A stretch of DNA of 64,000 bases, taken from NCBI RefSeq assembly GCF_003149085.1, contig NZ_QGDT01000004.1, positions 1 through 64,000 on the forward strand, written 5' to 3'. The notes under the pieces are model-generated. The model was not told the DNA's origin, did not search any database, and saw only the letters and a program-made list of their open reading frames with translations. Each line of letters begins with the position of its first letter. Position 1 is the stretch's first letter. Below, one piece after another: positions 1 to 64,000 of the stretch. This DNA is from Dyadobacter jejuensis (GTDB taxonomy: Bacteria > Bacteroidota > Bacteroidia > Cytophagales > Spirosomataceae). Position numbers and translations under genes: made by a program.

Positions 1-505
1 TAAATTCCTCCCAGAGGTCGGAAGCCTTGACAGAACCAAAGAATAAACTGAATAGGCAGTTGAAAAAGAAAAAAAATAATATTTTGGTCCTATAAAGAGG
101 GAGTATCATAATATGTGACTCTCCGACAGGTTGGGTCCAAAACGAGCCAGTTTTCATCCACATATTTTCAGCTTTGGGATCATCATTGTGAATCATCCCC
201 TTTATAACCACAGCTCTATAGGTGACATTATGAATATGTGGCGGTGATGAAAAGCCGTCGGTAAATTTTGCTAAAAAACCTGTGGCTATCTCTCCTTTTC
301 GATCTCCCCAAATGGTACCAGCTTGAGGGCTTTGCTCCCCTCTTGCTGGGTTTAATTTTTCCCATACAATTTCAGAACTTAATACTACCTTATTAGTTGG
401 ATTTTTGTTCTCTGTGAAATCGAGAGCCTGCTGTTTCCTATTGGGATTCATACAGGAAATCAAGCCTCCTAAAATAATAAGGATATTGATACTGGTTTTT
501 GTCAT
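1..505 (-). CDS. Cupin-fold lipoprotein, DUF4437-like (partial, cut by window edge)
   Basis: Reading the minus strand from an ATG at 505 gives an open frame running off the window. The N-terminus is a lipoprotein signal with lipobox LISC (Cys18), so the protein is probably exported and lipidated. Residues around 50-130 contain [29 protein letters not shown] and [10 protein letters not shown], a pattern I recognise from DUF4437/ChrR-type cupins, in which histidines bind a metal; its function is unknown. After GESHI the sequence stops resembling the family and becomes Phe/Leu-rich, coinciding with A-rich homopolymers at about 61-78 on the plus strand. A frameshift there, natural or from sequencing, is possible. 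Family call fairly sure for the first 130 residues, unsure for the rest. Confidence 0.6.
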
Positions 506-1071
506 TACAATTAGGTTAGAGGCAATTAGTCCTCTTATTTATGATGATTGAATAAGTATTAAAAGGGGGGGTAAGTGCTTGCTATATTTCTTTTATAGAT
601 CCATTTATTTTTCTGCTTGCAGAAAATCCCATGGCTTAAAGCCTGTTTAAATTTTATTGATTGAATGGTTTATCGCATAGGTTTTGAGCGAAACAAGGTA
701 AATTTTGCAGGGATAGCCTTAGCTATCGTGCGACGAACCGTCACGAAAAACTTAACACAGCGACCGACGCTCGCCTGTAGCCCAATTACAGCCTAAACTA
801 TCAATTGATTTTTTAAACAAGCTCTCATACAACTATAAAAATTATAGTTGCAAAACTATGCATAGCCGTTTAACTATACAATAACGGTCAAATATGATAG
901 TATATATTTGATGAAATGATAGGAGTCAAAATACTTCCCGGTAAGGAGAAAATATATGCGTGCGGTGCAAGCTCGACCATGGGAATGATTGGACGGGAGT
1001 ACGCCGCACCCTTTAACCGGAATATATACTTTTTATCAATTAGCAGCATGCTCCTCAAATAACTAAGGGGC
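506..1071. other. Gene-poor intergenic region with palindromes
   Basis: About 570 bases between the cupin lipoprotein gene and the glgX terminator with no convincing gene. It contains the MITE-like unit described separately (638-824), a perfect 9-bp inverted repeat with a 3-base loop (CAACTATAA at 830-838, TTATAGTTG at 842-850), and a 7-bp inverted repeat (CAAATAT at 889-895, ATATTTG at 904-910) which also includes a TATATTTG promoter-like octamer at 903-910. Short ORFs on both strands here look like chance. Confidence 0.6.
638..824. mobile_element. MITE-like palindromic element (candidate)
   Basis: Two ends face each other as imperfect terminal inverted repeats: AAGCCTGTTTAAA at about 639-651 and, read on the opposite strand from about 823, AGCTTGTTTAAA, each followed by an AT-rich stretch containing ATTGAT. 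The 187-base unit is non-coding and has an internal hairpin (GATAG at 712-716, CTATC). This is the layout of a miniature inverted-repeat element, but I see no clear target-site duplication and no second copy in the window. Confidence 0.4.
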
Positions 1072-1104
1072 AAAAAAAGTGACTGCCTTAAGGAAGACAG
1101 CCAC
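1072..1104 (-). terminator. Intrinsic terminator of glgX
   Basis: On the minus strand a hairpin (GTGGCTGTC pairing imperfectly with GGCAGTCAC around a short TTCCTTAA loop) is followed by seven T residues. It lies 10 bases beyond the glgX stop codon. Confidence 0.65.
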
Positions 1105-1113
1105 TGTGTATAT

Positions 1114-3282
1114 TTATGAAATGGAGCTGGTGAGAACGATAATGGACCTGCCGGGGACTTCTAGTATTGACCCTGCGGTCATCTTTATTTCCTGCTTGCC
1201 TACCAGTGCTTCTTGCGTATCAATCACCTTATGCCATACATTACCCTCCCGCACGTTAGGTACGGTATAGTTCACTGGCTCATAATGGGCATTAAAGAGA
1301 ATATAGAAGCTATCATCCGCAATTTCCGTTCCATCCTCGCTCCGGCATCGGATGCCCTTTCCATTGAGGTAAACGCCCAAAGACTTGGCAAAGTCGTGTT
1401 CCCAGTTTTCATCGGTCATCAGGTTGCCATCGGGCAGGTACCAGCGGATGTCCTCCAGCTCTGAGCCTTCGAGCGGGATGCCTTGGAACCACCTTTTACG
1501 TTTAAAAGAGGGGTGGAGTTTGGTGAATTGGATTAATTCCCGGGAATAGCGTAGCAGGGACTCGTCGACGGTATTCCAGTCGATCCAGGATATCTCGTTA
1601 TCCTGGCAATAAGCGTTGTTATTGCCTTGTTGGGTCTTGCCCAGCTCGTCGCCTGCTACGAGCATGGGTACCCCTTGGGAGAGAAACAAGGTGGTCAGGA
1701 AGTTGCGTTTCTGGCGGTTTCTCAACCTGATCACTTCTGGGTTGTCGCTGGGGCCTTCCTCTCCACAATTCCACGAATTATTATCATTGGCTCCATCGCG
1801 GTTGCCTTCCCCATTGGCTTCATTATGCTTGTCATTATAGCTCACCAGATCGTTGAGCGTAAACCCATCATGAACCGTCACCATGTTGATGCTGGCCGTA
1901 GGGCTACGGTAGCCTCCTTGGTATAGATCGGCGCTTCCAGTAAATCTTTTAGCGAACTCGGCTAATTTGCTATCTGCACCCCGCCAAAAGTCCCGAACAC
2001 AGTCGCGGTACATGCCGTTCCATTCGGCCCATCCCACCGGGAACTTGCCCACCATATAGCCGTCTTCATGGATGTCCCAAGGTTCGGCGATCAACTTTAC
2101 CTGCGAAATAATGGGGTCCTGATGAATGATATTGAAAAATGAGCTGAGTGTGTCCGTTTCATGTAGTGAGCGAGCCAAAGAAGAGGCCAGGTCGAAGCGG
2201 AAACCATCGACTTGCATTTCGGTAATCCAGTACCTCAGGCTGTCCATTACCAGTCCGAGTACATAGGGTAGGCGGGTATTGAGGGTGTTGCCCGTTCCCG
2301 TATAATCGACATAATAACGGGGATCTTCCTGACTCAATCGGTAATAAGCCGGATTGTCGATTCCCTTGAAGGAAAGTGTGGGGCCTAGGTGGTTGCCTTC
2401 GGCAGTATGGTTGTATACTACATCGAGTATTACTTCAATACCGGCTTCATGTAGGGCTTTGACCATGCTTTTGAATTCATGAACCTGTTGCCCATGCGAG
2501 CCCGAAGCACTGTAACGCACATCTGGAGCAAAAAAACCGAGGGTATTATAGCCCCAATAGTTGGTGAGGCCTTGATCTACCAGATGTCGGTCGCTCACGA
2601 AATGATGTATGGGCATTAACTCAACGGTGGTAATTCCTAACGATAGTAGATAGTCGACCATAACCGGGTGCGCCAGACCTGCATAAGTTCCCCGGATGTC
2701 CTCAGGGATGCCGGGATGTTGGTAGGTCAGTCCTTTTACATGCGCTTCATAGATAACCGTATCGTGATAGGGTATCTTAGGGTGGCGAGCCTGGCCCCAA
2801 TCAAAATGCGGGTCGACCACCACCGACTTAGGCATAAAGGGCGCACTATCCGTTTCGCTAAAACTATAGTCCTCTTCGCTATGGCCTATTTGATACCCAA
2901 AAAGGGCGTCGTCCCAGGCAATGGTCCCCGAAATCGCCTTGGCGTAAGGGTCAATCAGCAATTTGTTGACATTGAATCGGAGGCCTTTTTCTGGTGCATA
3001 GGGGCCATCGATCCTATAACCGTAGAGTTGCCCTGGCCGAATGCCCGGAAGATAGCAGTGCCATATATGGTGGGTGACCTCTTCTATTCTGACCACGAAC
3101 TCCTCTTGGTTGTCGGAGTCGTATAGGCAGAGCATCACTGCGCTCGCATTTTCTGAGAATAGGGCAAAATTCACCCCTTCCCCATCCCAATGTGCTCCTA
3201 ATGGATAGGGTTTTCCCGGCCAGACGCTCCGCTCCATTCCGGGGGCTGTACATTGAATTTTATTGGCAATAGGTGTCTCCAT
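1114..3282 (-). CDS. glgX: Glycogen debranching enzyme GlgX (isoamylase type, GH13)
   Basis: Hydrolyses alpha-1,6 branch points of glycogen or limit dextrins in the cytoplasm. The 722-residue protein has the usual order: an N-terminal CBM48-type domain (PLGAHWDGEGVNFALFSENA, about residues 27-46), then the GH13 barrel. All four conserved regions are visible: DVVYNH near residue 287, GFRFDLAS near 358 with the nucleophile Asp, IAEPWD near 396 with the acid/base Glu, and VHDGF near 470. Length matches GlgX/TreX enzymes. There is no signal peptide. The ATG is preceded by A/T-rich DNA, as is normal in Bacteroidota. It has its own terminator, and the neighbouring genes are on the opposite strand or unrelated, so it appears to be monocistronic. 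Confidence 0.93.
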   Translation of the reverse strand: METPIANKIQCTAPGMERSVWPGKPYPLGAHWDGEGVNFALFSENASAVMLCLYDSDNQEEFVVRIEEVTHHIWHCYLPGIRPGQLYGYRIDGPYAPEKGLRFNVNKLLIDPYAKAISGTIAWDDALFGYQIGHSEEDYSFSETDSAPFMPKSVVVDPHFDWGQARHPKIPYHDTVIYEAHVKGLTYQHPGIPEDIRGTYAGLAHPVMVDYLLSLGITTVELMPIHHFVSDRHLVDQGLTNYWGYNTLGFFAPDVRYSASGSHGQQVHEFKSMVKALHEAGIEVILDVVYNHTAEGNHLGPTLSFKGIDNPAYYRLSQEDPRYYVDYTGTGNTLNTRLPYVLGLVMDSLRYWITEMQVDGFRFDLASSLARSLHETDTLSSFFNIIHQDPIISQVKLIAEPWDIHEDGYMVGKFPVGWAEWNGMYRDCVRDFWRGADSKLAEFAKRFTGSADLYQGGYRSPTASINMVTVHDGFTLNDLVSYNDKHNEANGEGNRDGANDNNSWNCGEEGPSDNPEVIRLRNRQKRNFLTTLFLSQGVPMLVAGDELGKTQQGNNNAYCQDNEISWIDWNTVDESLLRYSRELIQFTKLHPSFKRKRWFQGIPLEGSELEDIRWYLPDGNLMTDENWEHDFAKSLGVYLNGKGIRCRSEDGTEIADDSFYILFNAHYEPVNYTVPNVREGNVWHKVIDTQEALVGKQEIKMTAGSILEVPGRSIIVLTSSIS

Positions 3283-3494
3283 AAATATTTATGTTCAAAA
3301 GGTATAGGCTATAGGGGCGTAGTATAATTTCTGTGCCACTTTCGAAGTGGGTGGGGGAGGCAAATCAAAGGGGTGGAACAGTTTTTTAATTTGGATCTAA
3401 TGATGAATCTATTGCGCAGTTAAGATAAGCTTACGGGGAGGCCGATTGGACCCCACATATCGATTTGGTTATAAAATGAACCCCTATAAAAATC

Positions 3495-3695
3495 ATGAAT
3501 ATGGAACAGGAAAAATTTAAGGAAGGAGATTGGGTGAAACAGGTGCGTGGTACCCAGGCCATGACGGTCCTCGGTTATGTAGAGGATGGTCAGGAAGGGG
3601 CAGGGCGGCGGGTTATATGCTCCCTGAACGATTCGGAGGGGCAGCCGATTGAGGAAGTTTATCAAGAGCAGGAACTGGAATTAATGAATAATTAA
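3495..3695 (+). CDS. Small DUF2158 (YodC-like) protein
   Basis: A 66-residue protein. FKEGDWVKQV, MTVLGYV, VICSLND and the acidic end follow the DUF2158/YodC pattern (FxxGDxVxLKSGGPxMTV...VxCxW), a small beta-barrel fold of unknown function. No signal peptide. ATG at 3495; a second in-frame ATG two codons on (3501) is equally possible. The gene ends 8 bases before the next, so the two are probably co-transcribed up to the terminator at 4352. Confidence 0.7.
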   Translation: MNMEQEKFKEGDWVKQVRGTQAMTVLGYVEDGQEGAGRRVICSLNDSEGQPIEEVYQEQELELMNN

Positions 3696-3703
3696 GAAAT
3701 ACT

Positions 3704-4312
3704 ATGAAGGAACATAATGAAACCGGTACCGTCCCTGCTCAATGCACGGGGCAGGAGATTGTGGCCCAAACGACGCGTAGCTTTGAATCGGTAGAGGCGG
3801 CCATTACCATGTTCGAGTTGGCGAGCCATCGGTTGCTCGATGTCAATAACTGGAATAAACTTACCCAGCAGCCCTTAGTTGATTTTCAGGTGACCGATGC
3901 CCAGGGGAACCCCCTGTCGCAGTCGGTGGAGGAGGGAAATTGTTTGAGCATCGATATACCCGGCCCAGGTACCGCAACGGGCGAGGGAAGAGATTGGGTG
4001 AGTGTGGAGCTGGTAAAAGAATATGTAGCGCCCAACGTGGACAGTATAGGGATGATGGTGCGGCCGATGGCCAACCCTACCAATGACGATACGGCGGTGG
4101 CGCATTTCTATAGCCCCGAGTCTACCAGTAGTTTTACCATTACCCGAGAGGGGACTAGAATAACTGCGGCCATCTACGACAAAAATATTAGCCTCAATAA
4201 AACTTCGGAGAACGTTACCGATGAGCTACGCAATAGGCTAGTCGGGATGGTGGGGATGGCGTTTTACTCGAAATGGGAATGGCAAAAATTGACGGACGGA
4301 CTGTTGAGTTGA
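3704..4312 (+). CDS. Conserved hypothetical protein, 202 aa
   Basis: I do not recognise a family. The protein has no signal peptide and no membrane segment. It is acidic, begins with a polar stretch (EHNETGTVPAQ), has a predicted helical section (residues 25-55) and then alternating strand-like segments. Codon use resembles the neighbours and the frame is clean, so it is likely a real gene. It follows the DUF2158 gene by 8 bases and is followed by a strong terminator, forming a two-gene unit. Confidence 0.6.
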   Translation: MKEHNETGTVPAQCTGQEIVAQTTRSFESVEAAITMFELASHRLLDVNNWNKLTQQPLVDFQVTDAQGNPLSQSVEEGNCLSIDIPGPGTATGEGRDWVSVELVKEYVAPNVDSIGMMVRPMANPTNDDTAVAHFYSPESTSSFTITREGTRITAAIYDKNISLNKTSENVTDELRNRLVGMVGMAFYSKWEWQKLTDGLLS

Positions 4313-4351
4313 TTGAGTTGAACCCGTAGAACCATTGTATTGACACAGTAC

Positions 4352-4402
4352 GATCTACCGTGTGTACCGCGACTTTCTGGGTACACACGGTAGATCTTTT
4401 TA
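4352..4402 (+). terminator. Strong intrinsic terminator
   Basis: Perfect 17-bp stem (GATCTACCGTGTGTACC at 4352-4368 with its complement at 4380-4396), 11-base loop, then TTTTTAT. It closes the two-gene unit 3495-4312 and isolates it from the susC promoter. The 281 bases from 4403 to 4683 that follow contain no gene or signal that I can support. Confidence 0.9.
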
Positions 4403-4683
4403 TGTACCCCTAGGTGTCGCCCTGCTTTCAGACGGTCCAATATAAAGGTTGTACGTCCATGGGAGTTCGTGACTTGGGTACGGTTCCTTGGGTTTGGAGA
4501 CCATCTTATGTCCGGCCCGTTTAGGCAGGAATTAGGAATGATATTGGACTGAATGAATAACTTGGTATATGTAGGTTCTTTTAGGAAAAGGACTAATAGC
4601 CATATAAAATATGGCTATTCTGGTATATTATAAGGTTTATTACCGTGGATTTTAGATGCCTTAGCGCTTTGCCAATACTTTTG

Positions 4684-4746
4684 AAAAATAGTATTATAAA
4701 TGCACATGAAAGTAGCAGACTGTGGAAATCCCAAAACTTAATTTTG
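4684..4746 (+). promoter_or_regulatory. Putative AraC-type activator site and promoter of the susC operon
   Basis: First half-site AAAAATAGTAT (core ATAGTAT at 4688-4694), second half-site ATGAAAGTA starting at 4706, exactly 18 bases after the first core. The AGTA elements are 21 bases apart. A perfect Bacteroidota -7 element TAATTTTG lies at 4739-4746, 33 bases after the start of the second half-site. There is no TTTG at the -33 position, which suggests an activator-dependent promoter. The same arrangement recurs at 20767 and 24511. Confidence 0.7.
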
Positions 4747-4785
4747 TAGAAACTTAAAATTATAAAACCTTATAAGCCTAATGTT

Positions 4786-7700
4786 ATGCAAAAGAAAATT
4801 TTATTATATCGTTTTCTTTGTAAGCCTGTTCTTTTTGTCCTTGCCTTACTGACGATTGCTGGTCAACCGGTTTCTGCCCAACAGGCAGGTCGGAGTATAT
4901 CTGGTCAGGTAATGGATGAAAACAACGAGCCGCTACCTGGAGTAAACATCCAATTGAAGGGGACTTTAATTGGTGCGAGTACCAATTCGAACGGAGACTA
5001 CAAGATCAATGTAGCTTCCGATGATGCTACATTGATCTTTTCATTTATTGGTTATGAAAGTCAAGAGATCGTAGTTGGCAATCGTTCTACAATCGACGTG
5101 TCCTTGGTGGCCGATGTATCGGAGCTTAAGGAACTCGTAGTGGTGGGGTATGGAAGCCAGTCGAGAGAGACGGTAACCACCTCCATTTCCAAGTTGGACA
5201 CGAAGGTGTTCGAAAATGTGACTTTTGCCAGTCCTGCCTCCGCTCTTCAAGGGACCATTTCCGGACTTCGGGTTCAGAGTACTTCTGGACAGCCCGGTGC
5301 TTCACCGCGGGTTATCCTACGGGGAGGGACTTCTATAGACAATCCGGACGGTTCCACTCCTTTATATGTAATCGATGGGGTAATCCGCTCGGACATGGAC
5401 AATATCAACACAGCGGATATTGAGTCCATTCAAGTGTTAAAAGATGCAGCCTCTACCTCTATATATGGTGCGAGGGCTTCTAACGGGGTAATTATCGTGG
5501 AGACTAAGTCGGGTAAAGTAGGTACTACCCAAGTGCGTTATAACTACAACCTTACCTCCTCAAAGGTGGGAAATACTTATGATTTGGCTGGTGGAAAGGA
5601 CTTTATCAAATTTATGCGGATGGGGATAGCTGCCAGTGGGGTGAAATCGCCTTCGGTGCTCGACTTCCTTACCCAAGCCAATGCCGGTGGTACAGGCAAC
5701 GACCTCACCAATAATACGGCTTTTACTACCATGTATTTGTCTCCAGACAATAGCTATTTGTTAGACCTGCCAGCCGACCAGTGGGGAGCCATGTGGGAAA
5801 CGACTCCCGATCCCCTGGATCCTACCAAAGATTTGATTTTCAAAGCCACTGATTTTCAGAAAACGGTTTTCCGTCAGGCATATACCCACGATCATAACTT
5901 GAATGTATCGGGTGGTACCGAAAAAGTAAAATATAGCATGGGCTTAGGCTACTTAAACAGCCAAGGTATTGCCATAAATACGGATTATAAAAGACTTACC
6001 CTGAATTTGAATGGGGATGTACAGGTTTCTAAAAAGCTAAACTTCTTTGGACGTCTGAATTATGCCAATGTAGACGATAACCAGGTTCCGAATGTAGGGG
6101 TAGTGTTTAAAAATAATATCAATACGGCCCAAACCTCTAAATACCAATTTGAGGATGGCAGTCTCGCTCCTGGACGTTTATTCACCAACGGTAACCCTGC
6201 TTATTATATTAGTCGCTACGACTCTGAGCGGATTCGCAACAATTATATGGTTGTGGTAGGTTCAAAACTGGATATACTTCCTGGTTTGACCTTTAGGCCA
6301 CAGCTCTCCTTAATCAATAATACCTTCTCGACTAGGAATTTCTTGAAATCCTATCTGAATGGTCCTTTGGTATTGAACGAAAACCGGGAATCCACTACCT
6401 CGCAGATTTCCCAGGTGCAACATCAGGCAGATGCCGTACTGAATTATTCCAAAACCTTTGGCAATAGCCATAACCTAGATGCTACACTCGGTTATTCTTA
6501 CTTTAAAACCTTCAATAAAGATTTGACGGCGGTGGGTAGAAATGCCGGTACCGACCTGATCCCCACTTTGAATGCTTCTGCTACACCTTGGAGCGTTACT
6601 GGATCCGAATCGGAGCAATTGCTATATGGTTATTTTGGTCGACTCAATTATAACTTCGAACAAAAATACCTTGTCACTGTCAATGCCCGTTACGATGGAG
6701 CGTCCAATCTTGGTGCCGATTATAAATGGGGTTTCTTTCCAGGGGTATCCTTGGGCTGGAACTTGCACCGTGAAGCTTTTTGGGATATGATGCCAGCGAG
6801 CATTTCTAATTTGAAGCTTCGTGGAAGTTACGGGGTCAATGGTAATATCAGCGGACTCGGAAACTATCAGGCTCAAGGATCTTACGCAGTAGGTGAGCGT
6901 TATAATGGAGCTGCGGCCATCTATAATACCGATTTGGCCAACCCTGCCTTGCAATGGGAGAAGTCCAAAACGCTAAACTTCGGGTTTGATCTAGGGTTGT
7001 TCCAAAACCGAGTGACGGCTGCGGTGGATGTTTATAGAAGAGTTACCGACAACTTGTTGACCAGCTTAGCCCTACCTCGTTCCACAGGTTTTACCAGCAT
7101 TCTTACCAATTTGGGGAGTCTAGAGAACAAAGGTTTAGATTTGGAAGTGAGTGCGCGTTTACTCCCAGCAACTTCGGATGTACAGTGGACTGCCGCCTTC
7201 AATGCCAGTTATGTAAAAATGAAAATCCTTCAATTGCCTGAAAATGGTATTGAGAATAATAGAATTGGTGGATTCAATGTATGGGACGAAGCCACAAACT
7301 CTTACCAGTGGAAAGGTGGGTTGCAAGAAGGGGGTACTATCGGCGATATGTATGCCTATAAGCAGCTGAGTATCTATGCTACTGACGAAGAGGCTGCGGC
7401 TGGTCCTGTGGATATGCTCGTAGTAGGTGCCGACAAAACCAAACATGGTGGCGACGTGAACTGGCAAGATACCGATGGGAATGGCATCATCGACAGCCAG
7501 GACCGCGTATATATGGGTAACCCTTATCCAACTTGGACCGGAGGACTTACCAACCGCCTGAACTACAAAGGATTTGGTTTTACCGTCCGCATGGACTATA
7601 CCACGGGTCATATGATCTATAACGAAACCAAAGCAAGGGTGTTAGGGAACTTCTCAGGACAGAATGCGATATCCGCTGCCGTGACCAGATCGTGGCAGAA

Positions 7701-8019
7701 CCAAGGGGATATCACCGATATACCTCGCTACTACTGGGCCGATCAGAATCAGAAATCTAACCTTTACAGGGGTAATTCTAACTATTACGAAAAAGGCGAT
7801 TTTCTATGCCTAAGGGAGATTTCATTGTCCTATATGTTGCCTGAAAGCATAGCCAACAAATTAAAAATGAGCAATGTGAGGTTTCATGCTACAGCCAATA
7901 ACCTAAAGTACTTTACCAAATTTACGGGTCTGAATCCCGAAGAAGGGGGTACCGATACGGGTCGTTTCCCAATGCCTAGAAACTTCATTTTTGGATTGCA
8001 ATTGACTCCTTCGTTTTAA
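4786..8019 (+). CDS. SusC/RagA-family TonB-dependent outer-membrane transporter
   Basis: Imports oligosaccharide-type ligands across the outer membrane together with the adjacent SusD partner. The 1077 residues comprise a signal peptide ending near AQQ (about residue 33), a carboxypeptidase-regulatory-like domain (about 38-115, SGQVMDENNEPLPGVNI), the TonB-dependent plug domain (about 125-240, with VVVGYGSQ, ALQGTISGLRVQ, PLYVIDGV and ASTSIYGARASNGVI), and a beta barrel ending in aromatic LQLTPSF. Start ATG at 4786. It is the first gene after the regulated promoter and is followed by susD after 29 bases. The transported substrate cannot be told from sequence. Confidence 0.95.
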   Translation: MQKKILLYRFLCKPVLFVLALLTIAGQPVSAQQAGRSISGQVMDENNEPLPGVNIQLKGTLIGASTNSNGDYKINVASDDATLIFSFIGYESQEIVVGNRSTIDVSLVADVSELKELVVVGYGSQSRETVTTSISKLDTKVFENVTFASPASALQGTISGLRVQSTSGQPGASPRVILRGGTSIDNPDGSTPLYVIDGVIRSDMDNINTADIESIQVLKDAASTSIYGARASNGVIIVETKSGKVGTTQVRYNYNLTSSKVGNTYDLAGGKDFIKFMRMGIAASGVKSPSVLDFLTQANAGGTGNDLTNNTAFTTMYLSPDNSYLLDLPADQWGAMWETTPDPLDPTKDLIFKATDFQKTVFRQAYTHDHNLNVSGGTEKVKYSMGLGYLNSQGIAINTDYKRLTLNLNGDVQVSKKLNFFGRLNYANVDDNQVPNVGVVFKNNINTAQTSKYQFEDGSLAPGRLFTNGNPAYYISRYDSERIRNNYMVVVGSKLDILPGLTFRPQLSLINNTFSTRNFLKSYLNGPLVLNENRESTTSQISQVQHQADAVLNYSKTFGNSHNLDATLGYSYFKTFNKDLTAVGRNAGTDLIPTLNASATPWSVTGSESEQLLYGYFGRLNYNFEQKYLVTVNARYDGASNLGADYKWGFFPGVSLGWNLHREAFWDMMPASISNLKLRGSYGVNGNISGLGNYQAQGSYAVGERYNGAAAIYNTDLANPALQWEKSKTLNFGFDLGLFQNRVTAAVDVYRRVTDNLLTSLALPRSTGFTSILTNLGSLENKGLDLEVSARLLPATSDVQWTAAFNASYVKMKILQLPENGIENNRIGGFNVWDEATNSYQWKGGLQEGGTIGDMYAYKQLSIYATDEEAAAGPVDMLVVGADKTKHGGDVNWQDTDGNGIIDSQDRVYMGNPYPTWTGGLTNRLNYKGFGFTVRMDYTTGHMIYNETKARVLGNFSGQNAISAAVTRSWQNQGDITDIPRYYWADQNQKSNLYRGNSNYYEKGDFLCLREISLSYMLPESIANKLKMSNVRFHATANNLKYFTKFTGLNPEEGGTDTGRFPMPRNFIFGLQLTPSF

Positions 8020-8048
8020 GAATTACTCAAAATTTAAAAAGTATTAAT

Positions 8049-9527
8049 ATGAAATCCATGATACGAAAACTAATGACAGCCGGTATGGCGGTTGTCATGT
8101 TCTCTGCCTGCACCGATGATCTAACCTTGACACCCATCAGTCAGATTACCAATACTTCATTTTGGAAGTCAGCCGAAGAAGCAGAGGGTGGACTCAACGG
8201 TATGTACGTTCGTTTGCGTACGCAAGCAGCAAACAATATGTTTGTTTGGGGCGAAGCTAGAAGTGAGATTTGGGCACAGAACTTCGGTTTTGACCCTTCT
8301 GCAAACTATTACGCCTTTGCCAACGACCTAAGCCAAGTAAACGCCGGTCCCGATTGGACCACCATGTATTCGGTAGTGCATGATGCCAACCTGATCATTA
8401 AATATGTGCCCGATATCTCGTTTCCTTCCGAATCGGAGAAGAATGAGATTCTAGCCCAGGCGTATGCCACAAGAGCCTTCGTTTATTTTACCATGAGCAA
8501 GGTATGGGGCGACCTTATCCTCATCACCGAACCCACAGAAGGTATTGAGCCCGATAAAATATATCAGGAGAGAGCCACTCAGGCAGAGGTTTTCGCTTTA
8601 ATAAAAGAAGATTTGGAACGCTCCTTGTCACTTTTTGATACTAACGAATTTTCTGAAGGTCGCATTAAATGGTCGGAGCCGGCTGTGAATGCCCTGAAAG
8701 CCGATGTGTACCTATGGTCTGGTAAGAAGCTGGGCGGAGGAGCCGCCGACTTTACCGAGGCCTTGGAGGCTATTTCTGAAGTAGAAAGTAGTGATGTAGA
8801 GCTATTAACAGATTTTAATGACATCTTTAGCTTCACCAATAAGGGCAATAAAGAAGTGATTCTTAGTGTTCGATTTGCGGAAGGGGAGTCCACTACCCGT
8901 ACTGTTTATGGTGGGGTTACCGCCTTGGCCTCGCCTACAGCTCCCTACACCGACCAGAGTGTTATCGATAAGTTATTACCTTATTCTGGTAAAAATGTTT
9001 ACTGGCAACTATCTTCTCTCGTAACCGATCAGTTTTCTGATGAGGACTCTAGGAAAGATGCTAGCTTTATTGAAGTAACACAGACTAGAGATGGGGTTAC
9101 GAGCCTGCTCTACAACATCGATCAGAAATGGCCAGGAGTGATCAGTGGTGGGGTACGGGTAATGTACGACGACTTTATTGTTTACCGCTATGCCGATGTA
9201 GTCCTGATGAAAGCAGAAGCTCAAAATGCCCTAGGACAAGACCCTTCGGAGGCTATCAACCTGATCAGAAAAAGAGCCTATGGCGAAAACTATGAGGCAC
9301 ATACCTTCGTGAGTAGTACGCAAGAAGAAAATGATGAGGTTATTCTACAAGAGCGACTCTTCGAATTCCTACAAGAAGGCAAGCGTTGGTACGACTTAGT
9401 ACGGTTCGACAAGGCCCTACAAAAGGTACCTTCTTTGGAAGGGAAGACTCAAAATGACCTACTTTTCCCATTAAGTGAGACGATCCTTAGTTTGGAGCCC
9501 CTTATTGAACAGAATCCTGGGTATTGA
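8049..9527 (+). CDS. SusD/RagB-family surface glycan-binding lipoprotein
   Basis: Caps the SusC barrel and binds the ligand at the cell surface. The 492 residues begin with a lipoprotein signal (lipobox FSAC, Cys about residue 21). The N-terminal SusD signature TNTSFWKSAEEAEGGLNGMY follows, then tetratricopeptide-like helices (AYATRAFVYFTMSKVWG) and the C-terminal RagB part (LIRKRAYG, ERLFEFLQEGKRWYDLVRF). Length is typical. It lies between susC and the propeller glycosidase-like gene, with spacings of 29 and 21 bases. Confidence 0.95.
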   Translation: MKSMIRKLMTAGMAVVMFSACTDDLTLTPISQITNTSFWKSAEEAEGGLNGMYVRLRTQAANNMFVWGEARSEIWAQNFGFDPSANYYAFANDLSQVNAGPDWTTMYSVVHDANLIIKYVPDISFPSESEKNEILAQAYATRAFVYFTMSKVWGDLILITEPTEGIEPDKIYQERATQAEVFALIKEDLERSLSLFDTNEFSEGRIKWSEPAVNALKADVYLWSGKKLGGGAADFTEALEAISEVESSDVELLTDFNDIFSFTNKGNKEVILSVRFAEGESTTRTVYGGVTALASPTAPYTDQSVIDKLLPYSGKNVYWQLSSLVTDQFSDEDSRKDASFIEVTQTRDGVTSLLYNIDQKWPGVISGGVRVMYDDFIVYRYADVVLMKAEAQNALGQDPSEAINLIRKRAYGENYEAHTFVSSTQEENDEVILQERLFEFLQEGKRWYDLVRFDKALQKVPSLEGKTQNDLLFPLSETILSLEPLIEQNPGY

Positions 9528-9548
9528 TTTTAATTAAATTGATTGCAA

Positions 9549-11009
9549 ATGTTTAAATTAAAAATTTCTGGATGGGTATTAGCCGCAACTATGATAGTTT
9601 TAAGTAGCTACAAAGGAGTGGTGCCCATCACAGAGGATACAGTTATTGAATTAGGAAGTAAGCGCGAGATTTTTGTCGATAAATTCTTGATTCAAGAGCT
9701 GAAAGGAGCCGAGCTCGTCATGAAGTCGCCTAGGGATGAGGGAGCTGTAATGGCTTTCAATGAGCCCTGGGAGACGAATGCCCCGGCATATATTACGATC
9801 CTAAAAGATACCGACCGGTACCGCGCCTATTATAGGGGCGGTACCCCCGGCAAAAATGGTCGAAGTATCGACAATACTTGCTATGCCGAGTCGCAGGATG
9901 GGATTGCCTGGGAAAAACCCATTTTGAATATGGTCTCCGTCAATGGTTCTAAAGAGAATAACGTTATTCTGGAAGAAATGCCTTTGACGCATAACTTTAG
10001 TCCATTTATTGATACCAATCCTTCAGCATCTGCAAGCCAAAAGTACAAGGCCTTCGGCGGAACGGATAGTTCCGGACTCATTCCCTTCGTTTCGGAAGAT
10101 GGAGTCCATTGGACCAAGCTTAGCCAGACGCCGGTGATTACCGACGGACTATTGGATTCCCAAAATGTCTCCTTTTGGTCCGAATCAGAGCAGGTGTATG
10201 TTTGCTACTTCCGTTCGTGGACGGGAGGAGGGGAGCTCGGCTACCGATCGGTAAGCAGGAGTACCTCTAAGGATTTCTTACACTGGACCAAGCCAGTAGA
10301 AATGTCCTATGGAGATACTCCCTTCGAGCATATTTATACCCAGCAGACCAGCCCTTATTTTAGGGCTCCACATATCTATATTGCGATTGGGTCCAGGTTT
10401 GTACCTCATCGTCAAATCGCTACCTTGGACCAACTCGAGAGGCTGCAAGTAGACCCTGGCCAGCATAAGGGACTTTCAGAGCCGTTTTTGATGAGCTCAC
10501 GTGGAGGTACTACCTACGACCGTACCTTTATGGAGGCCTATATTCGTCCGGCAGTGGGCCTCAACCATTGGTCGGCTCGTACCAACTACCCATCGCTGAA
10601 TGTAGTGCCGACAGGAGATAGTGAAATGTCGCTGTATGTTAATCAAGATTATGCCCAGCCTACCGGACATTTGCGCAGGTACTCTATGAGACTAGATGGT
10701 TTCAGTGCCCTCAATGCACCCTATGAAGGGGGGGCGATGATCACCAAGCCGTTTACCTTCGAGGGTAAGGAGTTGGAAATCAATTATGCTACCTCGGCAG
10801 TCGGCGAGATTCGCATCGCCATTCAAGATGAGCATGGGGAGGAAATTCCAGGTTTTTCTATGATAGAATGTGCGGAGCTAGTCGGCAATGAAACCGTAAG
10901 GACCGTGACCTGGAATGGGGAAAAAGATCTGTCCCAACTGTCGTCGAAACCGGTTCGTTTACATATTTATTTAAAGGATGCGGATCTCTATTCGATTCGC
11001 TTCAAATAA
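9549..11009 (+). CDS. Exported glycosidase-like protein, five-bladed-propeller type (copy 1)
   Basis: Begins with a signal peptide. The ORF opens with TTG at 9543, but ATG at 9549 gives MFKLKISGWVLAATMIVLSS and is preferred. The body (REIFVDKFLIQEL, PRDEGAVMAF, PAYITILKD, YRAYYRG, FSPFIDTNP, YKAFGG, LLDSQNVSFWSESEQVYVCYF) matches a family of exported proteins resembling clan GH-J/F beta-propeller hydrolases (GH32/GH43-like). The C-terminal 100 residues look like a beta-sandwich (LEINYATSAVGEIRIAIQD). I cannot name its catalytic residues or substrate. It is in the susCD operon and has a close paralogue at 11916-13367. Confidence 0.7.
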   Translation: MFKLKISGWVLAATMIVLSSYKGVVPITEDTVIELGSKREIFVDKFLIQELKGAELVMKSPRDEGAVMAFNEPWETNAPAYITILKDTDRYRAYYRGGTPGKNGRSIDNTCYAESQDGIAWEKPILNMVSVNGSKENNVILEEMPLTHNFSPFIDTNPSASASQKYKAFGGTDSSGLIPFVSEDGVHWTKLSQTPVITDGLLDSQNVSFWSESEQVYVCYFRSWTGGGELGYRSVSRSTSKDFLHWTKPVEMSYGDTPFEHIYTQQTSPYFRAPHIYIAIGSRFVPHRQIATLDQLERLQVDPGQHKGLSEPFLMSSRGGTTYDRTFMEAYIRPAVGLNHWSARTNYPSLNVVPTGDSEMSLYVNQDYAQPTGHLRRYSMRLDGFSALNAPYEGGAMITKPFTFEGKELEINYATSAVGEIRIAIQDEHGEEIPGFSMIECAELVGNETVRTVTWNGEKDLSQLSSKPVRLHIYLKDADLYSIRFK

Positions 11010-11017
11010 GATTGACC

Positions 11018-11677
11018 ATGAAAATTACTCATATTGTACCGCTTTTTTTGCTGCCCCTCCTATTTTCAATGATAAGAAATGAAGCGGCTTTTGAAGCCAA
11101 ATCTATAAAAATTGGGGATCAGGAATGGACGGCAGAAAATCTCGATGTGGCCAAATTCCGAAATGGCGACCCTATTCCTGAGGCTAGCACATTTGAGGAA
11201 TGGGAGCAGGCCTGCATAGACGGTTCACCAGCATGGTGCTACTATAATAACGATCCTGTCAAGTATAAGCAGATGGGGAAACTGTACAATTATTGGGCAG
11301 TGTCCGATAAAAGAAAACTCGCTCCTGAAGGCTGGCACGTGCCTACTGATGCCGAATGGATGAAGTTAGCCGAGCATTTGGGTGGTGAAAAATTGGCCGG
11401 TAAAAGTTTGAAATCGGCGAAGGGTTGGAAAAAATCGGGACAAGGTTCCAACAAAAGTGGTTTCAATGGCTTGCCGGCAGGTTATCGCAGTCATGAGAAG
11501 CCTTCCTACTATGGCGGACCATTCTTCGACATGGGAGCGGGGGCGTACTGGTGGAGCACTACCCGCTACTTAGTGGACAATAGTATCAGTCGCAAACTTT
11601 CCTACGACCATTCAGGACTTGAAAAAACGAGTTTTGTGATGACGGCAGGGCTCTCCGTACGACTGTTGAAGGACTAG
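11018..11677 (+). CDS. FISUMP-domain exported protein
   Basis: The 220-residue protein starts at ATG 11018 (the ORF extends to a TTG at 11012). After a signal peptide the whole chain is a Fibrobacter succinogenes major paralogous (FISUMP) domain: IGDQEWTAENLDVAKFRNGD, GKLYNYWAV, APEGWHVPTDAEWMKL, GFNGLPAGYRS, YWWSTT and AGLSVRLLKD. The fold resembles the formylglycine-enzyme/C-type-lectin group; its biochemical role is not established. It is 8 bases after the propeller protein gene, so it belongs to the same operon and probably acts at the cell surface with it. Confidence 0.85.
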   Translation: MKITHIVPLFLLPLLFSMIRNEAAFEAKSIKIGDQEWTAENLDVAKFRNGDPIPEASTFEEWEQACIDGSPAWCYYNNDPVKYKQMGKLYNYWAVSDKRKLAPEGWHVPTDAEWMKLAEHLGGEKLAGKSLKSAKGWKKSGQGSNKSGFNGLPAGYRSHEKPSYYGGPFFDMGAGAYWWSTTRYLVDNSISRKLSYDHSGLEKTSFVMTAGLSVRLLKD

Positions 11678-11717
11678 AGTTATCAGTAATTCTGGATGGA
11701 TGTTTTCTGAATAAAGG

Positions 11718-11770
11718 CAGGTGGGGTTAATGGGGCTAAGTCTATTCGCTACCATAGCCCACCTGTCCCT
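11718..11770 (+). terminator. Possible terminator or attenuating hairpin after the FISUMP gene
   Basis: CAGGTGGG (11718-11725) pairs with CCCACCTG (11758-11765), followed by TCCCTTTTA. An alternative inner stem GGGCTA/TAGCCC (11733-11738 with 11755-11760) competes with it. It could end or weaken the first part of the operon. The U-tract is weak. Confidence 0.4.
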
Positions 11771-11915
11771 TTTAGCCGTAAGTCTTTGAGGATGCTAGGA
11801 CCAGCGATTATTGTCGTATAATGATTAACAGCGTATTGTATATAAAACATGGAGCCTGTCGCAGGGCTAAAAGCACTACCATCCTAAGAAAGCGAAGTAT
11901 CACTTAACCTCGAAC

Positions 11916-13367
11916 ATGATGAATCTCAAAAGAAAATCATTATTGCTTTTATTGTTGACGATAACGGCTGGGGCTACCTCATGGGCTCAACAAGCCGTTG
12001 ATATCGGTAATCGCCGTGAACTGTTTGTTGACCACCATCTGGTAGATCAGCTCAAGAACGCAACTTTTCAGTTACATCATCCACGAAACGAAGGAGAGGT
12101 ACTAAAATTTGATAATCCTTGGGAAGGGAATTTTTCGGCTTACTGTACGATCATTAAAGACCAGGGGCTTTATAGGGCCTATTATCGGGGCGTTCGCAAT
12201 GCCGGAGAAGACGGCTCAGCCGAAGAAGTAACGTGCTATGCCGAATCGGTGGACGGGGTGAACTGGACAAAGCCTGATTTGGGCCTCAAAGAGATTGACG
12301 GTTCGAAACATAATAATGCGATACTGGCCCATGAGGCGCCAATGACCCATAATTTTAGTCCCTTCGTGGATGCCAATCCCAATGCTAATCCAGAAGAAAG
12401 GTATAAGGCCATAGGAGGAATCAAGAAAAGCGGGCTAATGGCCTATGTGTCGGCCGATGGGATTCATTGGAAAAAAAAGCAACAAGAGAGCGTTTTTACG
12501 AAGGGGCTTTTTGATTCTCAAAACGTTGCCTTTTGGTCGGAAAGCGAAAGACAGTATGTCTGTTATTTCAGGACTTGGTCAGGGGAGGGGTATCATGGGT
12601 TTAGATCCGTTAGCCGTACCACCTCTACTGATTTTATCCATTGGACCGAACCGGAGGCTATGACTTTTGGTGACACTCCTCTGGAACATTTATATACCCA
12701 ACAGACCAGTCCATATTTCAGGGCTCCCCATATCTATGTGGCCATAGGAGCTCGTTTTATGCCCAATAGACAGGTCGTATCGGAGGAGCAAGCGGCAAAG
12801 CTTGACGTAAATCCCAAATATTATAAGGACTGTTCTGATGCGATTTTTATGACCTCTCGAGGAGGGAATGTGTATGATCGTACGTTTATGGAATCTTATA
12901 TTCGTCCGGGTGTGGGGTTGGCCAACTGGGTGTCTCGTTCCAATTACCCCGCCTTAAATGTAGTTCAGACCAGTGATACTGAAATGTCTGTATATGTTAA
13001 TGAGGAGTATGCACAGCCAAAGGCACATTTAAAACGATATTCGATGCGGTTGGATGGCTTTACTTCGCTGACTGCCCCTTACAGTGGTGGAGAGCTAATC
13101 ACCAAGCCATTTATATTTAAAGGAAGCCAGCTAGAAATAAATTATTCTACCTCCGCTGCTGGAGAAATCAAGATTGAAATCCAGGATCAAAATGGTAAGC
13201 CTATTCCTGGCTTTACCTTGGAGGATGCCCAACCGATCATCGGGAATGAAATCACGAGGATTGTTTCGTGGAAAGGAGGAGAGGATATCTCGCAATTCGC
13301 TTCAAAACCCGTTCGATTAAGAGTTTATGTGAAAGATGGAGATCTATACTCCTTTAAGTTTAACTAA
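11916..13367 (+). CDS. Exported glycosidase-like protein, five-bladed-propeller type (copy 2)
   Basis: A 483-residue paralogue of the 9549-11009 product, alignable from end to end: RELFVDHHLVDQLKN against REIFVDKFLIQELKG, MTHNFSPFVDANPNANP against LTHNFSPFIDTNPSASA, and YTQQTSPYFRAPHIYVAIGA nearly identical. The signal peptide ends at SWAQQ. ATG at 11916, with a second ATG directly following. It is separated from the FISUMP gene by 238 bases that include a hairpin, so expression may be partly independent. Substrate unknown. Having two diverged copies suggests two linkages or positions in one polymer. Confidence 0.7.
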   Translation: MMNLKRKSLLLLLLTITAGATSWAQQAVDIGNRRELFVDHHLVDQLKNATFQLHHPRNEGEVLKFDNPWEGNFSAYCTIIKDQGLYRAYYRGVRNAGEDGSAEEVTCYAESVDGVNWTKPDLGLKEIDGSKHNNAILAHEAPMTHNFSPFVDANPNANPEERYKAIGGIKKSGLMAYVSADGIHWKKKQQESVFTKGLFDSQNVAFWSESERQYVCYFRTWSGEGYHGFRSVSRTTSTDFIHWTEPEAMTFGDTPLEHLYTQQTSPYFRAPHIYVAIGARFMPNRQVVSEEQAAKLDVNPKYYKDCSDAIFMTSRGGNVYDRTFMESYIRPGVGLANWVSRSNYPALNVVQTSDTEMSVYVNEEYAQPKAHLKRYSMRLDGFTSLTAPYSGGELITKPFIFKGSQLEINYSTSAAGEIKIEIQDQNGKPIPGFTLEDAQPIIGNEITRIVSWKGGEDISQFASKPVRLRVYVKDGDLYSFKFN

Positions 13368-13504
13368 TAAAAAGAGGGCTATGCTCTGAAGAATAGGCAG
13401 CTCATCAACTGAATAAACATTGAACAGCCCCATAGGAATATCCGCTTTGGGTAGGGGAGGTTCTGTCATAAAGCAATTTGTACGTTACTAGACTAGCTTG
13501 TATT

Positions 13505-14998
13505 ATGAAAAATAAATTAATAGCATTAATAATTCTTCTGGCAACGATAGGAGAAGCCAGCATGGCGGCCGATGTGCTGAAGGCTTCAGCACAGACGTTC
13601 TCCATAACGCCGAAAGTAGGAACGCCAAGTGGACATACCAAAACAGGAAACAAAATTGAAGTCGTTTATGGCGATCTGAAGACCACCCTCGTTTTATTTG
13701 AGGAAGGAGCCAACCGACTCTGTTACCTTACCTCTGCCTTAGGTGTGGACGGTGGAGCGCTCAACAAGGCCAGTGTGCAAATATTGTCGAAAACATTACA
13801 GATAGACCCAGAGGCGGTAGTGGCGTCCTCATCCCATAATCACACCATTCCTTGGCTCAATGTCGATACGGTCAACGTTCCTGAGCCCGGGAATCCACAA
13901 CGATTATCATGGGAGCTGGGACAGGACTACTTAAAGAAATTACAAGCAGCCGCCGATCAGCTAGCCAAGTCCTTAGTTCCCGTAACTGTAGAATGGGGCG
14001 TAGCCGAAGAGAATAGAATTACCTACAACCGCCGTGGGCGTCGCTTAAATGGTAAGACCTATTTTATGCGTGAGGAAGACCGAATGCTGGTAGGGGAAGG
14101 ATATCGCGGATTAATAGACCCGGAAGCAATGGTGGTCGTATTGAAGGATCTGAAAGAAAAACCCGTTGCGGCATTCTCATTCTTTACTGGCCATCCCGTG
14201 GCAGCTTATAACCCCGAAAAGTTGATGAGCTATGGACAATTCCCGCAAGCGGCTTCTGAGAAACTTTCGAAGCATCTCGGAGGGGTTCCAGTAGCATTTA
14301 TTCAGGGTTGTGGTGGCGACATTAACTCCAAACACATGCTTTCTGGAACTATAGAGCAGGCTCGTTTATTGGGCGAGCAGTTAGGAGATAGCTTTATTAT
14401 TGCTGCCAAATCGCTCCGGAAATCGAAGCGAATAGGACTCGAATGGAGTCGCGAACCTGTGGATATCCCATTGGCTTCACTGCCAAGTGAGAGCAGTTTG
14501 AGAAAAGACTTAGAATCTATTGACGATTTCGTGAAACGGGGCAATGCTGGAGATGAAAATACTTACGAATGCGTCGGGATGAATTTCCCTAAGGCTCTTT
14601 CGCCGGTGTATCGGGCAAGCTTGGTGCAGGCGGTACGCCGCTGGTACGTGTGGGCTTTGGAACAGCACACGACCCAAAATCTCAAGAATGTACCCACTAC
14701 CATGCCTATTAGCATAGTGGTGGCTCGTATTGGAGATGTAGGATTTGTAGGGCTCCCCTACGAGGCATTCGTGAAAACAGGTTTGAAAATAAAAAATGAA
14801 GCGGCCCTTCCTTGCGTGCTGACAGCAGGCTATACCGACGGACATTTGGGATACATTCCGGATGCCAGCGCCGTGAACGACAGAGAGTATCAGGCGGGAT
14901 ATTTTCGGTATAGAGGCAATGTGCCTCCGTATAAGGCTCCAGGAGGAGATGCCTGTTCGATAGTAGCCGTAAAAAAATTGGCAGAGTTTGCTCGGTAG
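13505..14998 (+). CDS. Neutral/alkaline non-lysosomal ceramidase-like exported hydrolase (copy 1)
   Basis: The ORF opens with TTG at 13478, but ATG at 13505 gives a good signal peptide (MKNKLIALIILLATIGEASMAA) and is chosen. FSITPKVGTP near the N-terminus, SSSHNHTIPW with clustered metal-binding-type histidines, FFTGHPVAAY, GGDINSK and the C-terminal GYTDGHLGYIPD match the N-terminal domain of neutral/alkaline ceramidases. That family also includes many bacterial proteins with untested amidase or esterase activity. At about 498 residues it lacks the C-terminal Ig-like domain of true ceramidases. A second member lies at 29392-30771 in the same cluster. Confidence 0.72.
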   Translation: MKNKLIALIILLATIGEASMAADVLKASAQTFSITPKVGTPSGHTKTGNKIEVVYGDLKTTLVLFEEGANRLCYLTSALGVDGGALNKASVQILSKTLQIDPEAVVASSSHNHTIPWLNVDTVNVPEPGNPQRLSWELGQDYLKKLQAAADQLAKSLVPVTVEWGVAEENRITYNRRGRRLNGKTYFMREEDRMLVGEGYRGLIDPEAMVVVLKDLKEKPVAAFSFFTGHPVAAYNPEKLMSYGQFPQAASEKLSKHLGGVPVAFIQGCGGDINSKHMLSGTIEQARLLGEQLGDSFIIAAKSLRKSKRIGLEWSREPVDIPLASLPSESSLRKDLESIDDFVKRGNAGDENTYECVGMNFPKALSPVYRASLVQAVRRWYVWALEQHTTQNLKNVPTTMPISIVVARIGDVGFVGLPYEAFVKTGLKIKNEAALPCVLTAGYTDGHLGYIPDASAVNDREYQAGYFRYRGNVPPYKAPGGDACSIVAVKKLAEFAR

Positions 14999-15197
14999 CA
15001 GTTCGCATCTGTAGGTGCCAAGCTTTCGCAACTGTTGGGTACCATATTGGCCATTGGGTGCTTCGAGCATCATCGGAAGTGAGCCACTGCCTGCCTTCAT
15101 GGGGATGCCAAATATCGCTTGGCTCCCCACTTGGGTTCGATGGTTATGTTTAGGTGTTGATGCTGGGTTGCGCCAGTTAACTTTTTAAAGTGAGGAC

Positions 15198-15890
15198 ATG
15201 GGAAATACAATGGAGATGAGGAATTGTAAGCTGGGAGAGGGAGCCGAGATTCAGCCAAATGTGATGCTGGGCTATCAGTATCCCGGCTGGAAAGATCCAT
15301 TAATTCTTGGAAAAATGGCCCGTATTCATAGTGGGAGTGTAATATATGCAGATACTGTAATTGGAGACCATTTTAGTTGTGGTCATCAGGTGACCATTCG
15401 GGCTGCCTGTCAAATTGCCGATCGGGTAGTAGTCCTGCATGGCACTACCCTAGAAGGGAATCTGAGTATTGGAAAGGGGGTTAAAATCATGTCCAATGTC
15501 TATATTCCTAGTCGTACGCATATTGGTAGTATGGTGTTTATAGGCCCTGGAGTGAATTTTTTGAATGCCTTACTTCCCATGCGCAATAAAGCCGTGGCGG
15601 GTGCCACTATTGATGACCACGTCGTGATTGGGGGAGGGGTTACGATAGGCCCTGGGGTACATATAGGTGCCAACTCCTTTGTTGGGGCAGGGTCGGTCGT
15701 TCTAAAGGATGTACCCCCCAATTCGTTAGTCTACGGGGTGCCAGCCACCTGGCGTCCTTTACCCGAGAAATTTGGTCAGGGTAACGATCCCGAGCAAATT
15801 TTTAATGGTTTGGATTTATGGGATAACCGACCAGCCGATCAATCTTGGAACGAAGAAGACTACCCAGGGAAAGTTGATTCTCAAATGTGA
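15198..15890 (+). CDS. Left-handed beta-helix (hexapeptide repeat) acyltransferase
   Basis: A 230-residue protein made of hexapeptide repeats over residues 10-190 (GEGAEIQPNVMLGY, IGDHFSCGHQVTI, IGKGVKIMSNVYIP, IDDHVVIGGGVTIGPGVHIG, ANSFVGAGSVVLKDVP). It ends with the LVYGVPA signature of sugar or amino-acid O/N-acetyltransferases. The likely reaction is transfer of an acyl group from acyl-CoA to a sugar or amino-sugar hydroxyl or amino group; the exact acceptor is unknown. Cytoplasmic, no signal. It stands 199 bases after the ceramidase-like gene and is oriented with the cluster. Its role in a catabolic cluster is odd, since the family is usually biosynthetic. Confidence 0.8.
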   Translation: MGNTMEMRNCKLGEGAEIQPNVMLGYQYPGWKDPLILGKMARIHSGSVIYADTVIGDHFSCGHQVTIRAACQIADRVVVLHGTTLEGNLSIGKGVKIMSNVYIPSRTHIGSMVFIGPGVNFLNALLPMRNKAVAGATIDDHVVIGGGVTIGPGVHIGANSFVGAGSVVLKDVPPNSLVYGVPATWRPLPEKFGQGNDPEQIFNGLDLWDNRPADQSWNEEDYPGKVDSQM

Positions 15891-16163
15891 ATGCATAGGC
15901 CTTGAAAGCGCCTGTTGATTCCCTATTATGCCCGAATGGACCCGTTTAAATACATCAAGATTCATAATAAATGGGCTATAGGACTTGAACTTGGCCTAAG
16001 ATTCCATTTCAATATCCGATCCAATAATTTGGCGGTCTGTTTAAATATTTTTAAGTAGACCGACTCCCTTCTCAATGAGCTGAAACTTAGGTGATTTGGA
16101 GAAGAGGTTTTTTCTGATTCCATTCTGTGCAAAATATCCGAGAACAAATATAATCCCTAAACG

Positions 16164-17399
16164 ATGTCGCAAATGTATATGAATCCATTCCCAATTCGAA
16201 GTCACTGGAGTGTCTTAGGCTTTGCTTATGGCTTGCTTTTTAGCTTTCTACCTGCTTTTGCCATGAGTGGTGAGGACGATAATCGATCGAAGAAAGAGGT
16301 ATCTTTAACACCCGCTATTAAGAAGATAAAGGATATCGTCATTTATAAGGACGATACCTATTTTTCAGCCTTCCCTTCTGTAATAAAACGACCGGATGGG
16401 GAATTGGTGGTGGCATTCAGAAGGGCTCCCGACCGTAAGATATTTGGAGAATCTCATACCAACCATGTAGATCCCAATAGTTATCTCGTGATGGTTCGAT
16501 CGAGGGACGGGGAGCAATGGAGCCCTACCCCCGAACTGCTCTATGCCCATCCTTTGGGTGGCTCGCAGGATCCCTGTTTATTACAGCTTCAGGATGGCTC
16601 GATCCTCTGTACGAGCTATGGCTGGGCATTTGTAAAGTCGGAAGTACGTCCTCATTTGAAACAGCCTAACTTTCAGGCGGGGGAGGCTACTTTTCTGGGT
16701 GGGTATTTGATGCGATCGACAGATGGTGGAGCCACCTGGAGCCAACCCATTTATCCCCCACATATCCAACCCGAAATAAACTTTTCGGCCGATGGTAAAC
16801 CACTTCCCGCTTATAACAGAGGGGCTCTTTGCGAAGGAAAGGACGGTCTTATTTACTGGATAGTCGCGGCGTCCGACTCAAATAGCCCCAAAAAAACCTC
16901 CAATCATCTCTTGGTCTCCGACGACAAAGGCCTTACCTGGCTTTATAAAAGCGTAGTGGCTATAGATAGCACTGCTTCTTTTAATGAGTCTTCGATTTAT
17001 CAGACACCCAAAGGAGACCTGGTTGGTTTTTTGAGGACTGCCCGAATGGATGGGCAAGCGTGCATCGCCCGGTCGACCGACGGAGGAGAAACCTTTAAAT
17101 GGCAAAAAATGGGATTTCAAGGCCATCCCTTAAATGTACTACGCTTACCCGACAACCGGGTGCTGCTGACCTATGGCTATCGCCAAAAACCATATGGCAT
17201 ACGGGCCCGGATCTTAAATTCGGAATGCACCGATTTTGCCACTGCCCAGGAGTTCGTGTTGCGGGATGACGGTGGCAGTAGCGATTTGGGCTATTCCTGG
17301 CCTGTGCAGCTCGACAACGAAAGGGTATTGGTAACCTATTACTTCAATAAAGACAATGGTACCAGACATATAGCCGGCACCATTATAGAAATTAAATAA
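16164..17399 (+). CDS. Exported BNR/Asp-box sialidase-like protein
   Basis: A 411-residue protein with a signal peptide (hydrophobic SVLGFAYGLLFSFLPAFA). Three Asp-box repeats are visible: RSTDGGATWSQP, SDDKGLTWLYKS and RSTDGGETFKW. An early PDGELVVAFRRAP strand and late GYSWPVQLDNERVLVTYYF fit the six-bladed propeller of GH33-like exo-sialidases. Typical sialidase arginines could include the one in VAFRRAP, but a FRIP motif is not clear, so sialidase activity is not assured; many such proteins act on other sugars. It probably works outside the cytoplasm, with the propeller proteins, on the substrate of the SusCD pair. Confidence 0.75.
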   Translation: MSQMYMNPFPIRSHWSVLGFAYGLLFSFLPAFAMSGEDDNRSKKEVSLTPAIKKIKDIVIYKDDTYFSAFPSVIKRPDGELVVAFRRAPDRKIFGESHTNHVDPNSYLVMVRSRDGEQWSPTPELLYAHPLGGSQDPCLLQLQDGSILCTSYGWAFVKSEVRPHLKQPNFQAGEATFLGGYLMRSTDGGATWSQPIYPPHIQPEINFSADGKPLPAYNRGALCEGKDGLIYWIVAASDSNSPKKTSNHLLVSDDKGLTWLYKSVVAIDSTASFNESSIYQTPKGDLVGFLRTARMDGQACIARSTDGGETFKWQKMGFQGHPLNVLRLPDNRVLLTYGYRQKPYGIRARILNSECTDFATAQEFVLRDDGGSSDLGYSWPVQLDNERVLVTYYFNKDNGTRHIAGTIIEIK

Positions 17400-17487
17400 C
17401 CCACTAAAAAGTATAAAAGATTTAAACGTATGTGCGGTGAGGAAACGAGGGACAGCCGATAGTACTCCCCATTTAAATGATGAATTA

Positions 17488-18228
17488 ATGGATTTAAAAG
17501 CATTGAAAGGTGAGTTTGACCGGAATGGGTACGTTATGCTATCACAGTTTATTTCTGAAGATCGTTCACGGGAATTACAAGCTAAAGTAGAGGAGTTTAT
17601 TAGAGTGTCGGTTCCAACAATGCCGCCCGAACATGTCTTCTATGAGAATGATCAGGACAATACGAGCTTAAAACAACTTTTTCATCTGTCTGATTATGAT
17701 CCCTATTTCCATCAGTTGATTCATGGAAGTATTTTTGAAGAACTGGCCGAGGTGCTGTTGGGGGAAAAGATGAAAAAACGGTTTGTGGAGTATTTTAACA
17801 AACCTGCCCGTTCGGGTAAACCCACTCCCCCTCATCAAGACGGCTATTATTTTAAATTGACTCCACCTCAAGCCATTACTTTTTGGATCCCATTAGAAGA
17901 AGTCAATCAAGAAAATGGCTGTTTGCGATACGTAAAAGGCTCACATTTGCATGGCCTTCGGCCTCATGGACGCACTGCTACGCTCGGTTTCTCTCAGGGG
18001 ATTACCGATTATGGTATTCCAAGCGACCTCACCTATGAAGCCCCTATGCCCGTCGACGTTGGCGATGTATTGGTACATCATGCCATGACCATCCATAGGG
18101 CCGATCAAAATAAGAGCCTGACCCGCTCTCGACGGGTTCTGGCTTTGGTTTATTTCGGAGCGTCGGCCGTGGAGGATATCGTATCGAAAGCAGATTATCA
18201 AAAGGAACTATTAGCCGCAAAAAAATAA
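17488..18228 (+). CDS. Phytanoyl-CoA dioxygenase (PhyH)-family Fe(II)/2-oxoglutarate oxygenase
   Basis: The frame opens at GTG 17437; ATG 17488 (MDLKALKGEFDRNGYV) places the family's typical start correctly and is preferred. The iron-binding triad is visible: His and Asp in PPHQDGYYF and the distal His in HHAMTIHRADQN. RSRRVLALVYF supplies the 2-oxoglutarate-binding arginine region. PhyH enzymes hydroxylate small molecules, using oxygen and 2-oxoglutarate, and act in the cytoplasm. It is followed by an SDR after 19 bases, suggesting hydroxylation followed by oxidation of the new alcohol. Actual substrate unknown. Confidence 0.85.
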   Translation: MDLKALKGEFDRNGYVMLSQFISEDRSRELQAKVEEFIRVSVPTMPPEHVFYENDQDNTSLKQLFHLSDYDPYFHQLIHGSIFEELAEVLLGEKMKKRFVEYFNKPARSGKPTPPHQDGYYFKLTPPQAITFWIPLEEVNQENGCLRYVKGSHLHGLRPHGRTATLGFSQGITDYGIPSDLTYEAPMPVDVGDVLVHHAMTIHRADQNKSLTRSRRVLALVYFGASAVEDIVSKADYQKELLAAKK

Positions 18229-18247
18229 ATCGCACGATTAGGATACT

Positions 18248-19036
18248 ATGTCAATAAGTAAAGAAATTTTTAGTCTGAGGGACCAGGTGATATGGGTATT
18301 AGGAGGTGCAGGACACCTAGGCCAACCGACCTCCTTGCTGCTCGAACAATTGGGGGCTAGGGTCGTCTGTATGGACCTTGGTAATCGGGCACAGCGATTC
18401 GTAGAGCGGCTTACGGAAGGACAAAACATCGTTCCTGAATCATTTGATCTGAGAGAACAGCATTTAATAGATGAATTTGTTGCGCAGCAAACTGTTAAAC
18501 ACGGGATTCCCAATGGACTTGTCAACCTGTCGTTTAGCGCTTCTGGTAAGACTTTGGAAGAATTGACTGCCTCAGATTTTGACCTGGCAAACAGTCTTTC
18601 GTTGACATCTACTTTTCTTTTTACCAGGGCGGTGGGGCAACGGATGGCGACTCATGACGGTGGTAGCTTGGTGCTATTTTCGAGTATGTATGGCTCGGTC
18701 TCTCCAGATCCCTCGATATACAGCCCACCTCTCCATAAAAACCCGATTGAATACGGCGTCGCTAAGGCGGGGTTAGAGCAAATGGTCCGTTATCTGGCTG
18801 TGCATTGGGGAACAAAAAAAGTTCGTTGCAATGCCATTGCACCGGGAGCTTTTCCGAATCCTTCGGTTCAAAATCAACAACCCGACTTTATTGACAAACT
18901 TTCCTCGAAGTCACCTTTAGGTAGGATTGGGCAACCGGAGGAAATCGCTGGTACGGTAGCATTTCTGCTCTCTGCGGCCTCTACCTATATTACCGGTCAG
19001 ACCATCGCCGTAGATGGTGGGTGGAAATGCTGGTAG
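18248..19036 (+). CDS. Short-chain dehydrogenase/reductase (SDR)
   Basis: A 262-residue classical SDR. The Rossmann glycine motif is GGAGHLGQP, a little unlike the usual TGxxxGIG. The NNAG region is replaced by VNLSFSASG. The catalytic Ser lies in LFSSMYG, and the YxxxK pair in [12 protein letters not shown] is intact. PG-motif CNAIAPGAF and C-terminal [12 protein letters not shown] are typical of sugar-alcohol or gluconate dehydrogenases. Cytoplasmic, NAD(P)-dependent. Lies 19 bases after the PhyH gene and 60 bases before the symporter. Confidence 0.88.
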
Positions 19037-19096
19037 GCTGTAACCGCATTGAATCATTATTAATTTTTATCTAGCTTTTTGCTAATTCCAACGCTT

Positions 19097-20611
19097 ATGT
19101 TTACTGTTTTCTTGAATAATTTATTAGGACAACGACTAGAAGTGCTCGACTGGGCCATCATTATCTTTTATGCCCTGGGAATGATCTTAATAGGTTGGTT
19201 TTATAGCCGAAAAATCAAGACAAGCGAGGACTATCTGCTGGGGGGACGGAAGATGAATTCTACTGCAATAGGTATTTCATTGTTTGCTACCTTGTTAAGT
19301 ACGCTTTCGTATTTGTCGTACCCTGGCGAAATGATCAAACACGGTCCTGCCGTTTTGTTATCCGTATTGGCATTTCCTCTGATTTATTTTATTGCGGGCT
19401 ATTGGTTAATTCCTAGAATAATGGCCCTGAACGTTACCAGTGCCTATGAAATACTAGAGTTACGTTTTGGGCTAAGCATTCGGATGTTTGCAATCTTTAT
19501 GTTTTTAGTGCTTCGTTTTTTTTGGATGGCCACTATTATTTATGTTACCGTTAATATAGCTTTAAGGGCTATTATCCCATTCGAAGAGGCCTACGTGCCC
19601 TTAATTGGCTTGCTATTGATGGTAATAACGATCATTTATACGACGATGGGGGGGCTTAAGGCGGTGGTGGTTACCGATGTAATTCAAACCTGTGTATTTT
19701 TGATCGGGGCTATCGTTAGTATCCTTGTTGTGGTTATTAATTTGGGCTCATTTGCCGAAATAATACCCCTGGAGTGGCCAGCGCACTGGGATGAATTGCA
19801 ATGGGAATTGGATACCTCTAAGCGGAGCACCTTGGGGAATATCTTCTTAGCTACTACCGTTTGGTACGTATGTACTACGGGCTCCGATCAGCTGGCCATT
19901 CAGAGGTATCTTTCTACCGAAAATGTCGCCACAGCCCGGAAGTCTTTCCGGATATCCCTATATTCCAATGTACTTGCCAATATCTTGTTAGCCATAGTGG
20001 GGCTAGCCATGGTGGCTTATTTTACCAAAAACCAAGCCCTCATGGAAGCAGGCCAAACCATTTATGGGCAGGCCGACCAATTGTTTCCCAAATTCATACT
20101 CATAGGGTTACCCACAGGAATGTCGGGTTTAGTAATTGCCGGTTTATTATCGGCGGCTATGTCGAGCATGTCTTCAGGCCTGAATTCCGTTTCCACAGTC
20201 CTATCCGAAGATATATTTAACAGGTTTAGAACAAGAAAATTAAGTGCTTCTGCTGCACTAAAAGAAGTGAAGTGGATTTCCTATGGTACCGGATTTGTCG
20301 TCATTTTATTGAGCTTATTCATTGCCAATGTATCGGGCAATCTGTACGATGTCATTATGAAGGTGGTCAATCTGCTGGTGGCACCTTTGTTTGTCTTGTT
20401 TTTTATGGCCCTGTTCATTCCATTTGCTACCGAAAGAGCCACCCTATTAGCTGGCTTAGCCTCGGTAGCGGCGGCTGTGGCGATTGCCTTTTACGAGATA
20501 TTTGGAATCACCGTCTTTTGGATCATGCCTGGCTCTTTGGTGGTAGGGATAGGGACTGGCGTATTATTGAGTTGGCTCGATGTGACCCTAAGTAAGCATG
20601 GCAATGGATAG
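19097..20611 (+). CDS. Sodium:solute symporter (SSS family)
   Basis: About 504 residues with 13-14 hydrophobic segments. SSS hallmarks are present: the TSEDYLLGGRKM loop near residue 40, SLFATLLSTLSYLSYPGEM, the GGLKAVVVTDVIQ segment, and GLVIAGLLSAAMSSMSSGLNSVSTVLSEDIF. The frame runs back to a TTG at 19079; ATG 19097 is chosen. It should bring the monomeric product of the SusCD system across the inner membrane with sodium. Relatives in such clusters carry sialic acid, sugars or sugar acids. It is the last gene before a 263-base gap containing the next regulated promoter. Confidence 0.93.
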   Translation: MFTVFLNNLLGQRLEVLDWAIIIFYALGMILIGWFYSRKIKTSEDYLLGGRKMNSTAIGISLFATLLSTLSYLSYPGEMIKHGPAVLLSVLAFPLIYFIAGYWLIPRIMALNVTSAYEILELRFGLSIRMFAIFMFLVLRFFWMATIIYVTVNIALRAIIPFEEAYVPLIGLLLMVITIIYTTMGGLKAVVVTDVIQTCVFLIGAIVSILVVVINLGSFAEIIPLEWPAHWDELQWELDTSKRSTLGNIFLATTVWYVCTTGSDQLAIQRYLSTENVATARKSFRISLYSNVLANILLAIVGLAMVAYFTKNQALMEAGQTIYGQADQLFPKFILIGLPTGMSGLVIAGLLSAAMSSMSSGLNSVSTVLSEDIFNRFRTRKLSASAALKEVKWISYGTGFVVILLSLFIANVSGNLYDVIMKVVNLLVAPLFVLFFMALFIPFATERATLLAGLASVAAAVAIAFYEIFGITVFWIMPGSLVVGIGTGVLLSWLDVTLSKHGNG

Positions 20612-20766
20612 CTCTGGCTAGGCACTCGTTTGACGACCTTTACCTTTAGGAAGCCCCAATGTGCCCCATTCATAGAGCGCTTTAACTCGATCGTGTAGAG
20701 GAATAGGAAGTATTTCGATAGAATATTAGCCTGTGCTTATAAGTTGAGGGCTTAGCTCTAGAGGTG

Positions 20767-20832
20767 GTGAAAGATAGTATCAGTTTTAAGGATAAAAGTA
20801 ATAGTCCGGCTGGGTTTTGGTGCTTATATTTG
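20767..20832 (+). promoter_or_regulatory. Putative AraC-type activator site and promoter of the aldolase operon
   Basis: First half-site core ATAGTAT at 20774-20780 inside GTGAAAGATAGTATCAGT (20767-20784), an 18-mer also found at 31756-31773. The second half-site ATAAAAGTA is at 20792-20800, again 18 bases after the first core start, and the AGTA elements are 21 bases apart. The -7 element TATATTTG is at 20825-20832, 33 bases after the second half-site start. No -33 TTTG. Confidence 0.72.
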
Positions 20833-20874
20833 GTATTATAAAACATGAAGAAAAAGTCCCTAAACCAATAATCA

Positions 20875-21678
20875 ATGCGTAAAAGTCGAGTGCTTCAAAA
20901 ACTACGAGCAGGAGAGGTGGTAAGCTGCCTAAAGATAAATCTGTCGGACCCAAGGGTGTCAGAAATAGCGGCGATCACCGGGTTCGACTGTGTATGGGCA
21001 GACCAGGAACATATCGGTTCCGACTGGTCTATTTTGGCCGGCAATGTATGGGCCACCAAATGCCATGATACCGATCTGCTGGTGCGTGTTCCCCGAGGGA
21101 GCTATAGCGATTATGTACGCCCACTAGAGCTCGACGCCACCGGAATTATGGTGCCTCATATTATGAATTTGGAAGAAGCGAAAAAGGTAGTGGAGGTGAC
21201 CCGCTTTCATCCTATTGGCCGACGGCCGATCGATGGGGGAAATGCGGACGGTTCCTATACCGCTCTGGATTTTAATGAATACCTCGTACAGGCGAATGAG
21301 CAACGCTTCGTGATCCTGCAAATAGAAGATCCTGAGCCTTTGGCTCAATTAGACGAGATTGCCGCCTTAGAGGGGTATGACATGTTGTTTTTTGGTCCTG
21401 GCGATTTCAGTCAAGGTATAGGAAGTCCAGGCCAATGGGATCACCCCGACCTTGTAGCTGCACGTAAGAAAGTTGCGGAAGCAGCACGGAAGCATGGCAA
21501 GTTTGCAGGAACCGTAGGTGGCCCCGGTAATCTTCAGGAGCTGATTGACATGGGCTATCAGTTTGTGAGTGTGGGGGCCGATGTGGTAGGGCTCAAAAAC
21601 TACTGTCAGGATTTACTGAAGGCCTTCGACCCGCAAAGCGCTGGTAAGGCGGCTACCTCGTACCTAGAAAACGAATGA
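20875..21678 (+). CDS. HpcH/HpaI-family class II aldolase
   Basis: Cleaves or forms a 2-keto-(3-deoxy) acid, typically giving pyruvate plus an aldehyde, in the cytoplasm. The 267 residues show the family layout: DCVWADQEH, RVPRGSYSDYVRPLE, GIMVPHIMNLEEA, QIEDPEPL with the metal-binding Glu, and FFGPGDFSQGIG with the metal-binding Asp. Start ATG 20875 is preceded by A-rich DNA. It is the first gene after the second regulated promoter and 13 bases before the aldo/keto reductase gene. Its place in the cluster suggests that the pathway passes through a keto-deoxy acid. Confidence 0.9.
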   Translation: MRKSRVLQKLRAGEVVSCLKINLSDPRVSEIAAITGFDCVWADQEHIGSDWSILAGNVWATKCHDTDLLVRVPRGSYSDYVRPLELDATGIMVPHIMNLEEAKKVVEVTRFHPIGRRPIDGGNADGSYTALDFNEYLVQANEQRFVILQIEDPEPLAQLDEIAALEGYDMLFFGPGDFSQGIGSPGQWDHPDLVAARKKVAEAARKHGKFAGTVGGPGNLQELIDMGYQFVSVGADVVGLKNYCQDLLKAFDPQSAGKAATSYLENE

Positions 21679-21691
21679 AATACCTGAAGTA

Positions 21692-22648
21692 ATGAAAAAG
21701 AGAATATTAGGCAGAACGGGTCTGGAGGTTTCTGAAGTGGCCTTTGGAGGCGTCGAAATAGGATTGCCTTATGGTATTGGCGTGGCCGACAAAAATGATA
21801 TGTTGTCTGAAAACCAGGCCATAAGCCTACTACATGAGGCCATGGCCAATGGAATCAATTTCTTCGATACCGCTAGGATGTACGGGGAGAGTGAGCAAAT
21901 AATGGGTAAAGCCTTTGGCGATCGGAGAGAAGAGGTTATTCTAGCGACCAAATGCCGGCATTTTAGGAATCAGCAGGGGCAGTTGCTACCAGAGGCGGAA
22001 CTTAAAAAATTTATTACGAACTCCCTAAAAGAGAGTCTGGAGGCCTTAAAAACCGATTATATAGATGTATTTATGTTGCATCAGGCCGACCAGGAAATAC
22101 TACAGAGCAACCTGATTGCAGATACTTTCCAGGAGTTGAAGCAACAAGGGGTTATTCGAGCCACTGGAGCTTCTACCTATTTGGCCTCCGAAACGGCACT
22201 AGGCATAGAACGGGGGCATTGGGATGTCATCCAGTTGCCATTCAATTTGATGGATCAGCGCCATGCTGTCAATTTTCAAGAAGCTCAGTCTCAGGGGGTA
22301 GGGTTGGTGGTTAGATCGGTATTATTAAAAGGACTTTTAAGTGACCGTGGTAAGGATTTACACCCTAAATTGGTAGAAGTTGAACGTCATATTGGGAAAT
22401 ACCAGGAGTTTATTGCTGCCGACTTTCCCGATTTACCCACCCTGGCCACTCGTTTTGCATTGTCCTTTGACACTATCTCATCGGTACTGGTGGGGATCGA
22501 TAAAACCGAATACTTGTATACAGCATTAGCCACTGCCAACGGGAAGTATATGGATCGGCCTACCTTGGTAAAGGCTATGGAGGCGGCCTTTCCGGATCCC
22601 AATTTTTTGAATTTACCCTATTGGGACAAAATGGGCTGGTTAAAATAA
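21692..22648 (+). CDS. Aldo/keto reductase
   Basis: A 318-residue AKR with LGRTGLEVSEVAFGG at the N-terminus, INFFDTARMYGESE (catalytic Asp and Tyr), EVILATKCR (catalytic Lys) and DVFMLHQAD (catalytic His). The C-terminus has the expected NADPH-binding region, although the pattern there (SSVLVGIDKTEYL) is slightly different. It reduces or oxidises an aldehyde or sugar carbonyl in the cytoplasm. Co-transcribed with the aldolase gene (13 bases) and the Gfo/Idh gene (47 bases). Confidence 0.9.
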   Translation: MKKRILGRTGLEVSEVAFGGVEIGLPYGIGVADKNDMLSENQAISLLHEAMANGINFFDTARMYGESEQIMGKAFGDRREEVILATKCRHFRNQQGQLLPEAELKKFITNSLKESLEALKTDYIDVFMLHQADQEILQSNLIADTFQELKQQGVIRATGASTYLASETALGIERGHWDVIQLPFNLMDQRHAVNFQEAQSQGVGLVVRSVLLKGLLSDRGKDLHPKLVEVERHIGKYQEFIAADFPDLPTLATRFALSFDTISSVLVGIDKTEYLYTALATANGKYMDRPTLVKAMEAAFPDPNFLNLPYWDKMGWLK

Positions 22649-22695
22649 CGATTAGAAACCATAAAGAACAGTAGGCTTCGCCTGCTGGATGCTAA

Positions 22696-23619
22696 ATGAA
22701 AACGATTAAAATAGGAATCATAGGAATGAGCCCGGGCAATGCCCACCCCTATTCGTGGTCGGCCATTGTCAATGGTCACTTCGATGGAGAAGAAATTTCA
22801 CGTGCAGGCTACCCGGCCGTATCGGCCTATTTGGAGGCCAATCGCGATACCATTGGACTAAGCGGCGCTCAGGTAACGCATATATGGACCCAAGATCGGG
22901 CAGTATCCGAGCGCATTGCGATGGCAACCAATATCGCCACGGTAGTCGAGAAAATGGAAGAAATGATTGGTCAGGTCGACGCCGTGCTTTTGGCGCGCGA
23001 TGACCCTGAAAATCATAAGGCTATGGCTCAGCCCTTCATAGAAGCGGATGTTCCTATCTTCATCGATAAGCCCTTGGCCTATTCTACTGAGGACTTGAAG
23101 TGGTTTTCGGAGCAAAATGCCCAAGGGAAGTTTATCATGTCTTGCTCCTCGATGCGCTACGCTGGCGAATGCCGTACGGCTCGGCAAGAGTTGGCAGGCT
23201 TAGGAAAGTTACATCTGGTGACTGCTGTAGGCAAAAAAGATTGGAAAAAATATGGGGTCCACCTGCTAGAGGGGTTGTTCGGAATATTGGACGACCCCAA
23301 AGCAAGTATGGTGCGGCACTTGGGAGCACTCGATAAAGAAATCGTTCAGCTACAGCTCGAAAACGGACCCGATGTTACGCTCCATTTATACAATCAAATA
23401 GGTGTTACGTTTCAAATCTCCCTATTTGGTGAACAAGGGTGGAAGCTGGTAGATATCAGAAACTCTTATGCTATGTTCAGGGATAATCTGATCGAGTTTA
23501 TCAGGTCGGTAGAGGAGGGGAACCCCCGCCTGCCCTTCGAAAAAACGGCTCATATTATGGAAATTATCATCGCTGCCCATCAGAGCCGGGAGCAAGGAGG
23601 CGTCGCTATCAGTCTCTAA
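22696..23619 (+). CDS. Gfo/Idh/MocA-family oxidoreductase
   Basis: A 307-residue protein with an N-terminal Rossmann domain. The nucleotide-binding stretch is IGIIGMSPGNAHPYSW, a variant of GxGxxG. VDAVLLARDDPENHKAMAQP is followed by the signature DKPLA, which holds the conserved Lys. The C-terminal half has WKKYGVHLLEGLFG, with the usual catalytic-type His. Members oxidise sugar or inositol hydroxyls with NAD(P). It is shorter than typical (330-400 residues). Transcribed with the upstream aldolase and AKR genes. Confidence 0.85.
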   Translation: MKTIKIGIIGMSPGNAHPYSWSAIVNGHFDGEEISRAGYPAVSAYLEANRDTIGLSGAQVTHIWTQDRAVSERIAMATNIATVVEKMEEMIGQVDAVLLARDDPENHKAMAQPFIEADVPIFIDKPLAYSTEDLKWFSEQNAQGKFIMSCSSMRYAGECRTARQELAGLGKLHLVTAVGKKDWKKYGVHLLEGLFGILDDPKASMVRHLGALDKEIVQLQLENGPDVTLHLYNQIGVTFQISLFGEQGWKLVDIRNSYAMFRDNLIEFIRSVEEGNPRLPFEKTAHIMEIIIAAHQSREQGGVAISL

Positions 23620-23720
23620 AATAGGTGGTTTGTGCCGCCTTGGATGCTTTAAATATTAAAATATAATAGAAAACACATTTAACGATAGGCCGGGTGGAAT
23701 ACCGTCGGCCCCAATGGCTT

Positions 23721-24500
23721 ATGAATGTAAAGCAACTCTTTAGTTTAAAAGGAAAGGTGATTGTAGTAACCGGGGGGTCGGGCAATTATGGTCAATGTAT
23801 TGTAGAGGGGTTGGCAGAAGCCGACGCCACCGTGATTACGACTTCCAGGAGGCTGGAATCAGCCCTGAAAACGGCTCATCACTTTAGAGGGAAAGGCCTA
23901 GATGTTACGGCTATGGAGGTGGACCAGGCCGAGGCAGAATCAGTCGAACGATTGAGTGGAAAAATTAGGGAGGTATATGGCCGACTCGACGGCTTCGTCA
24001 ACAACGCTGTGTCTCGACCTATGAAGGGTTATGGGGCCCCCATTGCGGAGTTCGACGAATCCATGAAAACCAATGCCACGGGGATGGTCAACCTGTTGCG
24101 TCAAATGACGGAGCTAATCGCCGCCAGTGGAGGTGGAAGTGTCATTAATATCGCTTCTATGATGGGAATGTTTGGGCCAGACCTAAGCAATTATGAAGGT
24201 ACTGAGAATATGGGTGACCTGCCCCCCGATTATTTCTTTCATAATGCGGGGCTGATTAACCTTAACCGATATATGGCCAAAATGAATAGAGGTAAAAACG
24301 TCCGGTTCAATTGTATCAGTCCTGGAGGGCTTTTTAATAATCAACCTGAGGTATTTGTACGGAATTACTGTAAAAAGGTTCCTTTGAATCGAATGGCTAA
24401 TCAGGATGATATAAAGGGCCTGGTAGTATTGCTGGCCTCAGAGGCTGGAGCGTATATTAACGGGGAAAACATATTGATGGATGGGGGGATGAATGCTTAA
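23721..24500 (+). CDS. SDR-family protein with altered catalytic Lys
   Basis: The frame opens at GTG 23694; ATG 23721 (MNVKQLFSLKGKVIVVTGGS) is the natural start. TGGSGNYGQ binds the cofactor, VNNAVSRP replaces NNAG, and the Ser is in NIASMMG. In the position of YxxxK the sequence reads YFFHNAGLI, so the Lys appears to be Asn while Tyr is kept. The insertion GPDLSNYEGTENMGDLPPD precedes it. The C-terminus (GAYINGENILMDGGM) is normal. If the alignment is right, the enzyme works by a modified mechanism or has lost redox activity. Last gene before the third regulated promoter. Confidence 0.82.
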   Translation: MNVKQLFSLKGKVIVVTGGSGNYGQCIVEGLAEADATVITTSRRLESALKTAHHFRGKGLDVTAMEVDQAEAESVERLSGKIREVYGRLDGFVNNAVSRPMKGYGAPIAEFDESMKTNATGMVNLLRQMTELIAASGGGSVINIASMMGMFGPDLSNYEGTENMGDLPPDYFFHNAGLINLNRYMAKMNRGKNVRFNCISPGGLFNNQPEVFVRNYCKKVPLNRMANQDDIKGLVVLLASEAGAYINGENILMDGGMNA

Positions 24501-24510
24501 AAATGGTTTT

Positions 24511-24575
24511 AAAAAATAGTATTAGGAATCCATATAAAAGTAGGAGAATTGAAGTGTGGTATAAAAGTACTTTTG
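24511..24575 (+). promoter_or_regulatory. Putative AraC-type activator site and promoter of the ridA operon
   Basis: First half-site core ATAGTAT at 24516-24522, second half-site ATAAAAGTA at 24534-24542, 18 bases after the first core start, AGTA elements 21 bases apart. The -7 element TACTTTTG is at 24568-24575, 34 bases after the second half-site start. An extra ATAAAAGTA at 24561-24569 forms the palindrome AAAAGTACTTTT overlapping the -7 element. No -33 TTTG. Confidence 0.72.
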
Positions 24576-24612
24576 TAAATCAAGTTATTAATAAAATTAT
24601 ATTTTGTTTTTT

Positions 24613-24996
24613 ATGATAAATGTAATACACCCCGATCGTGACCCTGAGTTTGTTACGGGAGCCTATTCCGATGGTATCGTTGTAGATGGTTTCCTTTTTG
24701 TGAGTGGTCAGGCGGCTGTGGACTTCAAGACTTCTCAGTTTATATTAGGGACCATAGAAGAAGAGACCAAGCGTACCATGGATAATATAGTGGCTATTGT
24801 GGAGGCTGCCGGTGGTAGCATGGAACAGGTAGTCAAATGCACTACGCACCTAGCCGATATCGCCGACTTTGACCGTTATAATGAGGTGTATGCCTCCTAC
24901 TTTCCGGGAATGAAGCCGGCACGTACAACGGTTCAATCGGTACTGGCAGAAAACATTAAAGTAGAAATAGACTGTATCGTAAAATTACCCTCCTGA
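24613..24996 (+). CDS. RidA/YjgF/UK114-family imine or enamine deaminase
   Basis: About 127 residues from ATG 24613 (TTG upstream at 24604 not used). Family features are GAYSDGIVVDGFLFVSGQAA, the helix KRTMDNIVAIVEAAGGSMEQ, CTTHLADIADF and KPARTTVQS with the substrate-binding Arg. RidA proteins hydrolyse reactive imines and enamines released by PLP enzymes or amine oxidases. It is the first gene of an operon containing an aminotransferase-type PLP enzyme, which fits such a role. Cytoplasmic. Confidence 0.92.
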   Translation: MINVIHPDRDPEFVTGAYSDGIVVDGFLFVSGQAAVDFKTSQFILGTIEEETKRTMDNIVAIVEAAGGSMEQVVKCTTHLADIADFDRYNEVYASYFPGMKPARTTVQSVLAENIKVEIDCIVKLPS

Positions 24997-25007
24997 GTTT
25001 CGAAACT

Positions 25008-25994
25008 ATGATTGAATCAGCTAAAGTAACCGCCGCATCTACGCCAATGGGTGTAGTGGGATTGGGCCTGATGGGGAGTAGTATCGTGGCCGCCTTATTA
25101 ATAGCGGGCCATCCCGTACAAGCCATAGTGCCTATTCCTTCAGATTTTGATGAGGCCCGGCATCGAGTTGCCCGGCAGCTCAGGCTGTGTGAACAAGCCG
25201 GTTTGATCGATTCCGTTGCTGACTTCGATGAGCGTTTGCAGATTACTGAGGACTATCAAACACTGGCTGGGTGCCAGGTGGTTATTGAATGTGTGATCGA
25301 AAAATTGGAAGTCAAGAAAGAAGTGTATCAGAAGATTACTTCCGTGGTTACTTCCGATTGCATCATAGGGACCAATACTTCCGCCATACCCATCAGTGAA
25401 CTTCAGCAATATATTATGGGCCCCGAACGCTTCGTAGGGATTCATTTTGCTGAGCCAGCATATATGACTCGCTTTTTGGAAATTACCTGTGGCCGATTGA
25501 CCACCGACCACTACGCCCAAAGAATATTTTCCTTGGCACAAGGAATGGGTAAAGAGCCTACCTTACTTAAAAAGGATATAAGAGGCTTTATCACCAATCG
25601 GTTGATGTATGCCGTATATCGGGAGATATTTCATCAGCTGGAAACGGGCCACGCTACCCGTGAGGATCTTGACAAGGCCTTTCGTTATGATGCGGGTTCA
25701 TGGATGACACTGATGGGCATATTTCGACGGATGGATTATTTGGGAATAGAGGATTTTGGTAAAATACTACCGGAGGTATTCTCAAAACTTAGCAATACCC
25801 ATTCTGTTCCTCAAGAAATGAAGGAAATGGTCGAGAAGAACGCCCGTGGGATACATAACGAAACAGGGTTGTATCCTTACCAAAAGGGTGAAGGCAAACA
25901 ATGGGATCTCTCTTTTTCCCAGTTCAATTTGGAAATTCACCGCTTGGCGGCAGAATTTTCAGAAGTAAAAATAAAGGAACAATTAAGCCAATAA
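25008..25994 (+). CDS. 3-hydroxyacyl-CoA dehydrogenase-family NAD enzyme (intact copy)
   Basis: A 328-residue protein with the two-domain layout of the family that includes 3-hydroxyacyl-CoA, L-carnitine and L-gulonate 3-dehydrogenases. GLGLMGSSI is the NAD-binding glycine motif near residue 20, GTNTSAIPIS follows, and IHFAEPAYMTRFLEI carries the catalytic His. KKDIRGFITNRL opens the C-terminal domain, which ends with GIHNETGLYPY. No other beta-oxidation gene is present, so a hydroxy-acid or carnitine-like substrate is more likely than fatty acyl-CoA. 11 bases after ridA. A diverged copy lies at 27372-28286. Confidence 0.85.
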   Translation: MIESAKVTAASTPMGVVGLGLMGSSIVAALLIAGHPVQAIVPIPSDFDEARHRVARQLRLCEQAGLIDSVADFDERLQITEDYQTLAGCQVVIECVIEKLEVKKEVYQKITSVVTSDCIIGTNTSAIPISELQQYIMGPERFVGIHFAEPAYMTRFLEITCGRLTTDHYAQRIFSLAQGMGKEPTLLKKDIRGFITNRLMYAVYREIFHQLETGHATREDLDKAFRYDAGSWMTLMGIFRRMDYLGIEDFGKILPEVFSKLSNTHSVPQEMKEMVEKNARGIHNETGLYPYQKGEGKQWDLSFSQFNLEIHRLAAEFSEVKIKEQLSQ

Positions 25995-26049
25995 GAACTG
26001 AATTATCATACCGAGCCAACTGCAGTTAGCCGGAAAATAGAGCCAATCA

Positions 26050-27348
26050 ATGAAATCCTATAGCAAATCGGCAGCCCTGCTGGAAAGGGCAAAAAAAGTA
26101 CTTGCCAGCGGTGTTTCGTCCGAATTTAGAAAGTACAACCACCCTCATGCCCTTTTCTATACGCATGGGGCAGGAAGTAAAATTTATGACGTCGATGGGA
26201 ATGCCTATTTAGACTTTACGCTCAGCCAAGGTCCCTTGATCCTCGGCCATTCTCATCCCGAGGTCATGCAAGCCATTAGCGAGTACTCCGCACAAGGGCA
26301 ACTTTTTGCCGGGCAGCATATCAGGGAAGTGGAGCTCGCCGAAAAATTGAATGAACTGATCCCTTCTGCCGAGCTGATGCGCTTCTGTTTGGATGGTTCC
26401 GAAGCCGTGCAAACCGCATTTCGAGTTGCTAGAGCCAAAACGGGGAAAAATAAGTTCCTGCGCTTCGAGGGACATTATCATGGCTGGATGGACAACGTGT
26501 GCTGGGGGCTTTCGGCACCTTCCCTTGAGGCCATGGGGAGTAGGGAGCACCCCAATGTATTTCCTTGGACCCAAGGGTTGCCACAAGGAGTGGATAACGA
26601 TTTTATTGTACTTCCATGGAATGATCTGGAACTGGTTCGCAAAACACTTTCAGAAAGGGCCTCAGAAATAGCAGCGATTATTACGGAGCCGATTATGTGC
26701 AATAATGGCTGTATTGAGCCGGCGCCAGGATTCCTCTTAGGGCTTAGAGAACTATGTGACGAATATGGGATTACTTTGATCTTCGATGAGGTGATCACGG
26801 GTTTTCGGATCTCTTTAGGAGGGGCTCAAAAGTACTTCGGAGTAACTCCGGATCTGTCCATCTTTGCCAAAGCCATCGCTAGTGGCTATGCGATTAGCGC
26901 CATAGTAGGAAAGTATGAATGGATGCAGCTAATAGAAAATGCTACGGTAATTCATGCCGGTACGATGAATGCGGGTAACCCAACGGTGGCTGCCGCTTTG
27001 GCAACTATCACGGTACTGGAAAAAGAGCAGCCTCACCAGCGGATGTTTGCCCTAGGTAAGCGGCTGATGGAAGGCTTGCAACAGGCGGCTCAGAAACACG
27101 GGCAGTCCATGCTGGTGGAGGGGCCGGGTCCTATGTTTGCAATCAGCTTTACTTCCTTAACCAAAACCCAAGATTACAGAGATACGCTCAAAGCCGATAA
27201 AGCGAAGTTAAATAAGTTTATTTCGGCCATGCATGAGGAAGGCATCCGCATCATAGGGCGTGGACTCTGGTACATTAGTGCCGTACATACCGAAGAGGAG
27301 GTAGATCATGCCATTCGTACGGCAGATAAGGTACTCAAATCATTTTGA
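26050..27348 (+). CDS. Class III PLP aminotransferase, glutamate-1-semialdehyde aminomutase-like
   Basis: A 432-residue PLP fold-type I enzyme. YDVDGNAYLDFTLSQGPLIL, GHSHPEV, LDGSEAVQTAFRVARAKTG, HYHGW, DEVITGFR and PDLSIFAKAIASGY (with the PLP-binding Lys) are as in GSA aminomutases and related amino-acid or amino-sugar aminotransferases. Heme synthesis is not indicated by the neighbours, so an aminotransferase or mutase acting on a pathway intermediate is inferred. It sits between the two hydroxyacyl-dehydrogenase-like genes (55 and 23 bases). Confidence 0.85.
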   Translation: MKSYSKSAALLERAKKVLASGVSSEFRKYNHPHALFYTHGAGSKIYDVDGNAYLDFTLSQGPLILGHSHPEVMQAISEYSAQGQLFAGQHIREVELAEKLNELIPSAELMRFCLDGSEAVQTAFRVARAKTGKNKFLRFEGHYHGWMDNVCWGLSAPSLEAMGSREHPNVFPWTQGLPQGVDNDFIVLPWNDLELVRKTLSERASEIAAIITEPIMCNNGCIEPAPGFLLGLRELCDEYGITLIFDEVITGFRISLGGAQKYFGVTPDLSIFAKAIASGYAISAIVGKYEWMQLIENATVIHAGTMNAGNPTVAAALATITVLEKEQPHQRMFALGKRLMEGLQQAAQKHGQSMLVEGPGPMFAISFTSLTKTQDYRDTLKADKAKLNKFISAMHEEGIRIIGRGLWYISAVHTEEEVDHAIRTADKVLKSF

Positions 27349-27371
27349 AAAATAGGTAGTTACTCGATTTA

Positions 27372-28286
27372 ATGAAAGGAACTGGAAAACGAATTGAAGC
27401 GGTACTCGTGGTAGGCAATACCCTTTTGACACAAGGGATTATCGCTTGCTTGAGCAATGGAGGATGTAAAGTGAGCTTGGTGTCCCAGGTATCGGCAATA
27501 GGAAAGCTGCAGGGTGATGAGCACTATGATCTGGCGATATTGGTAACTAAGGAGGACTTGGCGGCTAAGCAGCTAATGATTGAAGAGGTACAAAGCGTGT
27601 TAGCGCCCCGTACTCCCATCGCCATAAACATGGAGTCGATAGGCCTAGACCAGCTCCAAAGGGCTAGCGATTCTCCCCATCTTCTGCTCGGGTTGAACTG
27701 GACGGAACCGGCAGATCTTACCTATTTTCTCGAAATCATTGTAAACGATACCACCGACGACGGTCTTGTAGAGGGTTTACTTCAAGTGGCCGTCGAAGAT
27801 TGGCAGAAGGATCCTTATGTAATACGCGCTGGCCATGGGATACGTATGCCCCTGCTAGCCGCTATGATTAGAGAGGCGTTTTATTTGGTATCGAATGGCT
27901 ATGCTACTGTTCAGGATATCGATAGGGCCTGTCGGAATGATGCGGGCTATTATCTGCCCTATGCCGGAAATCTCCGATATATGGACTTAATGGGTACTTA
28001 TGCCTACGGGATGGTGATGAAAGATTTGAATCCCGAGCTTTCTACCGACTTGGTCATGCCCCAATTTTTCCAGCAGATGATGGATAATAAAGAGTGGGGC
28101 ATGGAAACGGGAAAGGGGTTTTATGAGTACAGCCCCTCGGAAGGCGAACAATGGAAGTTGTTATTAAAGCGTTTTAGTCATCAGGTCAAAGAACTTATTG
28201 ATAAATATCCTTTTGGTCAGGAAGAGCTCCCCAAAATAGACCCTTTACCAACAGAAAATCATAAAAGAGAGCATCGATATGAATAG
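27372..28286 (+). CDS. 3-hydroxyacyl-CoA dehydrogenase-like protein lacking catalytic motifs
   Basis: A 304-residue paralogue of the 25008-25994 product. The C-terminal domain is well kept (GYATVQDIDRACRNDAGYYL, METGKGFYEY). In the N-terminal half the glycine motif is replaced by VGNTLLTQGII, GTNTS by INMES, and the catalytic His of HFAEPA by Asn in LNWTEPADLTYFLEI. It therefore looks like a pseudoenzyme that may pair with the intact copy or bind the same ligand. The frame is clean and codon use is normal, so it is under selection rather than decaying. It overlaps the dipeptidase gene by 8 bases. Confidence 0.8.
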   Translation: MKGTGKRIEAVLVVGNTLLTQGIIACLSNGGCKVSLVSQVSAIGKLQGDEHYDLAILVTKEDLAAKQLMIEEVQSVLAPRTPIAINMESIGLDQLQRASDSPHLLLGLNWTEPADLTYFLEIIVNDTTDDGLVEGLLQVAVEDWQKDPYVIRAGHGIRMPLLAAMIREAFYLVSNGYATVQDIDRACRNDAGYYLPYAGNLRYMDLMGTYAYGMVMKDLNPELSTDLVMPQFFQQMMDNKEWGMETGKGFYEYSPSEGEQWKLLLKRFSHQVKELIDKYPFGQEELPKIDPLPTENHKREHRYE

Positions 28287-29358
28287 ACTTATCTTTGATG
28301 CGCATCTGGATCTGTCCATGAATGCCATTGAGTGGAATAGAGATCTTACGCAACCACTGGTCGATATTAGGCAAAGGGAGATGAATATGTCCGATAAAAA
28401 TGATCGTGGAAAGGGGACGGTATGCTTACCAGAACTTCGAAAAGGGAATATTGGTCTGGTAGTAGCTACCCAGCTGGCTCGTTTTACGCCGAAAGGGAGT
28501 GGCCTGTCGGGATGGAACTCCCCACAACAGGCATGGGCAATGACCCAGGCCCAGTTAGCATGGTATAAGGAAATGGAGGCCCTAGGGGAAATGGTGCAGA
28601 TTACCGACTTACCATCCTTAGAGGCGCATTTAGCCTTATGGAAGGATGAGTCCGTTGCCAACGACACGAAGCCCATTGGGTATATTTTAAGCCTCGAAGG
28701 GGCCGATTCTCTGGTCGACGTTTCCTATCTTCAACGTGCCTACGATCATGGTTTGAGGGCCTTAGGTCTATCTCATTTTGGGCCGGGACGATACGCCCCT
28801 GGTACCAAAATGCAAGGACCATTAGAACCTGCTGCTTACGACTTGATGCGAGAGATGTCTCGGTTAAATATGATTTTGGATATGACGCATCTCACCGACG
28901 AGGGCTTCGATCAGGTATTGAACTTTTATGAGGGGCCCATATGGTCCAGTCACCATAATGTACGTAAAATTGTACCCAACCAACGCCAACTAAACGACCG
29001 GCAAATCGAACAGCTTATCGAACGTGGGGCAGTAATAGGCGGGATGCTCGATTGCTGGGCCATGGATGTGCGGTTTATCGATATGGTGTCGGATCCCTGG
29101 CAGTTGGACATCAAGCTGGAGCAGCTCGTAGATCATTGGGATCATATCTGTCAAATAGCGGGCAATAGTTACCATGTGGCCATTGGCAGCGACCTGGATG
29201 GTATTTTTGGAACCGAGCAGTCGCCTTGGGATCTTAATTCTATAGCCGATTTACAAAAATTCGAAAGCATCCTGAGCAATAGGGGCTATACTGACCAGGA
29301 TATAGATAATATTTTTAGTGAGAACTGGCTCCGGTTTCTTAGGAAGGCCTGGAGTTGA
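28279..29358 (+). CDS. Membrane-dipeptidase family protein (peptidase M19)
   Basis: A 359-residue zinc amidohydrolase. Metal ligands are visible: HLD in FDAHLDLS, Glu in LSLEGADSL, His in LGLSHFGPGRYA or DMTHLT, and HH in SSHHNVRKI, with the Asp in GSDLDG. M19 enzymes hydrolyse dipeptides, often with a D-residue or dehydro-residue at the C-terminal side. There is no signal peptide, so it is cytoplasmic. ATG 28279 overlaps the previous stop, suggesting translational coupling. Its presence with RidA and a PLP enzyme implies that the pathway releases an amino compound from an amide bond. Confidence 0.88.
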   Translation: MNRLIFDAHLDLSMNAIEWNRDLTQPLVDIRQREMNMSDKNDRGKGTVCLPELRKGNIGLVVATQLARFTPKGSGLSGWNSPQQAWAMTQAQLAWYKEMEALGEMVQITDLPSLEAHLALWKDESVANDTKPIGYILSLEGADSLVDVSYLQRAYDHGLRALGLSHFGPGRYAPGTKMQGPLEPAAYDLMREMSRLNMILDMTHLTDEGFDQVLNFYEGPIWSSHHNVRKIVPNQRQLNDRQIEQLIERGAVIGGMLDCWAMDVRFIDMVSDPWQLDIKLEQLVDHWDHICQIAGNSYHVAIGSDLDGIFGTEQSPWDLNSIADLQKFESILSNRGYTDQDIDNIFSENWLRFLRKAWS

Positions 29359-29391
29359 AATTTAAATCCGTTATTAAAAGTGGTGCAAACT

Positions 29392-30771
29392 ATGAGCCCA
29401 TCCAACCATTCCACACTTTACGCTGGAGCCGCACAAGTCAAAACTACCCCCGTATTGGGAACCCGTATTAATGGAGACTTCGTCACCCATTATGCTACCC
29501 AAATCCATGATGACCTCTTCTCGAAGGCGTTGGTCTTTAAACAAGGAGCTACGCATTTGGCTTTTGTGATGGTCGATATCTGTATTATGCCCAAGGATTT
29601 TGTCGATTCGGTGAAGGCCGAAATAACGAAGGCTACCGGAATATTGGGATCAAATATTCTGATAGCGAGTACCCATACGCATGCAGCTGGGGCCGTGGCC
29701 GAGGTGCATTTGGGGGCTGCCGACTTGGCTTATACTAAACGGCTACCGGGGCTCATCGTAGCATCGGTACAGCAAGCCCTCCAAAGGCTAGCGCCTGCCC
29801 AGGTGGCTTTCGGCCACATAGTAGCTCCTGAGCACCTCCGTTGTCGCCGCTATGAAATGGTTCCCGATTATCAACCGCTCAATCCGGTTACGGGTGGGCT
29901 CGATGCGGTCAAAACCAATCCCTTTGGGGATGAGGATTCTATCAGAAAGAGTATTGCTCCTACCGACCCAGGTTTAGGGTATCTGGCTGTAAAAGGATTG
30001 GATGGCTCCTGGATAAGCCTTTTGGCTAATTATTCCTTACATTATGTTGGCGACTGGCCCAACGGGACCATATCGGCCGACTATTTCGGCGTTTTCTCTA
30101 AGGAAATGGCCCATCTACTGCAAGCCGATGCGGACTTTGTGGGCATGATGAGCAACGGGACGAGTGGAGATGTAAATATTTGGGACTTTCAGGACAATAC
30201 CGGCTATCCACTAGGTCATTTTGAAAAGAGTGATTTTATAGGAAAAGACCTGGCCAAGCGCGTATCGGAATCAATTCCTGACCTGGCCTGGCAAACCAAC
30301 GCTTGCTTAGAAGCCTTGCTTGAAGTGCCCGCGATACCCATTATTAAGCCTGACTCCCAGGCCGTAGCGGCCGCCAAGGAGTTGCTGATAGGAACCGATT
30401 TTAGGAGTATACAACCAACAGCCGCCGGATTACGAAAAATTTATGCCCGAGAACAGATCCTTTTGAATGAGCTAGCTCCCACCCGAGATTGCCCTGTCCA
30501 GGCCTTTCGCATTGGGGATGGGATAATCGGTGCCCTAGCTGGAGAGTTCTTCTCGGAAACAGGGTTGTATCTAAAGAACCAAGCTCCGGTAAATAGCTAT
30601 TTTACAATTACCATGGCCAATGGAAATGTGGGTTACGTGCCTCCTGCTCGGGAAAAGATGCTAGGAGGATACGAAACTTGGCTATGCCGATATAGCTGTT
30701 TGGAGCCGGATGCAGAGGCTACCATTAGGACCACCTTAAAAGGACTCATTGATAACCTCTCTTTGGGATAA
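29392..30771 (+). CDS. Neutral/alkaline ceramidase-like hydrolase (copy 2, no signal peptide)
   Basis: About 459 residues from ATG 29392 (GTG at 29380 is an alternative). AAQVKTTPVLGT, STHTHAAGAV, LANYSLHYVGDWP, GTSGDVN and TITMANGNVGYVP match the ceramidase N-terminal-domain family, with the His pairs in the expected order. Unlike the 13505-14998 copy, there is no signal peptide, so this one probably acts in the cytoplasm. The likely reaction is hydrolysis of an amide or ester; ceramide itself is not implied. Last gene of the ridA operon, converging on the AraC gene with only 15 bases between them. Confidence 0.75.
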   Translation: MSPSNHSTLYAGAAQVKTTPVLGTRINGDFVTHYATQIHDDLFSKALVFKQGATHLAFVMVDICIMPKDFVDSVKAEITKATGILGSNILIASTHTHAAGAVAEVHLGAADLAYTKRLPGLIVASVQQALQRLAPAQVAFGHIVAPEHLRCRRYEMVPDYQPLNPVTGGLDAVKTNPFGDEDSIRKSIAPTDPGLGYLAVKGLDGSWISLLANYSLHYVGDWPNGTISADYFGVFSKEMAHLLQADADFVGMMSNGTSGDVNIWDFQDNTGYPLGHFEKSDFIGKDLAKRVSESIPDLAWQTNACLEALLEVPAIPIIKPDSQAVAAAKELLIGTDFRSIQPTAAGLRKIYAREQILLNELAPTRDCPVQAFRIGDGIIGALAGEFFSETGLYLKNQAPVNSYFTITMANGNVGYVPPAREKMLGGYETWLCRYSCLEPDAEATIRTTLKGLIDNLSLG

Positions 30772-30786
30772 ATCTAATATTATTTT

Positions 30787-31683
30787 TCACCTGGTGGTGC
30801 CTGAAGGAATGTTACTTTCAGGCACAATTAAAGTCTTGCGATAATGGCTGGGGGTCATGTTTTTTAGCTTCTTAAACTGTCGGTTGAAGTTGGCTAGGTT
30901 GTTATATCCACATTCGTAGGCGATTTCTACAACATTTCGATCATTCATAGAAAGTAGTTTACAAGCATGGCCTATTCGTACCGTAGTGAGGTATTCTACG
31001 AAGGTTACTCGAAATTGTTCCTTAAAAAAATTACAAAATGCAGTGACGCCCATTCCACCCACAGAAGCAATTTCCGAGAGGCTAATATCCTTATCGAAAT
31101 TTTCCATGATATAGCCGGTTATTTTTTTGAATCGGTCGGAAGAGTCGTAGTGAAAGTTCTGCACGAAACGAGGGCTGGCTAGCAGGTCATACTCCGCGGT
31201 ATGAGCCATGATATCGAAGATTAATAGGAGGTCCGATAATCTTTGTAAACCCGTCTTATCGGGCATATCTCTGATTATTTTATTGATTTTATTCCTTGTC
31301 TCACCTTGAAGGGCCATTCCACGATCCGCTAGTTTGAGTACTTTTTTGAAATGGTCCATTTCGGGGATGTTCATAAACTCCTCCCCCAAAAAATCGTCAG
31401 TAAAGTGTATCACCAATGCATCCGCTTCTTCGGGCCCCTGCTGTTGGTAAATTGGGTCGTTGACCCATACATGGGGTAGAAGAGATCCCATGAATACAAG
31501 GTCGTCTTCTTCGAAATACCCAATATGGTCGCCTACCATCCGTTTACCCGTACTTTTGTTGACCAATACAAATTCATAATGGGAATGGTAATGCCATGGA
31601 GCCGGGAAAAAATCACCCTTTTCCCGGAAAACAATAAATGACTTGTCTACGTCTTGTGGTAAGTGAAATTCTACTGCTTTCAT
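30787..31683 (-). CDS. AraC-family transcriptional regulator with N-terminal cupin domain
   Basis: A 298-residue regulator. Residues 1-150 form a cupin sensor (PAPWHYHSHYEFVLVNKSTG, with metal- or ligand-binding type histidines). The C-terminal 100 residues carry two helix-turn-helix units (ISLSEIASVGGMGVTAFCNF and VEIAYECGYNNLANFNRQFK, ending MTPSHYRK). It closes the catabolic cluster on the opposite strand. The bipartite sites before susC, the aldolase gene and ridA have the 21-bp direct-repeat spacing expected for this family, and the first half recurs about 75 bases upstream of its own start. I infer that it activates the cluster in response to a pathway intermediate. Confidence 0.93.
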   Translation of the reverse strand: MKAVEFHLPQDVDKSFIVFREKGDFFPAPWHYHSHYEFVLVNKSTGKRMVGDHIGYFEEDDLVFMGSLLPHVWVNDPIYQQQGPEEADALVIHFTDDFLGEEFMNIPEMDHFKKVLKLADRGMALQGETRNKINKIIRDMPDKTGLQRLSDLLLIFDIMAHTAEYDLLASPRFVQNFHYDSSDRFKKITGYIMENFDKDISLSEIASVGGMGVTAFCNFFKEQFRVTFVEYLTTVRIGHACKLLSMNDRNVVEIAYECGYNNLANFNRQFKKLKNMTPSHYRKTLIVPESNIPSGTTR

Positions 31684-31755
31684 GATACTACTAAATTGGT
31701 GGGTTTCTTTTTTGCCTAATTAAGGTAATATAAATTTTGATAACTATCCAAAAAT

Positions 31756-31790
31756 GTGAAAGATAGTATCAGTATTGCCTATTTTTGTAG
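31756..31790 (+). promoter_or_regulatory. Partial AraC-type site upstream of the regulator gene
   Basis: GTGAAAGATAGTATCAGT at 31756-31773 is identical to 20767-20784. Eighteen bases after its ATAGTAT core lies ATTTTTGTAG, which keeps only AT....GTAG of the second half-site. A TATTTTTG octamer at 31780-31787 points away from the araC-type gene and no gene follows it. Most simply this is an autoregulatory site. Confidence 0.5.
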
Positions 31791-31809
31791 CAAAAGAGGG
31801 CCCATTGGT

Positions 31810-31844
31810 GACGTGGATACGCCCCGTGGCGATGTACCCACGTC
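31810..31844 (-). terminator. Hairpin downstream of the flavodoxin-like gene
   Basis: GACGTGG (31810-31816) pairs with CCACGTC (31838-31844), with a small CGCC/GGCG stem inside the loop. On the minus strand it lies 26 bases after the stop of the 31871-32614 gene, but no good T-tract follows immediately, so termination is only likely. Confidence 0.4.
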
Positions 31845-31870
31845 TTTACCAGTAGCTCCTTGCTTTCTAC

Positions 31871-32614
31871 CTACCGATATTCAGGGTTGGGGTTGTCATG
31901 ACGTATTTGGTCCCACTGGCTGCGCTGGTTGCCGTGGGCAGGGTACCCCTGCTTGAGCATTTTGGCCAAATGCATCAGGTTCCAGGTCATAAAGGTGGTA
32001 TTTCGGGTGGTGAAATCGTTCTTTAGACCTCCTCCAGGTTCGTCTAGGTAAGAGGGGCCTGGTCCTGCTTCGCCTATCCAACCCGCATCGGCCTGGGGTG
32101 GTATGCTATATCCTAGGTGCTGCAAGCTATACAGCAGGTTCATGGAGCAATGTTTGATCCCGTCTTCATTTCCGGTAATAATGCACCCACCCACCTTGCC
32201 ATAATAGGCGTATTGGCCTTTTTCGTTCAATATTCCCGAATTGGCATATAGTCTTTCTATGGCCAGAGTTGCTACCGACGATTTTTCCCCCAGCCATATA
32301 GGGGAGCCTATTACCAGGATATCGGCCTCCATTACTTGCTTTTGAATGTCCGGCCATTCGTCCACATCCCACCCATGCTCGGTCATGTCGGGTTGTACTC
32401 CATAGGCAATCTGGTGGTCCACCACCCTGATCATTTTGGTGTTTATACGGTTGGCCTCCATAATGCGTTGCGACATGGTCATTAAGCCTTCTGTATTCGA
32501 AATATCGGGTGACTTCTTTAGGGTACAGTTTAGGAAAACGGCCAACAAATTTGAGAAATCAGTTTCGTTTTCCTCGTTCCATTTTTTTTGAATGGTGTTT
32601 AGTTGCATTTTCAT
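31871..32614 (-). CDS. Flavodoxin-like NAD(P)H-dependent oxidoreductase
   Basis: A 247-residue flavodoxin-fold protein. VFLNCTLKKSPDISNTEGL is the FMN phosphate-binding loop, ILVIGSPIWLGEKSSVATLA the second flavin loop, and GGCIITGNEDG the third. This is the NADPH-dependent FMN reductase / NAD(P)H-dependent oxidoreductase group, with a C-terminal extension (MTWNLMHLAKMLKQGYPAHG). Cytoplasmic. It is transcribed alone, divergent from the GAF gene. Not obviously tied to the catabolic cluster. Confidence 0.85.
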   Translation of the reverse strand: MKMQLNTIQKKWNEENETDFSNLLAVFLNCTLKKSPDISNTEGLMTMSQRIMEANRINTKMIRVVDHQIAYGVQPDMTEHGWDVDEWPDIQKQVMEADILVIGSPIWLGEKSSVATLAIERLYANSGILNEKGQYAYYGKVGGCIITGNEDGIKHCSMNLLYSLQHLGYSIPPQADAGWIGEAGPGPSYLDEPGGGLKNDFTTRNTTFMTWNLMHLAKMLKQGYPAHGNQRSQWDQIRHDNPNPEYR

Positions 32615-32786
32615 AGTGTATAGAATTTATTAGATTTTTATAATAACCCGGAACGGGTCCATATAAGTTAAGATAAGAAATTATAAACGGTCGATCGGAT
32701 GAAGGAAAGGGATATCCTCGGTGATCAATATAAAAAATTGGTTCAAAAACTATTCCTATGGGCGGTATGGTCAGGATAAAGCTGGA

Positions 32787-32794
32787 TAACTTTG
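32787..32794 (+). promoter_or_regulatory. -7 promoter element for the GAF / HD-PycTM pair
   Basis: TAACTTTG, an exact TAnnTTTG match, 48 bases before the ATG at 32842. No clear -33 TTTG at the expected distance. Confidence 0.5.
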
Positions 32795-32841
32795 AACTTT
32801 CTAAGGTTAGTATTCCTTATAAACTACATACTGAACGATAG

Positions 32842-35220
32842 ATGAAAACACATATACTTCATATAGCAGATCAAAAAAATATTCCCTCCACTTCCTTGCA
32901 TCTGAATTCCACTATTTCTTTTACCAAGATTATCCAGGAAATTCGCAAACGGGTAAATCCGCAGGGTGCTGCCGATATGGACCCTTTAATGATGCGGTTG
33001 AAGCAATTGACAGACGAGCCTCGATTTGTGCAGCCCATGACCCTGGAAGAAACCGGAGAATTTCCTCTTCAAATGGCTCATATTTATCGGATGTTGGTGC
33101 CTGGTCTGGCTCGGGAGGAAGACAATCTCATAGCATTTTGTCCCCCTTTGGAACCTACGGTGTTCTATGGTACCGACGCATTTTACGATTTGATGATGGA
33201 TAAAAGCTTTGAAAGGCTCAATTGTCAAGTCATAGAGGACTGTTCGACCCTGTCCAAAGATTATGTCCGACTGGTATATTCGGTGATCTTAGAGAAACTG
33301 TATGGGTTTCCGCCTATTCCACAGGCGTTGCAAACAATTTCGATCATCGATGAGTGTACTGGCTTACCCAGGTACTACCGAGTCAATATTGATAATTCTT
33401 ATGTCGACGTTTCGCCAATAGGGGAATTGCCGCTTTTTAATTTGGAACGCCTTCGCAAGGGATGGCAGGAGAAATTGGATCCATCGGTGATTTTAGAGGT
33501 GCTCCCCTTGTCTCTGTTTACCTTCGATGGCTTTTCTATTTTATCACTTACCGATATTACCATCGACTATGCCCAAGAAGAACTTAAGAATATACTCATC
33601 AATAGGGATAGGGGCAATGCAGAAGCCCAATATCATCAAATAACTGGTTCTTTACGAACTTTGGTAGGGTCTCCCCATATCGAGTTCGACCTTATTCCGC
33701 TAATACGGGTCAATAACCGGCTGATTATCAACCCATCGACCATAAGGACCAGTCCCATTCACCATCGATTAGTGGAGGCGGGGTACCCCGAAAATAAGCT
33801 ACAAGAACTGGGAGAAGAATATTTTGACCATCCCGAACTACTATTTATGCCCACTATGCAAGTGGACGATAGCAGTCCGGAGTATCTGCAAATATTTAAA
33901 TCGGTAGGAGTCAATTCCTTTGCTTTAATGCCTGTTTATTGCAGTAGGGAACTAGTGGGGATACTGAATATCTACGCTAATAAAGATGGAGAGGTAAACG
34001 AAGCCGTGATGGCCAAATTGGACTTGATAATGCCTTTGGCCGAACAAATTCTTCAGAAGGATATCTTAGCCTTTAACCGCCGCCTCGATGAGGTGATCAA
34101 GGACGAATTCACCTCCTTACAGGATTCGGTAGAATGGAAGTTTAAAGAAGTGGCCTGGGACTTTCTGAAACATGAGGGAGAACCCCAAGAGCCTGGAAAA
34201 AAACGACTTCAAAAAATAAACTTTAAGGATGTGTTTCCTCTTTATGGGGCTATAGATATTCGGAACTCTACACTGGAGAGAGGGGATGCGCTTCAGGCAG
34301 ACTTGGAAATTCAGTTTGCAGCGCTCATTAACACCCTCACCCTGATTGGTAAAAGGGCAGGGTTTGGACTAGCGGAAACGATGCTCTATAATGCCAGGAA
34401 TTTTATCGAAAAGATCAGGAATAACCGATCGGATAGCGATGAAGTACAGCTTCAATATTTTTTGGAGTCGGAACTGCATCCATTTTTAAGGCATTTTGAA
34501 AGTAAGGGCCAGGCCGACCAGCCACAGGATGAAATAGCTATCGCCATAGCCGATTATTTCGCTAGGATAGACGAGCAAAAGGGTGCAGCCTTCGCCAACA
34601 GAAGGGCACTCGAGGCGTCGATGGGGATGGTCAATACGGCCATTAACCAATACCTGGACCTGGTCAAAATAGAAGTTCAGCAGACTTATCCCATTTATTT
34701 TGAGAAATTCAGAACTGATGGGGTTGAGTACGATATTTATATAGGCCAATCGATAGCCCCAGAAAGGCCTTATAGCCCCCTATATCTTAAAAATATTCGG
34801 TTTTGGCAGTTGTCGTCTATGGCCGCTATCGGTAAGATGACCCACCATTTGGTGCCTTCAATGGAGAAGCCTCTGCATACTACTCAGTTGATCTTTATTC
34901 ATTCGGGAAGTATCGACATCGCCTTTCGAGACGATGAACGACGTTTCGATGTGGAGGGAGGTTATAATATCCGATATCAGGTCATAAAGAAACGAATAGA
35001 CAAGGTGCATATCCTACAGACGGGTGAGCGACTTACCCAACCAGGAAAAATAGCCTTGGTATATTTTAATGAAGATATATTAAAGGAATACTTGGCCTAT
35101 ATTAGTACTTTACAAAACCAGAATATTCTCTTAAATGATCTTGAACTATTGGAGTTGGAAGAATTACAAGGGGTAAATGGGCTGAAAGCTTTACGGGTCG
35201 GTATTAATTTTGAGCAATAA
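32842..35220 (+). CDS. GAF-domain protein with DIRNST region
   Basis: A 792-residue cytoplasmic protein without signal or membrane segments. Residues of about 283-410 form a GAF-like domain (FMPTMQVDDSS, VNSFALMPVYCSRELVGILN), preceded by a 280-residue N-terminal part I cannot assign. Near residue 464 PLYGAIDIRNSTLERGDALQ resembles the first metal-binding strand of class III nucleotidyl cyclases (DIRGST), but I cannot find the rest of a cyclase catalytic set. The C-terminal 200 residues are unassigned. The stop codon abuts the ATG of the HD-PycTM gene, implying one functional pair. Similar large GAF proteins occur widely in Bacteroidota with no known role. Confidence 0.65.
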   Translation: MKTHILHIADQKNIPSTSLHLNSTISFTKIIQEIRKRVNPQGAADMDPLMMRLKQLTDEPRFVQPMTLEETGEFPLQMAHIYRMLVPGLAREEDNLIAFCPPLEPTVFYGTDAFYDLMMDKSFERLNCQVIEDCSTLSKDYVRLVYSVILEKLYGFPPIPQALQTISIIDECTGLPRYYRVNIDNSYVDVSPIGELPLFNLERLRKGWQEKLDPSVILEVLPLSLFTFDGFSILSLTDITIDYAQEELKNILINRDRGNAEAQYHQITGSLRTLVGSPHIEFDLIPLIRVNNRLIINPSTIRTSPIHHRLVEAGYPENKLQELGEEYFDHPELLFMPTMQVDDSSPEYLQIFKSVGVNSFALMPVYCSRELVGILNIYANKDGEVNEAVMAKLDLIMPLAEQILQKDILAFNRRLDEVIKDEFTSLQDSVEWKFKEVAWDFLKHEGEPQEPGKKRLQKINFKDVFPLYGAIDIRNSTLERGDALQADLEIQFAALINTLTLIGKRAGFGLAETMLYNARNFIEKIRNNRSDSDEVQLQYFLESELHPFLRHFESKGQADQPQDEIAIAIADYFARIDEQKGAAFANRRALEASMGMVNTAINQYLDLVKIEVQQTYPIYFEKFRTDGVEYDIYIGQSIAPERPYSPLYLKNIRFWQLSSMAAIGKMTHHLVPSMEKPLHTTQLIFIHSGSIDIAFRDDERRFDVEGGYNIRYQVIKKRIDKVHILQTGERLTQPGKIALVYFNEDILKEYLAYISTLQNQNILLNDLELLELEELQGVNGLKALRVGINFEQ

Positions 35221-36420
35221 ATGATGCATAGCGCTATGGAGTATACTACAGTTTTGGATAGGTTACAAACCTATGTGGTCAGTCTATTTGAGGGGGTCTC
35301 CCTGTCGCATCTAGAGTACCATAATCTCTCGCATACCCAGGCGGTGGTAGCCAGTGTGCATAAAATGGCTGTCAAATTTAATCTGAATGAAAGAGACACC
35401 TTTATCGTAAAGGCGGCGGCATGGTTTCATGATACGGGTTATGTGAATGGGGGAGTGGACGCTCACGAGGAAAGAGGGGCTCAATTGGCCACCGATTTCC
35501 TCCAGGGACACCAAGTAGACGCCCCCACCATCGATGATATAGCAGGATGTATTCTTGCGACAAAACTTCCACAGACACCGCAAAACCTGCTACAACAAAT
35601 CGTTTGCGATGCCGATTTGTACCATTTCGGCACCACCGATTTTTTTGATAATAATAAAAAGATGCGGAAGGAGGCCGAGTCGAGGTTAGGCCGGAAAATA
35701 TCCAAAACGGAGTGGAATGCCAGTACGATTCAATTATTGAACTCCCACTCTTTTAAAACGGATCTGTGTCAAAAATTGCTGGGTCAGCAAAAGTTGATAA
35801 ACTTGAATAAATTGAAGGAAAAAGAGACCAGCCTTCCTGTAGAACCTACAGCGGCCCCAAAGAAAAATAAGAAGGCCGACAAACCGGAAAGAGGGGTAGA
35901 GACCATGTTTAGGGTTACCTCTAGCAATCATCAACGCCTGAGTGATATGGCAGACAATAAGGCACATATCATGATCACCACCACCTCTATCATTATCTCG
36001 GTGTTGTTAGGCGTATTATTTCGGATGATAGAGGAGACCCCCCATCTGATTCTCCCTACTTCTATATTATTGGTAGTGTGTGTGATCACGATGGTGTTTT
36101 GTATTTTGGCCACCCGTCCCAAAATACCGGATGGTATCTTTACCCAGGAGTCTGTAGAGAACAAGGCGGTCAATTTATTGTTTTTTGGAAACTTCTATCG
36201 TATGCCCTACGATGCCTATTATAATGGGATGCAAGAGGTGATGAACGATAAGGAGTTCTTGTATGCCAACCTTATTAAAGACGTATATTCTCAGGGAGTT
36301 GTCCTTGGGCGAAAATACCGGTTGCTACGATTGGCTTATAATATTTTTATGTTTGGTATAGTTGTTTCCGTGATTTGTTTTGTTGTTGCCGCATATATGG
36401 CCCAGAGGTCCACGTTTTAG
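35221..36420 (+). CDS. HD-domain phosphohydrolase fused to a PycTM-type membrane domain
   Basis: A 399-residue protein. Residues of about 30-140 form an HD domain: YHNLSHT, AAWFHDTGY with the HD pair, AHEERG and VCDADLYHFG. A Lys-rich linker (about 195-225) leads to a Pycsar-effector-like PycTM domain starting near residue 228 (RVTSSNHQRLSDMADNKAHI), with two hydrophobic helices at about 247-300 and a third near 372-395. PycTM proteins in Pycsar defence respond to cyclic pyrimidine nucleotides. HD-PycTM fusions are common in Bacteroidota and their role is not settled. ATG directly follows the stop of the GAF gene. Confidence 0.85.
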   Translation: MMHSAMEYTTVLDRLQTYVVSLFEGVSLSHLEYHNLSHTQAVVASVHKMAVKFNLNERDTFIVKAAAWFHDTGYVNGGVDAHEERGAQLATDFLQGHQVDAPTIDDIAGCILATKLPQTPQNLLQQIVCDADLYHFGTTDFFDNNKKMRKEAESRLGRKISKTEWNASTIQLLNSHSFKTDLCQKLLGQQKLINLNKLKEKETSLPVEPTAAPKKNKKADKPERGVETMFRVTSSNHQRLSDMADNKAHIMITTTSIIISVLLGVLFRMIEETPHLILPTSILLVVCVITMVFCILATRPKIPDGIFTQESVENKAVNLLFFGNFYRMPYDAYYNGMQEVMNDKEFLYANLIKDVYSQGVVLGRKYRLLRLAYNIFMFGIVVSVICFVVAAYMAQRSTF

Positions 36421-36430
36421 TTTTAGCTTC

Positions 36431-37324
36431 ATGAATTATCCTCATATCTTGTTTGCCAAGCTACTCAATTTGGGAGTGGCGATCATCGCTCTTTCTGTTT
36501 GTATTTGTAGTTGCGGGGTGGGGCAAAGGCAGGCCAGCCAACCGATAAACCCTTACGACCTAGAGTCCCCTGCCAAGTCGCTATTACCGAATATCCTTAC
36601 TGAGATATCGGGAATAACCTTTTCAAGTGAGCATACCGATACCCTGCTGGCTGTCCAGGATGAGTTGGGATTGCTATTCCATGTTTCTCCTGAAGGGAGC
36701 CTTCTCGCACAAAGTGTCTTTGGTAAAAAGGGAGATTATGAAGGGGTAGCCCTATTGAACCACCGTATTTTCGTGCTACGCTCGGATGGTACTATCTTTT
36801 TATTAGGGGTGCCAAGGGGCAAGCCCTCTTCGACAGAAATTATTGAAGGGCTCCTCCCTAAGGGAGAGTACGAAGGAATTTGTGGAGATAGTCTGACGAA
36901 TACACTTACTGTTTTATGTAAAAACTGCAAGGTCGATAAGGGGGCGGAACAGGTGACGGCCTATACCATACCCGTAGATTTTTCTGATGGGATCGTTCAG
37001 ATTTCCCAGCCCATTTCCCAGAAGATAGACCTCCACGTTCCGGCTTCTGAGAAGCGGTGGTTTAATAAACCTTTTCAGCCATCGGCCATCGCACGGCATC
37101 CCGTTTCGGGGGAGTGGTATATGGTGTCATCCATCAATTTGTCGCTGGTTGTGGCCGACTCAAATTGGATCATACGGCAGGTATATCCGCTCAAAAGGTC
37201 TGTTTTTAACCAGCCCGAAGGCCTTGCATTCGATAAGGTTGGCAACCTATATATCTCTAATGAGGGGGATAAGAAGAGGAAAGGGAATATACTGATGTTT
37301 GAGCAAAATAACATGGAGCAATAA
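36431..37324 (+). CDS. SdiA-regulated-family lipoprotein (beta-propeller)
   Basis: The frame extends to a TTG at 36380 inside the previous gene; ATG 36431 gives a lipoprotein signal with lipobox ICSC and is chosen. ITEISGITFSSEHTDTLLAV-type opening, KGDYEGVALLNHRIFVLRSD, KGEYEGICGD and QPEGLAFDKVGNLYISNEGD mark the SdiA-regulated (YjiK-like) propeller family, which is exported and of uncertain function. It is 10 bases after the HD-PycTM gene, so probably co-transcribed, and 74 bases before the phosphoesterase gene. Confidence 0.83.
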   Translation: MNYPHILFAKLLNLGVAIIALSVCICSCGVGQRQASQPINPYDLESPAKSLLPNILTEISGITFSSEHTDTLLAVQDELGLLFHVSPEGSLLAQSVFGKKGDYEGVALLNHRIFVLRSDGTIFLLGVPRGKPSSTEIIEGLLPKGEYEGICGDSLTNTLTVLCKNCKVDKGAEQVTAYTIPVDFSDGIVQISQPISQKIDLHVPASEKRWFNKPFQPSAIARHPVSGEWYMVSSINLSLVVADSNWIIRQVYPLKRSVFNQPEGLAFDKVGNLYISNEGDKKRKGNILMFEQNNMEQ

Positions 37325-37398
37325 CCTATGGGTTGTGGTGTAGCGTAGACCGAAAAAGGCGGACTGACCGTTAAACCCCTCCTGATTTTTGAATAGTT

Positions 37399-40300
37399 AT
37401 GAAAAATAATAGTTTAAAGAAAAAGAATCCTTTTGTACGTTGCATGTACTGGCTATTGGTAGCCAGCGGATTGTCGGCCTGTGCAGGGTATAAAACGCAA
37501 TATTCTCCATTAGGTAGTCAATGGGCCGAAGAACAGCCCGATTCGAGTACCATCACCCATACCATGTATCTGATTGGCGATGCCGGTAACGACTCACCAG
37601 ACGACCAAGCCCCCGTGCTGACCTATCTGAAAGGTAAGCTTGCAACGGAGTCTGCCAATAGTTCTATTCTCTTTTTGGGCGACAATATTTACCCAAGCGG
37701 GATGCCCCCTGAAGAAGATTCTCTGAACCGTTCTATTGCAGAGTACCGATTAACCTCTCAGCTCGAAATACTGGATGAGTTTAAGGGGCGTCCGGTTTTT
37801 ATACCTGGCAACCACGACTGGCGTGGATGGGGAGGGAAGGGGCTGGCCCGACAACAGAAGTTCGTTCAGAAATATATTAACAAGCATAGAGGGGTCAAAG
37901 ACAAAGACGACTATGAGGATTATTTCCTGCCTTTGGATGGTTGTTCGGGGCCAGAGGTGATAGAACTCAATGACGATGTGGTGGTCGTTGTGGTCGATTC
38001 CCAATGGTGGCTAATGGACTGGGATAAGGAGCCCAAAATGAACGACGGTTGTGAAATAAAAAATAGGGAGCATTTTAAGTTTGTCTTTGAGAATGTGATC
38101 CGCAAGTATCGTTCAAAAAAAGTGGTGATCGCCATGCACCACCCGCCCTATACCTACGGCCCCCATGGTGGCCGATTTACCTGGAAGCAACACCTATTCC
38201 CACTCACCGAAATGAAACCCAACTTGTATATCCCCCTTCCGGGGTTGGGTTCCTTGAGTGCCCTGTTTCGAGGTACCATAGGATCGAGGCAAGATATGGC
38301 CAATAAGCGCTATAAGGATCTGCGTAGAGCACTTTTTGCGGGAGCCAATAAGAATGGTAGCTTTATATTTGCCAGTGGTCATGAACATGGGTTGCAGTTT
38401 ATTCAGGACGAAAATCATAGCTTTATAGTCAGTGGGAGCGGGTCGAAGAAGAGTCCCGTAGGAATGGGCAAAGGCTCTCAGTTTGCCTCTACTGAGCCGG
38501 GCTTTAGCACCATTCAATATTATGAGAATGGACAAGTATGGACCAACTTTTATGCCGTTTCTCCCGACGGATTACAAGCGAAGGTTATTTTCAGGAAAAG
38601 GCTCAAAGATAAGGTGCAGCCGGAGCCAGAAATGGGACTCAATGCCCCAGCTGTTCCCGCTTTAGCCAAGGATAGCGTCGATCACTTCGTGACCATGCAT
38701 CAGGCAGCTAAAACAGGGGGGCTTCATGGCTTTCTCTTTGGGGAACACCACCGCAACCTCTACCAACAGCCATATACCTTTCGAGTGATGGACCTTTCCC
38801 AGGAAAGGGGGGGACTTACCCCCGTCAAACTGGGGGGAGGTAACCAGACCAACTCGCTCAGGCTCGAGGCGGCCGATGGCAAAGAATATGTGTTGCGAGG
38901 ATTGGCCAAAGACGTTTCCCGTTTTATTCCCTTTCCTTTCAACAAGATGACGGCCGCCAAATATGTGGTAGAAGATAATTTCCTTTCTACCAACCCATTT
39001 GCCCCTTTGTCTATGCCGGTCCTGGCCGACGCCATAGAAGTATATCATACCAATCCACAGCTGGTTTTCGTTCCGGAACAGCCCGCCTTGTCCGACTATA
39101 ATGGTATTGTAGGGGGTACCATGAATTTGTATGAGGAAAGACCCAAGGGAAAGCACTGGAAGGATGCCGCATTTTTTGGTAACCCCCACAAAATCGTAGG
39201 AACTGCCGATGTGGTGGAGGAGATCCTAGACGACCCCGATAGCCGGGTCGATGAAGCATGGATGTTGCGAACGAGGATGCTGGATTTTTTGGTAGGGGAC
39301 TGGGACCGGCACGATGACCAATGGGCCTGGGCTTCCATCGATCAGTCAAAAGGTAGAACCTTGTTCAGGCCTATCCCCAAAGACAGGGATCAGGCCTTTT
39401 CTTTGTACGATGGGCTCGTGACCGGCCTCGCTAGGTTTACTCAGCCTTTTTTGAGGCAACTACAAAGCTTTGGCCCGGAAGTTAAAAATGTAAAATGGAG
39501 TACCTGGAGTGCCAGGCTGGTGGACCGTACCTTCCTCAATGGCCTTTCATGGGCCGAATGGCAACAGCAGGCGTTTTTTATTCAGGCGAAGCTCACCGAC
39601 GAGGTGATCGACTCCGCGTTTGATTCGTGGCCCCCTGAGGCACGACGCCTGGCTAGCCCAGCCATCGCTCAAAATATCAAGTCGCGTCGGGATCGGTTAA
39701 TGGACATCGCCCGGCAGCACTATGCTATCGTTAGCGAGTCGGTGGATGTAATTGGGACCAATAAAGAGGAATATTTTGAAGTAGATCGTATCAACGACCA
39801 ACAGTTGAGGGTGAGGATTTACGATCTGTCGAAGAAAGGGAAATTAAAAAATAAAAGATACGATAGGACCTTCGATCAGGATATTACCCGATCGGTGCAG
39901 ATCTATGGGGTCGGTGATGACGATACCTTCGTATTGCTCGGAGAAGGAACCCCTTCTATAAAAGTTCGTTGGATTGGAGGATTGGGTAAGGATCGCTTTA
40001 TCGATGAAACTAAGGACTCCCCAATCGGCAAAAAGATATGGGTATATGACGATCTGAGGAATAATAAATTTCAAAAGAGCCCCCACTTTAAGGACTTACG
40101 GACGAGTCAATATCGGTATAACATTTACGATCGGCGCAGTGCCGACAGTAATTACGATATTTTGATGCCCATTCCAGTCGTTGGTTATAACCCCGACGAC
40201 GGCCTGCTACTGGGTGGTGGCCTGAGCTATACCCGATATGGGTTTAAAAAAGCACCTTATGCTTCATTTCAGAAGGCTAGCCTACGTTATGCTTTCGGTA

Positions 40301-41208
40301 CCAAATCTATTATACTCGACTACACCGGGGACTTTCTGAATACTTTCGGCCAGTGGGATTTTTATCTGGATGGACATCTCCATGGCCCTAGCTATGCCTT
40401 TAATTATGCAGGACTAGGCAATGCCTCCGTTCGTTTGCCCAAGCAGGCCAATTTTTATAGGGTACGGCAGCGAGGTGTAGCCTTGTTTCCGGCCATTAAG
40501 AAAAGATTGGGGAGTAGTGATGGGTTCTTTGCGATAGGTCCTTTTGCTGAGGCTAACAAAATAGAACAAACAGCAGGTCGCTTTATTACTTCTGGTAAGA
40601 ACCAACTGGATGGTCAGATTTTCGATACCCAATATTTTGCAGGGGCCCGCGCGCTGCTCGATTACAAGAGTGTAGATAGTTATTCTATGCCTCATTCGGG
40701 AATACGGTTCAAAACGAGCCTAGACTGGACCCACGACCTACGCAATCAACGTCAATTTGCCGCTCTTAAGTCCCAGTTGGTGATTTATAAGGCGCTAGAT
40801 ACCAAAGAAAACTTCATACTTGCCACCAGGCTAGGTACCAACGTCAATTTTGGTAAAGGGTATACCTTCTTTCAGATGCCGACCCTCGGCGCCCGGCAAG
40901 GGCTACGAGGCTATAGGGCCGAAAGGTTTTATGGTAAAAGTAGCTATTGGCAGGAAACTGACCTTCGGGTTCGTCTCAATAGCAATTACAATCCAACCCT
41001 ACCTCTCACCTATGGCCTGTTTGGTAGTTTCGATTATGGCCGGGTATGGATGGAACAGGATCGTTTAGAAAATTGGCATTACAGCTATGGCGGAGGGGTA
41101 TGGTTCGCTCCAGTAGATTTGCTGACCCTGGCGGTAGGGGCCTTTATCCCGAGAGAAAAGGCTGAAGAGAGTCCAAGGATTTTATTTCAGATGGGCTTTT
41201 GGTTTTAA
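37399..41208 (+). CDS. Giant lipoprotein: metallophosphoesterase, kinase-like middle region and outer-membrane barrel
   Basis: A 1269-residue protein with lipobox LSAC (about Cys28). Residues of about 55-400 are a calcineurin-like phosphoesterase with the full metal set (YLIGDAGND, FLGDNIYP, PGNHDW, AMHHPP, SGHEHG). Residues of about 480-790 contain YVLRGLAKD, LVGDWDRHDDQWAW (Asp634, Asp636, His638) and PIPKDRDQAF (Asp662, Asp664), which recall the catalytic and metal loops of HipA/CotH/Fam20-type kinases; this is my inference. From about 920 to the end is a beta barrel like Omp85/surface-antigen proteins (GARQGLRGYRAERF), ending in aromatic FQMGFWF. Three activities in one surface chain is unusual. 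Confidence 0.8.
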   Translation: MKNNSLKKKNPFVRCMYWLLVASGLSACAGYKTQYSPLGSQWAEEQPDSSTITHTMYLIGDAGNDSPDDQAPVLTYLKGKLATESANSSILFLGDNIYPSGMPPEEDSLNRSIAEYRLTSQLEILDEFKGRPVFIPGNHDWRGWGGKGLARQQKFVQKYINKHRGVKDKDDYEDYFLPLDGCSGPEVIELNDDVVVVVVDSQWWLMDWDKEPKMNDGCEIKNREHFKFVFENVIRKYRSKKVVIAMHHPPYTYGPHGGRFTWKQHLFPLTEMKPNLYIPLPGLGSLSALFRGTIGSRQDMANKRYKDLRRALFAGANKNGSFIFASGHEHGLQFIQDENHSFIVSGSGSKKSPVGMGKGSQFASTEPGFSTIQYYENGQVWTNFYAVSPDGLQAKVIFRKRLKDKVQPEPEMGLNAPAVPALAKDSVDHFVTMHQAAKTGGLHGFLFGEHHRNLYQQPYTFRVMDLSQERGGLTPVKLGGGNQTNSLRLEAADGKEYVLRGLAKDVSRFIPFPFNKMTAAKYVVEDNFLSTNPFAPLSMPVLADAIEVYHTNPQLVFVPEQPALSDYNGIVGGTMNLYEERPKGKHWKDAAFFGNPHKIVGTADVVEEILDDPDSRVDEAWMLRTRMLDFLVGDWDRHDDQWAWASIDQSKGRTLFRPIPKDRDQAFSLYDGLVTGLARFTQPFLRQLQSFGPEVKNVKWSTWSARLVDRTFLNGLSWAEWQQQAFFIQAKLTDEVIDSAFDSWPPEARRLASPAIAQNIKSRRDRLMDIARQHYAIVSESVDVIGTNKEEYFEVDRINDQQLRVRIYDLSKKGKLKNKRYDRTFDQDITRSVQIYGVGDDDTFVLLGEGTPSIKVRWIGGLGKDRFIDETKDSPIGKKIWVYDDLRNNKFQKSPHFKDLRTSQYRYNIYDRRSADSNYDILMPIPVVGYNPDDGLLLGGGLSYTRYGFKKAPYASFQKASLRYAFGTKSIILDYTGDFLNTFGQWDFYLDGHLHGPSYAFNYAGLGNASVRLPKQANFYRVRQRGVALFPAIKKRLGSSDGFFAIGPFAEANKIEQTAGRFITSGKNQLDGQIFDTQYFAGARALLDYKSVDSYSMPHSGIRFKTSLDWTHDLRNQRQFAALKSQLVIYKALDTKENFILATRLGTNVNFGKGYTFFQMPTLGARQGLRGYRAERFYGKSSYWQETDLRVRLNSNYNPTLPLTYGLFGSFDYGRVWMEQDRLENWHYSYGGGVWFAPVDLLTLAVGAFIPREKAEESPRILFQMGFWF

Positions 41209-41520
41209 TAGCCTCTGGGCTGAGGTATAAGCTTGGTAAGCCATAATGCCCAAAAAACCCAAGTCCGGCGACTCCCCCTTTTTTAGCTAGTGCCACCCGT
41301 TGACACGAACGGGTGGGTAGTCCATGGCCTAGGTAATTGCTCTTAATTCGATCGGCACTATTTGCGAATTAATCGCTTACCTGTCACTTGTTTATCTCCA
41401 CAAAACTGGACACGCCTCCGTTGGCCGTATCAACAATTTTTGTCTTTTTTAGGTTATGATTTAGCCGTTTTCTCCTTCTTATAGTACTGATCTACTACTT
41501 GACATATCCCAACCCGATAT
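41209..41520. other. Intergenic region with a terminator-like hairpin
   Basis: No gene seen in 312 bases. CCACCCGTT (41293-41301) pairs perfectly with AACGGGTGG (41308-41316) around a 6-base loop 85 bases after the phosphoesterase gene. It lacks a T-tract but may end that transcript. No clear TAnnTTTG promoter before the SGNH gene was found. Confidence 0.45.
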
Positions 41521-42729
41521 ATGAAACACCCATGCTTTTCCAAATACCTGCGCTTAGGGACTTATTTACTGGTGCTGATACCACTGTTTACCAGTGCGCA
41601 AACTAGGGATTTTGTACTTAAAGATGGTGATCGGGTCGTGTTTGTAGGAAATGGGTTATTCGAAAATGACTTGCAATTTGGCTATTTGGAGTTTGCACTC
41701 ACCACGCGCTTCCCCACCAGGAATATCGTTTACCGAAATCTAGGATGGTCTGGCGATGATGTATTTGGGGCTTCCAGAAGTTATTATACCAATCCACCTA
41801 CCCCTTATCAGTTACTGATTGAGCAGATCACCCAAGCGCAGCCAACGGTGGTATTTGTAGGTTATGGTGCAGCGGAGGCTCAGGAAGGCCAGGCAGGCGT
41901 CGCCAAGTTCAAAGCGGGGTATAACCAATTATTGGATGTCATCGATCAATTAGGAGCACAGGCTATCTTGCTATCGCCCATTCCAGTTTTAACTGCCGAT
42001 GCTGAACAACGCAATCGTGATTTGCAGCTATATGGTAACCTGATCGCCACAGTGGCCAAAGAGCGTAATAAGCGATTTATTGATCTATTCGATCCTATTC
42101 TCAAATACGATACGTACCAGCTGTTGATGGACGACGGCTATCAATTGAATGAAGCCGGTTATTACTTTTTAAGTCAAGTCGTTGAAACTGGGCTTGGCTT
42201 TCCGGACAGGCGACGGGCCATTCAGGTGAAGTATTCCAAAAATGGAAGCAGCGTTTCGGCGCCTGCAGAGGTGCTCGCTTCCGTAACCGACCATGCGCTC
42301 ATGGCTTTTAGAATAAACGACCCATTATTGCCCTTCCCCCTACCTGCCAAGCATCCAGAATTGTTTGAGGACCGAAATTCTATGACCATTACCGGACTAA
42401 AGAAAGGCTTTTATAAGCTCGTCGATGGGAATAAATTGATACAGTCGGGTTCTAAGAAGGCCTGGGCGCAAGGTCTACCTGTTACTCAAGGCAGTTCTTT
42501 TGACCAGTCCAATCGATTGATAAAATTGATTATGAAAAAGAATGAATTGTTTTTTTACCAATATCGGCCCTTGAACCGTACCTATATTGTCGGATTTCGG
42601 TCCTATGAGCAAGGTAAGCATACCCAGGAGCTGGACGAAATGAATGTTACGATCAAATGGCTGGAAACACAAATTATGCTCAATAGCCAGCCCAAGCCTG
42701 CCATTTACGAGTTGCGTGCAGCAGAATAA
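41521..42729 (+). CDS. SGNH/GDSL-family hydrolase, exported
   Basis: A 402-residue protein with a signal peptide ending at TSAQT. DGDRVVFVGNGLFEND stands where GDS(L) normally lies, so the nucleophile Ser seems replaced by Gly-Asn. RNLGWSGDDVFG supplies the block II Gly, VFVGYGAAEAQEG occupies the block III (GxND) position with no obvious Asn, and DDGYQLNEAGYYFLSQV has Asn where the block V DxxH His is expected. Such variants are usual in this group, which sits beside PVC-type dehydrogenase genes, as here (62 bases). Whether it is catalytic is unclear. Periplasmic or outer-membrane associated. Confidence 0.75.
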   Translation: MKHPCFSKYLRLGTYLLVLIPLFTSAQTRDFVLKDGDRVVFVGNGLFENDLQFGYLEFALTTRFPTRNIVYRNLGWSGDDVFGASRSYYTNPPTPYQLLIEQITQAQPTVVFVGYGAAEAQEGQAGVAKFKAGYNQLLDVIDQLGAQAILLSPIPVLTADAEQRNRDLQLYGNLIATVAKERNKRFIDLFDPILKYDTYQLLMDDGYQLNEAGYYFLSQVVETGLGFPDRRRAIQVKYSKNGSSVSAPAEVLASVTDHALMAFRINDPLLPFPLPAKHPELFEDRNSMTITGLKKGFYKLVDGNKLIQSGSKKAWAQGLPVTQGSSFDQSNRLIKLIMKKNELFFYQYRPLNRTYIVGFRSYEQGKHTQELDEMNVTIKWLETQIMLNSQPKPAIYELRAAE

Positions 42730-42791
42730 GTACGTCTTAGCTAACTGTCGCTCCAGATTCAATAATACACGAAATTATTAAAGTATATCCA

Positions 42792-45700
42792 ATGAAATCG
42801 ATTCCAACTTGTCATAAGCTGTTGTGGAGTATGGCCCTATTGCCATTTTTACTTTTCATGACCTCCTCCGCAGAAATTACCGAGCGGAATAATGATCCCG
42901 ATCCACAACGGGAATTGGAATCGTTTCGAGTGGCCGAAGGCATGGAGGTTACCCTCTTTGCCTCAGAACCCATGGTAACCAAGCCCATTCAGATGAACTG
43001 GGATGCCGATGGCCGACTCTGGGTGGTGAGCAGCACGGCCTATCCAAACCTGAAAACAGGAGAGGAAGCCAACGACAAGATTTACGTTTTGGAAGATACC
43101 GATAACGATGGTAAAGCGGACAAATCCACCATTTTTGCGGAAGGACTACTCACCCCCACGGGTATATTGCCGGGTGATGGAGGGGTATATGTAGCTAATT
43201 CTACTGAAATTCTGTTTTTGAAAGATACCGATGGCGATGGAAAGGCTGACTTTAAAAAGCGGATACTGAATGGATTTGGCGTGGCCGATGTACATCATCT
43301 GATCCATACTTTTCGCTGGGGACCCGAGGGACTTTTATACTTCAATCAATCCATTTATACGTATAGCCATGTAGAGACGCCATTTGGAGTAATACGTTTG
43401 GAAGGTGGCGGCGTATGGCAACTGGATCCCAAAACACTGAAATTGGATATCTATGCGAGGGGTTTGATTAACCCTTGGGGTTTGCGTTTTGATGATTGGG
43501 GACAATCGTTTTTGACGGATGGAGCCGGTGGACAAGGTATAAACTATGCCTTCCCTGGTGCCACATTTGTAACTGCCCCCGGAGCCGAGAGAACGATACG
43601 CGGGCTCAATCCGGGCCAGCCCAAGCATAGCGGCTTAGAAATTGTTTCCAGCAGACATTTGCCTGACTCCTGGCAGGGCACTTTATTGGCCAATGATTTC
43701 AGAGCCAATAGGATTAACCGCTTTGTATTGGAAGAGCAAGGAAGTGGTTACGCTTCCCGCCAGGTGGATGATGTAATGTGGACGGATGATGTCGCTTTTC
43801 GCCCGGTTGATATCAATGTGGGGCCCGATGGTGCTATATATGTGGCCGATTGGTATAACCCGATCATTCAGCATGGAGAGGTGGATTTTAATGACCCCCG
43901 CCGCGACCAGAAGCATGGTAGGATCTGGAGAATTACGGCCAAAAAACGGCCCCTGTTACAAAAAGTAGCCCTTTCGAAAGCACCTGTAACAGCCTTATTG
44001 GACGCATTGAAATCCCCGGAAGAACTCACCCGTGCAAATGCCCGTCAGGTACTCAAAGAACGTGGACCAAAACTGGTACTGCCAGCCTTGGAGAAGTGGG
44101 TAGCCGATTTGGATAAAAATGATCATTCCTATGCACAACGAAAATTGGAAGCATTATGGGTGTACCAAGCGCTAAAAACGGTAAATGAACCGCTCCTATT
44201 GGAATTGCTGAATTCCCAAAATCACCATGCTCGTGCTGCTGCCCTGCGTGCATTGGGGTTTTGGTACGACAATATAAAAAATACAGCGGAGTTATTGTCA
44301 AAAGCGAGCAAAGACGTTCATCCACAGGTTCGCTTAGAAGCTGTAATTGCCTTAGGTAAGCTAAATACGGTTGACGCTGCCAAAACAGCACTTGCTGTTT
44401 TGGATTTTCAGATGGACGAATTTTTGGATTTCGCCCTCTGGCAAACCATGCAAGAGCTGGCACCCGTTTGGACGAAGCGAATTACCGCCGAACCTGGGTT
44501 TTTTGGTGATACTAAAAAAACGGTCTTTGCACTTAAATCGGTCAATTCGGCCAGTGCAGTTGCACAATTAATGAGCCTGTACCAAAAAAATGAAATTCCA
44601 GAACCCTATGAAAGTGATGTGTTAAACTCCATTGCACGAAACGGAACGGGGCGGGATTTGGATTTGCTGTTAGAGATAGCTACAAAAAAATCGGGTACCA
44701 GCACTGGTCAGCAATTGGCCGCCCTGGAAGATGCCTACACCCGACGCAAGGAAAAACCAACCAATGATTTGGTGAGGATTATGCCATTTACCACCAGCGG
44801 GGATCCTAAAGTGGCCCAAAGTGCGATTAGACTGGCAGGGTATTGGAAGCTTGAAAATCAGTTAGATGCTATTTTAAAATTAACCAATAGTGGTGACGTT
44901 GGGGTTCAGAAGGCCGCACTTTTTTCAGCTGCTTTGATGAATCCGCAGAAAGCACAAAGCCAATTCTCTGAAATTCTTGATGGGAAATATCCAGATGCAT
45001 TGAAGTTATTGGTTGCTGGTCAAATGACCTCCATCCATGTTACGGCTGCTGCGGATAGGACCGTCAAATTATTGAATGAGCTACCCGCAAACGTCGATAT
45101 TTCAGAGGTACTCCAAGCGTTTTTTAGAACCAAAGGTGGTATAGCTGCCCTTGGACAAGCCATTGCCACTACCAAAATCCCTCAACCGATGGCGATGTTC
45201 GCCAGGAAAGAGGTGCAACAGAAAGTACGGGGCAACCGCCAAACCGATGAAGACGTAGTCCAGTTAAAGAAGGCTTTGGAGCAATCGGGCGGTAGTTTGC
45301 CAGTAGAACGTATGCCTCAGGAATTAAGTGATTCGGAAATTGCCAAAATTGCCGGTGAAGCAAAAACAACTGCAGATCCAGTAAAAGGAGAGCTTTTATT
45401 CCGACAAACGAACTGTTATACCTGCCATGCCCTGGGTGGTGCCGGCGGATTAATCGGCCCTGACCTGAGTAGCCTGGGCACTAGTTCGCCTGCCGAAACC
45501 ATTATTAAATCTATCCTTTACCCGGCTGTTTCTATCAAAGAGGGTTACGAGTTACAGCGCATCGTAAAAACGGATGGTAGTGAGTTGATGGGCTATTTGG
45601 TGAGTAGTGGAAATACTGAAATTGTGATGCGTGATGTGACGGGAATGGAACAAAATGTGGCCAAAAACCAAATTTCAAAAATAGAAAAAATACCCGGTTC

Positions 45701-46238
45701 ATTGATGCCTCCTGGCTTGACTGCCTCACTGGACAAACAAGAATTTATTGACCTGATCGGATTTCTCTCGAGACTAGGGGAGTCTGGAAAATATCGAGTG
45801 CCGAATACCCGCTATGTACGTAGATGGGAGGGAATAACTAACGGAGAAAAAAATGCAACCGGCCTGGATAATTTGATCATGCACACGGCTACGCAAACCG
45901 GCATACCTATCTATAGTACCGTTTCTGGTGGAATTCCATTATCTGAACTTTCAGCTATAAAGGTTGGTAAGGATAAATTATATAGTTTAGTTCGGTTTGA
46001 CGTAGAAGTGCTTAGTAAAGGAATAGTTCAAATTGAGCTCAATACAGGCCGTGGTGTGCTTGCTTGGATAGGTACGAAATCTCAAAAAATTGCCGGCCAG
46101 GGAATCAGCGCAGAACTGCCAATTGGTAAGCATCAGATCACCCTGGTCATCGACCGCGGCACAGTAGAAGCTTCGGAAATAACGGCCCAACTCAACGATA
46201 AAAGTACGGCACAAACGAGGTTGGTGATGGGGAGGTAA
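42792..46238 (+). CDS. PVC-type heme-binding dehydrogenase: propeller, HEAT-like repeats, cytochrome c
   Basis: A 1148-residue exported protein. Residues of about 35-390 form a membrane-bound-dehydrogenase-type beta propeller (GMEVTLFASEPMVTKPIQMN, NWDADGRLWVV, FRWGPEGLLYF, DGAIYVADWYNP). About 400-840 are HEAT-like helical repeats (ARAAALRALGFW, VRLEAVIALGKL). A class I cytochrome c domain follows, with CYTCH near residue 875 and a likely axial Met in SLMPPGL. A C-terminal beta domain of about 130 residues is unassigned. Such proteins are thought to oxidise sugars or alcohols and pass electrons to the respiratory chain; the substrate is unknown. It pairs with the SGNH gene upstream. Confidence 0.88.
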   Translation: MKSIPTCHKLLWSMALLPFLLFMTSSAEITERNNDPDPQRELESFRVAEGMEVTLFASEPMVTKPIQMNWDADGRLWVVSSTAYPNLKTGEEANDKIYVLEDTDNDGKADKSTIFAEGLLTPTGILPGDGGVYVANSTEILFLKDTDGDGKADFKKRILNGFGVADVHHLIHTFRWGPEGLLYFNQSIYTYSHVETPFGVIRLEGGGVWQLDPKTLKLDIYARGLINPWGLRFDDWGQSFLTDGAGGQGINYAFPGATFVTAPGAERTIRGLNPGQPKHSGLEIVSSRHLPDSWQGTLLANDFRANRINRFVLEEQGSGYASRQVDDVMWTDDVAFRPVDINVGPDGAIYVADWYNPIIQHGEVDFNDPRRDQKHGRIWRITAKKRPLLQKVALSKAPVTALLDALKSPEELTRANARQVLKERGPKLVLPALEKWVADLDKNDHSYAQRKLEALWVYQALKTVNEPLLLELLNSQNHHARAAALRALGFWYDNIKNTAELLSKASKDVHPQVRLEAVIALGKLNTVDAAKTALAVLDFQMDEFLDFALWQTMQELAPVWTKRITAEPGFFGDTKKTVFALKSVNSASAVAQLMSLYQKNEIPEPYESDVLNSIARNGTGRDLDLLLEIATKKSGTSTGQQLAALEDAYTRRKEKPTNDLVRIMPFTTSGDPKVAQSAIRLAGYWKLENQLDAILKLTNSGDVGVQKAALFSAALMNPQKAQSQFSEILDGKYPDALKLLVAGQMTSIHVTAAADRTVKLLNELPANVDISEVLQAFFRTKGGIAALGQAIATTKIPQPMAMFARKEVQQKVRGNRQTDEDVVQLKKALEQSGGSLPVERMPQELSDSEIAKIAGEAKTTADPVKGELLFRQTNCYTCHALGGAGGLIGPDLSSLGTSSPAETIIKSILYPAVSIKEGYELQRIVKTDGSELMGYLVSSGNTEIVMRDVTGMEQNVAKNQISKIEKIPGSLMPPGLTASLDKQEFIDLIGFLSRLGESGKYRVPNTRYVRRWEGITNGEKNATGLDNLIMHTATQTGIPIYSTVSGGIPLSELSAIKVGKDKLYSLVRFDVEVLSKGIVQIELNTGRGVLAWIGTKSQKIAGQGISAELPIGKHQITLVIDRGTVEASEITAQLNDKSTAQTRLVMGR

Positions 46239-46269
46239 TCATCGCGAATAACTGGAGGATCCTGCTAAG

Positions 46270-46500
46270 CTGGTACAAGTATATGCATACCCTAACCCAG
46301 CCAACGATTTTCTGCTATTGGAGTTTGGTCATGCGGCTCTTCGGCAGGTCGTTTTGTATTACGTATTTGGTATTGCACTCTAACAGGTGAATACCTCTCA
46401 GGAGAAAGATGGTATAGATATTCGAGATACAGTTCCCGGAACATACCTTGTCAGTATTAAAGAGGGAGAAAATTCCAAAACACTCCGTATTGTCTCAGGA
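46270..46500 (+). pseudogene. Orphan type IX secretion C-terminal sorting domain fragment
   Basis: One reading frame gives VQVYAYPNPANDFLLLEFGH, then a region ending FGIAL and a TAA stop at 46381-46383. It continues in the same frame to QEKDGIDIRDTVPGTYLVSI and SKTLRIVSG. This is the type A sorting domain pattern (YPNPxxxxL...G.....G.YxV.I), interrupted by one stop and lacking any upstream protein. It is a decayed 3' end of a T9SS cargo gene lying 31 bases after the PVC-type gene. It shows that the lineage has used type IX secretion. Confidence 0.75.
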
Positions 46501-46654
46501 TATGCCTTTCGACAAGGCAGCAAACAATCTTTCGGTTTCTAGGCGGGTGTCGGGCATGAGGTTGATATTAACGTTATTCCCCATCTGTAGGTTGAACCCC
46601 CGCGATTCAGGGGAACCGGTCCCCATGAGACTATGGCCTCCGAGTATCTCCAGA

Positions 46655-46698
46655 TACAAGACTGGCACCCAATCATTCAATTGGGTGCCAGTCTTGTA
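46655..46698. terminator. Perfect 19-bp hairpin between converging genes
   Basis: TACAAGACTGGCACCCAAT (46655-46673) and its exact complement (46680-46698) surround a 6-base loop. It lies between the plus-strand PVC-type gene with its CTD remnant and the minus-strand fucosidase operon. No T-tract on either side. It may act as a bidirectional terminator or an mRNA-end stabiliser. The rest of 46501-46746 contains nothing I can identify. Confidence 0.5.
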
Positions 46699-46746
46699 GC
46701 CTCAGCAGCATGGTAAACCGACTGAGGGGGTTGCTAAATCACTCGC

Positions 46747-48210
46747 TTAGTAGGCGTCTTTATATAAGCCAAAACCACTGATGGCCACCGCTACCGGCGA
46801 CTTGGTGATGCGTAGTCTTACTTTTTGGGTGGTTACGGGAGCTTCTAGTTTTATGAGCCGCTTGGCGCCAACGCTGGTGGCCGATGCCACTTCCTGCCAC
46901 TGCTGGCCATCCCAGGCGTCTACTGCAAACGCTTCGATACGCTGGCCCAACTGGATATACTCCTCCAGGGATATGATATCGAAGGTTACGGGTTTGCTCA
47001 TTTCGACTATGGCATTTGGGGTGACAAAGTCGTCGTCAGTAGCCCAATAGGTGTCAGGGTTTCCGTCTAAGATATTTTTGGCAGAATAAATGGAATTGTA
47101 TCCCCGGACATTTTCGGCCCGAATAGGCATTTTTGCGGCCAAATTAAGGGCGAAAGTTTTGGCGATCCGGTCTCCAAATTGCTTAAGAGCCTGCACATCG
47201 TCCTCATGCAGTTGTCCACGAGTATCGGGAGCCAAGCCTAAGTCTAATGCGGCTCCACGGCCTACGCTCTTCATATACAGTTCAAATAGGCGCTCAGGGC
47301 TTTTAGGTTTTTCATTTTCATGGTAAAACCAGCCTTTCCGTAAGGGTACGTCGCATTCGGCAGGTATCCACAGTTTACCATGCCGTGTGCCTCCCGGGTT
47401 TTCGGTGGCGTTAGCCTGGCCTGGCACGGCTTCATGCTTACCTACTGGTGGCACGGGTGTAAAAGTGGCCCAAGAGGTCTCGTTGACGGAACCGTCTTCG
47501 TTACCCGCCCAGCGGACGTCCCAGCCTACATCACTAAAAATATTGGCGCTGGGTTGCAGCTTGCGGGTGATATTGCCCCAGGTATTGGACCAGTCGTAAT
47601 ATACGGTGTTGTCGATAGATCGCTTCTCTTTGGCTCCTCCATAGTATCCGTCTCCACCCATGGCACCGTCGTGCCACGACATAAACAGCTCCCCATAGTT
47701 GGTATAGAGCTCAGTTAACTGGGCTCTATAGGTTTGCAGATATTCCGGTGAGCCATATTGAGCATTATTACGATCCCAAGGGGAGCAGTAAACGCCAAAT
47801 TTAAGTCCATGCTTGCGTGCTGCATCGGCTACCTCACGCACCAAATCGCCTTTGCCGTTTCTAAAGGGGCTTTTGCTGATATTGTATTCGGTAGTTTTGG
47901 TAGGCCACAGCGCAAAGCCATCGTGGTGCTTAGATACCAATACGATACCACGCAGGCCTCCTGCTTTGGCGGCCAGTACGATCTGTTCGGCATTGAAATC
48001 GGAAGGGTTAAAGGTTTTTGGCTCGGCATCACCATAGCCCCATTCCTTATTTTCGAAGGTAGTAGGGGTGAAGTGAATCAGTCCATAGACCTCCGTTTTG
48101 TGCCACTCCAGCTGCCTGGGAGCGGGTAGGGCACCATAGGGCTTTGGGGGTGTTTGGGCTAGTACCGCCGAAGAGGCTACCAGATACAGTCCTAATAATG
48201 ATTTACGCAT
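46747..48210 (-). CDS. Alpha-L-fucosidase (GH29) with C-terminal F5/8-type carbohydrate-binding domain
   Basis: A 487-residue exported enzyme (signal peptide ending VLAQT) that releases alpha-linked L-fucose. The GH29 barrel covers about residues 20-350: HFTPTTFENKEWGYGD, VLVSKHHDGFALWPT (the HHDGF signature), FGVYCSPWDRN, and ELFMSWHDGAMGGDG with the likely nucleophile Asp. Residues of about 365-487 form a discoidin-like domain (NILDGNPDTYWATDDDF). Last gene of the four-gene minus operon, 33 bases after the second fucosidase. Whether it prefers alpha-1,3/4 or alpha-1,2 linkages cannot be told. Confidence 0.92.
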   Translation of the reverse strand: MRKSLLGLYLVASSAVLAQTPPKPYGALPAPRQLEWHKTEVYGLIHFTPTTFENKEWGYGDAEPKTFNPSDFNAEQIVLAAKAGGLRGIVLVSKHHDGFALWPTKTTEYNISKSPFRNGKGDLVREVADAARKHGLKFGVYCSPWDRNNAQYGSPEYLQTYRAQLTELYTNYGELFMSWHDGAMGGDGYYGGAKEKRSIDNTVYYDWSNTWGNITRKLQPSANIFSDVGWDVRWAGNEDGSVNETSWATFTPVPPVGKHEAVPGQANATENPGGTRHGKLWIPAECDVPLRKGWFYHENEKPKSPERLFELYMKSVGRGAALDLGLAPDTRGQLHEDDVQALKQFGDRIAKTFALNLAAKMPIRAENVRGYNSIYSAKNILDGNPDTYWATDDDFVTPNAIVEMSKPVTFDIISLEEYIQLGQRIEAFAVDAWDGQQWQEVASATSVGAKRLIKLEAPVTTQKVRLRITKSPVAVAISGFGLYKDAY

Positions 48211-48243
48211 ATAATGATATTTTTTCTTAAAGAGGTTAGGTGA

Positions 48244-49668
48244 CTATTCGATGATGAATAAATAGGCAGGCTGTTCGCCAATGCTATCGACGAGTTTGTC
48301 GGAGAGCTGTAGCACTCCATCTCTATGTTTTAAAGACGTTGAACCCTTGGCGATACTTATTTTTTGTTTCGAATTTAGTGTTAATCCCTCTATTTTCAAT
48401 TGTTTGGGAAGCTTTTCTCCCTTGTCTGCCAGATAAAACGCGTAAGTAGTCTGCTCTTTCTGGGTGAAAGCCCACTTGCCCTGACGGTAGGGAGCTTTGG
48501 GTTTTGTACCGTAAATACCCTGACCATTGTCTTTCATCCATAGGCCTATTTCTTCTAAACGGTCATAGGCGACTTGGGGCCAAGTACCGTCGGGACCAGG
48601 ACCAATATTGAGCAACAGGTTTCCCCCTTTTGAAACGATCTCCAGCAGGGTATGTACCAGCTGATGGGTGCTTTTCATGGGGTCGTTGGGTACATAGGAC
48701 CAGGAGTTGCCCATGGTCATGCACGATTCCCAAGGGATAGGCATATAATGATCTGGGACCTGCTGTTCGGGAGTGACATAATTCTCGTAAGCCCCCGTTA
48801 CGGTACGGTCTACTACCAGCAACCCCGGTTGCTTTTGCCGTGCAAGCTTGGCAATGCGGGCCATATCGATGTCCTGGTCGTAGGGGATCGATTTTTGCCA
48901 GCTAATATTGGGGTCTATCGAGCTAAAGGGGCGTACCCAGCCCCCATCGAGCCATAGGATGTCTATCTGCCCATAGTCAGTCATCAACTCCTGAATTTGG
49001 TTGTTGGTAAAATCCTTAAACTCCTGCCATTTTTCGGGATATTTCTTTGGGTCGTAGCTCACATTCCGGTCCTTAGGAGGGAAATAGGGCCACCAATACG
49101 ACGGGGTGTTCCAGTCGGGTTTAGAAAAGTAAGTGCCGGTCATAAACCCTTCTTTTCTAAATGCCGACAAGATTTCTTTGGTGACATTGCTTTTAGGGTT
49201 TTTTCCGAAGGGGGTATTGGTGATTTTATAGTCGGTATATTTGGAGTCGAACATGGCGAAGCCGTCATGATGCTTGGTGGTAAACACCAAATATTTCATC
49301 CCCGCATTTTTGGCGGCAACGGCCCATTTCTCAGGATCGAACTGAACCGGGTTAAAGGAGTCGGCAATCCCCTCATACGCCTTTTTGTATTCGTACCAAT
49401 TATGCGCATGAGGGCCGCGGCGCTCGCACCAGCCCTCATCTTCGGGGCATAACGACCAGGACTCTACGATTCCCCATTGGCTATAAGTGCCCCAATGCAT
49501 CATGAGCCCGAACTTTACGTCTTGCCATTGGGCCAATTTGGCCTGCACCAAAGGGTCGGTAGGAGGGACGTATTTGGAGTGGTCTTGCTCGGCGTGTTGC
49601 TGTGCCGATACCCATAGCCCGTTGGCCATGGAACAAAGCAAAAAGGCTAAAGTTTTAATTTTCATCAT
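48244..49668 (-). CDS. Alpha-L-fucosidase (GH29)
   Basis: The frame begins at TTG 49674; the first ATG, 49668, gives MMKIKTLAFLLCSMANGLWVSAQ, a clean signal peptide. About 474 residues with DVKFGLMMHWGTYSQWGIVE, FTTKHHDGFAMFD (HHDGF signature), TGTYFSKPDW, DILWLDGGWV with the nucleophile Asp, and NLLLNIGPGPDGTWP. The C-terminal 90 residues form a beta domain. It is 17 bases downstream of the glycosylasparaginase gene, within the operon. Periplasmic or extracellular. Confidence 0.94.
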   Translation of the reverse strand: MMKIKTLAFLLCSMANGLWVSAQQHAEQDHSKYVPPTDPLVQAKLAQWQDVKFGLMMHWGTYSQWGIVESWSLCPEDEGWCERRGPHAHNWYEYKKAYEGIADSFNPVQFDPEKWAVAAKNAGMKYLVFTTKHHDGFAMFDSKYTDYKITNTPFGKNPKSNVTKEILSAFRKEGFMTGTYFSKPDWNTPSYWWPYFPPKDRNVSYDPKKYPEKWQEFKDFTNNQIQELMTDYGQIDILWLDGGWVRPFSSIDPNISWQKSIPYDQDIDMARIAKLARQKQPGLLVVDRTVTGAYENYVTPEQQVPDHYMPIPWESCMTMGNSWSYVPNDPMKSTHQLVHTLLEIVSKGGNLLLNIGPGPDGTWPQVAYDRLEEIGLWMKDNGQGIYGTKPKAPYRQGKWAFTQKEQTTYAFYLADKGEKLPKQLKIEGLTLNSKQKISIAKGSTSLKHRDGVLQLSDKLVDSIGEQPAYLFIIE

Positions 49669-49685
49669 TATCAATCGATCAGTTT

Positions 49686-50717
49686 CTAGGCAAAATGGCT
49701 TTTAGCGTTTATTACTTTGGGTTTACCCCCTTTTTCAGTTACGGTATAGTTAAATCCTTTTAATATGGAGTATGCACCTATTTCTCCTTTTTTATTGATG
49801 GCGATAAACCCTACCTGAAAAGTCTTTGCTCGTTCGGGGTTGGGTTTTACAATGCGTTCTATCGCTTTTTTGCAAGCCTGCTCTGGCGAAAGACCCGATC
49901 GCATAAATTCGACCACCAAGTGTGTTCCACATACACGGATCACCTCTTCTCCTTGCCCCGATGAGGTTGCAGCGCCTATTTCGTTGTCTACAAACAATCC
50001 TGCCCCTATGATGGGGGAGTCGCCTACACGTCCGCGCATCTTAAAGCCCATTCCACTGGTCGTGCACATTCCCGACACATCGCCATTGGCGTCTAAGGCC
50101 AGGGTTCCCATGGTGTCGTGGTTAAAAGAGCCATCATCTAAGCGAGCGGGAGCAAATGGTCCGTTCCCCTTGTTTTGTTGCAGCTCTATATTTATCACAG
50201 GCTTATATTCAGCCTTTTCTAGCCACTGATCATAGGTGGCCTTAGCAGAAGGGGACAATGCTGCGGATTCTAGTTTAAAACCATTTGCAAGCGCAAACTG
50301 CTGGGCCCCTTCACCAGCCAAAAATACGTGAGGGGTGGTCTCCATAAGCTTGCGGGCCACTGATATAGGGTGTTTGATACGCTCCATAAAGGCTACCGAG
50401 CCACAGTTAGACTTTTCGTCCATGATGCTGGCGTCCAGCGTTACATGCCCATCTCGGTCTGGGTTTCCTCCCAAGCCTACGCAGCAGTTGATGTCGTTCT
50501 CGATGGCGATAGCGGCTTGTTCCACAGCATCCAATGCCCTGCCGCCTTTTTCGAGTATGGGCCAAGCGGCTCCATTGGCGATCTGCCCGCTGTCCCAGGT
50601 AGAAATTACCACGGGCTTATTGACAGCCTTAGGGATTTGTAAGAAATTGGCCTGCGAAAAAGGGAGGGCCAGGGCCGATAGACGAAGAAAAGAACGGCGG
50701 TTGCGTTTCATGATCAT
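49686..50717 (-). CDS. N4-(beta-N-acetylglucosaminyl)-L-asparaginase (glycosylasparaginase)
   Basis: Cleaves the GlcNAc-Asn bond, the last step in removal of N-glycans from protein. The 343-residue Ntn-hydrolase precursor shows HDTMGTLALDANGDVSGMCT, where the Thr after HD is the expected autoproteolysis site and nucleophile, and KMRGRVGDSPIIGAGLFVD, which lines the active site. The N-terminus KRNRRSFLRLSALALPF resembles a Tat signal, so it is probably exported folded. ATG at 50717, with another at 50711. Between two fucosidase genes (13 and 17 bases), which supports a role on fucosylated N-glycans. Confidence 0.92.
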   Translation of the reverse strand: MIMKRNRRSFLRLSALALPFSQANFLQIPKAVNKPVVISTWDSGQIANGAAWPILEKGGRALDAVEQAAIAIENDINCCVGLGGNPDRDGHVTLDASIMDEKSNCGSVAFMERIKHPISVARKLMETTPHVFLAGEGAQQFALANGFKLESAALSPSAKATYDQWLEKAEYKPVINIELQQNKGNGPFAPARLDDGSFNHDTMGTLALDANGDVSGMCTTSGMGFKMRGRVGDSPIIGAGLFVDNEIGAATSSGQGEEVIRVCGTHLVVEFMRSGLSPEQACKKAIERIVKPNPERAKTFQVGFIAINKKGEIGAYSILKGFNYTVTEKGGKPKVINAKSHFA

Positions 50718-50730
50718 ATAGGTTAGTGGG

Positions 50731-52116
50731 TTAATTTAATACGTTGCTAAGTTTGAACACCCATGCCGACTGACAGGGGAGGTTGTTGGGCGTAACGGTA
50801 GGCAATTTTATCTCAAGACTACCTTGCTTATACCGGCTGCTAATGGGGGCTTTAAGACCCAGTAGCGCTAGGGCCGCGGGTTTATTTATATTTTTAACGA
50901 CCAATTTTTCGGGCCAAGTCGTACAGTGCACATAAAGATCTTTTCCTTTTCGAGTATAAAACACCGTACTATCGGAACTAGCAGGAGCCTCTTTCCATGC
51001 CTCGGTTTCGTAGATGGCCTCCCCGTTTACCTCTAGCCATTTACCGATTTCCTGGAGGCGCTGTTGCATGATGACGGGTATGCGGCCATCGGCCGTGGGG
51101 CCTATATTGAGCAGAAAGTTCCCGCCTTTGGCGACGATCTGGATAAGGGTATGGATGAGGTAGTCGCCAGTTCTGTAGTCGTTTAGGTTTTCGTTTCGAT
51201 TATAGCCAAACGACTCGCCAATGCCTCGGCACTCTTCCCAAGGCCGGTCGGACGAAACCGTCCCCGACCCATATTCTGTAGTGTTAAAACTCCCGTGAAG
51301 TCCTTTGGTATCGTTACCCCAGCGGTCGTTGACGACGATGTTTTCGTTTACTGCCTCGTTATTATAAAGCCAAGCGAGAAATTCCTCGCTCCGCCAGGTC
51401 TTAGCTGGGTGGTCCCATTCGCCATCTGCCCACAGCAGGTCGGGTTGGTATCGGGTTACCAAATCTTTCATCTGAGGGAGCATATGTTGGCTCACATAAG
51501 TATCGACATTGGATTGGTAGGTAGGGTTGAACCATTCGTATAATGAATAATAAAAGCCCATTTTAAGACCACTTTTTTTAATGGATTCAGAAAGGTCTCC
51601 TGCCAGGTCCCTATTGGGTCCTATGTCCATCGCATTCCAGTTCCAAGCTTGGGCGCTAGGCCATAGGGTGTAGCCCTCATGATGCTTGGAGGTTAATACC
51701 ACGTACTTGGCACCCGCTTGTTTGAATAGCTCTGCCCAATCATCGGGATTAAAGAGCTCGGCCTTAAACTGGCCGGCAAAATCCTGATAGCGGCTATTGG
51801 GACCGTATACCCTGTTTTGGAAGTCGACAAACTCTTGATGGATTTTTAGGTTCGGTGCATGTAGGCGTTGCCAGTACCATTCGGCATAGCCACTTCCGAA
51901 GCCGTCGGCACCCGATTTGGTGGCCCATGCAGGTACCGAGTACAGACCCCAGTGGATAAAAATGCCAAATTTAGCCCCTTTGTACCAGGTAGGCGCCTCA
52001 CGCTGGTCGAGCGATTCCCACGTGGGTTGGTATTGAGCCTGTACCTGTTGCGCCGAAATGAGTAGGAGGATAGAAGCCAAGAATGGCTGCACAAGTATGC
52101 GTAGTTTTTTCTTCAA
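50731..52116 (-). CDS. Alpha-L-fucosidase (GH29), TTG start
   Basis: A 461-residue exported fucosidase, first gene of the operon. Signal peptide KKKLRILVQPFLASILLLIS, cleavage near QAQ. GH29 features are GAKFGIFIHWGLYSVPAW, LTSKHHEGYTLWP (HHEG form of the signature), DLLWADGEWDHPAKTW with the nucleophile Asp, and NFLLNIGPTADGRIP. The only start that includes the signal peptide is TTG at 52116-52114, because an in-frame TAA lies five codons upstream and no ATG is available. Inefficient initiation may limit expression. An inverted repeat lies 43 bases upstream. Confidence 0.92.
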   Translation of the reverse strand: MKKKLRILVQPFLASILLLISAQQVQAQYQPTWESLDQREAPTWYKGAKFGIFIHWGLYSVPAWATKSGADGFGSGYAEWYWQRLHAPNLKIHQEFVDFQNRVYGPNSRYQDFAGQFKAELFNPDDWAELFKQAGAKYVVLTSKHHEGYTLWPSAQAWNWNAMDIGPNRDLAGDLSESIKKSGLKMGFYYSLYEWFNPTYQSNVDTYVSQHMLPQMKDLVTRYQPDLLWADGEWDHPAKTWRSEEFLAWLYNNEAVNENIVVNDRWGNDTKGLHGSFNTTEYGSGTVSSDRPWEECRGIGESFGYNRNENLNDYRTGDYLIHTLIQIVAKGGNFLLNIGPTADGRIPVIMQQRLQEIGKWLEVNGEAIYETEAWKEAPASSDSTVFYTRKGKDLYVHCTTWPEKLVVKNINKPAALALLGLKAPISSRYKQGSLEIKLPTVTPNNLPCQSAWVFKLSNVLN

Positions 52117-52158
52117 AAGATAGTATTATTTTGGTTGGAATAGTCCTTTAAAGGCTAA

Positions 52159-52180
52159 GTTATTAAAAATATTTAATAAC
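52159..52180. promoter_or_regulatory. Perfect inverted repeat upstream of the fucosidase operon
   Basis: GTTATTAAA (52159-52167) and TTTAATAAC (52172-52180) separated by AATA, 43 bases before the TTG start of the first fucosidase. It could be an operator or an AT-rich hairpin ending the desaturase transcript. No T-tract that decides it. Confidence 0.35.
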
Positions 52181-52229
52181 TAGGACCGCCTGATTTAATT
52201 CTTTGCCAAATATTGTTGGGTAAGAAGCT

Positions 52230-53084
52230 TTATTGGGCGGAGAAAGAGTCCTTTTTTTGGGAAGAAACAGGGGGACGGTACCTTTGGAAGGGGATTTTAA
52301 GTAGGTTCGCAATTTTTGCATTTTCTTGAGGATCTGGATGGGTATCGATCCCATAAATCAGGTTTTTCTGTTGCGTGTACTGAAAGGTGCCCAACAAGCG
52401 ATCCCAAAAGGCGAAAATATTGCCATAGTTGGAGTCGGTAAAGGGTTGCTGGTAATGGTGGTGAATATGATGCATGTTGGGAGTGACCAGCACCCAACTC
52501 AGCAGACGATCCAAGCCACGTGGCAATACAATATTGGCGTGGTTGAACTGTGATAGCACGACCGATAGGGACTGGTAAAGAAAAACCAACCACATGGGGG
52601 CTCCCGATACGACGATGGCCAAGAGGGTGAAAACGAACCTTACCATACTTTCTCCTGGGTGGTGTCGGTTGGCGGTCGTGGTATCCACCTGTTGGTCGGC
52701 ATGGTGAATAATATGAAAACGCCACAGAAATTTGACCTTATGTTGTATCCAATGCGCCAGCCACGCACCGATAAGGTCTAATACCATTAGGCCGATTAGG
52801 GCCTTTAGCCAAATGGGTAGGGGGGACAGCCAATGGATGATCCCGACGGAAGAGGAGGTGGCCCAATCACTGGTTCTTAACAATAAGAATGCCAAAGGCA
52901 TATTGACGAGAATGGTGGTGAGGGTAAAGAAAAAGTTGACCCGGGCATGTTTCCACTTTTGATATTTAAATTGAAACAAAGGCCAGTTGTTTTCAATCAG
53001 CCAGAATAGCAAGATGCCCCCTATCAAGATCGCTGCCCGATGGGATGACGAAATCGTTTCGAAATAGTTGATGAAGGCATCCAT
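52230..53084 (-). CDS. Fatty acid hydroxylase / sterol desaturase superfamily membrane protein
   Basis: A 284-residue integral membrane di-iron oxygenase. The histidine clusters are HWIQHKVKFLWRFHIIHH, NRHHPGE and HHIHHHYQQPFTDSNYGNIF, ending FAFWDRLLGTFQ. Four hydrophobic helices precede or separate them (AAILIGGILLFWLI, FFFTLTTILVNMPLAFLLL, ALIGLMVLDLIGAWL, FVFTLLAIVVSGAPMWLVFL). Substrate may be a membrane lipid or carotenoid. Transcribed minus, downstream of the SDR remnant and its terminator, so it needs its own promoter, which I did not find. Confidence 0.9.
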   Translation of the reverse strand: MDAFINYFETISSSHRAAILIGGILLFWLIENNWPLFQFKYQKWKHARVNFFFTLTTILVNMPLAFLLLRTSDWATSSSVGIIHWLSPLPIWLKALIGLMVLDLIGAWLAHWIQHKVKFLWRFHIIHHADQQVDTTTANRHHPGESMVRFVFTLLAIVVSGAPMWLVFLYQSLSVVLSQFNHANIVLPRGLDRLLSWVLVTPNMHHIHHHYQQPFTDSNYGNIFAFWDRLLGTFQYTQQKNLIYGIDTHPDPQENAKIANLLKIPFQRYRPPVSSQKKDSFSAQ

Positions 53085-53178
53085 GTCTAGGAAATTACCG
53101 TAATGTATTCCTTATAAATATATGTAAAATATTCATTTATAGCGAAAAATTATTAACAAAAGACTATTAATAGCAAAA

Positions 53179-53216
53179 GCCTCTCCATACGCACTAATGA
53201 GAGGCACAGGAGAGGC
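53179..53216 (-). terminator. Terminator of the SDR remnant (older copy)
   Basis: GCCTCTCC (53179-53186) pairs with GGAGAGGC (53209-53216), and on the minus strand TTTTG follows. It resembles the hairpin at 54217-54256 base for base except for paired changes that preserve the stem. Confidence 0.7.
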
Positions 53217-53241
53217 AATGGCTCTGTTCGTGTTTTTGCCG

Positions 53242-53373
53242 TTATTTTGGGGGCATGGTGGGGCGTACCTCTATTTTGCTCGGCAAGGTTCGGGCAGGCA
53301 TTTTAATTAAATCGGAGACGATCTGTCCGATATCTTCAGGCTGAATCTTCCATGCGTCCTTGTCGGAGGGCTG
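53242..53373 (-). pseudogene. 132-bp duplicate of the SDR gene 3' end
   Basis: Identical, without a mismatch, to 54283-54414, the last 43 codons and stop of the SDR gene at 54283-54999. It has no start or upstream coding part. The perfect match starts exactly at the stop codon. The two copies are direct repeats flanking the ParDE module. The rest of the 383-base gap (53085-53467) contains the terminator at 53179 and the parDE promoter. Confidence 0.9.
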
Positions 53374-53419
53374 TGCTATTGAGCATCATTTAGAGTAAAA
53401 TGTATACTGGGTAGTTTCG

Positions 53420-53442
53420 GTTACCAATTTTTGGTAACTTTG
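53420..53442 (+). promoter_or_regulatory. parDE promoter with palindromic operator
   Basis: GTTACCAA (53420-53427), TTT, TTGGTAAC (53431-53438) form a perfect inverted repeat that overlaps the -7 element TAACTTTG (53435-53442), 26 bases before the parD ATG. This is the expected arrangement for autorepression by a ribbon-helix-helix antitoxin. Confidence 0.75.
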
Positions 53443-53467
53443 CTCCTAGGTTAAAAAATAAAATGGT

Positions 53468-53719
53468 ATGGGCAAAAACACCTCGATTTCAATAGGGCAA
53501 CATTTTGATTCATTTATTCAAAATCAAATAGATACAGGTCGCTATGCATCAACTAGTGAAGTGATTCGGGCAGGGTTGCGCTTGTTAGAAGAAGAAGAGC
53601 AGAGGCTCAGGTTATTAAGGCAAGCTCTTATCGATGGAGAAGAGAGTGGCTGGGTAGAGAACTTTAATCCAACTGACTTCAAGGCTAAATTGATAAAGAT
53701 TATTGAAGCTAATGAGTAA
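53468..53719 (+). CDS. parD: ParD-type antitoxin (CopG/ribbon-helix-helix)
   Basis: An 83-residue antitoxin. The N-terminal ribbon-helix-helix segment (NTSISIGQHFDSFIQNQIDT, TSEVIRAGLRLLEEEE) binds DNA and dimerises. The C-terminal 35 residues bind and neutralise ParE. It probably represses its own operon through the palindrome just upstream. ATG 53468. The stop overlaps the parE start. Confidence 0.93.
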   Translation: MGKNTSISIGQHFDSFIQNQIDTGRYASTSEVIRAGLRLLEEEEQRLRLLRQALIDGEESGWVENFNPTDFKAKLIKIIEANE

Positions 53720-54005
53720 GTATAAACTTACTAAGCAGGCGGAGCATGATCTGGTAAAAATTTGGGATTACACCGTTCATGAATGGTCAGTTAATCAGGC
53801 AGAGAGATACATTGATAGCTTGGTATCCAGTTTTGAAGGGATTGCAGCAGGCAGAATAAAGGGCAAGGCAATTGATTCAGTCCGGAAGGGATATATGAAA
53901 ACAATGCATGGCAAGCATTATATATTCTTCCGTTTTTCACCTGATAATATTGTTGAAATAATCAGAATTCTTCATGTCAGTATGGATATAGAAAGGTATC
54001 TATAA
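53712..54005 (+). CDS. parE: ParE-type toxin (RelE/ParE superfamily)
   Basis: 97 residues from ATG 53712, which overlaps the parD stop (ATGAGTAA); the TTG at 53703 is not needed. KYKLTKQAEHDLVKIWDYT, WSVNQAERYIDSLV, KGYMKTMHGKHYIFFRF and EIIRILHVSMDIERYL match ParE, including the late RILHxxMD. ParE toxins poison DNA gyrase; RelE-like activity is less likely because catalytic RelE residues are missing. The module sits inside a duplicated SDR 3' end, and neither neighbour depends on it. Confidence 0.92.
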   Translation: MSKYKLTKQAEHDLVKIWDYTVHEWSVNQAERYIDSLVSSFEGIAAGRIKGKAIDSVRKGYMKTMHGKHYIFFRFSPDNIVEIIRILHVSMDIERYL

Positions 54006-54216
54006 ATGAAGTTAATAGGGTTTATTCTAACCTGCCGTTCTTGACTGCTCGAATCCTTGGACCAGTTTGTACTCCCCCCCCCACCCATGACCTATTCTCG
54101 ACAGCTATTTTCTCACTGCAGACTTAATTATTTAGCCCATAGTGCTAAAACCATCACCTTATCCTTAAGTTATAAAAAACTTTAGGATGATTGTAAAAAA
54201 AATATCTAATTCAAAA

Positions 54217-54256
54217 AGCCCCTCCATATGCACCAGTTAGGGGCATAGGAGGGGCT
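54217..54256 (-). terminator. Intrinsic terminator of the SDR gene
   Basis: AGCCCCTCC (54217-54225) pairs with GGAGGGGCT (54248-54256), and on the minus strand TTTTTG follows. Homologous to the hairpin at 53179-53216. The remaining bases from 54006 to 54216 hold no gene; a nine-C run lies at 54074-54082. Confidence 0.85.
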
Positions 54257-54282
54257 TGCTGCCGTAATATAAGTTCGGATAT

Positions 54283-54999
54283 TTATTTTGGGGGCATGGT
54301 GGGGCGTACCTCTATTTTGCTCGGCAAGGTTCGGGCAGGCATTTTAATTAAATCGGAGACGATCTGTCCGATATCTTCAGGCTGAATCTTCCATGCGTCC
54401 TTGTCGGAGGGCTGGTGGTGGTTGAATTCCGTAGCCACCGATCCGGGCATAACGGTCGATACCTTAATGCCAGCGTTTCGAACGTCCATCATCATGGCCT
54501 GAGAAAAGCCTACCACGCCAAATTTGCTGGCATTATAAGCCGTTCCACTAGGGAAGAAGTTGGTGCCTGCAAGGCTGGAAATGGTGATGAAATAACCCTG
54601 TGTTTCTGTGAGCGCGGCCAGGGAAGCTTTGGCGCTAAAGAATACGCCAGTGAGGTTAATATCGATGGTTTCTTGCCATTGTTGGGCGGTTAGCTCTTGG
54701 ATGGGAGCGAAATGCCCCACTCCTGCATTGGCGATCAGATAGTCGAGGCGGCCGAAGTGTCCTATTACTGTAGCTACTGCTTGCTCCTGGGAGCTCAACT
54801 CGCGAACGTCGGAGGCAATGCCGAGGGCATAGCCGTCTTTAATGGTATTCAGCTTTGCGGCGGCTGCATCGGCTGCCGACTGGGAACGGCTGGTAATGGC
54901 TACTTTTATACCGTCTTTTATCAAGGCCTCCGCCACGCCGTATCCAATACCCTTGGATCCGCCAGTGACTAAGGCCACTTTTACAATTGATTCGGTCAT
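54283..54999 (-). CDS. Short-chain dehydrogenase/reductase
   Basis: A 238-residue classical SDR: VTGGSKGIGYGVAEALI, NAGVGHFAP, Ser in ITISSLAG, YNASKFGVVG with the YxxxK pair, and VMPGSVATEF. Probably NADP-dependent and cytoplasmic, substrate unknown. Its last 132 bases are repeated exactly at 53242-53373. It is divergent from fabG. Confidence 0.92.
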   Translation of the reverse strand: MTESIVKVALVTGGSKGIGYGVAEALIKDGIKVAITSRSQSAADAAAAKLNTIKDGYALGIASDVRELSSQEQAVATVIGHFGRLDYLIANAGVGHFAPIQELTAQQWQETIDINLTGVFFSAKASLAALTETQGYFITISSLAGTNFFPSGTAYNASKFGVVGFSQAMMMDVRNAGIKVSTVMPGSVATEFNHHQPSDKDAWKIQPEDIGQIVSDLIKMPARTLPSKIEVRPTMPPK

Positions 55000-55113
55000 T
55001 TTGAGTGTTTATTAATGAATAAATTTCGAAATACTATCCCCTCAACAGTATTCTGGAGTCGATGGTTTGCCTGTTTACGCAGAATTTTAAAATTCAGCCT
55101 CAGGCCTTAGATT

Positions 55114-55144
55114 TTTGTTCTATCTTAGTAAAAGTCTATTTTTG
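55114..55144 (+). promoter_or_regulatory. Consensus Bacteroidota promoter of fabG
   Basis: TTTG (55114-55117), 19 bases, then TATTTTTG (55137-55144), matching TTTG-N19-TAnnTTTG, 77 bases before the ATG. Unlike the three regulated promoters of the catabolic cluster, it has the -33 element. Confidence 0.75.
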
Positions 55145-55221
55145 CCAAAGGTTGTGGGACTCTCAGTAGTCTACACATCCATTCTTGATCATAAAGCATA
55201 GTATCAACCCAAACGGAAGGA

Positions 55222-55968
55222 ATGAATTTAGTTGAAAAAAAAGTAGCCTTGGTAACCGGCGCTTCAAGGGGCATCGGTCGGTCTATAGCCTTGCGCATGG
55301 CCCAGGAAGGTGCCGATGTAGCCTTTACTTATTTGTCTAGCGTCGAAAAAGGCGAAGCCTTGGTAAAGGAATTGGAGCAATTTGGAATTAAAGCCAAAGG
55401 GTATCGGTCCGATGCTTCTGACTTCCAGGCTGCCGATCAGCTGGTAACCGATGTGTTGGCGGACTTCGGTAAGCTCGACATCCTAGTCAACAATGCCGGA
55501 GTGACCCGCGACGGATTACTGATGCGAATGAGCGAAGAACAGTGGGATTCGGTAATGACCATCAATTTGAAGTCGGTCTTTAACCTTACCAAGGCCGCCA
55601 TAAAGTCCATGATGCGGGCAAAAAGTGGATCTATCATCAACATCACCTCGGTGGTAGGGATCAGTGGAAATGCGGGTCAGGCCAACTATTCCGCCTCTAA
55701 AGCGGGAATTATAGGCTTTACCAAGTCGGTAGCACTGGAATTAGGATCACGTAATATACGATCCAATGCCGTGGCTCCTGGGTTTATAGAGACGGAAATG
55801 ACTGATGCCATCGATACCAAAGCCGTAGAGGAGTGGAAACAATCTATTCCTATGAAGCGTGGGGGCCAGCCTGAAGACGTGGCCGATGCTTGCGTATTTT
55901 TAGCATCCGATCTGTCCAGATATATTACCGGCCAAGTGTTGCAAGTAGACGGAGGGATGTTGACCTAG
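55222..55968 (+). CDS. fabG: 3-oxoacyl-ACP reductase FabG
   Basis: A 248-residue SDR with the full FabG pattern: VTGASRGIGRSIALRMAQEG, VNNAGVTRDGLLMRM, INITSVVGISGNAGQANYSA, YSASKAG, RSNAVAPGFIETEMT and the C-terminal DVADACVFLASDLSRYITGQ. It reduces 3-oxoacyl-ACP with NADPH in fatty acid elongation. Consensus promoter upstream and strong terminator downstream, so monocistronic. Confidence 0.93.
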   Translation: MNLVEKKVALVTGASRGIGRSIALRMAQEGADVAFTYLSSVEKGEALVKELEQFGIKAKGYRSDASDFQAADQLVTDVLADFGKLDILVNNAGVTRDGLLMRMSEEQWDSVMTINLKSVFNLTKAAIKSMMRAKSGSIINITSVVGISGNAGQANYSASKAGIIGFTKSVALELGSRNIRSNAVAPGFIETEMTDAIDTKAVEEWKQSIPMKRGGQPEDVADACVFLASDLSRYITGQVLQVDGGMLT

Positions 55969-56017
55969 CCCTGCCAACTTACACCTCTTGGGTAAGATAT
56001 GGAAATTAAGTATTTTG

Positions 56018-56058
56018 GGAACGCAAGTTAAGGGCTTAACTTGCGTTCCTTATTATTT
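56018..56058 (+). terminator. Intrinsic terminator of fabG
   Basis: GGAACGCAAGTTAAG (56018-56032) pairs with its exact complement (56035-56049) around a 2-base loop, followed by TTATTATTTT. Confidence 0.88.
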
Positions 56059-56092
56059 TAGGTATTGATAAACCCGCCCTTTAAAGGCTAAT

Positions 56093-58165
56093 ATGGTACA
56101 TTCAGAACTGCTTTTTCAAACTCCTCCTTGGTTTTTGGTCCTCTGTATATTGGCTGGGGCCGCCTATGCGCTATTACTTTACAGGCCAGTAGGGCCATGG
56201 GGTGCCCGATGGAACTGGTTTTTGGCTGGAGTACGGGGTTTTTTGATCGCTTTTATTGTCTTTTTATTGCTGAATCCCTTGGTAAGGAATACCACAACCC
56301 TTACCGAAAAGGCCAAGATCGTTTTGGCTATCGACAATTCGGCCTCTATGGCTCCATATGCCCAGGAAGTTAGGGCGCTAGCTAAGTCCTTGTCCAGCCA
56401 GCTGGAGGAAAAAGACTTTGACGTTAGCTGGCAGTCATTAAACGAAAATAATGTCAACCTCGATAGCCTCCAATTTGACTTTCCTGAAACGGATCTATCG
56501 ACCTTATTAGCTACTGTGAAAAGGCAGTACGAAGGGCAGCACCTGACCGATTTGGTCCTTATTTCGGACGGGATCGTTAACCGAGGCCTTTCACCCATCT
56601 ATAAGCCAATGCCTTTTCGGGTCAATACCCTCGCCTTGGGCGATACTACCCCGGTGGCCGACCTTCGGGTTTCCGAAGTGGTCCATAATAAGGTGGCTTA
56701 CCTAGGCAATAAGTTTCCCATTAAAGTGGAGCTCGTAGGACAAGGGCTGGAAGGGAAGCGGGCCACAGTATTATTAAAGCATGGCGGTAAAGTTCTGGAA
56801 AGCCGGTCTGTCGGTATTGATCGTAAGGAATATTATCAGGAATTAACTTTTGAGGTTACTTCTACAGAAAAGGGCGTTCAGCGCTATACGGTGTCGGTGG
56901 TGCCTGTTAGTGGCGAGTACTCCAAGGAAAATAATGATAAGGATGTCTATATCGATATTATTGATGGGCGGCAGCGGATTCTATTACTTGGTGCAGTCCC
57001 TCATCCTGACCTCAAAGCCTTAAAGGCGATATTGGAGTCCGACGATAATTATGAGGTAGTTTCACAGGTATTGTCGGTGAATGCCACCCTGCCCAAATCG
57101 GCCAAACCCTACGATCTGGTGATTTTGCATCAGATCCCCAATAACATGAATATTGGAAATCAACTTATCAGTAACTTCCGGGAAACTAATACACCCTTAT
57201 TATTCGTTTTAGGAAACCAATCTAGTACCTCGGCTTTCAATACCTTGAACCAAGCACTACAGATCGTGGAGAATGGAAATCAAAAGGATTTGGTTCGAGG
57301 GAAATATAATACTTCCTTTCATCTATTAAATCTTGATGAAAAGGAGCTAGATGTGCTGGGCAAGCTTCCACCTTTGAGTGTCCCATTTGGCGATTACCAG
57401 ATTCGGACTGGTGCTGAGGCTATACTGTATCAGCAAGTTGGAAGCGTGCCGACCACCAAGCCCTTGCTATTGGTACGGATGGCCGATGGGAATAAAACGG
57501 GAGTTTTGACGGGGGAAGGCCTATGGGCCTGGAGGCAAGAGGAGTTTTTGTTGACTGGTCAGCAAGAGGTAGTCGATAAGTTATTTAAAAAGTTGGTTCA
57601 GCTTTTGTCTGTCAAAGAGGATAAACGAAAATTTAGGGTGTACCCTGTCAAAAATGAGTACCTAGAAGGTGAAACGGTCGACTTTCGGACAGAAGTTTAC
57701 AACCAGGTGTATGAATCCGTGTATGGGAACGATATAAAATTGGAGTTGGCCGATGGCCAGCATTCCCCTAAGTCCTACAATTACCGAGTGAGCAAGGAAA
57801 TGCCGAAATATCAGATCAGTGCCTTGGATAATGGGGTTTATCGCTTTAAAGCTTCAGCGAATATCGATGGTGCAAATGAAGAAGTCACAGGTCAATTTAT
57901 AATAAAAAAGCAGGATTTGGAACAAGGTAGCACCACCGCCGATTTTGGTTTGCTGCGAGAGGTGGCTCAAAATAATGGGGGGACGTTCCTTGAAAAAGAG
58001 GGGATAGCGTCTTTTGTTGAGAACTTGCAAGCAAATAGGCCTGCCGATAGGCTGGATGTTGCCGAACGGCTGCAGGGGATCATTCATTACTGGTGGATAG
58101 CCCTGTTGATTATCTTACTGATGACCATGGAATGGGGTTTGAGGAAGTACTTGGGCGCTTATTAA
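56093..58165 (+). CDS. Membrane-anchored VWA-domain protein
   Basis: A 690-residue protein with two N-terminal membrane helices (WFLVLCILAGAAYALLLY and FLIAFIVFLLLNPLV) and one at the C-terminus (YWWIALLIILLMTMEWGL). Residues of about 80-190 form a von Willebrand A-like domain: LAIDNSASM is the MIDAS DxSxS motif and LVLISDG the second part. The following 450 residues are beta-rich, with a glutamine-amidotransferase-like segment (DLVILHQIPNN, LLFVLGNQSSTSAF). Related Bacteroidota proteins resemble BatA/BatB-type aerotolerance proteins; function unknown. Confidence 0.8.
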   Translation: MVHSELLFQTPPWFLVLCILAGAAYALLLYRPVGPWGARWNWFLAGVRGFLIAFIVFLLLNPLVRNTTTLTEKAKIVLAIDNSASMAPYAQEVRALAKSLSSQLEEKDFDVSWQSLNENNVNLDSLQFDFPETDLSTLLATVKRQYEGQHLTDLVLISDGIVNRGLSPIYKPMPFRVNTLALGDTTPVADLRVSEVVHNKVAYLGNKFPIKVELVGQGLEGKRATVLLKHGGKVLESRSVGIDRKEYYQELTFEVTSTEKGVQRYTVSVVPVSGEYSKENNDKDVYIDIIDGRQRILLLGAVPHPDLKALKAILESDDNYEVVSQVLSVNATLPKSAKPYDLVILHQIPNNMNIGNQLISNFRETNTPLLFVLGNQSSTSAFNTLNQALQIVENGNQKDLVRGKYNTSFHLLNLDEKELDVLGKLPPLSVPFGDYQIRTGAEAILYQQVGSVPTTKPLLLVRMADGNKTGVLTGEGLWAWRQEEFLLTGQQEVVDKLFKKLVQLLSVKEDKRKFRVYPVKNEYLEGETVDFRTEVYNQVYESVYGNDIKLELADGQHSPKSYNYRVSKEMPKYQISALDNGVYRFKASANIDGANEEVTGQFIIKKQDLEQGSTTADFGLLREVAQNNGGTFLEKEGIASFVENLQANRPADRLDVAERLQGIIHYWWIALLIILLMTMEWGLRKYLGAY

Positions 58166-58213
58166 ATGAGATTCTAAAGGTTGTATGCCTTATAAACATA
58201 TGGCCAAAATATA

Positions 58214-59122
58214 ATGGTAGGTAGAAGGGTTTTTATAATTTTCTTTATTTTATTGTCAATGGTGGCGAAGCAAGGCTGGGCCCAGTCCGATTCGCTACAG
58301 GTCGACACCACTGAGCAGCGGCCCAATTACCGAAGGTTAAGGGCCATTTTTGCCGGGCAATCCATCTTGTATGCGGGCACGCTAGTAGGGCTTAGTAAGG
58401 CCTGGTATAAGAACGACCCCACCCATTTTAAAATCAAGGATGACACTTATGAGTGGTTACAAATGGACAAAATGGGGCATCTTTACACATCCTACCAAAT
58501 TGCCCGGCATACCGCCGCTATTTATAAAACGGCTGGGATTTCCAAAAGGCAGATGATCGTTTATGGCGCTGTTTCTGGTATTATCTTTCAGACGCCCATC
58601 GAAATTTTAGATGGCTTTTCTCCCGACTACGGTTTTTCGCCAGGCGATATGATAGCTAATGTGGCTGGCTCAACCCTTTTCTATGGCCAGATGGCCCTAT
58701 GGGATGAAATTCGTATTCAACCCAAATTCTCTACCCATTTTACGGGGTACTCCAAGGTAAGGCCAGGGCTACTAGGAGAAACTCCAGCCGAAAGACTTTT
58801 AAAGGATTATAATGGGCAAACGTATTGGTTTTCAGGGAGTCCCAAGTCTTTTTTGCCTGGGAGCAAATGGCCGGCTTGGCTGTGTTTGTCGGTAGGCTAT
58901 GGAATCGATGGGATGGTATCGGCCGAAACTAACCTAAGCAGGGAGATGGGCTATAAGCCAGGCCGACAGTTTTACCTATCGATTGATGTCGATCTCACCA
59001 AGCTCAATACGCGTAGCAAGTTCCTTAAAACCCTTGCTTTTATAACCAATTCCATCAAAATTCCCGCCCCGGCACTGGTAGTCAGCGGTAAAGGAATACA
59101 ATTCGCCCCGTTATATTTTTAA
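58214..59122 (+). CDS. DUF2279-family protein (YfiM-like), exported
   Basis: A 302-residue protein with a signal peptide ending GWAQS. DKMGHLYTSYQIARHTAAIY and GVSGIIFQTPIEILDGFSPD-type segments (here GAVSGIIFQTPIEI, GFSPDYGFSPGDMIAN) are the DUF2279 signature. Hydrophobic patches suggest outer-membrane or periplasmic association. Role unknown. It is 48 bases after the VWA gene and 69 before the next gene, probably a separate short transcript or a loose operon. Confidence 0.8.
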   Translation: MVGRRVFIIFFILLSMVAKQGWAQSDSLQVDTTEQRPNYRRLRAIFAGQSILYAGTLVGLSKAWYKNDPTHFKIKDDTYEWLQMDKMGHLYTSYQIARHTAAIYKTAGISKRQMIVYGAVSGIIFQTPIEILDGFSPDYGFSPGDMIANVAGSTLFYGQMALWDEIRIQPKFSTHFTGYSKVRPGLLGETPAERLLKDYNGQTYWFSGSPKSFLPGSKWPAWLCLSVGYGIDGMVSAETNLSREMGYKPGRQFYLSIDVDLTKLNTRSKFLKTLAFITNSIKIPAPALVVSGKGIQFAPLYF

Positions 59123-59191
59123 ATAAAAGGGCTATCGATGGGGATTATCAAGAAGTACCTATTTTAGCATAATTATAAAATTGAATCATAT

Positions 59192-60175
59192 ATGAATATT
59201 GGAGATAAGGTCAGGTTGGTGCATGGTAGGGAAGAGGGCATTATTTATGCCTTTCTACCCGGAAATGTCGTTGAAGTGGAGATAGAAGACGGTTTTAGGA
59301 TACCGGTATTACGAAACGAGCTAGTGACGATTTCGCCCGTAGAATCGCAGAGGTTGGGCAAAACGGCCCAAGGTATACAACCCCGAAAAGAGTCGGATCA
59401 TGTGTTTAAGGCTCCGGCTCCTTTTGCAGAGAAAGGAGTGTATTTGGCCTTTGTGGCGGTAAACGATCGGGCGGTGACGGTCCATTTAATCAATAATTCG
59501 GATTGGATGCTTCCTTTTACGGCCACCAGTTTCGATGGGAAAACCCACCAAGGACTAGCCGCTGGTGCATTGCAAGCGCGTAGTAGTCAGAAGCTTTCGG
59601 AATTTCAGATGAAAGACTTCGAGGCTTGGCCGGTGTTTGAGTTTAACTTTTTGTTTTACAGAGAGGGCCATTATGAATTGCCCCTCCCTATGAACAAGAA
59701 AATGAAATGTAGGGCTCAGTCGTTTTATAAAAGCAAGCGCCGTGCTCCCTTGTTAGATAAGGATGCCTACGTGTTTCAGCTCGATCAGGAGGGATTGAAG
59801 CAGGCCGAACCCCAACCAGTGGAAGGGCTGTCGGAGCGCCTAAGAGAGAAGATGATGGGAGGCGAAACGGTTGAGAATGAGCCGCTAGAGACTCCTACCG
59901 ATGTGATCGATTTACATATCGAAAAGCTCAGTCCGGCGGATTCCGGAATTTCCAAAGACCAGATACTCACCAAGCAATTGGCCGCCTTCGAGAGCTGCCT
60001 GGAGCGGGCAATAGCCGGTGGTATGAGCGAAATTACCTTTATCCATGGAGTGGGTAGTGGGGCCTTGAGGGACGAAATCCACAGGCGTCTCAGCAAAAAT
60101 AAAGAGATCAATTATTTTAAAGACGCCCAAAAAGAAAAGTTTGGCTACGGTGCTACCCTTGTTAAAATTAAATAG
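59192..60175 (+). CDS. DUF2027 and Smr-domain protein
   Basis: A 327-residue protein. The N-terminal about 65 residues (GDKVRLVHGREEGIIYAFLP, VEVEIEDGFRIPV) are a DUF2027-type SH3-like segment. The middle is the beta domain of the same family (VNDRAVTVHLINNSDWMLPF). The C-terminal 85 residues are a Smr domain: DVIDLHIEKL and ITFIHGVGSGALRDEIHRRL, a nucleic-acid nicking or binding module shared with MutS2. Cytoplasmic, widespread in Bacteroidota and of unknown role. The next gene starts inside its 3' end. Confidence 0.88.
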   Translation: MNIGDKVRLVHGREEGIIYAFLPGNVVEVEIEDGFRIPVLRNELVTISPVESQRLGKTAQGIQPRKESDHVFKAPAPFAEKGVYLAFVAVNDRAVTVHLINNSDWMLPFTATSFDGKTHQGLAAGALQARSSQKLSEFQMKDFEAWPVFEFNFLFYREGHYELPLPMNKKMKCRAQSFYKSKRRAPLLDKDAYVFQLDQEGLKQAEPQPVEGLSERLREKMMGGETVENEPLETPTDVIDLHIEKLSPADSGISKDQILTKQLAAFESCLERAIAGGMSEITFIHGVGSGALRDEIHRRLSKNKEINYFKDAQKEKFGYGATLVKIK

Positions 60176-61610
60176 AATCAAATGGTCGTCTCCGACGGGG
60201 ACGGCCATTTATGGATTGATCTTTGTTCTGATAGGCTGTACGTCAAAATTTACAACACCCCCGTCTCCCATGGAAGCATACCAGTACAGTGATGAGCAGG
60301 TTTCGAAGGAAAGTCACCTGTCCTATTTGAATTTGCCGGTCGAAATACCCCTGCAAGAGATTGAAGATCAGCTAAATGCCAAGATATCGGGACTGATTTA
60401 CGAAGATAATAGCTATCAGGACGATCATGAGGATAATTTGAAAGCCAAAATATGGAAGTTGAGTCCTATAAAAATGGTAGGGATAGACTCCTCGTTTTTG
60501 TTTGAAGTACCTCTAAAGATCTGGGCCAGTGCTGGTTATAAATTTAGTCCGCTCGGGATTACCGTATCGGGATATAAGGATACCGAATTTGCCATTCGGA
60601 TACGCTTTATCTCTACACTCTCCGTTTCCAAAGATTGGGAGGTGCACAGTGAAACGATCGTCGAAAGCTACGATTGGATCACCGAACCCAATATACAGAT
60701 TGCGGGATTCAAGGTTCCTGTCAAGAGTATGATCAGTAGGATCCTCAACCGCAATGCTACCAAAATTAGTGAGAACATAGACCAGCAAGTCGCTAAGGGG
60801 ATTGAGCTCAAGAAATATGCCAAGGAGGCGTGGAACCTCGTTCAAAAGCCCGTGCTAATAGCCCCCGAATACCATACCTGGTTGACGGTCGTTCCTAAGG
60901 CAGTACTGATGACCCCCCTCTCGGCTCAGCACGGTGTTCTGCGTTCTGTTATTGGTATTCAAGGCGAAACGCAAACCTTAACTTCTTCTACTGCCCCTGT
61001 CGTTCAGCCTGTTAAAAACCTGCCTATGCTGAAGTTGGTGTCGCAGGTGCCGGAGCATTTCCGCGTAGCGCTGATGAATCGTATCAGTTATGAGGAGGCT
61101 TCTAAATTGGCCGATGCCCAATTTCGAGGACAGGAGTTTTCTTTTTTGGGAGGGAAATATAAGGTTACGGTGGCATCCATTGCCCTCTATGGACAAAATA
61201 ATAAAATGGTAATAAAGGCGGAATTGAAAGGAGGGCTCAATGGTACCATATTCCTGAAAGGAGTGCCTTTTTTTGACCCAGCATCTCAAACATTGTCCTT
61301 TAAAGACTTGGATTATGACCTACAGACCAAGAACGCCTTGGTAAAGGCGGCGGATTGGTTGTTACAGGGCCAGTTCGCAAAAAGTATGCAAAAAAGAATG
61401 GTATTCCCTATTGGAGAACAGATTTTGGAGACCCAAACGAATATGCAGGCGGTTTTAAAGGAACTTCAAGTATTTGATGGTGTGACGGTAAAGGGTCAAT
61501 TGGATGAGATCAAACCCGATAGGGTCTATTTAACACCCGAACATATTTGTGCGGTGGTCTTTGCTAACGGCCGGGTAGGCCTAAGTGTTAAGGGGTTGAA
61601 GAATTTTTAA
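60159..61610 (+). CDS. DUF4403-family lipoprotein, non-ATG start
   Basis: About 483 residues. No in-frame ATG precedes the lipobox (VLIGC, within FVLIGCTSKF), so translation must begin at TTG 60159, GTG 60150 or TTG 60141, inside the end of the Smr gene. This suggests coupled translation. The mature part (LNLPVEIPLQEIEDQLNAKI, LTPEHICAVVFANGRVGLSV) matches DUF4403, a beta-rich lipid-anchored family of unknown function, probably at the outer or inner membrane. The frame ends shortly before rnpB. Confidence 0.78.
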   Translation: MLKLNRIKWSSPTGTAIYGLIFVLIGCTSKFTTPPSPMEAYQYSDEQVSKESHLSYLNLPVEIPLQEIEDQLNAKISGLIYEDNSYQDDHEDNLKAKIWKLSPIKMVGIDSSFLFEVPLKIWASAGYKFSPLGITVSGYKDTEFAIRIRFISTLSVSKDWEVHSETIVESYDWITEPNIQIAGFKVPVKSMISRILNRNATKISENIDQQVAKGIELKKYAKEAWNLVQKPVLIAPEYHTWLTVVPKAVLMTPLSAQHGVLRSVIGIQGETQTLTSSTAPVVQPVKNLPMLKLVSQVPEHFRVALMNRISYEEASKLADAQFRGQEFSFLGGKYKVTVASIALYGQNNKMVIKAELKGGLNGTIFLKGVPFFDPASQTLSFKDLDYDLQTKNALVKAADWLLQGQFAKSMQKRMVFPIGEQILETQTNMQAVLKELQVFDGVTVKGQLDEIKPDRVYLTPEHICAVVFANGRVGLSVKGLKNF

Positions 61611-61698
61611 CTTTTCTTAGAATCGGTATGGGTAGGAAGTAACCAGTAAAATTTTAGTTTTATGATATCTTATATATAGATCAAAGGAAAGTATTTCT

Positions 61699-61706
61699 TA
61701 GCTTTG
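61699..61706 (+). promoter_or_regulatory. -7 promoter element of rnpB
   Basis: TAGCTTTG, an exact TAnnTTTG match, about 12-20 bases before the inferred 5' end of the RNase P RNA. No -33 TTTG seen. Confidence 0.55.
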
Positions 61707-61717
61707 CAGCTGAACAA

Positions 61718-62120
61718 AGGGTCTAAGCCGTTCTACCGCCGCGGTTTTGGCCGGGGAGGAAAGTCCGGACAGCATAGAGTGCCGTACTTCTTAACGGGAA
61801 GGCAGCTGGTTGGAAACGTCCAGTTGACAGCAAGTGCCACAGAAAATATACCGCCTGGCATATTTTTTATATCAGGTAAGGGTGAAAAGGTGGGGTAAGA
61901 GCCTACCGCTCGATTGGCAACAAACGAGGCAGGGTAAACCTTACGGGCTGAAAGATCAAATAGGTGCTGGTTAGTGAGGTTACTCGCCTCCGTCTCCCTT
62001 GGGAGGCATCAGCATGGGTAGATCGTTAGAGGCTGTGGGTGACTGCAGTCCTGGATAAATGGTAGAAGTTTCGTAAAATTCGTTTTACGAAATACAGAAT
62101 CCGGCTTACAGGCTTATACT
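61718..62120 (+). ncRNA. rnpB: RNase P RNA (bacterial class A)
   Basis: The catalytic RNA that matures tRNA 5' ends. The universally conserved GAGGAAAGTCCGGAC is at 61755-61769, GGCAGGGTAAACCTTACGGG near 61929, and the 3' ACAGAATCCGGCTTA at 62094-62108. The ends pair as helix P1: GTCTAAGCC (61721-61729) with GGCTTATAC (62111-62119), one mismatch. A perfect TTCGTAAAA/TTTTACGAA hairpin lies at about 62069-62091. About 400 bases, as expected. The ends are estimated from P1. Confidence 0.95.
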
Positions 62121-62175
62121 TTTTGTTTTATTTAAATTAATAGTGAATAATTGAATCACATAACTGGTGTTTCCC

Positions 62176-63681
62176 ATGAAGAAAAAGAATCTTTACATTG
62201 CTATCGCTTGTTTGTCCCTATTAAGTTTAAACACTTCTGCTCAGAATAGAACATACGATGGACCAAATAAGATGAATACTTGGTCTATTACTGGCTATGG
62301 TGGTATTACCAAATTTTTTGGCGATTTGAAGGAATATGACTTCAAACTCGGCGAGAATGAAAAACTAACTGGCGGTTGGGGGCTCTCCGTTAATAAGCAA
62401 TTGTCACCTATATTTGGAGTTCAACTCACTGGGTACAACGGGCAGCTTCAGGGTTCTAAAATGGGGGTTCAAAGCTCCATTACGGGCAACACCTACAATG
62501 CCAGCTTCAACAGCCCCTCTTTCATCCAACTGACTTTGGATGGAACCGTAAATCTTAACCGCTTGCTTTTGGGGCCGAATAAAATGCGGCACTGGAAAAT
62601 TGATGCACACCTTGGTGGTGGTATCATGTATTACCATACCGACCTAAAGTATTCGAATTTGGACACTGGCGTGAGCGGAGAATTCTCTTCTAACACCAAT
62701 GCAAGTTCTAAGACTGCCGGTACCTGGGAACGAAACGGATCCACATACACACGCGAATGGGTAGTTCCAGCTGGTCTAGCCGTTCACTACGAGCTTTCTC
62801 CCCGTTTCGATTTGGGTGTTGACTTTACTTACAGCTATGTAAATACCGAAAAGTTGGACCTTACAGTGGGTGGACTATCCGACTACCAGTCACAAGCCGG
62901 AATCTGGACTTTTGCGAAGGGCGATTCGAAAAACGATGGCTGGGGAATGGCTTCTATAGCTTTGACCTATAAGCTGGGTAAGAACCCCGTAAAGTCTAAA
63001 GATGGCGTGTACAATACTGAGAGTGGTCGCTACCACCTGCGTTGGGCCGATCCTAAGTCGTTGATCCCCGTGCCGTACAATCCTACCTTGGATGATGCGG
63101 ATTCCGTTGCAAAAGCCAATATGCCTAAGCCTGTCGATCCTCGCTTGTATACGGATAGCGATGGTGATGGAGTTGCCGACCTTTTCGATAAAGAAGCCAA
63201 TACCCCTATGGGAAGTATCGTTTCTGGGGGTGGGGTAGCCATGGACTTGGACAAAATTATCCGTGATGCCATTAAGAATAACCTTCCAAAAGACGAATGT
63301 GAAGCCTTATTCTCTAATATAGAGTTTGATACCGATAAAGCAATTATCCGTAACGCTTCTAAGGAGACTTTGAGCAAAGTAGTAGAGCTCTTGAACATGC
63401 GTGTTAACTGTAGAATTGTGTTGGTAGGACATACCGATGCGCGCGCTAGCGATAGCTATAACGTAGCCCTATCGCGTCGTCGGGTAGACGCCGCTAAGAG
63501 ATTCTTGATTCGCGCTGGTTTGCAAGATCCTAGCCGCATCATCGCTGAGTACTATGGTGAGTTGAGACCCATTGCCGACAACAGCAGTGTCGAAGGTCTT
63601 CAGTCGAACCGTCGTGTGGAGATCAAAATTCTTCCTCAAAACAGCATCCGTTCTACCTATCCTGCTGGTTTCAGAAAATAA
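62176..63681 (+). CDS. OmpA-family outer-membrane protein
   Basis: 501 residues from ATG 62176 (GTG at 62167 unlikely). Signal peptide ending SLNTSAQ. Residues of about 30-280 form an outer-membrane beta barrel (TGYGGITKFFGDL, aromatic strands). A short DSDGDGVADLFDKEANTP calcium-binding type repeat follows, and residues of about 375-490 form an OmpA C-terminal peptidoglycan-binding domain (IEFDTDKAIIRNAS, VGHTDARASDSYNVALSRRR, NRRVEIKI). Anchors the outer membrane to the cell wall. Followed by a strong terminator. Confidence 0.93.
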   Translation: MKKKNLYIAIACLSLLSLNTSAQNRTYDGPNKMNTWSITGYGGITKFFGDLKEYDFKLGENEKLTGGWGLSVNKQLSPIFGVQLTGYNGQLQGSKMGVQSSITGNTYNASFNSPSFIQLTLDGTVNLNRLLLGPNKMRHWKIDAHLGGGIMYYHTDLKYSNLDTGVSGEFSSNTNASSKTAGTWERNGSTYTREWVVPAGLAVHYELSPRFDLGVDFTYSYVNTEKLDLTVGGLSDYQSQAGIWTFAKGDSKNDGWGMASIALTYKLGKNPVKSKDGVYNTESGRYHLRWADPKSLIPVPYNPTLDDADSVAKANMPKPVDPRLYTDSDGDGVADLFDKEANTPMGSIVSGGGVAMDLDKIIRDAIKNNLPKDECEALFSNIEFDTDKAIIRNASKETLSKVVELLNMRVNCRIVLVGHTDARASDSYNVALSRRRVDAAKRFLIRAGLQDPSRIIAEYYGELRPIADNSSVEGLQSNRRVEIKILPQNSIRSTYPAGFRK

Positions 63682-63705
63682 GGAATCAGAATTATCATAG
63701 GATCC

Positions 63706-63742
63706 AAAAAAAAGCGTATCGATCTCGATACGCTTTTTTTTG
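63706..63742 (+). terminator. Bidirectional intrinsic terminator after the OmpA gene
   Basis: AAAAAAAAGCGTATCGA (63706-63722) pairs with its exact complement ending in eight T (63725-63741), with TC as the loop. Confidence 0.92.
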
Positions 63743-64000
63743 TGGCTCAGGGGCCCCAGAAGAGGGTAAGGTTCGGGTCGGGTGGCGCATGGTGCCGGCG
63801 GTAGTTGGGCTTGAAGCAAGGTATCACTATAGCCTCTCATGCCCCAATTAGTAAAACCTGCTGGCCCTCAGGGGGGGAATAATGTTTTCGGCCGACTAGG
63901 GCTGCGGCCTCCCGGGTTGGTTAGGTCGGAGGCCCTACCAACCTAGGTGATGCAGGACTAAGTTTTCGAATTGATTTGGTAACGACTATCAGGACTCAAA
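63743..64000. other. Unassigned GC-richer end of the window
   Basis: No supported gene. It is richer in G and C than the neighbours and has an imperfect hairpin around 63910-63955 (GGTTGGT paired with ACCAACC). A gene or repeat cut by the window edge cannot be excluded. Confidence 0.4.

What the first reader, a model, noticed from the sequence alone, without database searches (positions are those of the whole stretch)
4684..24575. A shared bipartite site defines an AraC-type regulon across the catabolic cluster
Seen in sequence: at three promoters (4684-4746, 20767-20832, 24511-24575) ATAGTAT is followed at exactly 18 bases by ATRAAAGTA. The AGTA cores are 21 bases apart and a perfect TAnnTTTG lies 33-34 bases further on. 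None has a -33 TTTG, while the unrelated fabG promoter does. Direct repeats two helical turns apart are known for AraC-family activators (AraC I1-I2), and an AraC-type gene ends the cluster. Inference: one regulator switches on susCD, the aldolase operon and the ridA operon together.
Basis: partly seen in the sequence, partly recalled or inferred. Interest (0 to 1): 0.82.

Follow-up and report, generated by a model that had tools for sequence, protein, structure and literature searches.

The report
AraC regulon of a catabolic cluster
Three operons of one breakdown pathway in a Dyadobacter-type bacterium share a conserved two-part DNA switch that is very probably bound by the AraC-family regulator encoded beside them; it is a clear new example of a well-known kind of gene control.

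Summary
ATAGTAT-N11-ATRAAAGTA occurs exactly three times in the 5.76-Mb genome, all at the reported promoters. A profile built only from other genomes' sites ranks the same three first (E 8.9e-13, 1.5e-9, 9.2e-7; next 0.0138). Sites recur before susC, aldolase and ridA orthologs of related clusters, with TAnnTTTG 51 or 52 bases on. They track the AraC ortholog: of 150 genomes of the family, 18 of 18 with it have a site at E <= 1e-8; of 132 without it, none reaches 1e-4 and four have one weaker hit. Sites persist where the cluster is rearranged or split between contigs. Most relatives also have a site just upstream of araC; the window keeps a degraded copy at 31763-31789. No site has a -33 TTTG (0 of 31); the downstream half-site sits there. 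Best reading: an AraC-family activator on a 21-bp-period direct repeat, class-II type, with probable autoregulation. Binding, activation, inducer and substrate are untested. This site architecture is already described for AraC-type regulators of Bacteroides, so it is a new member of a known kind.

The parts
4688..4714 (+). bipartite site 1, before susC
   Evidence: held-out profile E 8.9e-13
4739..4746 (+). TAnnTTTG (-7 element) of the susC promoter, 51 bases from the site start
4786..20611 (+). first gene run: susC, susD, FISUMP, sialidase-like propeller, PhyH, SDR, SSF symporter and others; one operon or more
   Evidence: operon limits inferred
20774..20800 (+). bipartite site 2, before the HpcH/HpaI aldolase gene
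   Evidence: held-out profile E 9.2e-7
20825..20832 (+). TAnnTTTG of the aldolase promoter, 51 bases from the site start
20875..24500 (+). aldolase gene run: HpcH/HpaI aldolase, aldo-keto reductase, Gfo/Idh/MocA, SDR
   Evidence: operon inferred
24516..24542 (+). bipartite site 3, before ridA
   Evidence: held-out profile E 1.5e-9
24568..24575 (+). TAnnTTTG of the ridA promoter, 52 bases from the site start
24604..30771 (+). ridA gene run: RidA, 3HCDH-type dehydrogenase, class-III aminotransferase, second 3HCDH, M19 dipeptidase-like, ceramidase-N-like
   Evidence: operon inferred
30787..31683 (-). AraC-family regulator, 298 aa, proposed to bind the sites
   Evidence: co-occurrence
31763..31789 (+). 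degraded fourth site upstream of araC, pointing away from it, without a -7 element in register; second half altered
   Evidence: PWM 24.9 against a maximum of 16.2 in 30 Markov sequences of 64 kb; profile E 0.0254; read

Best explanation
The AraC-family protein encoded at 30787-31683 binds, as a dimer, two direct half-sites (about RATAGTAYCAG and AAAAGTARCAG) 21 bp, i.e. two helical turns, apart on one face of the DNA. The downstream half-site covers the place where a -33 TTTG would lie, so the bound protein stands in for the missing -33 element and recruits RNA polymerase to TAnnTTTG 51-52 bases from the start of the site (class-II-type activation). With its inducer, probably a pathway intermediate sensed by the cupin-like N-terminal domain, it turns on the susCD run, the aldolase run and the ridA run together. 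A further site just upstream of araC, present in most relatives and half-degraded here, probably serves autoregulation. Shown: the sites, spacing, conservation, genome-wide specificity and co-occurrence with the gene. Inferred: binding, dimer, activation, inducer, autoregulation.
For: Exact pattern 3 of 3 in the cluster genome-wide, control 0. Profile from 28 foreign sites ranks these three first. In 14 related loci, sites (PWM above 11) precede susC orthologs in 9 of 9 loci where the upstream DNA was held, HpcH in 9 of 10 and ridA in 9 of 11; 41 of 53 matches have TAnnTTTG at exactly 51 or 52 bases, the other 12 lie directly upstream of araC. Genus: 13 of 13 genomes with the ortholog have a site at E <= 9.1e-7. 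Family: 18 of 18, E <= 1e-8, of which 15 gave no site to the model. Rearranged clusters keep sites at araC-adjacent operons, and in G016 the susC and aldolase operons with sites lie on another contig than araC. The HTH part is more conserved than the N-terminal part in 22 of 23 orthologs, equal in one. 0 of 31 sites have a -33 TTTG. Fold: AraC-type DNA-binding domain, and RhaR/AraC regulatory domains for the N-terminal part.
Against: Genomes without araC also lack the pathway (M19 ortholog at 74% or more in 21 of 198 genomes, 20 of these with araC), so co-occurrence alone does not single out this protein. Second copies of the cluster lack some sites: none above 11 before HpcH or ridA in G027b, nor before ridA in G022b. 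Of 22 loci with AraC at 51-64% identity, six hold no match above 14, including two of three Sphingobacterium-type loci. Four genus genomes and four family genomes without the ortholog have one weaker hit each. The model of the regulator is of moderate confidence (mean pLDDT 75.9). No binding or expression data.
Confidence: 0.86

Rival explanations
1. The sites are bound by a different regulator encoded elsewhere (a paralogous AraC-type or a hybrid two-component protein) that always accompanies the pathway; the linked araC has another role.
For: The genome has many AraC-type paralogs (50 first-look candidates, 12 scored and matched), and pathway and araC are lost together, so co-occurrence cannot separate them.
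Against: araC stays linked to sites through rearrangements; a site lies upstream of araC in 12 of 14 related loci; the first recognition helix of the orthologs (TxFCNFFKEQ) differs from paralogs (such as SAFSRYFKKR); the paralogs are present in genomes without sites.
Confidence: 0.08
2. The linked AraC binds the sites but represses, keeping polymerase off until the inducer appears.
For: AraC-type proteins can repress (recalled); the araC-proximal site has no -7 element in register and could be a repression site.
Against: The site lies upstream of the -7 element at a near-fixed distance and the promoters lack a -33 box, as expected for activator-dependent promoters rather than repressed strong ones.
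Confidence: 0.05
3. The shared motif is chance, or a remnant of duplicated promoter DNA, without regulatory meaning.
Against: Held-out profile, family-wide co-occurrence, and conservation limited to the half-sites and the -7 element while the bases between them vary.
Confidence: 0.01

Closest known systems
AraC-family L-rhamnose regulators of Bacteroides, Bacillales and Enterococcus (PMC3870299; passages seen)
   Same: Stand-alone AraC-family regulators of a catabolic cluster; predicted sites are direct repeats of 21-bp periodicity; the B. thetaiotaomicron one is a shown activator
   Different: Half-site sequence and the genes controlled differ; orthology to RhaR was not tested
AraC-type hybrid two-component (HTCS) regulons of Bacteroides thetaiotaomicron (PMC3878776; passages seen)
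   Same: Direct repeats (16+5, 12+9 and 14+6 bp, i.e. [quoted passage not shown]
   Different: HTCS proteins carry a periplasmic sensor, kinase and receiver; this regulator is 298 aa with none of these
CgrA of Zobellia galactanivorans, carrageenan regulon (PMC5698469; passages seen)
   Same: AraC-family positive regulator of a Bacteroidota catabolic cluster with operons elsewhere in the genome
   Different: No operator described in the passages seen; other substrate
E. coli AraC at araI1-I2 (recalled)
   Same: Two direct half-sites two helical turns apart, the downstream one next to the -35 region; activator
   Different: Different promoter type and half-site sequence; no distant looping site was looked for here

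Membership tests
AraC/XylS family regulator | C-terminal AraC-type double helix-turn-helix | tested here: met
   PF12833 E 1.6e-20 and PF00165 E 3e-11, both above cut-off; DNA-binding-domain folds 3oou and 3lsg matched
AraC/XylS family regulator | N-terminal cupin-like regulatory domain | tested here: inconclusive
   Cupin_2 below cut-off (E 0.03); fold matches to RhaR (6.2e-5) and AraC (1.5e-4) regulatory domains on a moderate-confidence model
AraC/XylS family regulator | Direct-repeat operator of about 21-bp period beside the promoter | tested here: met
AraC/XylS family regulator | Binds the operator and activates with an inducer | not testable with these tools
   needs footprint and expression data
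Bacteroidota hybrid two-component system (HTCS) | Periplasmic sensor, histidine kinase and receiver fused to the AraC domain | tested here: not met
   298 aa; Pfam finds only the HTH domains above cut-off
Bacteroidota housekeeping promoter (consensus recalled) | -7 element TAnnTTTG | tested here: met
   perfect at all three sites and at 41 of 53 foreign matches
Bacteroidota housekeeping promoter (consensus recalled) | -33 element TTTG, 16-22 bases before the -7 element | tested here: not met
   0 of 31 sites with TTTG, 2 of 31 with TTG

The most novel reading that the evidence does not exclude
One AraC-family regulator, conserved across several Bacteroidota lineages, governs an undescribed pathway for an unusual acidic or amino sugar handled by sialidase-like propeller proteins, at promoters that have lost the -33 box and depend wholly on the regulator. 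The near-invariant 51-52 base spacing would then be a general rule for how AraC-type activators meet the Bacteroidota sigma factor.
Probability: 0.2. Interest if true: 0.6.

Novelty: new member of a known kind. Interest (0 to 1): 0.37.

Why it matters
It gives a sharp, testable operator for one of the many stand-alone AraC regulators of environmental Bacteroidota and ties together the genes of an unassigned pathway, including the family of the solved but uncharacterised protein Dfer_1899 (5hx0). The fixed spacing and missing -33 box would make it a handy model for activator-dependent transcription in this phylum.

Tried and rejected
Relaxing the pattern to 3 mismatches in the own genome: counts do not exceed the reversed control, so no further own-genome members are claimed. 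The one-mismatch hit at C6:300969 and the profile hit at C17:4931 (E 0.0138) lie in fetched stretches in which tblastn placed no gene of the cluster; I treat them as background and did not annotate them further.

A site before the 506-aa gene (13478), where G033, G035 and G039 have one in the corresponding stretch, was looked for; none scores above 11 in the window (stretch read).

The substrate could not be settled. The sialidase-like fold, HpcH/HpaI aldolase relatives, SDRs, RidA and the aminotransferase suggest an acidic or amino sugar. Of the 20 proteins scanned against NCBIfam, only SusC, RidA (TIGR00004) and the SSF symporter (TIGR00813) reached a cut-off, all for broad families. G136, with an M19 ortholog but no araC match of ortholog strength, could not be judged: its contig is 3,019 bases.

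Literature: the searches listed no paper that, by title or start of abstract, treats a regulon of this cluster; the library holds open-licence papers only. PMC12125979 passages concern a Vibrio regulator of other build.

Full report
OBSERVATION. In the whole 5.76-Mb assembly the exact pattern occurs three times, all here and all on the + strand; the reversed control occurs never; about 0.012 is expected from base composition. Because the pattern was drawn from these three sites, I built a sequence profile (R1) from 28 sites of other genomes only. Against the own genome it returns these three first, E 8.9e-13, 1.5e-9 and 9.2e-7, then 0.0138 for an unrelated place and 0.0254 for a fourth, degraded site at 31757 beside araC. 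The remark on the -33 box also holds: 0 of 31 sites (28 foreign, 3 own) have TTTG there, 2 have TTG, while the promoter at 55222 has TTTG.

CLUSTER. The gene run holds susC, susD, a FISUMP protein, a sialidase-like propeller, PhyH, an SDR and an SSF symporter after site 1; an HpcH/HpaI aldolase, aldo-keto reductase, Gfo/Idh/MocA and SDR after site 2; ridA, two 3HCDH-type dehydrogenases, a class-III aminotransferase, an M19 dipeptidase-like and a ceramidase-N-like protein after site 3; and the AraC gene on the other strand at the end. Three cluster proteins (9543, 11916, 13478), and the 202-aa one before susC, have no Pfam hit at E 0.001. The propeller matches solved Dfer_1899 of Dyadobacter fermentans (profile E 1.7e-207; fold). 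AraC is the only regulator Pfam finds in the cluster.

CONSERVATION. I took 14 related loci: 13 from 11 genus genomes (G022 and G027 have two each) and G071; G032, on a 10.7-kb contig, was looked at apart. tblastn placed the cluster genes, and a PWM trained on 51 foreign sites gave 53 matches above 11. Of these, 41 have TAnnTTTG at exactly 51 (29) or 52 (12) bases from the site start; 11 of the 12 at 52 stand before ridA, or before the 3HCDH gene where ridA was not placed. The other 12 have no TAnnTTTG in range and all lie directly upstream of araC. All 53 are on the strand of the cluster genes. By gene: susC 9 of 9 loci where the upstream DNA was held (in G022b it was cut off), HpcH 9 of 10 (missing in G027b; weak, 17.4, in G071), ridA 9 of 11 (missing in G022b and G027b). 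Fifty-one of the 53 trained the PWM, so this part is description; the held-out tests are the window, the distant loci and the family search.

DISTANT LOCI. Among 22 loci whose AraC is 51-64% identical (L104-L125: Cyclobacterium, Lunatimonas, Lunatibacter, Pleomorphovibrio, Sphingobacterium and MAGs of several groups), 13 hold a match above 30 and 16 a match above 14; six hold none above 14 (L104, L106, L108, L119, L121, L122). Control loci, 248,258 bases, gave 2 above 14 and 0 above 30; one known match above 14 lies in a place covered by two of these loci (L014, L190). G185, of another family of the order, also has sites, though its araC reads in two pieces.

CO-OCCURRENCE. Genus, 48 genomes: 13 of 13 with the ortholog have a hit at E <= 9.1e-7; of 35 without it, 31 have none at E <= 0.01 and four have one each: 1.8e-6 (G042), 2.3e-4, 0.006, 0.008. 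G042 keeps a fragment of araC (residues 2-62, 87% identical; L126) with the araC-proximal site beside it. Family, 150 genomes: 18 of 18 with the regulator (E <= 1e-100) have a site at E <= 1e-8; of 132 without, 128 have none at E <= 0.001 and four have one each, 1.7e-4 to 9.1e-4. Fifteen of the 18 gave no site to the model. Caution: loss of the regulator goes with loss of the pathway (M19 ortholog at 74% or more in 21 of 198 genomes, 20 of them with araC), so co-occurrence alone does not single out this protein. Fisher p for 13/13 against 0/35 is 5e-12, or 1e-8 if the four weak hits count; the genomes are related, so these are only a guide.

REARRANGEMENT. In G063, G089 and G115 araC stands between susC and ridA, and each side has a site at offset 51. 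In Spirosoma profusum (L100) sites stand before ridA, susC and the propeller gene. In G016 the susC and aldolase genes, with sites, lie on another contig than araC. In G202, G210, G218 and G232 (genus g17) sites on other contigs precede an open frame of about 469 aa; the two I scanned (G210, G202) are BNR_2 proteins, the propeller class of the cluster. No match of that protein was found in the own genome.

MECHANISM. The regulator has an AraC-type double HTH and a fold-level match of its N-terminal part to RhaR and AraC regulatory domains, on a model of moderate confidence. The HTH part is more conserved than the N-terminal part in 22 of 23 orthologs and equal in one. The operator is a direct repeat of 21-bp period. 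With the -7 element at offset 51 and the downstream half-site reaching to about offset 31, that half-site covers the place of a -33 box, which is missing: the geometry of class-II activation (recalled knowledge of AraC-type activators). The araC-proximal site, present in 12 of 14 related loci and altered in its second half in the window, points away from araC and has no -7 element in register; autoregulation is the likely role but inferred.

KNOWN OR NEW. Direct repeats of 20-21 bp period are described for AraC-type HTCS regulators of Bacteroides (PMC3878776, passages), and the 21-bp period for stand-alone AraC-family rhamnose regulators (PMC3870299, passages). An AraC-family activator of a catabolic cluster in Zobellia is known (PMC5698469, passages). 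The searches listed no report on this cluster's regulon. The finding is real and well supported, but a new member of a known kind; its interest lies in the sharp spacing, the missing -33 box and the unassigned pathway.

Noticed in passing
window 35221-36420: HD domain plus PycTM (Pycsar effector) domain protein next to a 792-aa protein (32842-35220) without a Pfam hit; possibly a defence-related pair.
   Followed up: no
window 16164-17399: Propeller protein closely matches the solved but uncharacterised Dfer_1899 (5hx0); its predicted fold is sialidase-like.
   Followed up: partly
L204, L205, L206, L207: In four genomes of genus g17 a strong site on another contig precedes an open frame of about 469 aa; the two scanned (L204, L207) are BNR_2 proteins, suggesting regulon members in trans.
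   Followed up: partly
L186 (G042) and L126: Only residues 2-62 of the regulator are found, with the araC-proximal site still beside them: a relic of the regulon.
   Followed up: partly
G022 and G027 (L147-L149, L153-L158, L161-L163): Two araC copies each, with the cluster genes divided between two loci.
   Followed up: partly
window 31763-31789: The araC-proximal site, present in 12 of 14 related loci, has an altered second half here, so control of araC may differ in this species.
   Followed up: partly
G000:C8:201031-202101: A second M19 dipeptidase-like gene, 62% identical to that of the cluster; genus genomes without the cluster carry a relative of it.
   Followed up: no
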